This document shows positions 1 through 64,000 of a stretch of 64,000 nt of DNA, one piece after another. Made by a program: the position numbers and the translations under genes. Numbering within the stretch: position 1 is the first letter of the stretch; every line of letters starts with the position of its first letter. This DNA comes from Symbiodinium natans (lineage: Eukaryota > Sar > Dinophyceae > Suessiales > Symbiodiniaceae). The notes under the pieces are model-generated. The model had not been told where the DNA came from. It searched no databases and saw nothing but the letters and a program-made list of their open reading frames with translations. The stretch is taken from NCBI GenBank assembly GCA_905221605.1, contig CAJNDS010002379.1:1137001-1201000 (forward strand). Reading direction: 5' to 3'.

Positions 1-610
1 TATGTCATTTTTGTAGAGAAGATATAACTAGTTAGCATTTATCGATTACCTATCAACATGTTGTCTTGGCAGCCAAATGTTTAAAGGAGAAACCTGGCTT
101 TTCATGGCCTGCATCCACTTTTCTGGTTTTATTTTTGGTGATGATGGAAAAAACATATGTCGTTTTCCTCGTGAGAACAAGGGGTGATTCTGGCATCGGC
201 CACACACACAGCAGCCGAGACAAGATCAGGAATGTCTACATGCAGGAAAGCAATTTCCTTCAAGCAGGATGGCCTATATAGGTCATGTTGCTTCTTGGTC
301 TTTGGTTTTCCTGCCATGGCATGCATGCCCATTGGGTTTGCAGGAGGCTGCTGCAGGCATTCCATGTGTGAAAAGCTTGCCAGGAACAGAGGAAACATGT
401 GCGAACAGAAGCCATGCTGGCTCTTCAGAGAATTTCAGGAGTCGACATCAGTGATGTAGATGTCTAGCAAGGAGACATAGAAGTGCATGTTGAATTCCAT
501 GCGAGTGCATTGCATGGTGGGGAAGACCACTGTCTTTTTTTTGGACACTCATATTTCATGAATTACAGATTGCAGCGGCGAGCATGCGTAGAAGAAGCCT
601 GAATTGGCTT
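1..610. other. No gene recognised
   Basis: Unique, moderately AT-rich sequence. Overlapping open frames exist on both strands (for example 184-459 plus and 129-398 minus) but none shows a family motif or a consistent splice pattern. It ends where telomere-type repeats begin. Confidence 0.5.
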
Positions 611-712
611 AGGGTTCAGGGTTTTTTCTCCCTAAACCCTAAACCCTCAACCCTCAACCCTGAACCCTAAACCCTAAACCTTAAACTCTAAACCCGAAAC
701 CCTTAACCCTAC
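611..712. repeat. Head-to-head telomere-type repeat junction
   Basis: A short TTTAGGG-orientation stretch (about 608-632) is followed directly by degenerate CCCTAAA, CCCTCAA, CCCTGAA and CCTTAAA copies to about 712. The two orientations meet across a short T-rich spacer. Confidence 0.8.
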
Positions 713-757
713 ACCGAGCCCCAGCCCAGAGACACAAAGCCTAGAAACCCCCACAGC

Positions 758-1090
758 TTGAAGACATTATTAGCCGGAGTCGTCGAGTGCTGCCTTGTAT
801 TCAAAGCCAGTTTTGTGGCTATACTGATTCTTGTGAATGGGATTCACGGAGTGTTTGCTTGGTTTGGAAGGCCGGTGTGGTGGCTGTCATTCCAAAGCCT
901 GTTTTGTGGCTGTCGGGCTTTTTTGTTTTTTTCCATCGCGACGGGTTTGCCAGTGCATACTGTCCTGTTGATGCTTGCATGGCTTTTTTATTGTTCGAAG
1001 GCACTTGTGCTTCCAGAAATACTAACATCACAAGCAAATAAGCAGAATGTCACGGTTCATGGTCCTGAAAGCTTAGGTTTAAGTTTTTGA
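758..1090 (+). other. Open frame of 110 codons, unrecognised
   Basis: An open frame lies on the first island that has CCCTAAA on its left and TTTAGGG on its right. It is hydrophobic, and the DNA carries two imperfect copies of a CAAAGCC-GTTTTGTGGCTGT segment about 100 bp apart (about 799 and 894). The alternative frame 787-1041 is equally open. No family is recognised and coding status is doubtful. Confidence 0.15.
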
Positions 1091-1262
1091 ACCTAATTTC
1101 TGGTTTTTGGATTTTAGGTTCAAATTCTTAAACCTAATTTCCAGTTTTTGGATTTTAGGTTCAAATTTTTGAACCTAATTTCCCTTTTTTGGATTTTAGG
1201 TTTAAGAATTTGAACCTAAAATCCAGAAACCAGAAATTAGGTTTAAATTCTTGAACCTAACT
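1068..1262. repeat. Palindromic tandem repeat (about 60 bp)
   Basis: At least three head-to-tail units of a GGTTCAAATT...GAACCTAATTTC type plus a final inverted unit. Each unit contains a self-complementary core (TTAGGTTCAAA/TTTGAACCTAA) and would form hairpins. Confidence 0.8.
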
Positions 1263-1574
1263 TGCCGTGGCCTCTAACGACGGCTCCAAAGGAGCCTAGA
1301 GATTGGAGCCTTGCCATGGCCAGCTCGTCGACGTCTCAGCTTAGTGTTTTCTACATTCAAGACTCACATGGGCAAAAAAACAAAAAAGCCATCCCTGCCC
1401 AGGTCGTCAAACCAAACATACGAGGAGAAAGAAAAGAAAGACGACAGAAGGAGGAACATAAGGGGAGGGTCCGGTTGTCTCGGGTTCCGGCATGGGGCTG
1501 TTGTGTGCAGGGTTCTCTCGGTTTCGGCTTTATGTGGAGGGTTGAGGATGTTGCTAGCCTAGGTGTTCAGTGCT

Positions 1575-2720
1575 CAAGCTTGTGGTTTAGGGTTTAGGGT
1601 TTAGGGTTGAGGGTCGAGGGTCGAGGGTTCAGGGTTTAGGGCTTAGGGTTCAAACGTGCAGTACTTGTAGTACGTCGTACACCCAGCATGCCAACAAGCC
1701 GCCCTGGCGGTACATACAGCAAGGCCAACAAAGCCTTGACTTGCAGAAACTTCTCGTCACCAACAGCACAGTTTATACCTCTAGCTTCGTGATCTTGCCC
1801 GGTGGAGCTCTCAATGGGAGCGTGGGCGACTGCAGGCCCCGTTCGGGGCCGACGGCTCGCAGTACTGCCTCATCCAGCTCTATAAATTCGGCACTTACCA
1901 GAAGTTCAAATTTTCGCAGGTTGTGGACTTCTCAAGAGCAGCAGGCTGCAGTGCCTGTGAGACAGATTCTCAGCGCAGTCACATACACATCCTTGCAGGA
2001 TGGCATTCTCACCTTGATTCCCTCCCATTTGCAGTGAAGGTGCCAAAAGATATTCCTTTCGTTCAGATCGCTTCATTGTTTCTTGAACATCTTGCTGCTT
2101 GTAGTGCATTCTCATGAGACAAGCCAGACTTTGGCTTTGTGAACTGACTTGTATACAGGACGCCCCCATCAGCATTCTTCTTCAAGCCAGAAAATTGGCT
2201 TTTCAAAACAAAAATTTGTATTCCAACTGTGTATGAAATCTCCTTATACAAAGGCATGGCCATGCTTGCTGAAACTGTGTTTTCCCATGTTTGATATCTC
2301 ATGTTAACTAGTTATATCTATAGTTATAAGTAGATAGCTAACTCTTTTAAATTGCATAACTAGTTACTAACACCCAGGCCCATTAAAGTAACCGCACTCA
2401 CTGAGTCCCCTGATCCTTCAAGTACAATGGTCGGGGGGCTGAGAGTGGCCAGCGGCGGGTTGAGGATGTAATTCGAGATTTAGGGTCTTAGGGTCTAGGC
2501 TTCAAGGCTCAAGGTTTAGGGTGAGGGCTGAGGGCTTAGGGTTTAGGGTTTCCCAAGGCCAGCAGACTTAACACTCCCACGAACCTGCAGCCGCATCATG
2601 GGCAACGGGAGCGATCAGGGCATCCCCCAAAGATGGTTTGGGGTTTATAGGCTTTAGGGTTTAGGGCCTAAAGTTTGGGGGTTAGGGTTTAGGGTTTAGG
2701 GTTTAGGGTTCAGGCTTCAG
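1575..2720. repeat. Degenerate TTTAGGG tracts around a 0.8-kb unique island
   Basis: TTTAGGG/TTGAGGG copies lie at 1578-1652 and 2478-2551, with more at 2641-2720. The unique stretch between, about 1653-2470, contains open frames in several frames (1741-2037 plus, 1906-2175 minus) but nothing I recognise. Confidence 0.6.
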
Positions 2721-2842
2721 GGTAACCTGCATGCCCCAAGCTGTGTACGTGTGAGAACCCTTTAGGGCAAATGGGATGATGCAAAAACCCAAACCCCCCC
2801 ACCCAAACCAAAACAACACCCAGCCCTGAACCCTCGACCTAG

Positions 2843-2959
2843 GTAGGGTTTAGGGTTTAGGGTTTAGGGTTTAGGGTTTAGGGTTTAGGGTTTAGGGTTT
2901 AGGGTTTAGGGTTTAGGGTTTAAGGTTTAGGGTTTAGGGTTTAGGGTTTAGGGTTATCA
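2843..2959 (+). repeat. TTTAGGG telomere-type tract
   Basis: About 16 nearly perfect head-to-tail heptamers in the G-rich orientation on the plus strand. Confidence 0.95.
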
Positions 2960-3109
2960 CCCCATCCCGAATCTCTGCGCCCCCCAAGCCCTAAGCCGCA
3001 TACACCACGAACCCGAAAAGACAAATACAACCTTTAAAGGTTGACATGTGCGAAGTCTTGAGCCCTGGGCCCTGGGGGGGGGGGGTTCGGTCGGAGGCAG
3101 TTTCAGGGT

Positions 3110-3222
3110 TAGGTTTAGGGTTTAGGGTTTAGGGTTTAGGGTTTAGGGTTTAGGGTTTAGGGTTTAGGGTTTAGGGTTTAGGGTTTAGGGTTTAGGGTTT
3201 AGGGTTTAGGGTTTAGGGTTTC
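3110..3222 (+). repeat. TTTAGGG tract ending in a head-to-head junction
   Basis: About 15 perfect heptamers. At 3218-3232 the run turns directly into CCCTAAAT copies on the other strand. A second such turn lies at about 3888-3905. Confidence 0.95.
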
Positions 3223-3352
3223 ACCCTAAATCCTAAATCCTAAACGTTTACCCTGAACTGCGGCTCTGGGACTGAAGATCCTAGGTAGTTGTAAGCATGC
3301 CCGAGAGGAAAGGCTGGGGTTCCTCAAAACCCCAAACTGTCATAGGGGGTTG

Positions 3353-3548
3353 GGGTTTAGGGCTTAGGGCTTAGGGCTTAGGGCGTAGGGCTTAGGGCTT
3401 AGGGCTTAGGGCTTAGGGCTTAGGGCTGAGGGCTTAGGGCTTAGGGCTTAGGGCTTAGGGTTTAGGGCTTAGGGTTTAGGGTTTAGGGCTTAGGGCTTAG
3501 GGCTTAGGGTTTAGGGTCCAGGGTTTAGGGTTTGGGGTTTGGGGTTTG
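3353..3548 (+). repeat. Variant tract, TTAGGGC and TTTGGGG
   Basis: A run dominated by CTTAGGG and then TTTGGGG variants, ending at an island that holds a candidate minus-strand exon. Homogeneous variants suggest local amplification rather than telomerase addition of the standard unit. Confidence 0.85.
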
Positions 3549-3637
3549 GGGTTTGGGGTGGCATGGGTAGCTAGACGAAAGGTGAAACCCCAAGCGAAGT
3601 GTCCCAAGCGCCGGAGTCCTGCGGTGTCGTCAGAGAC

Positions 3638-6600
3638 CAGCTGGTCACTGCCTGACGAGGCGGCCTGGCTTTGGCGTAGGGGCTGTTGGGCCTTTTCGGC
3701 GTTCAGAGGTTTAGGGTTTAGGGTTTAGGGTTTAGGGATTAAGGTTTAGGGATTAAGGTTTAGGGGTTTAGGGTTTAGGGTTTGGGGATAAAAGGTTTAG
3801 GGTTTAGGGTTTGGGGTTTAGGGTTTAGGGTTTAGGGTTTAGGGTTTAGGGTTTAGGGTTTAGGGTTTTGAGGGAGGGGGTCTAGGGTTTTGCGAACCCT
3901 AAACCCTAAACCCTCAACCCTAAACTCCATGTGGTACAGGGCTTAGGAGGCTTTTTTTAAGAGGGGTCTGTAGGCCTGAAGGGGTTTCGGGCTTAGGGGA
4001 TTTCAAAGCTTCTTGGGAGGGCTTGGGAGGTTCGGGGCTCGGGTTTAGTGTAGCAGTCCCTTAAGTGCACCAAGAACGCTGAAAGCCAACTTGTCAACTC
4101 CAGCACCCTTGATTCCTACACCCTTCACACTGCGCCCTAGATCTCTCAAAACCCTAAACCCTAGAACCCTAGAACCCTACACCCTAAACCCTAAACTTAA
4201 AGCCCCAAATCTTATGCCCGAAGCCCTAAACCCAAATCCGAAGCCCGGCACCCCTAAACCCTAAACCCTAAACCCTCAATTCCCCAAAAAAATCCTGAAA
4301 CCCTGCTCACGTAAATCCATCACCCAACAAAACCCGTGAACCCTGAGCCTGGAATGTGGAACACTCATCCAAGAAGCAAATCCCCTGAACATTTCCTTAA
4401 TGACCCAGTAGCAATATTAATAGGGTTTAGGGTTCAGGGGTTAGGGTTTACTAGAGCCGTTTACAGAGGGGGGAGCGGGGTTCTCTAATTCATCCTCAAT
4501 GAAGGTACATACCCTAAACCTTCAACCCTACTTCTAACCCACAGACCCTACTTCTCGCAACCCATCAACTTCCACATATCGTTTAGGCCCATGAAGGCCC
4601 CCAGCTTTGAGCAGAACCACGGGTTTAGAGGTCGGGGTTTACGGGGGTCAGGGCTTCGGGGGGTAGGGTTTTGAGGGCGCCCAAGGCAACGGGCCGCGGG
4701 ATTTGTTTTGGGGTTTAGGGTTTAGGGTTTAGGGTTTAGGGTTTTGGGTTTTGGGTTTTGGGTTTTGGGTTTTTGGGTTTAGGGGTCTGGGGTTTCGGGG
4801 GTTTAGGGCTGAGGAACTTTGTTTAAGCTGCAGGGTTGAGGACTTCCAAACCTTCGAGCGCCCCAAGATCCGAAGAACCTTAAACCCCAAGCACTAAAGC
4901 CCGTAAAAGCAAACCCCTAAACCCGAAACTTCCTAAACCCTAAACCCTAAACCCTAAACCCTAAACCCTAAACCCTAAACCCTAAACCCTAAACCCTAAA
5001 CCTGACCCCTTAAAAGCCCAAAGACCCCCCCGGCCCGGAGACCGCGGCCTTCGCTTTGTTCTTGCTGGACTTCTTCTGTGGTGCAGCTTCCGGCTTAAGG
5101 GTTTAGGGTTTAGGGTTTAGGGTTTAGGGGTCTAGGGTTTAGGGGTTTAGGGGTTTAGGGCTTTAAGGGTTTAGGGGTTTAGAGCTTAGGGTTTAGGGGT
5201 TTAGGGTTTAGGGTTTTAGGGCTTAGGGGTTTAGGGGTTTAGGGTTTAGGGTTTAGGGTTTAGGGTTTAGGGTTTAGGGTTTAGGGTTTAGGGTTTAGGG
5301 TTTAGGGTTTAGGGTTTAGGGTTTAGGGTCATGCAACACTCAAACTTGGTCAAAGACGTGGAGTGCGTGTTTGACCGCGTGGCCCTGCGAAAGGAACGAA
5401 AGACCCGAGACTTGGCACGAGGGCTTAGGGTTTAGGGTCTAGGGTCTAGGGTCTAGGGTTTAGGGTTTAGGGTTTAGGGTTTAGGGTTTAGGGTTTAGGG
5501 TTTAGGGTTTAGGGTTTAGGGATACTAGAATCCCCTAAACTGTACGAGTACACGGGGCATGGGCACCCTCCAACCCTTAATCCTCAAGCTCAAAACCGAC
5601 ACCCTCACATGCAGCCTGGGCCCCGAAGCCTTACATGCTCATGAACCAGTTTAGGGTTTAGGGTTTAGGGTTTTGGGTTTAGGGTTTAGGGTTTAGGGTT
5701 TAAGGTTTGGGGTTCAGGGTTTAGGGTTCAGGGTTCAGGGTTTAGGGTTCTAAAGTCTCCTCACCCATCTTGCTGACAGCCTGACAAAAGCCACCTACCT
5801 ACAATGCCCATGAACCTTCACGCATCCCGAACGAAAACTGCGCTGAAATCCACCCATGAACCTTCAAACCTTAAGCCCTGAACCCGAAACCCGAAACCCG
5901 AAAACCCGAAAACCGAAAACCGAAACCCGAAACCCAAAACCCATCCTGCGCAGCAGCAGCCTCTTGTTTGTGCTGCAGGGTTAAGATTCAGGGCTCAGGG
6001 TTACAGGGCTTCAGACGGTTCAGGGCTTCGGGCTCGTACGCGTTTATTTAAGCCCTAAACCCTAACCCGAAACCCTAAACCCTAAACCCTAGGAGGTCTG
6101 GGGTCAGGGCAGCCATGACTGGAGAGCAGATGGCATTTTTTCGGACCCGTAGAGTTCACGGCTTCTGTTACAAACAACGAAGCGTGTTGGAGGACCTTGG
6201 GAGGGGTTTAGGATTTAGGGTTTAGGGTTTGGGGAGAATTTTTCGGGGTTTCGGGCCGGGGGGGTAAGGTTTACGGCAGTTTACGGTTTTCGGTCATGCC
6301 ACAACCAATACGGTGCGTATGAGCTTGCCTACACCCTAAGCCCCACCTCCAAACCCAAAAAACTGGCCCTAAACTGCAACCGCAGCCAACTTTGAACCAG
6401 CCTTGGTCTTTCCAGCAGCTTGCGAGGCCTCGGGCAGGGTCCCGAGATGTTGTGAGCTTGTGGGGCTTTAGGCTTTAGGCTTTGGGTTTGTCAGCGAACC
6501 CCCACAAAAAAATGCGAATCATAAAACCCTCCCTGAGCCACATCAATGTTCTACCCTAGCTGGACCCTCTAGAGCACCCCTCTCAAGAACCTGCAGCCAA

Positions 6601-6915
6601 TCCCTAAACCCTAAACCCTAAACCCTAAACCCTAAACCCTAAACCCTAAACCCTAAACCCTAAACCCTAAACCCTAAACCCTAAACCCTAAACCCTAAAC
6701 CCTAAACCCTAAACCCTAAACCCTAAACCCTGAACCCTAAACCCTGAACTCTAAACCCTAAACCCTAAACCCTAAACACTACACCCGAAACCCTAACCCT
6801 AAACCCTGAACCCTAAACCTGAAACCCTAAACCCTAAACCCTTTGAGAATGTGTGCGTTTTGCCAAAAAAAAGGCGCGGCCGGGCCTTCAGCGCCTCTGA
6901 CTTCGTGCGCGCCAT
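3638..6915 (-). CDS. Putative minus-strand multi-exon gene, Lys/Ala-rich N-terminus, unrecognised
   Basis: Exon islands on the minus strand read in phase 0 across telomeric tracts. Exon 1 is 6915-6886 (ATG; residues MARTKSEALK; GC donor). It is followed by 6428-6375 (ASQAAGKTKAGSKLAAVA; AG|G acceptor, GT donor), 6195-6106 (contains VLQHASLFVTEAVNS), 5384-5346 (GHAVKHALHVFDQ; pyrimidine-rich TTTCGCAG acceptor, GT donor) and 3691-3638 (AQQPLRQSQAASSGSDQL; GT donor). Every acceptor is AG|G and every listed exon is a multiple of three. The first two exons give a basic, Ala/Lys-rich start as in nuclear DNA-binding or ribosomal proteins, but I do not recognise the family. The 6.1-kb island is also open on the plus strand (from ATG 6115), so its orientation is uncertain. 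Exons are certainly missing and the 3' end is unknown. Confidence 0.4.
5010..5096 (-). other. Candidate minus-strand coding island (Lys/Ala-rich)
   Basis: On the minus strand the island is open and reads KPEAAPQKKSSKNKAKAAV. Its composition resembles the first exons of the putative minus-strand gene, so it could be a further exon. It has CCCTAAA on its left and TTTAGGG on its right. The splice sites are unclear. Confidence 0.3.
5222..5330 (+). repeat. TTTAGGG telomere-type tract
   Basis: About 14 perfect G-rich heptamers preceded by irregular TTTAGGGG copies from 5098. A second perfect run lies at 5455-5521, after the exon-bearing island. Confidence 0.95.
6601..6844 (-). repeat. CCCTAAA telomere-type tract
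   Basis: About 30 heptamers in the C-rich orientation, perfect for the first 130 bp and then with CCCTGAA, CTCTAAA and CACTACA variants. It separates the first two exons of the putative minus-strand gene. Confidence 0.95.
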
Positions 6916-7009
6916 GAGGCTGGGAGGCAGCCGCTGAGCCCTCAACGTCTTACACGCACCCAGGAGGCCCCAATACGCCCTCTTTAAGGAATAGACCTTA
7001 AACAAATAA

Positions 7010-8432
7010 GCTTCAGGAATATGTACAGTAAAAAATATGGAAGGGCCGTTGATATGGTTGTAGCTTTACAAATACCTAAGGACCATGTTAATATGACTGA
7101 AGGCATGCTCCTGAAAAAGGAATGGGGCTCTTTGGGCAGTCCCAGTATACGATCCTTGTTGGCGACCTAGAACTTTAGCTTGGTACTCTCGCAACTCCCA
7201 AATGAAAAAAAACACCGGGCTCCCTGGTGGCACGAAGCTTAGGCCAAGAGCGGACGCCACATGAAAGAGTTTAGGGAACGGCTTTGGTTGTGCTTAAAAC
7301 GGCGAAACGGCAACCAGAGAAGTCAAACACAACTTGTTCGGGTTCGCTCCAATTCATCCGGAGCTGACCGAAAAGCGAAAAACACATGAAGAGCGCAAAT
7401 CGTCTCTTGCGCCGTCCAATCACATCGACACTCATGAAACGGATCGTTCACATCGACACGCAAACCCTTCGCTGACTCCGTCTGCAGGCTTCTCGTAGGG
7501 TTATGTGCAAAAGGTTATAAATCGTCGAAAACCCTGCTGACTCCTCAAAACACCCTAAAAACCCTAAAGGTATGCGGGCACAGCAAAGCGCATGCAACGA
7601 CTCCACCAGAAAATTCCCAAGCGACTCGATTCTCTGTCTTATGCTAGATTGGGCTGTACTTTCTTTGCCATACTGTACTGCACTGCACAGTGCTACAGGG
7701 CATGGTTTTTGATTTGTATTCTTGGGTTGCGTTGTGTCAGTGGGGTTCGGTATGTTTGTGTTTGTCTTGCAAAAAGTTAGTAAGGCTCATTTTGTTTTCA
7801 GCTCGTTTCGCTGCCAATGCCTTCCAAACAGAGAAAATGAAAAATCTCTTTTTCAGGGGGGCTCGGAAAGTAACAATTTGCAGCAAGATTTGATGAGATC
7901 AACACGGTCAATGTATTTGCAAAAAAATAGTATTCGTTTTTTTTTCGGAAGGTTCGTTGTGCTCATCAAACAAGGTCTTGTTTCGCTTCTTTTTCAAGCG
8001 AACTGCAAGAAAAATGTCGCAAAGTTTGACGAACCAGTGCATTTGATTTTTGTGGTTGTCAAGATTAATTGTCTTGATTTTCTTTGGCGGTGATTTCTGT
8101 GTCTTGCAGTTTCTGTCTACAACTACGACTACGATTACGACTACGATTACGAGTACAACTACGACTGCGACTACTACAACGACGACGAGAACTACTACTA
8201 CGTGCAAAGCTGCCGTTTGCCCGCGCCCTTTTTCTGGAGGCACACAAAACATGTGCAGGCGCATTGTTTCCGGAGTTGGGACGTTCACAAACATTGCTTT
8301 CTTTTTCTGTTTTCTTTTTCCTTCTTTTGTTCATAAACGACCACCCTCTGCGGTTGTCGCTGGGTTGGAATTTTGGAAGGGGGCGGGTTGCCCGCGCTCT
8401 TTGTCTGGAGGTGCGCAGGCGCGAAGTTTGTG
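7010..8432. other. Unique AT-richer stretch, no gene recognised
   Basis: There are no telomere repeats and no recognisable family. The frames 7722-8093 and 7066-7260 (minus) are open but look non-coding in composition. A diverged direct repeat (TGCCCGCGC-CTTT-TCTGGAGG) occurs at about 8218 and 8391. Confidence 0.5.
8106..8206. repeat. ACTACG-type microsatellite
   Basis: Imperfect hexamer and trinucleotide run (ACTACGACTACGATT...). It explains the polythreonine and polyvaline open frames over this stretch. Confidence 0.9.
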
Positions 8433-8690
8433 GCCCTAAACCCTCAACCCCAAACCCCAAACCCCAAACCCCAAACCCTAAACCCTGAACCCTAAGCCCT
8501 AAACCCTAAACCCTAAACCCTAACCCCTAAACCTAAACCCTAAAAACCCTAACCCCTAACCCCTAACCCCTAAACCCTAAACCCTAACCCCTAAACCCTA
8601 AACCCTAACCCTAAAGCCCTAACCCTAAACCCGTAACCCTAAACCCTAAACCCTAAACCCTAAACCCTATGCTGGTGGGCAAACCGCACT
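8433..8690 (-). repeat. CCCTAAA tract with CCCTAAC and CCCCTAA variants
   Basis: Heterogeneous C-rich telomere-type array, with many one-base length variants (CCCTAACCC, CCCCTAAA). It abuts a trinucleotide microsatellite at 8690. Confidence 0.95.
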
Positions 8691-9233
8691 ACCACTACCA
8701 CTACCACTACCACTACCACTACTCCTACTACTACTACTACTGCTGCTACTACTACTACTACTACGACGACGACGACAACTACGACGTCCAAGTCTGCTTT
8801 CAAGTTTGTCATGCGTTGCCGACTTGCAAAAGAAAGTCGATGCCAATTTTTTTTAAATTCAAAAATGTTTGAAGCAAAGATCCGTCCCGGCCTGCGCACC
8901 ATGGCCAAGAATTTTGCATCAATCGCAGCAGTGGCAGGTGGTCGGTCGAAAATAGAAGCAATCGGTTGCAGTAGAAATCGTAATTGTAACAGTCGTAGAA
9001 GTCGCAGTTGTGAAGTAGAAGTAGAAGTAGAAGTAGAAATAAAAGTAGAAATAAAAGTAGAAATAAAAGTAGAAATAAAAGTAGAAATAAAAGTAGAAAT
9101 AGAAGTAGAAGTAAAAGTAGAAGTAGAAGTAGAAGTAATAATAGTCGTAGTTGTAGTAGTAGTAAGTAGTAGAAGTAAGCAGTAGTAGCAGTAGTAGTAG
9201 TAGTAGCAGTAGTAGTAGTAGTAATAGTAGTAA

Positions 9234-9285
<52 letters not shown>

Positions 9286-9365
9286 TGTCGTTGTTGTTGT
9301 TGTTGTTGTAGTTGTAATAGTTGTAGTAATAATAGTAGTAGTAGTAATAATAATAGTAGTGGTAA

Positions 9366-9439
<74 letters not shown>

Positions 9440-9440
9440 A

Positions 9441-9478
<38 letters not shown>

Positions 9479-9512
9479 ATAGTAGTAGTGGCAGTAGTAG
9501 TGGAAGTAATTA
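8689..9512. repeat. Large compound trinucleotide/hexanucleotide microsatellite
   Basis: (CACTAC)n and (TAC)n to about 8770, a unique 220-bp insert, (AGTAGA/AATAAA)n at about 9017-9140, then (AGT)n with AAT, TGT and AGC interruptions to 9512. Frames of more than 280 codons arise only because the repeat lacks stops. Confidence 0.95.
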
Positions 9513-10101
9513 AAATTCTGCATGTGAGGGCAGGGTCCGCCTGCCCTGAGGTCTGCGGAGACTCCTTCAATGGTATGAGAAAACTAGAAGTGTTTTGGGA
9601 TTTCGTGGTTGTTCGCAAGTCGAAACAGAAAGGCTCGGGAGGCCTCGCCAAGGCCTCGCAAGCTTGCCAGCTAGAGATGTGCCTGAAACAAACTGCTGAG
9701 ATTCGCTGGAACATCACGATGCGAAGAAAGATCTTGGAGCTTAGGTGCTATCGCGACCGGGCATATTGGGATTGTAGGTTTTTAATTTGCAGATACGCAG
9801 GGAAAGGTGTCCAAAATTCAAGCAGCTGATTGCCTTGTAAGAGGTTCCACGGTGTTGTGCAACTTAAATTGGGGTCAACGGGTGGCCATTTTTTGCACAG
9901 GGTTCCTCTACAAGCCTTGACAATGCATCACCCCTGATGTCAAGCCACTTACACGAGGATGAAATATTCTGGTTCCATGTGGATGGCAAAAGTGCTGAGT
10001 CAGAGCACCGCTGTCTTGGCATCTGAAAGCCTCGAGGGGGGCGCTGCCCGCGGTTTTGCGCTGCGTTGCTTGTGGTGGATTGGTTGAGCTGCTGACGCAG
10101 T
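9513..10101. other. No gene recognised
   Basis: Unique sequence between the microsatellite and the inverted-ended element. The frame 9359-9829 runs out of the repeat and has no family motif beyond it. Confidence 0.5.
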
Positions 10102-10683
10102 ACTGTGGAGGTCACTTCGGCTTCCCTACCTTTTGGAGTTGATTTCTTGCCCTCTTTTTGTGTCTTCAAATCCACACACCTTTTACCACCCGCACACTTC
10201 CACACTTGAACAACCAGCAGAACCCAGCCAACATACACGCAAATGCATACCACCCACTGAAGCCACTTTGCACCCACATAATGACACACACCACTCCATG
10301 ACACACACGACTCTGCCAAAACGCCGAAACCACAACACCACACCCATTCACAATGGAAAAAAACGAGGTAAACACACACAGACACCACTGCAAGGTCACT
10401 GTTTTTTTATTTGGTGTACTTCTAAGACTCCATGCCTCACCACCCTTTGCCCACACACTGACACTTTTTTCTGCACACTCCAACCCACTTTGCAACCACA
10501 AATGCTTACACACACACATTCACAACACTTCTGCACACTTAGAAAAAACAGCCGAAACTTATGCTCACCCAAACACTTGCTAAATGATCTGTTTGTGTTC
10601 TTTTTTGTTCAGGACGGTTTCTTGAAACCCTCTGTTTCCAAATCAACTCCAAAAGGTAGAGAAGCCGAAGTGACCTCCACAGT
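10102..10683. mobile_element. 0.58-kb element with 44-bp terminal inverted repeats
   Basis: The left end, 10102-10145, is the reverse complement of 10640-10683 with about one mismatch. The inner 0.5 kb is CA-rich on the plus strand and encodes no recognisable protein. The size, inverted ends and lack of a transposase fit a non-autonomous TIR element. I see no clear target duplication, so a snap-back duplication is an alternative. A diverged copy of one end lies at about 11150-11205. Confidence 0.6.
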
Positions 10684-10849
10684 GCGAGAAAGATCGCACG
10701 CGAACAATGCAAGACTGCTTGTCTTGAATGCCAGCTAAAGACAAGTTTAGCAAGCCAAGAACACGCGTATCGATGACGTTTTTTGTTTTCTTGAGTTGCA
10801 AACAGTATCAAATAGAAAAAATCTTGTTTGTCTGTGAGTTGATTTAAAT

Positions 10850-11100
10850 TATTATTGACCCCAAATGGGTTCCAAAAGCAGCTTGATTCTGGGCACCGAA
10901 AACGGGTCCTAGATTTTGGATTTCCTGTGAGAACATACAAGGCCACCCAGGTTGGAGCCTGAACCCAAGTTTGGAAGCCATTGTTGGGCCCAGTTGCGGG
11001 TTTTTTTCACACACGGGAAGCCAGATCTGGCGAGTAAAACAAATAAGCCTCTCAGTCGGTTCCAGTCTAAGTCTTGTGTCAGTCTTTCCCCAAAATGAGA
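10850..11100 (+). repeat. Diverged repeat flanking the array (left copy)
   Basis: Aligns in the same orientation with about 21790-22022. Shared blocks include GAGC(A/C)GCTTGATTC-type, GCCAGATCTG and AAAACAAATAAG motifs. The two copies bracket the 12.5-21.3 kb array. Confidence 0.7.
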
Positions 11101-11313
11101 ACAGCAGGCAGCAAGGCGGCAAAGTGTGAACTTGTTTGGAACCGGAACTTTCTCTAACTGTGAAGGTCACTGGAGCTTCCCTACCTTTTCGATCAATTTT
11201 GCTGCCCCTCATCTTGGGTTTCAGATTCTCCAGGTTTTGGTGCAAGGCCTGAAGGCAGAAGAGGAGAAAAGAAGGGTGCGGACTCAACATCGGTAGAAAC
11301 TGCAGCTTGGAAA

Positions 11314-11406
11314 AGGCTTGCAACTTAACCAAGAAATCATCCCGACAAAAAACAGAGAAAACATTGAACAAAAGCAAAAGAACAATTCTGTTCACACGGG
11401 CAAAGG
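11314..11406 (+). repeat. Direct repeat, copy 1 of 2
   Basis: Matches 12398-12486 with a few substitutions and a short indel. The second copy is fused to the end of the 11.9-kb core and leads straight into the tandem array. Confidence 0.9.
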
Positions 11407-11898
11407 CAATTTAAACTGAAGAAAAAAAACAAAAAGTGTTGCTGTGTCTGAATCTACTGCTAAATCTGAAGAAAAATTGTAAGTTTCACGACTCTGGCTT
11501 TTTTCCAGTGTTTTTATCGATTTCTCCAAAGTTCAAAAAGAAAAACCATGTTTTGCAGTTCCTGCTAACGTTGAAAAAAAAAAAAAAAACAAATCACACT
11601 GACCTCTTATTATGGCCAGAACGACTTGTGAGAGTTGCCCAGATTTCCATTCCATTCGACCTTTTTTTGACAAATCAACTGCGTCCTCTTGTCTTTGCTT
11701 TTCCCAAAAATGGCCAAACAGATTAAGGCACACTGAAATTTTGACAGAAGATTGAGTAGAAGAAATTTGCTTTTCTTTCAGGCTGGGTGCCCTTATTTAT
11801 CTTTTGTTTTGGTTGCGTGTTGCAATTCTTCCCTGGATTCAGCACCATTCAACGAATTTTCAAAATTTCTAAAGTTTCCAAAAATGTGAAAAAACCCA

Positions 11899-12397
11899 TT
11901 TCTTGCCCTCTTTTTGTGTCTTTAAATCCACACACCTTTTACCACCCGCACACTTCCACACTTGAACAACCAGCAGAACCCAGCCAACATGCACGCAAAT
12001 GCATACCACCCACTGAAGCCACTTTGCACCCACATAATGACACACACCACTCCATGACACACACGACTCTGCCAAAACGCCGAAACCACAACACCACACC
12101 CATTCACAATGGAAAAAAACGAGGTAAACACACACAGACACCACTGCAAGGTCACTGTTTTTTTATTTGGTGTGCTTCTAAGACTCCATGCCTTACCACC
12201 CTTTGCCCACACACTGACACTTTTTTCTGCACACTCCAACCCACTTTGCAACCACAAATGCTTCACACACACATTTACAACACTTCTACACACTTAGAAA
12301 AAAACAGCCGAAACTTATGCTCACCCAAAACACTTGCTAAATGATCTGTTTGTGTTTTTTTTGTTCAGGACGGTTTCTTGAAACCCTCTGTTTCCAA
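11899..12397 (+). repeat. Second copy of the 10.1-kb element core, without inverted ends
   Basis: Near-identical direct copy of 10143-10641. Similarity starts and stops where the inverted repeats of the first copy start. On the right it joins directly to a copy of 11314-11406. Confidence 0.9.
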
Positions 12398-13142
12398 AGG
12401 CTTGCAACTTAACCAAGAGATCATCTCGACAAAAAACAGAGAAAACATTGAAAGCAAAGAACAATTCTGTTCACACGGGCAAAGGGTTTGGGGTGGGTTC
12501 AGCGTGGGTTTGGGGCGGGTTTGGCTGGGTTTGACCATGCTTTGAATGGACTGGGGTGCGTTTGACCGTGTTGGACCTGTTTAGAAGGGGTGCGGGTGGG
12601 TGGGGTGGATTTGACCGTGTTTTGAAGGTGGGATTGCTTTGGAGTGGTTTTGACCATGCTTTGACGGGGCTGGGATGGGTTTGACCATGTTTTTGAAGGC
12701 GCTGAGGGTGGCTTTCGGGTGGGCTTGGGCGGGTTTGACCATGGGTTGGGTGTGACCTCTTTGAAAGGGTTGGGGTGAGGGGGGGCTGAACTGTTTTGAA
12801 GAGGCTGGGAGGGGGCTTGATTTCCACAGCAAGTGCTAGGAGACCGAGTTCCTGCCTCGGCTTAACCTGCTTGAGAACACAGCGAAGGTCACTTTCCTGC
12901 TGCGTGGTGGAGGCCCTCCACCCCCGTAGAGTCTTAGCAAAACGGACCAAGGCGAGTTGCCCGCGAAAGGCGGAGTCGTTGTGTTTCCGCATTAAAAAAC
13001 ATTGTTTTGTTATTCTGGGAAACCTAGGACTCCACGGCACTCTTTTAGTAAATTGCAATTTGCGAGGACTCCGCCGACTCCGCCGAGGCTTGTCACGCCG
13101 ACTCCGCCAGAGCTACAGTAGTAGGTGCCCCTCTAATCTTGA

Positions 13143-13430
13143 TTAGCGACGCCGCGTTAGTGGGCAGGGGTAGAGTTGCGGGAAGAGCACGTGACTATTA
13201 GCTGGAAGTGTATCAGATAGTAGAAGCAGAAGGCCGTGTGCGCGTGAGGCTTGCAGCTGTGATTCTGTGACCTCCAAATCTGGGGTCGGAAAATCTAGGC
13301 AATTCTGGCTTCGGGTGTGTGGGCCTCCCCTGTGCAAGTTTCTCTCATGTTGATCACTTCCACAAGAAAGCTGCCTGCGGAGGTCGTGGTTCTCAGTAAT
13401 TGCTCTTTCCACGTTGAGTGCTTGTCTGTG
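13143..13430 (-). other. Second candidate coding segment of the array unit
   Basis: Minus-strand frames open in all five copies (spans 13143-13412, 14892-15161, 16668-16937, 18449-18718, 20218-20487). One frame contains a charged, coiled-coil-like stretch NVERAITENHDLRRQLS. Another, behind an AG|G acceptor, reads SFLVEVINMRETCTGE. The two frames compete, so at most one is right. Confidence 0.2.
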
Positions 13431-14119
13431 GGCCAGAGTCGCCTGAGTGTAGCAGTCTGGAAAGCGCCAAAAATAGAAGAATTCGCGGCCCCAAAACTGG
13501 GGCCGCCAAACGGCCCCAATTTTGGGGTCGCAGTTTCACCCCCCCCAATCTAGTTCCAAATTGTACTGCGGGAGCTGGGTCCATTTCGCGGCCCCATTTT
13601 TGGCCCTTGAATTTGAGCCTGTGGGCGCAAGCAACCCGATCGCGCCTGCTCTTTTTCTAGTAACTTTGGGCAGCGTCGCCCTGAGCGTGCGGGGGCTTGT
13701 CCGAATCAGCTGCACGCTCGTCTTTGCAATGCTGCAGTGAGGCAGAACTGCAACTGTGGAGGCCCGTCCTGGCGAAGCCAGAATTGCTTGTGTTTTGCGG
13801 CCCTGAAAGCTGGGCCGCCCGACTTCCCCATAACTTGGGCTTCGTCCTGGCAATGCTGCTGGCCCGCCAGTTGAGCTGCAGGTCTTTGTTGGTGTTTTCT
13901 GTGGATAGGAGTCACGCTTCAAGCTCTGGAGTTGACCAACGTGGCGTCAACGTTTTCTGCGGCTGCGCAGAGTCGTTTGCTAGACATTGCAGAATGAAAG
14001 TTTTTTTGGCAGGCTTGGGCTTTGAACAGCAAAGATATTTAAGCGTGTTGCAGGCCCGTTTTAAGTTACCATGCGCCCAATGAAGAAGAAGATTTTGGGG
14101 ACGGGCGACGTCCCCAGCG

Positions 14120-14560
14120 ACAGGGTTGTGCGCGTGGGTTTGGAGTGGGTTTGACCGTGTTTTGAAGGGACTGAGAATAGCGGGTGGGTTTGGGGTGGGT
14201 TCAGCGTGGGTTTGGGGTGGGTTTGGCTGGGTTTGACCATGCTTTGAATGGACTGGGGTGCGTTTGACCGTGTTTTGAATGGACTCGGGTGGGTTGGACC
14301 TGTTTAGAAGGGGTGCGGGTGGGTGGGGTGGGTTTGACCGTGTTTTGAAGGTGGGATGGCTTTGGGGTGGTTTTGACCATGCTTTGACGGGGCTGGGATG
14401 GGTTTGACCATGTTTTGAAGGCGCTGAGGGTAGCTTTCGGGTGGGCTTGGGGTGGGCTTGGGCGGGTTTGACCATGCTATGAAGGGGCTGGGTTGGGTGT
14501 GACCTCTTTGAAAGGGTTGGGGTGAGGGGGGGCTGACTGTGTTTTGAAGAGGCTGGGAAG
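14120..14560. repeat. Minisatellite inside each array unit
   Basis: Roughly 30-40-bp words of the form GGGTTTGACC(A/G)TG(C/T)TTTGAAGGG, about ten copies. Equivalent stretches occur in every unit (12487-12812, 15895-16335, 17676-18115, 19453-19885). On the minus strand they read as Pro/Thr/Lys-rich HGQTHPSP-like repeats, probably without coding meaning. Confidence 0.9.
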
Positions 14561-14567
14561 GGGGCTT

Positions 14568-14807
14568 GATTTCCACAGCAAGTGCTAGGAGACCGAGTTC
14601 CTGCCTCGGCTTAACCTGCTTGAGAACATAGCGAAGGTCACTTTCCTGCTGCGTGGTGGAGGCCCTCCACCCCCGTAGAGTCTTAGCAAAACGGACCAAG
14701 GCGAGCTGCCCGCGAACGGCGGAGTCGTTGTGTTCCCGCATTAAAAAACATTGTTTTGTTATTCCGGGAAACCTAGGACTCCACGGCACTCTTTTGGTAA
14801 ATTGCAA
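14568..14807 (-). other. Candidate coding segment of the array unit (second of five copies)
   Basis: The minus strand of each unit is open here. It reads EHNDSAVRGQLALVRFAKTL, then QQESDLRYVLKQ followed by GTTAAG. Copies begin at the minus-strand ATGs 13058, 14807, 16583, 18364 and (shifted) 20171. The amino-acid composition is normal, unlike the adjoining minisatellite. No family is recognised, and near-identity of the copies means conservation of the frame is not evidence of selection. Confidence 0.25.
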
Positions 14808-15335
14808 TTTGCGAGGACTCCGCCGACTCCGCCGAGGCTTGTCACGCCGACTCCGCCAGAGCTACAGTAGTAGGTGCCCCTCTAATCTTGATTAGCGACG
14901 CCGCGTAAGTGGGCAGGGGTAGAGTTGCGGGAAGAGCACGTGACTATTAGCTGGAAGTGTATCAGATAGTAGAAGCAGAAGGCCGTGTGCGCGTGAGGCT
15001 TGCAGCTGTGATTCTGTGACCTCCAAATCTGGGGTCGGAAAATCTAGGCAATTCTGGCTTCGGGTGTGTGGGCCTCCCCTGTGCAAGTTTCTCTCATGTT
15101 GATCACTTCCACAAGAAAGCTGCCTGCGGAGGTCGTGGTTCTCAGTAATTGCTCTTTCCACGTTGAGTGCTTGTCTGTGGGCCAGAGTCGCCTGAGTGTA
15201 GCAGTCTGGAAAGCGCCAAAAATAGAAGAATTCGCGGCCCCAAAACTGGGGCCGCCAAACGGCCCCAATTTTGGGGTCGCAGTTTCACCCCCCCCAATCT
15301 AGTTCCAAATTGTACTGCGGGAGCTGGGTCCATTT

Positions 15336-15359
15336 CGCGGCCCCATTTTTGGGGCCGCG
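15336..15359. repeat. GC-rich perfect hairpin in array units
   Basis: CGCGGCCCC and GGGGCCGCG arms separated by ATTTTT. Two related hairpins lie just upstream in each unit (for example 13485-13506 and 13511-13530). The third arm is missing in the first unit. Confidence 0.9.
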
Positions 15360-18300
15360 AGACGGCCCTTTTTTTTGGCCCTTGAATTTGAGCCTGTGGG
15401 CGCAAGCAACCCGATCGCGCCTGCTCTTTTTCTAGTAACTTTGGGCAGCGTCGCCCTGAGCGTGCGGGGGCTTGTCCGAATCAGCTGCACGCTCGTCTTT
15501 GCAATGCTGCAGTGAGGCAGAACTGCAACTGTGGAGGCCCGTCCTGGCGAAGCCAGAATTGCTTGTGTTTTGCGGCCCTGAAAGCTGGGCCGCCCGACTT
15601 CCCCATAACTTGGGCTTCGTCCTGGCAATGCTGCTGGCCCGCCAGTTGAGCTGCAGGTCTTTGTTGGTGTTTTCTGTGGATAGGAGTCACGCTTCAAGCT
15701 CTGGAGTTGACCAACGTGGCGTCAACGTTTTCTGCGGTTGCGCAGAGTCGTTTGCTAGACATTGCAGAATGAAAGTTTTTTTGGCAGGCTTGGGCTTTGA
15801 ACAGCAAAGATATTTAAGCGTGTTGCAGGCCCGTTTTAAGTTACCATGCGCCCAATGAAGAAGAAGATTTTGGGGACGGGCGACGTCCCCAGCGACAGGG
15901 TTGTGCGCGTGGGTTTGGAGTGGGTTTGACCGTGTTTTGAAGGGACTGAGAATAGCGGGTGGGTTTGGGGTGGGTTCAGCGTGGGTTTGGGGTGGGTTTG
16001 GCTGGGTTTGACCATGCTTTGAATGGACTGGGGTGCGTTTGACCGTGTTTTGAATGGACTCGGGTGGGTTGGACCTGTTTAGAAGGGGTGCGGGTGGGTG
16101 GGGTGGGTTTGACCGTGTTTTGAAGGTGGGATGGCTTTGGGGTGGTTTTGACCATGCTTTGACGGGGCTGGGATGGGTTTGACCATGTTTTGAAGGCGCT
16201 GAGGGTAGCTTTCGGGTGGGCTTGGGGTGGGCTTGGGCGGGTTTGACCATGCTATGAAGGGGCTGGGTTGGGTGTGACCTCTTTTGAAAGGGTTGGGGTG
16301 AGGGGGGGCTGACTGTGTTTTGAAGAGGCTGGGAAGGGGGCTTGATTTCCACAGCAAGTGCTAGGAGACCGAGTTCCTGCCTCGGCTTAACCTGCTTGAG
16401 AACATAGCGAAGGTCACTTTCCTGCTGCGTGGTGGAGGCCCTCCACCCCCGTAGAGTCTTAGCAAAACGGACCAAGGCGAGCTGCCCGCGAACGGCGGAG
16501 TCGTTGTGTTCCCGAATTAAAAAACATTGTTTTGTTATTCCGGGAAGCCTAGGACTCCACGGCACTCTATTGGTAAATTGCAATTTGCGAGGACTCCGCC
16601 GACTCCGCCGAGGCTTGTCACGCCGACTCCGCCAGAGCTACAGAAGTAGGTGCCCCTCTAATCTTGATTAGCGACGCCGCGTAAGTGGGCAGGGGTAGAG
16701 TTGCGGGAAGAGCACGTGACTATTAGCTGGAAGTGTATCAGATAGTAGAAGCAGAAGGCCGTGTGCGCGTGAGGCTTGCAGCTGTGATTCTGTGACCTCC
16801 AAATCTGGGGTCGGAAAATCTAGGCAATTCTGGCTTCGGGTGTGTGGGCCTCCCCTGTGCAAGTTTCTCTCATGTTGATCACTTCCACAAGAAAGCTGCC
16901 TGCGGAGGTCGTGGTTCTCAGTAATTGCTCTTTCCACGTTGAGTGCTTGTCTGTGGGCCAGAGTCGCCTGAGTGTAGCAGTCTGGAAAGCGCCAAAAATA
17001 GAAGAATTCGCGGCCCCAAAACTGGGGCCGCCAAACGGCCCCAATTTTGGGGTCGCAGTTTCACCCCCCCCAATCTAGTTCCAAATTGTACTGCGGGAGC
17101 TGGGTCCATTTCGCGGCCCCATTTTTGGGGCCGCGAGACGGCCCATTTTTTTGGCCCTTGAATTTGAGCCTGTGGGCGCAAGCAACCCGATCGCGCCTGC
17201 CCTTTTTCTAGTAACTTTGGGCAGCGTCGCGCTGAGCGTGCGGGGGCTTGTCCGAAGCAGCTGCACGCTCGTCTTTGTAATGCTGCAGTGAGGCAGAACT
17301 GCAACTGTGGAGGCCCGTCCTGGCGAAGCCAGAATTGCTTGTGTTTTGCGGCCCTGAAAGCGGGGCCGCCCGACTTCCCCATAACTTGGGCTTCGTCCTG
17401 GCAATGCTGCTGGCCCGCCAGTTGAGCTGCAGGTCTTTGTTGGTGTTTTCTGTGGATAGGAGTCACGCTTCAAGCTCTGGGGAGTTGACCAACGTGGCCT
17501 CAACGTTTTCTGCGGTTGTGCAGAGTCGTTTGCTAGACATTGCAGAATGAAAGTTTTTTTGGCAGGCTTGGGCTTTGAACAGCAAAGATATTTAAGCGTG
17601 TTGCAGGCCCGGATTTTAAGTTGCCATGCGCCCAATGAAGAAGAAGATTTTGGGGACGGGCGACGTCCCCAGCGACAGGGTTGTGCGCGTGGGTTTGGAG
17701 TGGGTTTGACCGTGTTTTGAAGGGACTGAGAATAGCGGGTGGGTTTGGGGTGGGTTCAGCGTGGGTTTGGGGTGGGTTTGGCTGGGTTTGACCATGCTTT
17801 GAATGGACTGGGGTGCGTTTGACCGTGTTTTGAATGGACTCGGGGTGGGTTGGACCTGTTTAGAAGGGGTGCGGGTGGGTGGGGTGGGTTTGACCGTGTT
17901 TTGAAGGTGGGATGGCTTTGGGGTGGTTTTGACCATGCTTTGACGGGGCTGGGATGGGTTTGACCATGTTTTGAAGGCGCTGAGGGTAGCTTTCGGGTGG
18001 GCTTGGGGTGGGCTTGGGCGGGTTTGACCATGCTATGAAGGGGCTGGGTTGGGTGTGACCTCTTTTGAAAGGGTTGGGGTGAGGGGGGGCTGACTGTGTT
18101 TTGAAGAGGCTGGGAAGGGGGCTTGATTTCCACAGCAAGTGCTAGGAGACCGAGTTCCTGCCTCGGCTTAACCTGCTTGAGAACATAGCGAAGGTCACTT
18201 TCCTGCTGCGTGGTGGAGGCCCTCCACCCCCGTAGAGTCTTAGCAAAACGGACCAAGGCGAGCTGCCCGCGAACGGCGGAGTCGTTGTGTTCCCGAATTA

Positions 18301-20404
18301 AAAAACATTGTTTTGTTATTCCGGGAAGCCTAGGACTCCACGGCACTCTATTGGTAAATTGCAATTTGCGAGGACTCCGCCGACTCCGCCGAGGCTTGTC
18401 ACGCCGACTCCGCCAGAGCTACAGAAGTAGGTGCCCCTCTAATCTTGATTAGCGACGCCGCGTAAGTGGGCAGGGGTAGAGTTGCGGGAAGAGCACGTGA
18501 CTATTAGCTGGAAGTGTATCAGATAGTAGAAGCAGAAGGCCGTGTGCGCGTGAGGCTTGCAGCTGTGATTCTGTGACCTCCAAATCTGGGGTCGGAAAAT
18601 CTAGGCAATTCTGGCTTCGGGTGTGTGGGCCTCCCCTGTGCAAGTTTCTCTCATGTTGATCACTTCCACAAGAAAGCTGCCTGCGGAGGTCGTGGTTCTC
18701 AGTAATTGCTCTTTCCACGTTGAGTGCTTGTCTGTGGGCCAGAGTCGCCTGAGTGTAGCAGTCTGGAAAGCGCCAAAAATAGAAGAATTCGCGGCCCCAA
18801 AACTGGGGCCGCCAAACGGCCCCAATTTTGGGGTCGCAGTTTCACCCCCCCAATCTAGTTCCAAATTGTACTGCGGGAGCTGGGTCCATTTCGCGGCCCC
18901 ATTTTTGGGGCCGCGAGACGGCCCATTTTTTTGGCCCTTGAATTTGAGCCTGTGGGCGCAAGCAACCCGATCGCGCCTGCTCTTTTTCTAGTAACTTTGG
19001 GCAGCGTCGCCCTGAGCGTGCGGGGGCTTGTCCGAATCAGCTGCACGCTCGTCTTTGCAATGCTGCAGTGAGGCAGAACTGCAACTGTGGAGGCCCGTCC
19101 TGGCGAAGCCAGAATTGCTTGTGTTTTGCGGCCCTGAAAGCTGGGCCGCCCGACTTCCCCATAACTTGGGCTTCGTCCTGGCAATGCTGCTGGCCCGCCA
19201 GTTGAGCTGCAGGTCTTTGTTGGTGTTTTCTGTGGATAGGAGTCACGCTTCAAGCTCTGGAGTTGACCAACGTGGCGTCAACGTTTTCTGCGGTTGCGCA
19301 GAGTCGTTTGCTAGACATTGCAGAATGAAAGTTTTTTTGGCAGGCTTGGGCTTTGAACAGCAAAGATATTTAAGCGTGTTGCAGGCCCGTTTTAAGTTAC
19401 CATGCGCCCAATGAAGAAGAAGATTTTGGGGACGGGCGACGTCCCCAGCGACAGGGTTGTGCGCGTGGGTTTGGAGTGGGTTTGACCGTGTTTTGAAGGG
19501 ACTGAGAATAGCGGGTGGGTTTGGGGTGGGTTCAGCGTGGGTTTGGGGTGGGTTTGGCTGGGTTTGACCATGCTTTGAATGGACTGGGGTGCGTTTGACC
19601 GTGTTTTGGGACTCGGGGTGGGTTTGTTTAGAAGGGGTGCGGGTGGGTGGGGTGGGTTTGACCGTGTTTTGAAGGTGGGATGGCTTTGGGGTGGTTTTGA
19701 CCATGCTTTGACGGGGCTGGGATGGGTTTGACCATGTTTTGAAGGCGCTGAGGGTAGCTTTCGGGTGGGCTTGGGGTGGGCTTGGGCGGGTTTGACCATG
19801 CTATGAAGGGGCTGGGTTGGGTGTGACCTCTTTTGAAAGGGTTGGGGTGAGGGGGGGCTGACTGTGTTTTGAAGAGGCTGGGAAGGGGGCTTGATTTCCA
19901 CAGCAAGTGCTAGGAGACCGAGTTCCTGCCTCGGCTTAACCTGCTTGAGAACATAGCGAAGGTCACTTTCCTGCTGCGTGGTGGAGGCCCTCCACCCCCG
20001 TAGAGTCTTAGCAAAACGGACCAAGGCGAGCTGCCCGCGAACGGCGGAGTCGTTGTGTTCCCGAATTAAAAAACATTGTTTTGTTATTCCGGGAAACCTA
20101 GGACTCCACGGCACTCTTATTGGTAAATTGCAATTTGCGAGGACTCCGCCGACTCCGCCGAGGCTTGTCACGCCGACTCCGCCAGAGCTACAGTAGTAGG
20201 TGCCCCTCTAATCTTGATTAGCGACGCCGCGTAAGTGGGCAGGGGTAGAGTTGCGGGAAGAGCACGTGACTATTAGCTGGAAGTGTATCAGATAGTAGAA
20301 GCAGAAGGCCGTGTGCGCGTGAGGCTTGCAGCTGTGATTCTGTGACCTCCAAATCTGGGGTCGGAAAATCTAGGCAATTCTGGCTTCGGGTGTGTGGGCC
20401 TCCC

Positions 20405-21299
20405 CTGTGCAAGTTTCTCTCATGTTGATCACTTCCACAAGAAAGCTGCCTGCGGAGGTCGTGGTTCTCAGTAATTGCTCTTTCCACGTTGAGTGCTTGT
20501 CTGTGGGCCAGAGTCGCCTGAGTGTAGCAGTCTGGAAAGCGCCAAAAATAGAATTCTCAAAACTGGGGCCGCCAAACGGCCCCAATTTTGGGGTCGCAGT
20601 TTCACCCCCCCCAATCTAGTTCCAAATTGTACTGCGGGAGCTGGGTCCATTTCGCGGCCCCATTTTTGGGGCCGCGAGACGGCCCTTTTTTTTGGCCCTT
20701 GAATTTGAGCCTGTGGGCGCAAGCAACCCGATCGCGCCTGCTCTTTTTCTAGTAACTTTGGGCAGCGTCGCCCTGAGCGTGCGGGGGCTTGTCCGAATCA
20801 GCTGCACGCTCGTCTTTGCAATGCTGCAGTGAGGCAGAACTGCAACTGTGCAAGTTTCTCTCATGTTGATCACTTCCACAAGAAAGCTGCCTGCGGAGGT
20901 CGTGGTTCTCAGTAATTGCTCTTTCCACGTTGAGTGCTTGTCTGTGGGCCAGAGTCGCCTGAGTGTAGCAGTCTGGAAAGCGCCAAAAATAGAAGAATTC
21001 GCGGCCCCAAAACTGGGGCCGCCAAACGGCCCCAATTTTGGGGTCGCAGTTTCACCCCCCCCAATCTAGTTCCAAATTGTACTGCGGGAGCTGGGTCCAT
21101 TTCGCGGCCCCATTTTTGGGGCCGCGAGACGGCCCTTTTTTTTGGCCCTTGAATTTGAGCCTGTGGGCGCAAGCAACCCGATCGCGCCTGCTCTTTTTCT
21201 AGTAACTTTGGGCAGCGTCGCCCTGAGCGTGCGGGGGCTTGTCCGAATCAGCTGCACGCTCGTCTTTGCAATGCTGCAGTGAGGCAGAACTGCAACTGT
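20405..21299 (+). repeat. 441-bp tandem duplication at the array end
   Basis: 20405-20845 is repeated at 20846-21299. Both breakpoints lie at a shared CTGTG pentamer, so the duplication can be explained by microhomology. The first copy has lost 9 bp at about 20551. Confidence 0.9.
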
Positions 21300-21372
21300 A
21301 CCTCTTTGGCTAGCATTCAAGACAAAGTCTTGCATTGTCTGCATGCGATCTTTCTCGCACTGTGGGTTGAAA
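21300..21372 (-). repeat. Inverted copy of the 10.7-kb element flank
   Basis: The stretch at about 21308-21366 is the reverse complement of about 10677-10737 with about ten differences. It sits exactly at the end of the tandem array. Confidence 0.8.
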
Positions 21373-21439
21373 CAATGGCTAAGAAATCTGCCAAATCTTC
21401 CGCGCTCCATGGTTTAGAAGTGCTTTGAATCAGAAAGCG

Positions 21440-23550
21440 CGTCTTCTCCGCAAAAAGCTTCTCTTAACCTGATTTGAAGTTGCTTAAAAACAAGCGTTTT
21501 TGAAAGCCTCTGACAGCGTCCGTTTGGACAGAAATCAACTGCAGGACAAGACAAGTTCAACTGTACTGCAAATGTTTTGTTGTTAGAGCTTGTTTTTTTT
21601 TTATGGTTTCACATTTTAATTGTTCTCACTTTTGTTGATGTTCGGTTTTTGCTTGTACTGTTTTTTTTTTTCAACTTACTTTTTGATAAAGGTTCCTTTT
21701 TTCAGACCAACTGTTGCAACTTTCTGGCAAACTCAAAAAAAATCTGCAGAAATTTCGGAGAATCTCTTAGCAAATCCAAGACACTCGAACTTAAACAGGT
21801 TCCCAAAGAGCAGCTGTATTCCGGACACTGAAAATGGGCCTTTAAAAGCACAAGGTCACCCAGTTTGGAGCCCCAAAATTGGGACCCATTTAGTGTTTCT
21901 GGGCCCGCTTTCTCCGCGGGCAGAGGCCAGATCTGCTTGATACAGCCGGTTGTTGTGAGCAAAACAAATAAGACTCTGCTTAGTTCTGTTCTGCGTCTTG
22001 CCAGTCTTCTGCAAAACGGGAACGGACGTGCATCTCTGTTGACAGTTATAATAAAAACTGTAAATGCAAATGTGGGGGTATCGTGCTTAACTGAAGAAGA
22101 ATTCTTTGTGCATCTTTTACAATATTTTTAAATTGGATATTGGTGCCTTTTATCCGTTCTTTTTGTCGAATTCTTTTATGGCGGTGGCAAGTGGCCTTAA
22201 GCAGATGCAAGAAGTGATTGATGCGCGGGTGCCCGTAATCTGCCTCGACAATGATCCATCCTGAGCTTCCTAGGCCCTAGGATTAAGGTTAGAGTCTGAA
22301 ACGCAAACATACACTCAGGGTTTCGGGTTTCGGCCACGCGTCAACTCTGAACCACAACCCCATTCCTTTGATTTCTCGGGCAGATAGAGAGATAGATAGA
22401 GAGACAGGTAGAAATATCTGCCCCCCCATGACAGACCATGGTTTGGGAGGAGTGACCTGCAATATTTCCGCTTAGAAAAATGCGATGTCTTTTTTTAAAG
22501 AATTGGACTGTCCCCCGACAACCAAGACTTAACTTAACAGACCCCTACATAGAACATCCCCCAATAAGCAAGACTCACACGCCCCCGAAATATATAGTAT
22601 CACCCCAGAATAAGCAAGACTTAGAAGACCCCTATCATCCCTCAAGCACTTCCTAGTTTTCTAGTTTGAGGATTGCCGCCCTTTCCGGTCCATTTTCTCT
22701 TCTTGGTATACAATACAAACACTATATATCCACATGATGTGGGCAAGTTCTACTACCTTTTCATACAACACATACACCCCATACACATACGGTCATTCTA
22801 CATGTTCTTGGCATTTCCACAAGCCCTGCACTTTGTAGGCATTGCTGAGGGAAAAGAGGCTCACTCATCTTTTCCGCTAAACCTGAATTATATTCACTAC
22901 ATCTTAAACGAATAAGGTTTGGCCTAAGTCTTAGGCAAATGCGGTTTAGAAATTAGGTTTGGATTGAGTATTAAACGAATAAGCTTCAGGCGAAATTGTT
23001 CACTCATTGTTTTCCCCTAAGCCTTGTATTTGTATTCACTAGGTCTTAACCGGATAGGGTTTGGCCCTAAACCTTTGACGAGGAAGGTTTTGGAATAGTG
23101 TTTGGAGTTTAAATAGTTTAGTCCTCGTTAAGGAACCCATAACCAAATGCAAGGTTTTATTTCGACATTACGAAAGATCCTGGGTATGCTTGTAGCATTG
23201 CTCGTGTGTCCTCAACATTGCTTCGGCATGGGCTTCCGCATCCTAGCTCATAAATCGTTGTTGGCGGTCAAACGCACTTGTGCAATGTTGACACATGGCT
23301 TTTCACTTCCGGAAAGCGTTGCAAGTTCCAAAAGCCCCACCAAACCGTAATGTGCCTTCATAAACCCGAATAAACTCCGAATAAACCAATAATCAATCCT
23401 AATAAGCCCATAAGCAATCCCAATAAGCCTCGAATGACCCCATATGTTTTCTCATAAACCCCGAATAAAGCCCCGATAAAACCCCTTAATAAACCCCGAA
23501 GACATTCGAAGAAGTCCTTCATACACCCAAGAAAAATATGGCTTGCAAGC
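21440..23550. other. Unique and low-copy DNA, no gene recognised
   Basis: It contains the right copy of the array flank (21790-22022) and a direct repeat of about 140 bp (TCACTCAT...TTCACTA(C/G)(A/G)TCTTAA) at about 22860 and 23000. It also has dispersed AATAAACCCCGAA words at 23360-23500. No telomere tracts are present. Confidence 0.6.
23147..23350 (+). other. Open frame with signal-peptide-like start
   Basis: 67 codons starting MQGFISTLRKILGMLVALLV, i.e. a basic n-region then a hydrophobic core. It lies upstream of, and on the same strand as, the FAD-linked oxidase exons and could be a first exon encoding a secretion signal. No splice link could be established. Confidence 0.2.
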
Positions 23551-23559
23551 AACCCTGAC

Positions 23560-23845
23560 CCTAAACCCTAAACCCTAAACCCTAAACCCTAAACCCTAAA
23601 CCGTAAACCCTAAACCCTAAACCCTAAACCCTACGGCTCGAAGTTTCCGAAGTGGCAAATCGACTCAGCCCCTTTGCCCTCTCATGTCGGCACCGACCAG
23701 CATAGGGTTTAGGGATGAGGGTTCGAGGGTTTAGGGTTTAGGGTCTTAGGGTTTTAGGGTTTTAGGGTTTTAGGGTCTTAGGGTTTTAGGCTTTTAGGGT
23801 TTTAGGGTTTTAGGGTTTTAGGGTTTTAGGGTTTTAGGGTTTAGA
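23560..23845. repeat. Opposed telomere-type tracts around an 80-bp island
   Basis: CCCTAAA copies at 23560-23631 and TTTAGGG/TTTTAGGG copies at 23705-23845 bracket an island that is open on the plus strand (23632-23712, YGSKFPKWQIDSAPLPSH). The stop codon of that frame lies in the repeat. Confidence 0.85.
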
Positions 23846-24289
23846 GTTAAAAGTTCTGCCAGCAGGGTGTCACGTCCTCAAGAGACGGGGTCGCAGGTTT
23901 GAAGCGTTGCGGGCATCCTGAATACACATATTTGCATGTCCGTTTCCTGCGCACACACTTCGCCACCCACATTGACTCAATAGGACTGCCATGCTACATA
24001 ATTACGTCACGTGTTGATCAGCCTTTGGAATGCTGATGGTGGCCATGCCACATTCCACACACAAGGAGCACACAGTTCTTTACTGATATGTTCGTAAAAC
24101 GCAATTTTGCCAAAACATGATGGTCATACCAGTCGTAATAATCACGGCAGCACTCAGAATGATGGATGTGTAAGGTTGCGCTCAATTCATGGCTTCGTGT
24201 TGTGGGATCCCCTTCCTTTCATGTGTCTTCAGTTGTCAGGACCCCTAAACCCCAAACCCCAAACCACCCTACAACCCGAAACCCTGAAC

Positions 24290-24545
24290 CCTCAGCCCTA
24301 AGCCCTACGCCCTAAACCCTAAACCCTAAACCCTAAACCCTAAACCCTAAACCCTAAACCCTAAACCCTAAACCCTAAACCCTAAACCCTAAACCCGAAT
24401 CTGTAAACCCTAAACCCTAAACCCTGAACCCTAAACCCTAAACCCTAAACCCTAAACCCTACACCCTACACCCTAAACCCTCAACCCTAAACCCTAAACC
24501 CTAAACCCTAAACCCTAAACCCTAAACCCTAAACCCTAAACCCTG
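24290..24545 (-). repeat. CCCTAAA telomere-type tract
   Basis: About 35 heptamers, mostly perfect. A 140-bp GC-rich island follows (24544-24681, open on plus, Ala-rich), then TTTAGGG copies at 24690-24765. Confidence 0.95.
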
Positions 24546-24800
24546 GTGTCAGGACAGAAGAAGCCGTCGTCCACCTTCCAGGATCTGCCGCCTCGCTAGC
24601 GCTGCCGCGCTTTGTGGCAGCTTCGCAGCCTGCGCCTGGGCCCTGTCTGGGGCAGCTGGTGGCAGCCGCCCGAAGCTGTGAGCACAGGTCAGGGGTTTAG
24701 GGTTTAGGGTTTAGGGTTTAGGGTTTATGGTTTAGGGTTGAGGGTTTAGGGTTTAGGGTTTGGAGATGGGTCTGCCTCAATTGAGAGGCGTCCCCCTGTT

Positions 24801-25214
24801 GTGCCTTTAAATCTTCCAGATTTTGTATTCGCTTTCGCACCCATAACAGGGACCCATAGTTTCAAGACATACCCCGATGTTTCCACAGTGAAGAAGTTGG
24901 CTTTGCCAGAGTCTTGGCGTAGCCTTCTCAATCGTTTTGCGAGGGAAATGAATAAATCTTGGGCAAGTGCGAGGCTTGGAAGAATACCAAGGAATGGAGA
25001 CGTGGCCGTGTGCCCGATTTTCCGGAAAGACCTGGAAGGGAAGGCCATTTGCGAAGGCATCGAGAGTTATCCCTTCAAATGGGCAAACTCAGATTGCAAT
25101 GGCATCCTGCCGCTGGTCGCTTGCCTCTCCAACCTAAAGAATTCATGCTCTCGGTTTGAGTTGGCAATGCAGTACTATCACGCATTATCGCCTACTACGA
25201 TGCAAATATGGTAG
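24801..25214 (+). CDS. Hypothetical open frame, 137 codons
   Basis: An intact frame of normal composition (for example GDVAVCPIFRKDLEG and SYPFKWANSDCNG) lies directly upstream of the first recognised FAD-linked oxidase exon. It may belong to that gene's 5' part or be independent. It contains several Cys and no transmembrane segment. I do not recognise it. The start codon is uncertain because in-frame sequence continues upstream to 24783. Confidence 0.3.
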   Translation: MPLNLPDFVFAFAPITGTHSFKTYPDVSTVKKLALPESWRSLLNRFAREMNKSWASARLGRIPRNGDVAVCPIFRKDLEGKAICEGIESYPFKWANSDCNGILPLVACLSNLKNSCSRFELAMQYYHALSPTTMQIW

Positions 25215-25406
25215 CCGTACTGCTATAGTTGCACCAATAAGATATACCACTGACTTTGACCTAGTGGTAGAGCAGGTAACCTTTAACCTTCTTGGCGTAG
25301 TATAATCCCCTTATCATCCGAAAGGTCAACCTTTAATTCTCTCAGGTTACTGGACAACTAAGTTGAGATCTCTCCAAAGCTTCCGGTGTTTTCCGTGGGT
25401 CGTGAG

Positions 25407-28400
25407 GTGATCGTTCAGCCCAAGACGGATGCAGACGTCGCCCGTACTGTCCGGAGGTCCATCCTAGTCTTGAGCTACTTGAATGGTTGTGTGGTCTCTT
25501 TTTGGATCCCCATGACAATAGGGCACCTAATTGTTAGGGTACCCAAAAGGGATCATGATTTTGATCACCTCCCTAAAAAAGATTGAAACAATAACTGGCT
25601 GGTTCTTGGTAGGGAATGAGGGAATTAGTATCCTATAATCATATCTCAAAGGCGCCGCGAACCCAGTACATGCAGCTATGACCAGTTGCAAGACATCTGA
25701 TGGTTTAAGGGACCATGTAAGCACCCTAAGATGAAACCTTAAGCCTGAAACCGCAGGACTGCAAAGCTCGGTCTGCCGTTGAGCGTGCGGAGTGGCGGGC
25801 ACAGCTACACTTGCGACGGGATTAAGCCGGGATCTGTCCATCTGGACTTGAGGCTCAGGTCGCTGGGCGAACTTCCTGGGAGGTTTTAGGGTTTAGGGAG
25901 GGTTTGGGGTTGTTTAGGGTTTAGGTTTAAGGTTTAGGGTTTAGGGTTGATCTTTTGCTCTGTTTCTGTTTTTGACCTTCGTGCTCGGTTCAGAAGCTGT
26001 CGCAGACTCGCTAAGGAAGCAGAAGCGTTTCTACAACAAAGATGGTGTTTGGTATGCTGAGTTTGAAACAGGGAATACATTCCGAGACCTCTTCCGGATC
26101 ATCGACCGCCGCCGCTTCTCGACTCTTGGGGCGTTTGTCTTTTTGGTCATTTTTTCTTTGGTACGGGTTTAGGGTTTGGGGTTTGGGGCTAGGTTTGGAG
26201 TGTAAGATCAGGGTCTCAAGAAAAAAACACATACTAAGAAAAAAATGCAAGGTGGACGTCCCTTGCCTTTGGGGTTTATTGTAGGGTGGTGGGTTTGTTT
26301 GTTTTGACCCGCCACGCGCCAAACCCAAAACCATGAGCCCTCCCTAGCAAGGTAATTTATATCTAGCGATGTAGATGACCCTAAACCTTAAACCCTAAAA
26401 CCCTAAACCTTAAACCGTAAACCCTAAACCCCAGGTTGGGGAATGGGAGTTCCTACGTAGGCTTCCTACTGCAACGCATTGTTGCGTTCATCGACGTCAG
26501 TCATGCTGACTGCTACTCTAGCTTCAGTTTAGGGTTCAGGGTTTAGGGTTTAGGGTTTAGGGTTTAGGGTGAACTGAAACGAGGATTGTGCATGGCGCCT
26601 GCCATGCGGTGGGTGTTGGAGGCTTCTATCTGCACGGAGGGCTGCATTTGAACTCGCTGACCGCTGCTCAGCTTCGATGAAACGTTCTGGCTCAGGAAAT
26701 AGGGTTCAGGGTTTAAGGTTTTCGGGTTTAGGGTTAAGTATTGATCTAAGTGGGGTAGAGTGGGAGGGTTCCCGTGTGGATGTTTTGCCAAGAAGCAGAA
26801 AAGGTTCCTGTTTTCTTGCCTTGAGTTGAGGATGTGCAGGTTTCCCTAAATTGGGGCAGCCTGATATACCCCCAATACAGCAAAAACCGCTTTGTAAGGA
26901 CCCCAAAATGGGTACTCTCCGGAGTTTGGAAACTCCCATGTGATCACGCAGGATCATGCCCACTTTTGTTCTCATCCTCATTGTTATGAGCTTCTCTCTG
27001 TCGTCTGATGGTGGTGAGAGCTCGTTGTTGTGATTATTTCTCATTGTTGTCGCTGTTGTTACCATTGTAGAATCGTAGCCCTCGCTTTTGTTGTTGCTTA
27101 GGAAGTGCGGCAAGTGATGAACATGCTTTTCGAATGAGGACCCCAATGAGTAAGCTGGGTAAGTAGGTTTCTACCAACAAGTGCTACGTAGAATTTCAGC
27201 TGTCTGGACTTCCAAGCACGAAACCTTCCTCTTGTAGCCATCAGCGAACGTGAACTGTAGTACATCAGGGTTCCATGTCTTGAACCTCACATATTGAGTT
27301 TCATCTATGCATGAAGGCGCGTGCAGTAGGAGTTTCCTGGAGAACACAGTATGCTTTTTATCGGGGGGCTAAGGCTTAGCCTGTCCCTACCATGCTTTCT
27401 TGGGCACCCCGCAGGCAGGCTTTTCCCTAAGCCCTAAGCCCTAAAGACGAAACCGTAAACCCTAAACCCGAAACCCTAAACCCTAAACCCTAAACCCTAA
27501 ACCCTAAACCCTTGAAGCCCGAAGGCTCTCTATGGCTGGGGCAACGAGTCGGTTGAAAGCATGACGGTTGTGACTTTCCTGCAAAGCGAAGACGGTCCAA
27601 GATAAAGCATGGTGGTCATCATGATACTCAGCACGGGGAGGGAGAACTTATCATAGCTGCACACCCTAAACCCGCAACACTAAACCCACAACCTCGAAGC
27701 CTGAACCCGATGTCACAGCAGAAAGGACGTCTTTTTGCCAATCTTTCCGGGCCCCGCTTTCCCCCAATAAGGCTAAGTAAGGAAGTGCGCAGCCGCAAAT
27801 CATCCCTAGACCGCCGCCAGAAAACGAGACGGCAGATCAGGGCCCCCAAAAACCCACATAAGCATAAGGATCCTACAAACAGGTTGTTTCGGAATCCCCC
27901 TTCTAGGGGCCCCTACACCCCAAGAGTGGGATCCTTGTGTTTATGTGGCGCCTGTAGATGTCAGGCAGCAAGGGCATCAATCATGACAATAAGATGCTCA
28001 ACCCTAAACCCTAAACCCTAAGCAGAAGTTGTGCTGTTGTTGTTCATGGTCTTCGGCGAACTCCTCCCGCCTGGATGGCGGAATCGATGGTTAAAGCTCT
28101 GAGCTCAGGTTTTCTAGCCCCTAAACCCTAAACCCTAAACCCTAAACCCTAAACCCTAAACCCTAAACCCTAAACCCTAAACCCTAAACCCTAAACCCTA
28201 AACCCTAAACCCTAAACCCTAAACCCTGCTTCGAAGGTGACCGCTGATGGGCGCATCCGGGCTCTCAACGCTTCGTCAGGCGACCAGGAGCTGGCTTTGG
28301 GGGGTTTAGGGTTTAGGGTTTGGGGTTTAGGGTTTAGGGTTTAGGGTTTAGGGTTTAGGGCTTTGGGCGGATTAAGGTTCGGGGTTTTCGGGTTTAGGGT

Positions 28401-31400
28401 TTAGGGCTTTTGGGTGTTTTTTTTGGGTTTAGCGTTTGGGGTTTAGGGCTTAGGGCTTTGGGTGGTTTAGGGTTTGGGGTTTGGGGTTTAGGGTTTAGGG
28501 CTTTGGGTGTGGTTTAGGTCTTTGGGGGGTTTGGGGTCTAGGGCTTTGGGCGGTTGTTCGTTCAGGGTTTTGGGTTTGGAGTTTTTTTGAGCGTAGGGTT
28601 TTTGCGCGTTTTGGGTTCTTTCATGGCTCCCAACTCGACGGGGGGGTGTTCTAATACGGGTTGGGCCATGAATAGAAGGATTCTTTGATAAATCGCACAC
28701 CCTAAGCCCTAAACCCATCCCTAAATTTGAACAACCCATGGGTTTTTTGGGGTCGCAGGCTGTCTCATGTTGGCAGCTTTAAGCCCACCCCCAAACCCTC
28801 AACTCGAATCAAGTCTAATTTGGGTTTAGGGCTTCGGGATCAGGGTTTCGAATCGGAGCCCTTTCTGACAGTGGATAAAAGGCCGGGGACCTACGCAGCT
28901 GCCCTTGCCATCAGTCTCAACACCGGCGGGGGTTCATTTGAGAGGAAGGGCCCTAAACCCTAAACCCTAAACCCTAAACCCTAAACCCTAAACCCTAAAC
29001 CCTAAACCCTAAACCCTAAACCCTAAACCCTAAACCCTAAACCCTAAACCCTAAACCCTAAACCCTAAACCCCCTAAACCCTAAACCCTAAACCCTAAAC
29101 CCTAAACCCTAAACCCTAAACCCTAAACCCTAAACCCTAAACCCTAAAGGGTTGTCGTGGTGATAGCTTTTCAACGCTGATCGTCCCGACTCCGGGCAGA
29201 GCAAGCTGCGCGAGTTCGAGAAGCCGCAAAGTTCATGAAGCCCTAAACCCTAAACCCTGAACCCTAAACCCTAAACCCTAAACCCTGAACCCTAAACCCT
29301 GAACCCTGAACCCTGAACCCTAAACCCTGAACCCTGAGCCCTGGACCCTGAACCCTAAACCCTAAACCCTAAACCAACACCCTAAACCCTAAACCTTGCT
29401 CACCTAAAGGATCTATGGTGGGCAATGCGTCGTGCTGGGTCCAACTTTGGCATTGCGACATCTTTGACGGTCAGGGCTTCTCTTCTGGATTTGTACAAAG
29501 TTTAGGGTTTAGGGTTTAGGGTTTCGCGTTTAGGGTTCAGGCTTTAGGGTTCAGGGTTCAGGGTTTAGGGTTGCCCGCCTTTCTTGGTTCTAGGTTCCCT
29601 TAAAAAGTAGCCTACACCAACAAGGATATCCTTATCATAATATCACGTCTTCTACATATTTCAGAGTCTCATTGCAGAGAGGCTACGCAATCGACCCCCC
29701 TCAAAAAAACAACATCCAAAAGTTGTATATGGTTCGCTTAGAAATTGCAGTTTCGATGAGCTGACAAATGCCTTTCCAGCCCAAAAGCACTGAGGTGTTC
29801 AACTTGTTTCTTGAGTCGGCGTACGTTACAAAGCACAAAGCTCAGCCCTTTGTTGAAGGAGTAACACCCCCCGACCTCATCCCGCTCAAGGTTTAGGACT
29901 TTCTTTCAAACTCAGTCAAAACATACTTGGGGCCCAAAGCCTGTAAAATTTCTATGCATCCTAAGCCCTAAACCCTAAACTCTAAACCCTGAACCCTAAA
30001 CTCTAAACCCTGAACCTTCCTCCGTCAGGCTTCGAGACTCAGGAACCACTCGCTTGCTTATGTTTCGGAAGCCCTGAGCTCTAAACTAGGCAGACCCCTT
30101 GGCATATTCCACATTTCTTCTGTTCTTGGGCTTGATGGCTGCTTTGTCCAGGGCGCAAAAGACCCTAAGCCCACCAAACCCCCAAATCCTAAGCCCCAAG
30201 CCTTAAACCCTAAACCTTCAAACCCTAAACCCTAAACTCTAAACCCTAAACCCTAAGCCCTAAACCTTAAACCCTAAACCCTAAACCCCAAACCTTAAAC
30301 CCCAAACCCTAAACCCCAAACCCTAAACCCCAAACCCCAAGCTTTTTTTCGAAGCCGAGGTGTTCGAGGCCCCTGAGCCGCAGACGTGGCTCTTTTGGGC
30401 TTCTTGGCCTTTGGTCCTGTAGGGTTTGGGGTTTAGGGTTTAGGGTTTAGGGTTTGGGGTTTAGGGTTTAGGGTTTAGGGTTTGGGGTTTAGGGTTTAGG
30501 GTTTGGGGTTTAGGGTTTAGGGCTGGGGTTGTCGGGGCTGTAGGGGCTTGAGGGGTTTTAGGGGCTTTAGGGGTTTTAGGGGGTTAGGGGTTTTGGGTTT
30601 TGTTTGGGTTTTGGGGATTTGGGGGCTTGAGGGGTTTCAGGGGCTTAGGGCAACGGCAGGCTAGGAGTTGGTACACTGCGCGTAGACGGCCGCTGGTCAT
30701 CGGGCATGTTCTGTGGGGGTGGCGCGCTGGGGTGGGGGTGGGGGTTCGGGGGCGGGTGTGGTGGGGGTGGGGTGGGGGTGGGGTGGGGGTGGGTGGGGGT
30801 GGGGCGGGATGGGGCTGGGTTGGGTGGGGTGGGGGATTATGACAATGCTCCAAAACACCGGTATTGACAGAGTTTGTTGCCTCTTTGCACAACATAGTGC
30901 AATAGATGCTTGATGCGCCTGGAACAAGGCGCGCTGTCAAAATCGCTCATGTCTTTTGTGAAAACGCCCTAAAACACTCATGGGTTCCCGTACTACCCCG
31001 TCTATACCGCCCCCCCTAGCCCTTAAATTTGCCTTTATTATGGGGGGAACCTAGGGGTAGTACCCTAAACCCTAAACTCTAAACTCTAAACCCTAAACCC
31101 TAAACGAGGGGTATGAAACACTGGTTGTTGCAGCGCTTTTTTTTTGGCTTCTCTGCAAAGCACACGCCGGCAGGGTGTTGGGCATGTCTGGAACAAGACG
31201 CGGTGTCACCCTAAATCCCCTTTACCGGGCTCCGCGTAGCCCCCATTTTGCGGTACGCTACGGGGTTTAGGGTTTAGGGTTTAGGGTTTAGGGTTCAGGG
31301 TTCAGGGTTCAGGGTTTGGGGCTTCAGGGTTTGGGATTCGCAAGATGTGTATGGCCATCAACTACAGGCATCCCGAAACGTAGCAATTCAGAAGTTAAGG

Positions 31401-34400
31401 ATCTAAACTCTACACCCAAATTATTCTCACATAGAAATGAATAAAAAACACATAAATCATCAATGAATAGAAAAATGAATATACATATAAATATACATAT
31501 AAATATACATATAAATATACATATAAATATACATATAAATATACATATAAATAAATAAAGATAAATAAATAAATAAAAATAGATAAATATAAATATAAAT
31601 AAATAAATAAATATAAATATATATTTGTATATATATATATATATATATTTTGTATCGAAAATGCCACTGTGGTTCAACTATTTATAAATAAATAAATAAA
31701 AAAAACAAATATAAATATAAATATAAATAAATAAATATATATACACATATTGTATATGTGTAGACATATGTGTATATGTGTATATATATATATATGCATG
31801 CTCCCCCCCCATGCGCCCACACTTCAGCATGGTTTACAGATGCAAATACTACGTTCCGCCATGCGCGGTCGTTCTTAATGGGGGGAGGAACTCCCATAAG
31901 AACTCCAGCAGAAGTGACCTGAACAATTTGCTTGAGATTGTGGACTGCATGCAATGAATTTACATAGAAATCCTATGCATGTGAATAGCCATGTGAATAG
32001 CGTTCCTATCAAATCTAAGGCTTATAAAAATACAGAGGCTATGAAAAATTATTGGAATCTTATAAACAGAAATAGGAATCTTCTTTTGAAATCCATAGGA
32101 ACCTTATTAAAATTAATCGGAACTGTATAAACAGTTAATAGGAAGCCAAGTGTCATGAATAGGAACCCTTTTAAAGTGAATGAGAACCATACTAGAATTG
32201 ATACGAATCCTAATAAACTGAAGAGGACCCCTATTTCACATTTATAGGAACCAATGGGACTCCTATAAAAAAGGATGTGAACCCTTAAATAATCGGAATC
32301 CTGATCCAGGCCAGCGCAACTCCAAAAGGGGCAGCTGCGGCAGACGTCATGACTTGCCGCTCAACGTTGTCTTTCGGGAGTCTTCCAGTTTTGGTGTTTT
32401 GCTGTGAGCTCCGCAGCTCCGTCTTCCCAAGCCCAGCAGGGTTCAGATGTGAGTTGTGCTTGCAAGCATCGACAAGTGCTTCCAGTGACCGTAGGGCCTA
32501 TAGGGCTAATTGCACCCACAGTGCCTTCGAACGATCATACCGCCATGTTCCTTTGAACTCTTTTCAGTGGCTGGCCGCAGGACTTCGCTTCGTCGCGTCG
32601 CCGCCCGGCCCACCGGCCGACTGCGACATGAGTAAGAACCTCGAAATTGATAGGAATCTTATTGCATTAGTAGGAGCCTTATTAAAATAATTTGGCACCC
32701 TATGAAACTTTATTGGAATCCTATGAAAATAAGTAGGATTCTTTGTTTGAATTCATAGCAATCCTATCAAAATTTATCGGCGCCGGATAAAAGCTAATAG
32801 GAAGCCTATTAAAATTAGTAGGAACCCTTAACAAATCAAAAAGAACGCGGTGGTAATTCATAGGAATCTTACTAAAATAAGAAGGGTTCTTACTAAGATT
32901 AAGAGGAACTACTGAGGAGGCCACATGTGCTCGGTGCCGTCTTCACTAGGGAAATCGCTGCCAGAAGTGGCGTCGCAGATTTTCGCAACTTGTCGCGCCG
33001 CTTTGCTGTCCATTCGCGGTGTCTTTTTCCTGCTCAGTCATGTCAAGTCCGAGTTGAGATCTTGCGGTGTAAGGAACTTGGACTGCTTTCAATTTGGCAG
33101 ACTGCGACCTCATGTGGTGCGCAATCGTGCCAGGGGAAAGGACGTGCAGGTGTCACGTGCGCGAGCCCACTTTTATGTGTGCTGCAAGAAGATCGGTAGT
33201 CTCTGGAACTACACAGACTGGTGGCCTTTTCTAGACTACGATGTCAATCCGAATTGGGTGACACTGTTTCCAAGCCTGGCGCCTTTCCTCGAGCAGTTCG
33301 ACTTCGCTACAAGTTATACGCTCTACAAGGTCCGAGTCAAGCCGCCAAGACCTCGTTTGTCAAGAGCCTGTTCAAGCAGCCTTTCGTGGTAACGGTGCAG
33401 AGTGCCAGCACCTTGAACCTGCATGATTTCACTTACGGTCACCACGATGCAGTGTGCCTCAGAGCTAAAAGTCGCAGTTGTTGCTGTTGTTGTCGTCCTC
33501 GTCATCGTTGTTGCGGTTGTCGCCGACACGCGTTCGAACAAGGGTTCTGGGCAATCTCAACGATTTTCAGTTTATATTTATACTGGATTACCGGGCGATC
33601 CTGCAGGCGAACACCTACACCCACCGGCTGGGCGACAGTGCAACGGGAATGTATGCCTACAGCGTCTACTTGTGGGCTACACCGGTTCTACTGACCTTGG
33701 TTCCCAGGTTTGGCCAAGCATGTGTTTGGCTTTTTAGCCAGTCCTCAAATTCAATTCCTCCATGTGTGCATTCATTTTCGCGCAGGATCTCGATGTGGAC
33801 AGCGCTTCGGCGTTCCGGCAGTCTGAGTGGTTGCGAGCCAATATTTACCTTGACAGCTAGGGCCATGGCCAAACGTGCTACATCGGAGGTGAACGTGCCT
33901 TAAACCCCATGTCATCAGTGCCACCGTTGCGTTTGCCACCGTTGCGTTTGCCACCATGAAGTCAGCTTTCGCCGCTGCTGCGCAAAAGCGTGATCGCAAA
34001 AGAATCGCTGCTTCTCGTGCCCCGAAGTCCGCGTCTTGCAGGACAGGTGTTCTAAGAGTGAGGCTTCCGAGCGCATGTCCGGCAGGAACGAAGCCGTTGG
34101 ATGCCACGTCTGCGTCATCTCGGGGCGCGGCGTGCCGACAACGTTTTGCGCTGTCAATTCGGCGTGGCGTGGCCTTGCCCTTTTTGTTTTCGGTTTAGAA
34201 AGCCTTTTGAGCCATGGCCTCGCAAAGTCGCTGTTACAGCAAGTACGATGCACAACCTACAGCCAAGATTGGCCATCCAATTTTTATCTGATATCCAATT
34301 GTAAAATACAGATGTGAGCAAGGGTTGTTAAGAGAAGATAGAACGGCTTAAAACGGGCCACATTGATGAAAATCAACGAGGCGCTCGCAAAATGTTGGAA

Positions 34401-37400
34401 AATCCCACACAAAAAGCAAGCAAGCCAAAAACAAAACATCCAATTGTAAAATACAGATGTGAGAAAGGGTCGTTAAGAGAAGATAGAACGATTAGTGCCG
34501 GCCACAACATTGATAAAAATCAAGGATGCGCTCGCAAAATGATGCAAAACCCCACACAAAAAGACACGTTGATGAACATCAACGGGTGGAGAGGCCATAC
34601 TGCGTCAGCAAGCGTTCGGGATCGTGGGTCCTTCAGTTTTCATAAACAACTTGGCTCATTTTTGTCCCGATCTTTGGGTGTCCTAATTTGGCCGCGTCCT
34701 CGCCAACTCCACTTCCAGTAGTCATGTGCGTGTGCTTGTCACAGAACAGGCACGAGGGTAAAAAACCTTGCTGATTTTGTCCCGATCTTTGGGTGTCCTA
34801 ATTTGGCCGCGTCCTCGCCAACTCCACTTTCAGTAGTCATGTGCGTGTGCTTGTCACAGAACAGGCGCGAGGGTGGCATGTTTCAGACTAGCGGTCTTAT
34901 TGGAGGTTCATGGCACTTATTAACCAATCACAACTGTACCTATACCTGTACTTTTAACCATCTTAGGGCACTTACGGGGCTTATCAGTGGGTTGTGAGTA
35001 CAGTTATAGTTGGTTAATAAGTACCATGAACCTCCAAGTTTGCCGCGCCCAGCACTCCAGAGTTGCAGACGCACGGTCTTGTGGTTAGAAGGCATTTGGG
35101 TGTTCTTGGAATTGGGTGTTCGTGGAAGCCGGTGCATCGGTGCATCTGCCCAGAAGCACTCAGTAGATGTCCAGATTGCCACAAGTGCGCGTTTGGGGCT
35201 TTGGGCTGATTGCAGTCTTGTCAGGTGCTGTGGCCAGCTGCGTGTGGCTTGTTTTTCCAAGCTTTCCAACGCTGTGGCGTTGCATCTTGAGTCATCGTGC
35301 GTTTTTGCTTGGGCCTGCCAGAGCGTGCGCTTGAAAGGTGATGCTGTGCGAAGCTGACAGCGGGGCGGTTTGTTTCAAGGGTTTTTCGACAGCCCAGGAT
35401 TGTTTGACTGACTGCAGCGTCTGGACAGAAACGGATGCAGCGTCGTAACTGCTTCACTCATCACTCAGCTTCACTCCAGTGTTGCCAGTGTGCGTGCGCT
35501 TGTTTCTGTGTGCACAAGTTCGTGTCAAGAAAAGTCTTGTGAGGGAGTGTTGCAGCATCCCAAAACTGCTGACCGCAACAAGCATACACGAGTGTTGCCG
35601 GTCTCAACAGCTGTAGTCACACACGTGTAGCGCTGCCGTGTTTGCCATGGCCCCGAAAAGGAACGACCAGGTCTGCCGGGTGTGGTGCTTTTGTTGTTGT
35701 TTTTATGTGTGGGTAGCTGTCGTGTCGAGGTTTTGCACGAGGAACTCCAGCGCTTGAAAGAAGCAAGGAAGGCTCTGAAACAGGCGGTGCGTGAGTCCAC
35801 GCAGCAGCAGCGTAACTTACGGGCCCGGCGGAAACGCCTGATACAGGCAGGAAGTCGGAGAATTGTTTTGCTGAGCGTGTAAACTTTAAACAGACTCCAG
35901 ATCTGCCCAAACCAGGCGACCAAGAACTTCAGCAACGACGACCTACAGCTCTTGCTTCGGATGCGAGGTTATGTGCAATCGGTTCCAGTGGAGCGGTGTT
36001 CAGATGTTAGATGGAGACTTGGTTGCAGGTGCAGGGCCGCCGGGGTGGAGAGCAAGGCTCACACAGTGTATGGGCTGGCCGTGGCGGGTGTGTAATTGAT
36101 TTCGACATCTAAGCCAGGGGCAGCTGGAGGCTTGCTACCTGAACATTTTTTCGCGGGTCTTCTCTGTAAGGCCACTGTAAGACCATGTAGAGGCCAGGAA
36201 CACGCAGATGCGCGCGTGGGCAGCTGAAGAGGCTGCAGCTACTTGGTGTGGGCAGGACACTTGGGTTGCTTGGGCTGTACAGTCCCAGAAAACCAAAAAA
36301 AACAAAGTTTAGAGACCTTGGACCCCAAATGGCCTGGAGGTCTACAAGCTTTGGCTTTTTTGGTTTTTTGGGACAGTACAGCAATTTTGCATTGTTTGCT
36401 TTAACAACATTGGTTTTTTTGGGACAGTACAGCGCTGTGGAGGCCTGGGGCTGCAAAAACGCTGTACTGTCCCAAAGAAACGAATCTTTTAAGCCGATTC
36501 ACATGATTTTATACAGGAGTCCTATTGGTTCCTAGTCATTTTCGTAAAATTCCTTTTAATCTTAACAGGATTCCTATGAATTATAACCGGTTCTTTTCAA
36601 TTTGTTAAGGGTTCCTATTAAAATGATTCAATAGAGGATTCCTATTTATTTTCATAGGATTCCAATAAAGTTTCATGGGTTCCTAATTTTTCTAACAGGC
36701 TCCTACTAATGTCATAAGATTCCTATCACTTTTAGGGTTCTTATTCATGTTAATGGGGTTCGTGTTAATTTTAATAGGGATCTCATTCATCTGAAAGGCT
36801 TCCTCTCGACATATGAGCTTCTCTCGCTTCACAGAGGGGAATCGGTGAGGCAGCTTTAGTGACTGGGTGGAGTTTTTGTTTTGCGAATCTTTCTTGCGTT
36901 TCGAGTGTTCTTTTCTCCTCAATCAATGTCTTTGGTTTGCACTAGGAAACCTCTTTGCTCTCTGTATTTTAATCGCGTTCGTCTTGATCTTCATGGGATT
37001 CTTATTCACTTTTAACACAAAGCTTACAGTGTTTCTTTCCTTGGCTTTTGTTCTAATCGGATTTTCCTTTGAATTTCACAGGATCCTTTTTTTGGTTCTA
37101 CTTCTACTAGCGCAATGATGGGGGGCGGGATCAGTTGCGAATGCAATGCTCGCGCAACGGGTTGGACAGGAATCCTGTGATGTGAATGCAAGTTCTCTTC
37201 TGGGCAGGACTCAAAATAAAGCCCAGCTGCAAACACAATGCTCGCAGGACGCGTTTGGAAAAGACTCCTATGCTTCTTACGCAAGTCCTCTCCGCCAGTT
37301 GCAAACACAATGTTCGCGCCACAGCTGCCCCTTCTCTTGTCGGCCTCCGCTTGGGCCAGTCAAGCTGCCGCAGCTTCGTCCGTGCACCCGGCTGTTGCCT

Positions 37401-40400
37401 TTGCGCAGCTCCTGTTTGCTTTTCGGCTCGGCCTTGTACTCTAGCTTAGGACCATGCGGTTTTGGGACAGGTTAATGAGGCTGGAGCTTGTTCACCCCAA
37501 TGTTTCCCAAAGTGGTCGCATCTTCTATTCCGATGCTGTTAAGGCAAGCTCTTTCCTGAGCATACAGTGTTCTGTCCTTCTTTCTTTCTTGTCCTCACTT
37601 CCTCTCGTTTTTCCTTAGTTTCTTTCCATTCTTCCTTTCTCTGTCTCGGTCCTTTAATTCTTTTTTTTTGTCTTTGCTTTTCGTCCTCACCTTCCTCGAT
37701 CCTTCCGAGCCCCAGGCCCCTCTCTCTTCGAGAAAGCAGAGGCTTTCCAAGCAAGAACACAGAGAACATAGAGTTTTGCTCCTAAAAAAGAAAAATGTAG
37801 GTTTTTCCTTTCCCCCCCCCGAACCCCCAAAAAATCGAGAAGAAATAGGCTCCCTTAGTGAATGGCAGGGCGACCTCCCCGCTTCACACGCGACAGGCAA
37901 CTGCGTTATCCACCCGGCCTGCCGCAAGTCTGCACTGTTCCAAGCCCAAAGCCCAAAGCCCAAAGCCCGAGCTTAAACCCGAAGTCACCCAAACCCTGGC
38001 AAGCTTTGGAAGTATTGTCCGCCAACACTCCCGCAGCGACCCCTGTGCCAGGAGCCCAAATAAATTTAGTTGGTGCTTCTGTGGGCTTCTTCCCAGTGCT
38101 CTTTCTAGTTTTTGTGACTCATCCAGGCCAGCTGCAGCCCCCACCATGGCCTGACCGGCCTGTGTGGCATGGGCAGCGTAAGCCCAATGGGTGGCATGGA
38201 TGGCCTGGGCGGCCTGTATGGCATGGGCAGCATAGGCCCAATGGGCATGGATGGCATGGGCGGCCCAATGGGCGGCGTGGGTGGCATGGTTCAGGCTCAT
38301 ATTCATTTAGTAGGATTCCTATTAATTCTTGTTAAAGGAATCTCATTTTTTTCATCGGAGTCCCATTACCACAAAGGCCCCCTCCCTAGCGGGTGCATTG
38401 CACTTGTCGAAACCAGCCCCATAATGAGGCATTCGAAACTGGCCAACAGCATGTTTGCTTGTTTTGGCTTAAAAAAGAGTGGCTTTTTTGGGAAGGTACA
38501 GCGTTTTTGCTCTTGTGTGCCTAAAACATTGGTGCAGTAGAGCGCTTTCGTGCTTCGAAATCCTAAACCTCTAAACCCTACCATGGCACCTGAGACAGGA
38601 AAAAGTGTGGGCATATGGGGGGGGGTAGTATATATATATATGTATGTATATTTGTATATATATATATATATGGAGATATGGGTCACACCCGAAGCCATGG
38701 ACCCTCCGCGTCCTTGCGATTTCTCTTCGGTGGGTTCTTGAGCGACCATGCAGCCAAAGCAAAGTAGAACACCCCCCACCCCCATACCATTTTATTGATA
38801 AACTGTAAACCCTAAACCTGGACCCTAAACCCTTTCTGACAGTCGAAGAGGGGCTTTTGGAAACCCTGAACCCTAAACCCGAAACCCTAAACCCTAAATC
38901 CCAAGCCCCCAACCCGATGCTTCGGTAAGGTGAAGATGTCCCACGATGAGGTTGTCAACCTCTTCCTCAGGTCCATGTCGGATCTGGAGGTTCAGCTCAA
39001 CCTCTATTACGTGAACCCTCCCTTTTTCCAGGCGGGTCTAGGGTTTAGGGTTTAGGGATAAAGTGGTCAAGGGTTTGGGGTTTGGGGTTGAGGGTGTGGG
39101 GTTTTAGGTGAGAGATTGCGGTGTAAGGCTTCCAGTTCTGTTACGTAAACCCTGCCCTTTCCAGGCAGGGGTTTGTGGTTTCACCCCAAACCCTAAACCC
39201 TAAACCCTAAACCCTAAACCCTAAACCCTAAACCCTAAACCCTAAACCCTAAACCCTAAACCCTAAACCCTAAACCCTAAACCCTAAACCCTAAACCCTA
39301 AACCCTAAACCCTAAACCCTAAACCTTGTTTCGAAGGAGCCGAAGTCTTTGATCTTTAATGCAGGTGGGTGGAGTCTTTCTTTTGGATGCCTTCACTGGC
39401 CTGGAACCCTAAACCCTGAACCCCAAATCCTAAACCCAAAAACCCTAAAACCCGAAACCCTAACCCTAAACCCCAAATCCTAACCCTAAACCCTAAATCC
39501 TAAAACCCTAAATCCTAAGCCCTAAACCCTAAACCTCCTTTTTGTCTGAGGTGAGCCTCAGCAGGCCCGACATCTTCACACTGCAGTTCACCCTGCTCCG
39601 GGGACCTCGTGACTACTGGCAGAACTTGCGGGCCAGCTTCTGGTCTCTTGTTAAGGTTTAGGGTTTAGGGTTTAGGGTTTCAGGTGCAGGGTTTTGGGGG
39701 ACTCAAAAGAAGTTACAAACTAGACTTGGGATGTTCCCCTTATGCTAACAGTCCTTAACAGGGATTGTAGTACCCCCATTATAGCCCCCCATTAAGGACT
39801 GTTAGTATAAGGGGGGAACATCCCAAAACTAGACCCCTAATTCTTCAACTCTGCCGAACAAACACATATAGTACAGATGGTACGGGAACCGAGTTTAAGT
39901 TCCTTCCGAGGACCGGGAGTAGGCCCTTGTTTCCTTCTTTTCAGGGTTGGGGTTCCCCCTTATAATCCCCTTAAACCAGAAAGGGCAGCCTTTTCATTCC
40001 TAGGTTACTCCCGGGTCCCTAAACCCTAAACCCTAAACCCTAAACCCTAAACCCTAAACCCTAAACCCTAAACCCTAAACCCTAAACCCTAAACCCTAAA
40101 CCCTAAACCCTAAACCCTAAACCCTAAACCCTGAACCCTGAACCCTGAACCCTGAACCTGAACCGAACCCTGAACCCTGAACCCTGAACCCTAACCCTAA
40201 ACCCTAAACCCTAAACCCTAAACCCTAAACCCTAAACCCTAACCCTAAACCCTAAACCCTAAACCCTAAACCCTAAACCCTAAACCCTAAACCCTAAACC
40301 CTAAACCCTAAACCCTAAACCCTAAACCCTAAACCCTAAACCCTAAACCTAAAAAGGCTTAAACTGGCTCGGCTCACATGGCGTGCCTCTTTCCTGGTGG

Positions 40401-41822
40401 ACGGTTGCTTTCAACGCCGTCGTTCCGAAGCTGGGAGTGTTTTTGAGTATGTAAGGTCTGGCTCTTGCATTCCTGGGAAAGAGCAATCTCCCAAAACCCT
40501 AAACCCTAAACCCTAAACCCTAAACCCTAAACCCTAAACCCTAAACCCTAAACCCTGAACCCCAAACCCTGCCCGCGAGGCATGAATATAATGAACAAGG
40601 CATGAACGAAGTACGGGAACAAAGTGAATGCAGCATATTTTGTATTACTAATGAAATCTCATTTACAATCATATCCTTGTCCTTTGATCATAAATTATTT
40701 TTGGAATATTGGTTTTTTTTATTAGGAATTACTATTTTATTACAAATTATTACAGGAATCTTCTTAGGTTTACATTATACATCAGATATTAATTCAGCAT
40801 ATTTTTCTCTTTTCTTTTTAGTTAGAGAAATATATTATGGATGGTGTTTACGTTATCTTCATTCTAATGGTGTATCATTTGTCTTTCTTTTTATATTTCA
40901 ACCCTAAACCCTAAATCCTCAACCCTCAATCCTCAGCCTCAAAACCAGCGAAGGAAGCCCGATGATCTTACACACTTGGGCTATCCGGCCGCCTGGGTAT
41001 CCTCGCAAGCGATTTGGCCTACTGGCTCCTCGTGCACAGACAATGCCCTGCACCTGCTCCCCACCGGCACGTCAAAGATTTCGGGTTTAAATCCTAAGCC
41101 CTAAACCCGAAACCCCAATCCCCAAACCCTAAGCCCTAAACCCTAAACCCTAAGACCCTAAACTAGAGTTTAGGTAGGGCTCTTCTGGGCGCGCCTCGTT
41201 TACAGACATTTTTTTCGAGGGTTTCACAGGGGTCCGCCTTAGGCTTCTGGACCAGCAGTCGGCGATTGTTCGACGAGCTCATTTTCACTCCTTTCGGAAG
41301 CCAGGGTGCTGGCTGACGTTCTCGAGGCTCTGGGGTTTAGGGTTTTGAGGGTTTTTTAGGGTTTTTAGGGTTTTTAGGGTTTTTAGGGTTTTTAGGGTTT
41401 TTGGGGTTTTAAGGGTTTTTAGTGTTTTTTGGGGCTTTTGGGGGTTTTTGGGGTTTGTGGGGTTTTAGGGTTTCTAGGGTTTTTAGGGTGTTTAGGGGGT
41501 TTTTAGGGATTTTAGGGTTGTTAGGGTTTTAAGGTTTTCAGGGTTTTTCAGAATTTTTACGTTCCCCAGGCTCCCTGGCGATCAGATTTACTACGAGTAC
41601 AACTGCCCCAGCCGCCCAGCTTACCTCCAGCACCTGCGCGACGTGGAAACCAGTTTTGAGGGCATGTGCCCCAGTTCGGTGAAGTACCGCAACACACCCC
41701 ACTGGAATGCCAGTGCCAAGCGCTACTATCCCGACGCTCGCGAGCTCTTGCAGACAAAGAGAAAGTGGGATCCACTGAATCTGCTCGGGCCTGCATTGAT
41801 GTCTGTCCAGGATCTCGCCTAG
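25407..41822 (+). CDS. FAD-linked oxidase (BBE/PCMH-type) gene, multi-exon, introns filled with telomeric repeats
   Basis: Phase-matched exons: 25407-25456, 26016-26132, 26584-26662, 27525-27566, 28237-28293, 29410-29499, 29795-29890, 30360-30413, 38930-39031, 39337-39360, 39551-39655, 40357-40450, 40954-41070, 41220-41305, 41542-41822. Together they give about 460 codons, close to the usual 450-550. In order they show [16 protein letters not shown] (FAD-domain start), [31 protein letters not shown] (the Cys is the usual 6-S-cysteinyl-FAD position), [40 protein letters not shown], and the C-terminal [19 protein letters not shown]. All acceptors are AG|G; donors are GT or GC. Such enzymes oxidise sugars, alcohols or alkaloids using FAD and O2; the substrate is unknown. 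The GGH histidine segment and the true start were not found. Exons at 30.36, 39.34 and 40.36 kb are less sure, and the 39.6-to-40.4 junction is ambiguous. Confidence 0.75.
26016..26132 (+). CDS. FAD-linked oxidase exon, pre-Cys strand
   Basis: It reads [18 protein letters not shown] then [13 protein letters not shown]. Acceptor CTAAG|G and GT donor after a two-base overhang (GC). The next exon supplies the third base, giving an Ala codon. The in-frame upstream extension ([15 protein letters not shown]) may also be coding. Confidence 0.65.
26584..26662 (+). CDS. FAD-linked oxidase exon, flavin-attachment Cys motif
   Basis: It reads [20 protein letters not shown], matching the family pattern G-x-C-x-x-VGVGG-x-x-L-x-GG. 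It starts at ACGAG|G. The donor is taken as GC at 26663, because the frame hits a stop 15 bases later. It has TTTAGGG tracts on both sides. Confidence 0.75.
27525..27566 (+). CDS. FAD-linked oxidase exon, YG-x-x-x-E-S-V
   Basis: 14 codons ([14 protein letters not shown]) between CCCGAAG|G and a GT donor. They match the family segment that normally reads KYGLASDNVLSM. It has CCCTAAA copies immediately upstream. Confidence 0.6.
27853..27950. repeat. Short inverted repeat
   Basis: The CCCACATAAGCATAAGGATCC arm at 27853-27873 pairs with 27929-27949 with few mismatches, around a 55-bp loop. It lies inside an intron of the oxidase gene. Confidence 0.75.
28119..28227 (-). repeat. CCCTAAA telomere-type tract
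   Basis: About 15 perfect heptamers ending 9 bp before an oxidase exon acceptor. Confidence 0.95.
28237..28293 (+). CDS. FAD-linked oxidase exon, TADG motif
   Basis: It reads [19 protein letters not shown], the conserved strand before the DLFWA motif. Acceptor CGAAG|G, GC donor, CCCTAAA on the left and TTTAGGG on the right. Confidence 0.7.
28848..28951 (+). other. Unplaced coding-like island
   Basis: Open on plus, reading [20 protein letters not shown] then LNTGGGSF. It lies within what I model as an intron of the oxidase gene. It could be an alternative exon, another gene's exon or chance. Confidence 0.25.
28951..29149 (-). repeat. CCCTAAA telomere-type tract
   Basis: About 28 heptamers, perfect except for one CCCCCTAAA junction at about 29069. 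Confidence 0.95.
29410..29499 (+). CDS. FAD-linked oxidase exon, DLWWA...NFG motif
   Basis: It reads [18 protein letters not shown] then [12 protein letters not shown], the best conserved block of the family (usually DLFWALRGGGGNFGIVT). Acceptor CTAAAG|G. The GT donor is itself the first GT of a TTTAGGG tract (AAA|GTTTAGGG). Confidence 0.85.
29795..29890 (+). CDS. FAD-linked oxidase exon, substrate-domain part
   Basis: It reads [19 protein letters not shown] then [13 protein letters not shown]. Acceptor CTGAG|G, donor AAG|GTTTAG. Exact multiple of three. Weak family similarity is expected in this domain. Confidence 0.5.
30420..30660 (+). repeat. TTTAGGG/TTTGGGG tract grading into irregular G-rich DNA
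   Basis: Alternating TTTAGGG and TTTGGGG units to about 30525, then degenerate GGGGCTTTAGGGG words. GGGGTGG repeats (30712-30835) follow, with potential for G-quadruplexes. Confidence 0.9.
31262..31335 (+). repeat. TTTAGGG/TTCAGGG tract
   Basis: Short telomere-type run that ends at the left boundary of the 7-kb block without telomeric repeats. Confidence 0.9.
31480..31800. repeat. AT-rich microsatellites
   Basis: (ATATAAATATAC)n, (AAAT)n and (TA)n runs. Confidence 0.95.
32925..33903 (+). other. Coding-like region inside the inverted-arm block
   Basis: Frame 32925-33392 includes [20 protein letters not shown] and ends after [11 protein letters not shown] with a possible GT donor. Frame 33540-33720 reads [20 protein letters not shown] and [20 protein letters not shown], with a CAG|G-bounded intron at about 33705-33785. 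These look like exons of an unrecognised, possibly membrane-associated protein. The links between them are not in clear phase. Confidence 0.3.
34295..34566 (+). repeat. 145-bp tandem duplication
   Basis: Copies start at 34295 and 34440 (CCAATTGTAAAATACAGATG), diverged by several substitutions and small indels. Confidence 0.9.
34661..34873 (+). repeat. 115-bp tandem duplication
   Basis: Copies start at 34661 and 34776 (TTTGTCCCGATCTTTGGGTG) and are nearly identical over about 98 bp. Confidence 0.9.
34900..35037. mobile_element. 138-bp foldback element (TTGGAGGTTCATGG family)
   Basis: Arms 34900-34939 and 34998-35037 are reverse complements at about 36 of 40 positions. A diverged relative lies at 54809-54925. 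No target duplication is visible. Confidence 0.65.
36240..36475. repeat. GGGACAGTACAGC repeats
   Basis: The word TTTTTGGGACAGTACAGC occurs twice direct (about 36362 and 36416) and in inverted or partial form at about 36275 and 36462. A decayed copy lies at about 38486. Confidence 0.75.
37134..37330 (+). repeat. About 80-bp repeat, three copies
   Basis: The word TTGCAAACACAATGCTCGC recurs at about 37135, 37218 and 37298 with diverged spacers. Confidence 0.75.
38168..38300 (+). other. Gly/Met-rich repeat, possibly coding
   Basis: The plus strand reads [15 protein letters not shown] then [16 protein letters not shown]. Such low-complexity tails occur in RNA-binding proteins and chaperones, but a GGCATGG minisatellite without coding function is equally possible. 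Confidence 0.25.
38627..38672. repeat. TA microsatellite
   Basis: Interrupted TATATATA run. Confidence 0.9.
38930..39031 (+). CDS. FAD-linked oxidase exon, substrate-domain part
   Basis: It reads [20 protein letters not shown] then [14 protein letters not shown]. Acceptor GTAAG|G, GC donor. CCCTAAA on the left, TTTAGGG on the right. A diverged copy of its last 40 bp lies at 39129-39168. Confidence 0.5.
39187..39325 (-). repeat. CCCTAAA telomere-type tract
   Basis: About 20 heptamers. The left edge (about 39172-39190) is a head-to-head turn from GGTTTGTGGTTT. Confidence 0.95.
39551..39655 (+). CDS. FAD-linked oxidase exon, substrate-domain part
   Basis: It reads [20 protein letters not shown] then [15 protein letters not shown]. 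Acceptor CTGAG|G, GT donor formed by the telomeric tract. An internal GC donor after CGGGCCA would instead give the phase needed by the next exon. Confidence 0.5.
39726..39826. mobile_element. 101-bp MITE-like element with 8-bp target duplication
   Basis: The ends TTGGGATGTTCCCC and GGGGAACATCCCAA are inverted, continuing as CTAACAGTCCTTAA / TTAAGGACTGTTAG. AACTAGAC flanks both sides (39718-39725 and 39827-39834). A second 101-bp copy lies at 62288-62388 and a right half at 52589-52654. An 8-bp duplication fits hAT-type transposition, though the end sequence is not diagnostic. Confidence 0.85.
40018..40350 (-). repeat. CCCTAAA telomere-type tract, longest in the window
   Basis: About 47 heptamers with an internal stretch of CCCTGAA, CCTGAACCGAA variants at 40131-40190. 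Ends 7 bp before a modelled oxidase acceptor. Confidence 0.95.
40493..40575 (-). repeat. CCCTAAA tract next to the mitochondrial fragment
   Basis: About 11 heptamers; 75 bp of other sequence separate it from the cob-like frame. Confidence 0.95.
40650..40900 (+). pseudogene. cob: Nuclear fragment of mitochondrial cytochrome b
   Basis: An AT-rich frame contains [40 protein letters not shown] and [16 protein letters not shown], the N-terminal transmembrane helices of dinoflagellate/apicomplexan cytochrome b. It keeps one heme-ligand His (LHSNG) but is cut just before the next, where CCCTAAA copies start with no spacer. It is about 85 of roughly 370 residues, so not functional. Its base composition differs sharply from its neighbours. 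It lies in an intron of the oxidase gene (40451-40953). A small mitochondrial contaminant joined in assembly is the alternative. Confidence 0.85.
40954..41070 (+). CDS. FAD-linked oxidase exon
   Basis: It reads [19 protein letters not shown] then [19 protein letters not shown]. Phase 2 in and out, matching 40357-40450 upstream and 41220-41305 downstream. CCCTAAA tracts on both sides; the mitochondrial cob fragment lies in the intron before it. Confidence 0.5.
41220..41305 (+). CDS. FAD-linked oxidase exon, PFG motif
   Basis: It reads [20 protein letters not shown] then IFTPFGSQ. The IFTPFG segment matches the family's conserved PFGG-type strand. Acceptor TTCGAG|G, GT donor in phase 1. Confidence 0.55.
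41335..41545 (+). repeat. TTTTTAGGG variant tract
   Basis: GGGTTTTTA-type repeats with longer T runs than the standard heptamer, directly before the terminal oxidase exon. Confidence 0.9.
41542..41822 (+). CDS. FAD-linked oxidase terminal exon
   Basis: It opens with [16 protein letters not shown] (family: aFPHR-x-G) and continues through [35 protein letters not shown] follows, the K-x-K-x-DP C-terminal signature. A TAG stop follows about 11 codons later. The upstream part of the exon is embedded in TTTTTAGGG-like sequence. Confidence 0.75.
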
Positions 41823-41904
41823 TGGCCGAAGTCCGGGAACCTCCGGAAGCTCCGGCCAGGAGCACTTTAGCTTCAGCCGAGCCGGCGCGCCATGCGGAAA
41901 ACCT

Positions 41905-42520
41905 TATATAGGGTTTAGGGTTTAGGGTTTCGGGTTTAGGGTTTATATGACCTTAGACCCTAGAAGGGTTCTTGGAGAGAGCCGTTCCGTGACATGCCGC
42001 TCGTGCTCTGAACGTACCGTCCCGTCACATCCCGCCGCCGATGCTCGCATCCTCCCTGGTCTGCCTTGGGGCTTCGGAAAAAGGTTTTGTGGATTTTAGG
42101 GTTTAGGGTTTAGGGTTTAGGGTTTCGGGCTTAGGGTTTTCGCCAACTTAGAAGCTCGCTCCCGGCTTGGTCACCACGTCCCGTGCCGTCCCGTGACATC
42201 GCACTGCCGAAGCTGGCGCCATGCATGGTCCCGTATGGTTCCCATCTCCCCTAAACCCTAAACCCTAAACCCTAAACCCTAAACCCTAAACCCTAAACCC
42301 TAAACCCTAAACCCTAAACCCTAAACCCTAAACCCTAAACCCCAAACCCTAAACCCTAAACCCTAAACCCGTACCACGACAGCCCACCGTCGAAGGTCGC
42401 ACCCAGTATAGTCCCCTTTCATACCGTCCCGTGATCTCGCGCCCTGCATAGTTAGGGTTTAGGGTTTAGGGTTTAGGGTTTAGGGTTGTCCCCCTGTCCC
42501 ACACCGTCCCGTGGCCTCGC
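41905..42520. repeat. ITS with an interspersed CCGTCCCGTGACATC word
   Basis: TTTAGGG runs at 41910-41945, 42100-42140 and 42450-42488, plus a CCCTAAA run at 42249-42371. Between them a word close to CCGTCCCGTGACATCGC recurs at about 41980, 42017, 42190, 42425 and 42506. No gene is seen. Confidence 0.85.
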
Positions 42521-42618
42521 AGCCTTGGGGAAGAAAAGACTGTCTCACCCCCGCACCCGAAATGAGAACAATCAAGGAATCTCTGCCTTCATTTCAGGAG
42601 GAGGCATGTCCCTTTCCC

Positions 42619-42907
42619 GATATGGGAGTTCTGCGAACATAAGGGGCCCCTCATATAGACCCCCAAATGGTAGGATCCCTTCTAGTCAGGACCCCAATAA
42701 GGCACCCCCGATTTTCGGAAACCCCCATGTATAAAACATGTCTTTCTTGACCATGGTTCAAGTCCACGCTGAAGTCGGCGAAGTGGTTGCAGTACCCACA
42801 TAGGCAACGTAGTTTTTGGGGTACCTTATTGGGGTCCTTATTCTGAGGGAATGCTAAAATGTGGGGGTCTGTGTTAGGGGTCCTCTATTTTCGTAAACCC
42901 CCATATG
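42619..42907. mobile_element. About 290-bp foldback element
   Basis: Arms 42619-42710 and 42813-42907 are diverged reverse complements; shared blocks are ATATGGG, GGGGCCCCT/AGGGGTCC, AGACCCCCA and AGGACCCCAATAAGG. There is a 100-bp loop without an ORF of note. No flanking duplication is evident. Confidence 0.7.
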
Positions 42908-43180
42908 GAGGCTTATCTGAAGCTGACATTGTGCACTTGGAAGACAAGTATGTACTAGCTAAGTCCAGAGCAAGCACAGCAACTGGATAGGCCAGTTCCA
43001 CAGTTCCACACCGTGTTTTCCACCGCATTCAACCTAGCTTGGTCAATTCCCAATGTCAGCTTGCTCACCCTAACTTACTCCCTAAACCCTAAACCCTAAA
43101 CCCTACACCCTAAACCCTAAACCCTAAACCCTAGACTCTAAACCCCAAACCCTAGACCCTAAACCCTAAACCCTAAACCC

Positions 43181-43286
43181 GAACTGGCTCATGCGTCCGA
43201 TGGTTACAGCCTCATCGAAAGCAACTGTGGGAACACAGTGCGGAGAGAGCTCGAAGCCCGATTCATGTCTTTTGCCTCACATGCAA
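43181..43286 (+). other. Coding-like island
   Basis: The plus strand reads ELAHASDGYSLIESNCGNTV then RRELEARFMSFASHAN. It is preceded by CCCTAAA copies. No AG|G acceptor fits well, so it is not placed in a gene. Confidence 0.25.
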
Positions 43287-44017
43287 ACCCTGAACCCTAC
43301 TCAACGCTTTACCATCACATGCACAGCTCCAGACATTTGAGTTTACACCGACGCTGCTGGCACATGGCATTGCTTTGCGATGAGTTGCCACGGAGGCAGC
43401 ATGCGTTGAGGGCTTAGGGACGGAAGGGTTTTAGGGAATGTTCGTTGACGTGTCATGGGCGATGGCAAACCCTAAGCCCTAAACCCTTACTTACCCCCCA
43501 AAAACGTTCATGGAGGTTATTCCGGCCGGGTGGGGTAGTTTTCAATGCCCCGCCTCACAGACACCTCGCAAAGGAGCTGTTTAGGGTTTAGGGTTTAGGG
43601 TTTAGGGTTTAGGGTTGAGTCGAACCTAGGTGCGGTGTCTATTCTTACTTGGGGTTGTGGAGCTTTCCCAAACCCTAGTAAGAAAGCCTAAAATCCTCGG
43701 GAGGGGGGGGGGAGGGGAGGCGAGGGTTTAGGGTTCAGGGTTTAGGGTTTAGGGTTTAGGGTTTAGGGTTGAGGGAGCGGGCGTGGGGAGTCCGAGTCCT
43801 AGCCCAAAGGCTGCATTCCAAGGGCGGAGTTCCATGGTCCCTTCAGATGGGCCCGTACATGGGACCCATATTTACCCCATATGCCCTAAACCCTAAACCC
43901 TAAACCCTAAACCCAAAAACCCTAAACCCCAAACCTTAAACCCTAAACCCTAAACCCGAAACCCTAAACCCTAAACCCTAAACCCCAAACCCCAAAAGCC
44001 CTAGCTGCCCAACCCCT

Positions 44018-44150
44018 TATATACCCCCTTATATACACCTTATATACACCTTATATACCCCCATATATACCCCACATATACCCCCTTATATACACCTTAT
44101 ATACCTCATATATACCCCATATATACCCCACATATACCCCATATATACCC
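44018..44150. repeat. TATATACCCC repeat
   Basis: About 13 irregular decamers (TTATATACCCC, CATATATACCC). Confidence 0.95.
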
Positions 44151-44867
44151 TAGGGGCCCATACTTCACACTTGAAAGAAGGTAAGGGGCCATATTAAAGG
44201 ACCACCCTAAACCCCTAAACCATAAACCCTCAACCCTAAACCCTAGCTGAGCTTCAAGCAGAGCCTACGCAAGTTCGAATTCGCGACCTCAGTTGCTGAA
44301 AGCCCTGAAAAACCCTAAAAACCTCATAAAACCCATAAAGCCCTTACCCTCAGCCCTAATCAGCCCTCAACCCTGAACCCTCAGTTGCTCTAAGCCCTAA
44401 ACCCAGAACCCTGAACCCTGAACCCTAAACCTAAACCCTAAACCCTAAACCCTAAACCCTAATCCCTAAACCCTAAACCCTAAACCCTAAACCCTAAACC
44501 CGTCTCTGCCCACAGATCGTCGCCCCGACAGGAGACGATGCCTTTGACACGCTTTCCAGCCACGTCCGGCTTTCAGCTCACAGAACGCCAGTGTCGGGTT
44601 TAGGGTTTAGGGTTTGGGGTTTAGGGCTGGTATTTAGGGTTTAGGGTTCAACCCTGAACCCGGATGAAACCATAAACCCCTAAACCGTAAACCCTGAACC
44701 CTCAATCCGAAACCCGGAGCTCACGTTATGCTTTTGGTTTTGTGCTTCGGATGTTTTGGGCTTAGGCTCCTTTTTTTGCGGTTTCATGCTTGCAGGTTCG
44801 TCTGTGTCGGGTTGTTTAGGGTTTAGGGTCTGGAGTTTAGGGTTTAGGGCTTAGGGTTTAAGGCCCG

Positions 44868-45004
44868 AAGCTCGAGAAGAAGCACCTGTTCCGGGCCCAG
44901 GCGTGTAGGTTTCCCCATACAGGCGTGGTAAAGGAGAAGCCTCACAGGATAACCTTGAGCTCGAAGCCGTAGTGAAGCCTTGGCACCTAAACCGTCAAGC
45001 TTGG
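44868..45004 (+). other. Coding-like island with splice signals
   Basis: 44948-45004 reads DNLELEAVVKPWHLNRQAW between CACAG|G and a GT donor, in exact triplets. An overlapping frame (HLFRAQACRFPHTGVV) is also open. Not assigned to a family. The island at 44516-44598 (IVAPTGDDAFDTLSSHVRLS) nearby may be related. Confidence 0.3.
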
Positions 45005-45206
45005 GTTTGGGGTTTAGGGTTTAGGGTTTAGGGTTCAGGGTTAGGGTTTAGGGTTTAGGATTACCTCGGGTGATGACGTTTCGGAACCCGGGGGGCGCAG
45101 CCAGCCTGAATTCCAATCGGGGGCAATGACGTATCGGAGCCCCCTGAGAAAGCAGGAGGGATAGCGCCTTAGGCACGGCTGCCAACTACCCACCCAATTG
45201 GCAGTC

Positions 45207-45245
45207 ACTCCTCACTCACTCACTCACTCACTCACTCACTCACTC
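45207..45245. repeat. (ACTC)n microsatellite
   Basis: About nine tetramers. Confidence 0.95.
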
Positions 45246-57699: not shown

Positions 57700-57831
57700 A
57701 GCACTGTTGGTCCCTTCGTAAGGCTCAAGCAGTTCGTCCTTGCCGCTTGCCTTGCCATGGCGAACGCAGCCCCTGCTCCGACCCAGCTTCCCCACTTCCT
57801 CGACCTGGAGATCTTACAGGAGTCACCCTAA
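57700..57831 (+). other. Coding-like island with signal-peptide-like stretch
   Basis: It reads VRLKQFVLAACLAMANAAPA then PTQLPHFLDLEILQESP. The basic start and hydrophobic Ala-rich core ending in small residues resemble a cleavable targeting peptide. The stop is supplied by CCCTAAA. CCCTAAA tracts on both sides. Gene unknown. Confidence 0.35.
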
Positions 57832-57966
57832 ACCCTAAACCCTAAACCCTAAACCCTAAACCCTAAACCCTAAACCCTAAACCCTAAACCCTAAACCCTG
57901 AACCCTGAACCCTAAACCCTGAACCCTGAACCCTGAACCCTAAACCCTAAACCCTAAACCCTAAGC
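57827..57966 (-). repeat. CCCTAAA/CCCTGAA tract
   Basis: About 20 heptamers, the later half rich in CCCTGAA. Confidence 0.95.
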
Positions 57967-58007
57967 CCATGATGATCATGATTGTTGCTATTTGTTAGCT
58001 ACTTTGC

Positions 58008-58190
58008 TTGTTGTTTTCTACCATGACCCTTGCTATTCTCATTACCCTTGTGATCATTGTTGTCATTGCTTATTATGTTTGTCGTTGGAATCGTATATCG
58101 ACTGTTAGGAGATGTTGGGAGATGAACATTCACCGGATGGCATCGTGCAGCACGCCGGTAGATGAGGTTTCGAAACGGCTTTCAGAGTAG
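58008..58190 (+). other. Open frame with one transmembrane segment
   Basis: It reads TLAILITLVIIVVIAYYVCR followed by a polar tail (CWEMNIHRMASCS, VDEVSKRLSE) and a TAG stop. It looks like the C-terminal end of a single-pass membrane protein. CCCTAAA on the left, TTTAGGG on the right. No upstream exon identified. Confidence 0.35.
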
Positions 58191-58350
58191 CAGCTAAACC
58201 CGAGTACCCGAACCCTAAACCTCCGTTCAAATCCGTATAGGGTTTAGGGGTTTAGGGGGTTTAGGGGTTAGGGGTTTACGGGTTTAGGGTTTAGGGTTTG
58301 GGTTTAGGGTGTAGGGTTTAGGGTTTGGGGTTTAGGGTTTAGGGCATTAA

Positions 58351-58527
58351 ATGCCTTGCAAGCCCCTCTTTCCCCGCAAGCCCCGGAGCGGCGAGGAGCT
58401 GCGAGACGAAGAGACAGACAAGGATCCGCAGCGAAAGCGGAGGCACCTGGAGTCCGAAAAGTGCGCGCGGGACCTGCGCGAGTTCCTCCAGGCCATGGGA
58501 GATGGGGTTCAGGGTTTTAGGGTTTAG
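58351..58527 (+). other. Coding-like island, charged helix
   Basis: From ATG 58351 it reads MPCKPLFPRKPRSGEELRD, DPQRKRRHLESEKCARDL and REFLQAMGDG before entering TTTAGGG. The highly charged composition suits a coiled-coil or nuclear protein. A possible GC donor follows REFLQ. It may be upstream in the ankyrin gene. Confidence 0.35.
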
Positions 58528-58739
58528 GGTTTAGGGTTTAGGGTTTAGGGCTTCGGGTTCAGGGTTTAGGGTTCAGGGTTCAGGGTTTAGGGATTAAGGA
58601 TGAATACGGACCATCCCAAGAAATGAGGATTGGCAACGTTCGTCTGCTTAAGGGATCTTCCTGAAGATGTTTTGGGGGCGCCGGGGTTTAGGGAGTTTGG
58701 GGTTTCAGGGTTGTTCGGGGGTTTCTGTGTTTACAGTTT

Positions 58740-58821
58740 GACCCGCCGCCCGGCCGCAACCAAGCCTTTTAGAATGATCGACCTTGCCGGAGCAGACTAC
58801 GAGGCAATGTGCTTGGCTTAG
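58740..58821 (+). other. Coding-like island with stop
   Basis: It reads LTRRPAATKPFRMIDLAGAD then YEAMCLA and a TAG, after TTTACAG. It may be the last exon of an unknown gene. Confidence 0.3.
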
Positions 58822-58871
58822 CAATCCTTTTGCAGAGTACATGTCCAAAGCCCAAAAGCCTAGATCCCTAC

Positions 58872-59075
58872 AGCCCTAAACCCTAAACCCTAAACCCTAA
58901 ACCCTAAACCCTAAACCCTAAACCCTAAACCCTAAACCCTAAACCCTAAACCCTAAACCCTAAACCCTAAACCTAACCCTAAACCCTAAACCCTAAACCC
59001 TAAACCCTAAACCCTAAACCCTAAACCCTAAACCCTAAACCCTAAACCCCAAACCCTAAACCCCAAACCCCAAAA
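58872..59075 (-). repeat. CCCTAAA telomere-type tract
   Basis: About 29 heptamers with one CCTAA slip at 58972. Confidence 0.95.
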
Positions 59076-59118
59076 GCCGAAGCCGAAGGCCCACCAGTTC
59101 TCAGAGGATGTCACGGAA

Positions 59119-59148
59119 CCCAGGATACGCTCTTCCTGCTGGAGCTTC
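59119..59148 (+). other. Possible ankyrin-gene exon
   Basis: It reads DTLFLLELLQ between ACCCAG|G and a GC donor. The LL-x-LL pattern resembles the outer helix of an ankyrin repeat and lies upstream of the clear ankyrin exons. Phase to 59879 does not match directly. Confidence 0.3.
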
Positions 59149-59738
59149 TTCAGGCCAAGGGTTCGGGGTTTAGGGTTTAGGGTTTAAGGGTTTAGGGTTT
59201 AGGGTTTAGGGTTTAGGGTTTAGGGTTTGGGGTGCTATGTGGGCTCTACTCAGGGTCCTCTGTACCAGACTTCGAGGCCGGCTTAGAAGTGCAGTTTCCT
59301 GGGGGTCCGGGGCTTGAGGGTACATGGTTTGGGGTTAGAACCCCTAAACCCTAAACCCTAAACCCTAAACCCTAAACCCTAAACCCTAAACTCTAAACCC
59401 TAAGTTCTCAGGCTCAGGGTTTGGTGTAGGGTTTAGGGCTTGGGGCTTACGTTTGAGGGTTGAGGTTTAGGGCAGTTTCAGGGCCTATTCAGGACTAAAC
59501 CTCACCCCCAACGCTGAACCCCGAACCCCTGAACCCTCACCCTCGAACTCTGAACCCTAAACCCCCAAAACCTTGAACTCGAAATCCTAAACCCTCAGCC
59601 CTAGCCTACCCCCTAAACCCTGGAAACCCTGAAAACCCTAAACCCTATACTCGAACCCGAAAAGACCCTAAAAAGCATAAACCCTGAAAAACCCCAACCC
59701 CAAAACCCCACACCCTAAACCCTGAACAACCCTAGACC

Positions 59739-59865
59739 TTAAACCCTAAACCCTAAACCCTAAACCCTAAACCCTAAACCCTAAACCCTAAACCCTAAAC
59801 CCTAAACCCTAAACCCTAAACCCTAAACCCTAAACCCTGAACCCTGAACCCTGAACCCTGAACCC
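59739..59865 (-). repeat. CCCTAAA tract ending in CCCTGAA
   Basis: About 18 heptamers, 13 bp before an ankyrin exon. Confidence 0.95.
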
Positions 59866-59878
59866 TGTCTATGCCTAG

Positions 59879-62671
59879 GCCAGAGCGGACCTTCCCCCTT
59901 CACGTGGCTGCTGGTCTGGGCGATCCGCAGCCCCTCTGCTCGCCCAAAGGTTCGGGTTTAGGGTTTAGGGTTTAGGGTGTAGGGTTTAGGGTTTCGGATC
60001 TAGGGTTTAGGGGTTTAGGGGATTGGGCTCAAGAATGCTGTGTTTCATATGGTCGCGGGGTTCAGGGTTTCGGCTTGAATCCTAAACCCTAAAGCCTAAA
60101 GCCTAAACCCGAAACCCTAAAAAACAGTAGAAAAAGAAATACGGGGCGAAGTCCCCTGTAAGCCTTGCGCCACTTGAAGCACACATAAGTTGCCTCACCC
60201 CCCGTGCCCCCTTCTGCAACTTGTCTTGAGAAGTTTAGGGTTTAGGGTTTAGGGTTTAGGGGAATATGAAGGATTTGGTCTTGGATTATCATCTTCCTCC
60301 GCCCATGACCAGCCAGTCTTAAGTGGGTTTAGGAGCAGGGGTTTTGGGTTCGGGTTTCGGGTTTCTCTGAGGGTAGTTTCATGGGCCCTTAAATATGGTC
60401 CGCAACCTCCTTTGTAGGGTTTTGATGTATGTACCCTTAATTTGTATAGGGTATATAAGGGGTTCTCAGATGTAACCTGGGCCCTAAGCCCTAAAGCCCT
60501 AACCCCTAGCCCCTAACCCTAAACCCTGCACCCTAAACCCCCCCTTTAAGGGGTTTAGGGTTCCTCGCATGGTGCAAGATGTCTTTCCATCTCCGACCCT
60601 AGAACGCCCTCAGCTGCTCTCCCTCCTACCCTAAGAGCCAGCAAGTCCCCCAAACCCTAATTCCGAAGCCCTAAACCCTAAACCCTAAACCCTAAACCCT
60701 AAACCCTAAACCCTAAACCCTAAACCCCAAACCCTAAACCCTAAACCCTAAACCCGAAACCCTAAACGCTACACCCTAAACCCTAACATTGTCTCAAGGC
60801 TTGTCCAGGTTCTGTTGAAGAACCGCGCGAACCCGCAGGTGCTTTGAACTTTCTCAAGGAAGTTACATTGGTCGCTTGTTGCTTTCTTTCTTAGTAGCTG
60901 AGTGAGTGCACTTTACACTTTTTGGGATACTATAACCCCCTCTAGAACTGAAAGAGTACACTTTTTGGGGGGCTTAAGAACTCAGCAACTAAGCTTTCAA
61001 GGTTTATAGGGTTTAGGGTTTGGGCCATGGGTTTTCGGGGTATAGAAGGGGTATAGCAGGGTTCCCCAAGTACAGGCCCACAAATAATAAGGGACCTGAG
61101 AACTTTGAGCGCGAGGGGCTTCAGGAGTTCAGGATTTCCGGTTTAGGGTTCAGGGTTTGGGGGTTTAGGGTTTAGGGTTAGGGGTTGAGGTTTTAGGGCC
61201 TGGCGCTGCGGCCTAGGGTTTGGGGTTATCGGGTTTACGGTTTTGGGGTTCAGGGGTTTTGGGCTCAGGGTTTAGGGTTCAGCGGTTGTCGGGTTTTAGG
61301 GTGTTAAGGTTTAGGGCTTCGTGAATTCCGGGGTATGCCCACAGGGCTGGGCCGCTCCTGAAGAAGAAGAAGAAGAAGAAGAAGAAGAAGAAGAAGAAGA
61401 AGAAGAAGAAGAAGAAGAAGAAGAAGAAGAAGAAGAAGAAGAAGAAGAAGAAGAAGAAGAAGAAGAAGAATAAAAAGAAGAAGAAGAAGAAGCTCTAAAC
61501 CCCCCAGTAAGCCCCTAAACCCTGAACCCTAAACCCCAATCCCCAAACCCTAAATCCTGAAACCCTAAGCCCTAAATCCTGAACCCTAAGCCCTAAACGC
61601 GAAGCCCTAAACCCTGAACCCCTAAACCCTAAACCCTAAACGCTAAACCCCAAATCCTAAACCCTAAACCCTAGGGGTTTAGTGGTTGGGAGGGTATGAG
61701 GGCTAGAGTCTCGGGGCTTGCGGGTTTGGGGCTTGCGTGTTGTGTGTGCTTGTTGGGCGCCAGGGCATGGGTTTAGGGTTTAGGGTTTGGGTTTAGGGTT
61801 TAGGGTTTGGGGTTTAGGGTTTAGGGTTTAGGGTCTAGGGTTTAGGGTTTAGGGTCTAGGGTTTAGGGTTCAGGGTTTAGGCTTCAGGGTTCAGGGTTTA
61901 GGGTTCATGGTTTAGGGTTTAGGGTTCAGGGCTTTGGGTTTAGGGGTTTTGGCCATGCTAGGGCGTAAGTGAAGGGTTTGCCGGCTTTCGAGATTGATGG
62001 CTTCAGGCTCAGGGAAATCACGGAAACCCAGCCTAACCCTAAACCCTAAACCCTAAACCCTAAACCCTAAACCCTAAACCCTCAACCCTCAACCCTAAAC
62101 CCTAAACCCTAAACCCTAAACCCTAAACCCTAGACCCTAAACCCTACACCCTAGACCCTAGACCCTAAACCCTACACCCTAAACCCTGAACCCTAAACCC
62201 TAAACCCCACAACCTCAAGAAAGCCGTAAATCCTAAACCCTGGAGGCCGCTGGGTTTAGGCTTTAGGGTTTCGGGTTTAGGGTTCGGTTGGGATGTTCTC
62301 CCATATACCAACAGTCCTTGATAGGGATTATAAGAGGGGGTACTATTATCCTTATTAAGGACTGCTAGTATAAGGGGGAACATCCCAAGAATCCCAGGCC
62401 GTAAGCCGTAAAAACCCTAGGCCCTCAACCCCAAACCCTAAACCCCAACATGTAAACCCGAAACCCCAAAATTCTAGAGCCTAAACCCCAAACCCCAAAC
62501 CCCAAACCCCAAACACTAAACCCTAAACCCTAAACCCTAAACCCTAAACCCTAAACCCTAAACCCCTAAACCCCTAAACCCGAAACTGTGAGGGACTCTT
62601 GGCCTCAACCCCGCGCAGGCCACCGATTCGGCAGGGAAGACCGCGTTGGATGTGGCTCTCAAGTCAGACAG
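59879..62671 (+). CDS. Ankyrin-repeat protein gene (three exons of one repeat)
   Basis: The exons are 59879-59926 (PERTFPLHVAAGLGD plus two bases; GC donor), 60799-60838 (LVQVLLKNRANPQ; GT donor) and 62619-62671 (ATDSAGKTALDVALKSD plus two bases; GT donor). All acceptors are AG|G. Junction phases match (2-2, then 0-0). The joined product is an ankyrin repeat with correct spacing: PLHVAA, 11 residues to LL, then ANP and D-x-x-GKTALDVA. Ankyrin repeats mediate protein binding. The introns (872 and 1780 bp) consist mostly of telomere-type repeats, and the second also holds a GAA microsatellite and ends of other repeats. The repeat number and gene ends are unknown. Confidence 0.7.
60665..60786 (-). 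repeat. CCCTAAA tract before the second ankyrin exon
   Basis: About 17 heptamers with CCCCAAA and CGCTACA variants. Confidence 0.95.
60889..60992. repeat. Short inverted repeat
   Basis: CTTAGTAGCTGAGT at the left pairs with ACTCAGCAACTAAG at the right. Inside are two direct copies of GTACACTTTTTGGG-like words. It lies in the second ankyrin intron. Confidence 0.65.
61361..61493 (+). repeat. (GAA)n microsatellite
   Basis: About 43 triplets, one AATAAA interruption near 61470. It follows a CCCACAG|G acceptor-like site, so a poly-Glu exon cannot be excluded, but it lies in the modelled ankyrin intron. Confidence 0.95.
61765..61935 (+). repeat. TTTAGGG/TTCAGGG tract
   Basis: About 22 heptamers with TTCAGGG and TCTAGGG variants. 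Confidence 0.9.
62033..62215 (-). repeat. CCCTAAA tract with CCCTAGA and CCCTACA variants
   Basis: About 26 heptamers. Confidence 0.95.
62288..62388. mobile_element. 101-bp MITE-like element, second full copy
   Basis: Same length and ends as 39726-39826 (TTGGGATGTTC / GAACATCCCAA). No target duplication is visible. It lies in the second ankyrin intron. Confidence 0.8.
62512..62583 (-). repeat. CCCTAAA tract before the third ankyrin exon
   Basis: About 10 heptamers. TTTAGGG copies follow the exon from 62683. Confidence 0.9.
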
Positions 62672-63420
62672 GTGGGGGGGGGGGTTTAGGGTTTAGGGTT
62701 TAGGGTTCAGGGTTCAGGGTTCAGGGTTCAGGTTTGGGGCTTTCAGTTTAGGTTTTAGGGTCTAGGGTTTCGGGTTTAGGGTTCAGGGTTTTCTGAGTTG
62801 AGGGGTTGCCTTGTTGTCTTGGTGCAGGGGAAAGGGCTTCGGGTTTGGGGTGTCCGGATGTCCCATATCCCACCGGGGTTTACGGTTTAGGGTTTAGGGC
62901 TTGGGGTCTAGGGTTTCAGAGAATGGGGATTGGGTCGGAGCAGGTTTCCCTGTAAAGCCAAATGCTCCATCCCTCCGTAGACCCTGAATCCTAAACCACT
63001 CACTAAACCCTAAGCCAGTCAATCCTCAACCCTGAACCAGTCAACCCTCAACCCTAAACCATTTCTGAGCAAGCCCTAAGTAGCCCTAAACCCTAAACCC
63101 TAAACCCCCTAAACCCCAAACCCTAAACCCTAAACCCTAAACCCTAGACCCTAAACCCTAAGCCCGCAAACCTGACACCCTGAACCCTAAATCCAAAGCC
63201 GGCCTCATCCCTGCTTGCACAAACCCTATACTTCGTACTTGGAAGGGCTTTGACTTAGTAAGTAAGGTTCGTAAGTTGAGTTAAGGAGGGGGGGGGGTTT
63301 AGGGTTTCGGGTTCAGGGTTTCGCAGGGAATGAGGGAGCGGAGGGGTAGTCTATATCCTAAACCCGAGCCCCTATATAAGCCCTAAACCCCAAGTCCCAG
63401 ACTTGCCATAACCAAAACCC

Positions 63421-63590
63421 ATACACACATACATACATGCATGCATCCATACTACATACATACATACATACATACATACATACATACATACATACATACA
63501 TACATACATACATACATACATACATACATACATACATACATACATACATACATACACACATACATACATACCTACATACATACAGACACC
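63421..63590. repeat. (CATA)n microsatellite
   Basis: About 35 tetramers, followed by an ATTCC pentamer run to about 63620. Confidence 0.95.
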
Positions 63591-63624
63591 ATTCCATTCT
63601 GTTCCATTCCATTCCATTCCAGAG

Positions 63625-64000
63625 TTATAGGGTTCTTAGGAGGTTCATGGGGGGGTTTAGGGTTTGGGGTTTAGGGTTTAGGGTTGGGGGTTCATGGGGG
63701 GGTAGGTACATAGGGAACCTTAGGGAAGCTTAGGGAGTATTAGGGAACCTGGGGTTACATACTGTATCCCCCTTGAACCCCCCTCCCTTAAGAACCCGAT
63801 AAGCTCCCTTAAGAACCCGATAAGCGAGAGGAGTTCAGAGTGCTTCTAGGAACTTGCCCTTCAGGGAAGGGGTGGAGTTCCCAGCTAGGAGCTTAAGGTT
63901 TAGGGTTAGGGGTTTACGGCTTCGGCCGTTCTTCTTTTGAAGTGCTTAGAGAGTCCCTCAAACCCAGTCACCCCCCCTTCGCTTAGGTTTAGGCTTTAGA
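63625..64000. other. Dispersed-repeat remnants, no gene recognised
   Basis: AGGAGGTTCATGG words of the foldback family (about 63639, 63687), the inverted copy of 55521-55600, and short TTTAGGG copies. Confidence 0.5.

Follow-up and report, generated by a model that had tools for sequence, protein, structure and literature searches.

Several described systems resemble the arrangement reported here. ITS, telomere-repeat arrays that lie away from chromosome ends, are reported to be inserted during break repair in primates and rodents (PMC7215372). Introner elements of Amoebophrya, as described in passages of PMC7789003, carry inverted repeats of 8-20 nt and direct repeats of 3-5 nt and spread in the manner of mobile elements. 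Further comparisons are offered by the nonconventional introns of euglenids (PMC4770533) and by the inverted repeats around exons that promote circRNA (PMC8516420). Dinoflagellates are a group with unusual GC/GA splice donors, and TTTAGGG is their telomere repeat in general (passages of PMC11453091), on which basis we apply it to Symbiodinium natans.

We analyzed a 64,000-nucleotide stretch of an S. natans contig, called the window below, together with the rest of the genome (759,417,921 bases in 2543 contigs, window included). Exact hits to a three-unit TTTAGGG query, overlaps included, number 1,185,204 + 1,184,385 in the whole genome, compared with 41 + 33 for a control, and these arrays lie away from chromosome ends, as ITS do. 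The dinoflagellate spliced leader, searched genome-wide, gave 104 + 101 sites and a control of 0, which marks the genome as that of a dinoflagellate. Telomere-like sequence makes up about half the length, on average, of the 35 introns we examined. The orientation of these arrays is linked to exons throughout the genome, with (CCCTAAA)n (C arrays) tending to lie to the left of an exon and (TTTAGGG)n (G arrays) to its right. Among the matches listed from an open-access library, none described how ITS are oriented where they adjoin exons.

Opposed arrays bracket exon-sized islands in the window

The original prediction named eleven exons between opposed arrays. Each of these islands is indeed flanked by a C array to its left and a G array to its right, and the array coordinates are real. 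Ten of the 11 islands measure 74-140 nt; the one at 60799 spans 220 nt, with a G array on the right that is weak, of two units, and lies 166 nt beyond the coding part. The features of the window that bear on this arrangement are as follows.

28119..28227: acceptor-side (CCCTAAA)n array of exon 28237
28237..28301, plus strand: oxidoreductase-like exon candidate; codon score 11.0, weak PDB match jointly with the next exon
28302..28360: donor-side (TTTAGGG)n array
29351..29395: acceptor-side C array
29410..29499, plus strand: exon candidate of 30 residues, then GTTTAGGG; weak PDB match, low island codon score of 6.2
29500..29572: donor-side G array
30331..30419, plus strand: C-to-G island with an open frame; score 10.7, without Pfam match
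38899..39038, plus strand: C-to-G island, exon candidate; score 17.6, other strand 12.2
39536..39654, plus strand: C-to-G island, exon candidate; score 11.2, other strand 9.8
41577..41819, plus strand: probable BBE-like C-terminal exon of the putative oxidoreductase gene; codon score 19.4 in the first model
46205..46317: C-to-G island of the original prediction; strand scores 8.3/9.3
47398..47481: C-to-G island of the original prediction; strand scores 12.0/12.1
53731..53845, plus strand: C-to-G island with an open frame; score 12.2, without Pfam match
59839..59953, plus strand: ankyrin-repeat exon 1 in a C-to-G island; coding at about 59880-59950
60787..60841, plus strand: ankyrin-repeat exon 2; preceded by a C array at 60652-60786, with only a weak G run at 61007
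62582..62681, plus strand: ankyrin-repeat exon 3 in a C-to-G island
62682..62707: donor-side G array of ankyrin exon 3

Across the whole window, 21 of the 45 pairs of adjacent arrays spaced 60-125 nt apart are C-to-G and 9 are G-to-C, where shuffled labels predict 11.3 C-to-G pairs (P=0.00015). This excess was absent at the other spacings in the window (3 of 21 pairs at 0-60 nt, 5 of 34 at 150-400 nt and 1 of 17 beyond 400 nt). Within the span covered by the original prediction, pairs at 60-150 nt differ only modestly, with 17 C-to-G versus 11 G-to-C; upstream of position 28100 the counts are 6 versus 1.

Whether the islands are exons varies from case to case. When joined, those at 59879, 60799 and 62619 form one ankyrin repeat, with a Pfam match to Ank_5 above the curated cut-off (E 6.8e-9, with exon ends picked to fit; an alternative joining gave 1.5e-6). 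The case is weak for 28237, 29410, 38930 and 39551, and the remaining four, at 30360, 46221, 47407 and 53766, are open frames only. Coding signal is missing in several of the 21 C-to-G islands of 50-200 nt in the span of the original prediction. From their sequence, 28237, 29410, 38930 and 39551 plausibly belong to one FAD/BBE-type oxidoreductase gene at about 28-42 kb: comparison with the PDB returned FAD oxidoreductases at E 0.04-1.5, with an unrelated chain as top match at 0.013, and the candidate exon at 41577..41819 matched Pfam BBE at E 0.052, under the cut-off. Pfam searches with the other short exons, joined or single and excepting the ankyrin exons, gave sub-cut-off matches only.

Several long coding-like open stretches that are free of arrays lie at 33234-33963, inside the putative oxidoreductase gene, and a tandem repeat with a unit of about 1.77 kb, without telomeric arrays, occupies 10100-20200. 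A palindromic element about 100 bp long that forms a hairpin (predicted RNA fold -64.9 kcal/mol, z -8.4) sits in introns and near other genes; its copies lie at 62289-62388 and 39726-39825 of the window, partially at 52585-52654, and elsewhere at L071:1121-1220, L070:1662-1760, L024:802-902 and L012:97-203. The copy at 39726 is flanked on each side by 'aaactagac', resembling the target-site duplication of a MITE.

Orientation bias is genome-wide and follows coding signal

Pairs of two-unit arrays were counted across the genome at three gaps. At 80-110 nt, C-to-G pairs outnumber G-to-C pairs 83,227 to 35,412 (ratio 2.35); at 300-330 nt the counts are 143,516 and 134,098 (1.07), and at 0-30 nt they are 2282 and 6284 (0.36), so that among the gaps tried a marked C-to-G excess occurs only at exon size. 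These figures are counts of start phases in which long arrays are counted many times, and they are independent of strand turning and of the codon model.

To relate orientation to coding, we applied a retrained codon model to 185 islands, each 60-200 nt long, taken from the window and from ten loci. Nearly half of the C-to-G islands scored as coding (48% of 73), compared with 21% of 43 G-to-C, 22% of 36 G-G and 15% of 33 C-C islands (P=8e-6 for C-to-G versus the other three types). Islands without coding signal are about evenly divided, at approximately 38 C-to-G, 34 G-to-C, 28 G-G and 28 C-C when calculated from the rounded fractions. In the window alone the mean coding score is higher for G-to-C (10.1) than for C-to-G islands (8.8), and the threshold is passed by 21% and 52% of them, respectively.

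The original prediction stood to fall if orientation at exon borders were unbiased genome-wide or if intergenic islands were equally biased. Pattern counts made independently of annotation show the bias, 2.35-fold at 80-110 nt, and the coding score, likewise independent of annotation, shows that the 185 islands are not equally biased when coding signal is lacking (about 38 versus 34); as far as these counts and islands reach, neither condition refutes the prediction. Since the bias is genome-wide, of exon size and nearly absent without coding signal, it looks selectable rather than like debris.

These counts also bear on an origin by break healing, in which double-strand breaks would be capped at both ends by telomerase and then rejoined, leaving C-left/G-right islands separated by TTTAGGG-CCCTAAA junctions. 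Such islands would have the orientation of natural chromosome ends, G-to-C pairs are 2.75 times as frequent as C-to-G pairs at 0-30 nt, and the insertion of ITS during repair in primates and rodents counts in its favor. We nonetheless consider this origin improbable, because the bias follows coding-like islands and is nearly absent elsewhere, G-to-C pairs placed back to back are few (6284 at 0-30 nt versus 35412 at 80-110 nt), and strings of arrays in introns do not alternate strictly. Back-to-back (TTTAGGG)n(CCCTAAA)m, the arrangement of telomere-telomere fusions, is not the main one in this genome. The scarcity of these pairs, together with the small bias at islands without coding signal, leads us to reject fusion or break healing as the dominant cause.

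Dynein exons provide an independent test

Because the exons of the window had been selected by eye, we turned to dynein genes for an independent test. Searching with the Pfam model of the dynein AAA1 domain yielded 37 matches, comprising large array-free exons and small exons, some of the latter in ITS-rich genes. The test set consists of 37 exons from three ITS-rich genes, 16 found by tblastn and 21 by codon score and eye, with exon ends located from genomic sequence to about 10 nt only. Counts around them used strand-corrected sequence, dynein homology and candidate exons from the first codon model; the C-left/G-right and skew patterns are invariant under reversal. Two other gene sets were set aside: HSP70 loci had too few exon-adjacent arrays, and the TCP1 family gave 6 matches only.

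Among the nearest arrays that lie no more than 50 nt from the 37 dynein exons, C outnumbers G 20 to 4 on the acceptor side (P=0.0015) and G outnumbers C 21 to 7 on the donor side (P=0.013). The 16 exons found by tblastn, taken alone and within 100 nt, gave 11 C to 1 G before the exon and 9 G to 3 C after it. With arrays at any distance the bias around the 37 exons is weaker, at 26 C to 10 G for acceptors (P=0.011) and 24 G to 12 C for donors (P=0.065). Polarity reaches about 200 nt past donors and up to about 400 nt ahead of acceptors, so donor and acceptor ends differ; at 300-400 nt past donors the C strand prevails.

The dynein genes are of at least two kinds, some with large exons without arrays (C1812, C96, C1971) and others with exons of about 25 residues (C2492, C1790, C158), and introns of the small-exon genes measure about 0.3-2.6 kb. 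A piece of one dynein exon seems to have been duplicated directly upstream of itself (L072:9533-9577 and 9674-9760).

Compared by eye, C1768, a dynein gene free of ITS, shares two intron positions with ITS-rich dynein genes, one following the TDRCY-x-TL motif and one preceding the ITMNPGYAG exon, and the arrays at these two positions therefore seem to be invaders of older introns. This finding argues against introner-type gain, in which introns would have been inserted as elements with telomeric inverted ends. The Amoebophrya introners, which have inverted repeats at intron ends (passages of PMC7789003), are a precedent for such gain, but the distances at which the arms start vary here, and 35 masked introns have no end-to-end common element, only short matches and, in a few, the hairpin of about 100 bp. 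Near-identical copies of an element, each creating an intron, were thus not what these introns contain, and we regard this origin as very unlikely.

Intron ends show no preference for their own partner

According to the original prediction, intron ends are kept complementary: the donor-side G arm pairs with the acceptor-side C arm, loops out the intron and joins the splice sites. Predicted duplexes between 120-nt intron ends are indeed strong, with means of about -74 to -77 kcal/mol, the most frequent intron type is G-first/C-last (14 of 31), polarity reaches 200-400 nt and so exceeds the core splice signals, and G-to-C pairs exceed C-to-G pairs at 0-30 nt genome-wide (6284 versus 2282). We compared each intron with permuted partners in a set of 35 (31 dynein introns and the four window introns of the original prediction), excluding from the introns one L072 stretch with unseen exons. 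Duplexes with an intron's own acceptor averaged -74.3 kcal/mol compared with -77.3 for permuted ones (P=0.75, n=35), which shows no partner preference, and an own-partner advantage was likewise absent with 31 and 26 introns (P=0.85). These ends are thus no more complementary to their own partners than to the ends of other introns, as those of structured introns would be.

The orientations themselves tell against such pairing as well. The 31 dynein introns comprise 14 G/C, 7 G/G, 8 C/C and 2 C/G types (donor/acceptor, an intron with a single array having the same letter at both ends). Complementary ends, found in 16 of 31, are not in excess (Fisher P=0.68), and the densities of donor and acceptor arms are uncorrelated (rho -0.13, P=0.48, n=31). 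Five of the 31 introns may hide exons, because they span dynein residues outside every listed exon; dropping them left 12 G/C, 5 G/G, 8 C/C and 1 C/G with the outcome unchanged, and donor and acceptor orientations are independent in these 26 gap-free introns too (Fisher P=0.38). Since pairing is symmetric, C-donor/G-acceptor introns should work equally well, yet there are 2 of them versus 14 of the mirror type (P=0.004). Folding of 18 exon-intron-exon stretches, with introns no longer than 900 nt, placed 816 pairs across the intron and 826 and 802 across the flanking exons; arms fold across exons about equally, and a geometry that joins donor and acceptor would therefore loop out exons just as well. 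We consider selected pairing between the ends of an intron unlikely. Generic, non-specific pairing may have a modest effect, in what is a small sample of 26-35 introns. Of the original reading, the selectable look of the bias at exon borders stands, and the pairing of donor arm with acceptor arm as the selected trait is not supported (P=0.75 for partner preference).

Cooperation could instead be centered on the exon, with the C and G arms around one exon acting together by exon definition or by cross-exon pairing, the latter of which would favor circular RNA or the skipping of exons. The densities of the two arms tend to be correlated across exons (rho 0.32, P=0.057, n=35) and not across introns (rho -0.13, n=31), and in 42 predicted exon folds, 7 of them from the window and all read without a shuffled control, the median number of upstream bases that pair over the exon is 59 of 150. 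The correlation reaches a P of only 0.06, though, and miscalled exons would yield the same correlation, so we think an exon-centered effect improbable, about as much so as break healing.

Orientation may be filtered separately at each splice site

The reading we prefer, at a probability of about 0.5, is that arrays invaded older introns and that their orientation was filtered at each splice site separately, complementary ends being a by-product. Arrays would have entered pre-existing introns, often to within about 10-40 nt of exon edges, where compatibility with the splice site would filter orientation one end at a time. Ahead of an exon the C strand would be retained, CCCTAAA being C-rich, free of AG and equipped with a branch-site-like CTAA; past the exon the G strand would be retained, as TTTAGGG supplies G runs and GT. 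Orientation is near random in intron interiors and in islands without coding signal, and any pairing between the resulting complementary ends would be generic and common to introns and across exons. The filter, we infer, is splicing itself.

Base composition upstream of exons partly fits a filter of this kind. AGG, as in an AG|G acceptor, dips to 7.7 per kb (5 cases) at 12-30 nt upstream compared with 19-29 in other bins, and CTAA is densest at 40-120 nt, with 4.2-5.0 per 100 nt compared with 2.6 beyond 200 nt, a peak that is not independent of the arrays because CTAA belongs to the C repeat. Against such a filter, AG is not depleted near acceptors (AG/GA is 1.3-2.2 in all bins); avoidance of all AG before acceptors is accordingly rejected, only AGG dipping at 12-30 nt. 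With AG undepleted and the AGG dip this narrow, avoidance of cryptic acceptors cannot explain polarity that extends to 200-400 nt, and polarity deeper than the known core signals is the main gap in the splice-site filter. The wrong strand is also tolerated, C being found in 7 of the 28 nearest donor-side arrays within 50 nt. The weaker bias with arrays at any distance, the prevalence of C at 300-400 nt past donors and the higher mean coding score of G-to-C islands in the window count against the filter too. Finally, sampled ITS-free introns show no strand skew, which speaks against the filter, as these introns give no sign that the splicing machinery had such a preference beforehand; it also dismisses, for the sampled ITS-free loci, a prior GC skew of introns as the cause.

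A bolder version is that telomeric repeats have become general exon-marking signals, with the C strand acting as splicing sequence at acceptors and the G strand at donors. We think this doubtful, though somewhat likelier than selected pairing of intron ends. If true, a repeat that is selfish or made by repair has taken over in part from the usual signals of introns and now delimits the small exons of very long genes. If the splice-site filter holds, more than 2 million overlapping repeat matches and the splice-site-oriented repeats among them amount to a natural experiment on what the splicing machinery tolerates beside exons, and show a way for repeats to fill introns without breaking genes.

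Comparison with known systems

The arrays share with ITS elsewhere that they are short, built of degenerate units of the organism's own telomere repeat and located inside chromosomes; they differ in their extreme abundance, their intronic location and an orientation linked to exon borders. Like the Amoebophrya introner elements, as these appear in passages of PMC7789003, they concern dinoflagellate introns with complementary inverted end repeats that could approximate exon borders, whereas here the arms are long and telomeric, some introns are seemingly older than the arrays, and no end-to-end common element is present. The dinoflagellate introns studied here differ from the nonconventional introns of euglenids (PMC4770533) in having no partner-specific pairing. 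The inverted repeats that promote circRNA likewise place reverse-complementary repeats on either side of an exon (PMC8516420), while the bracketed exons of S. natans are known from genomic sequence alone.
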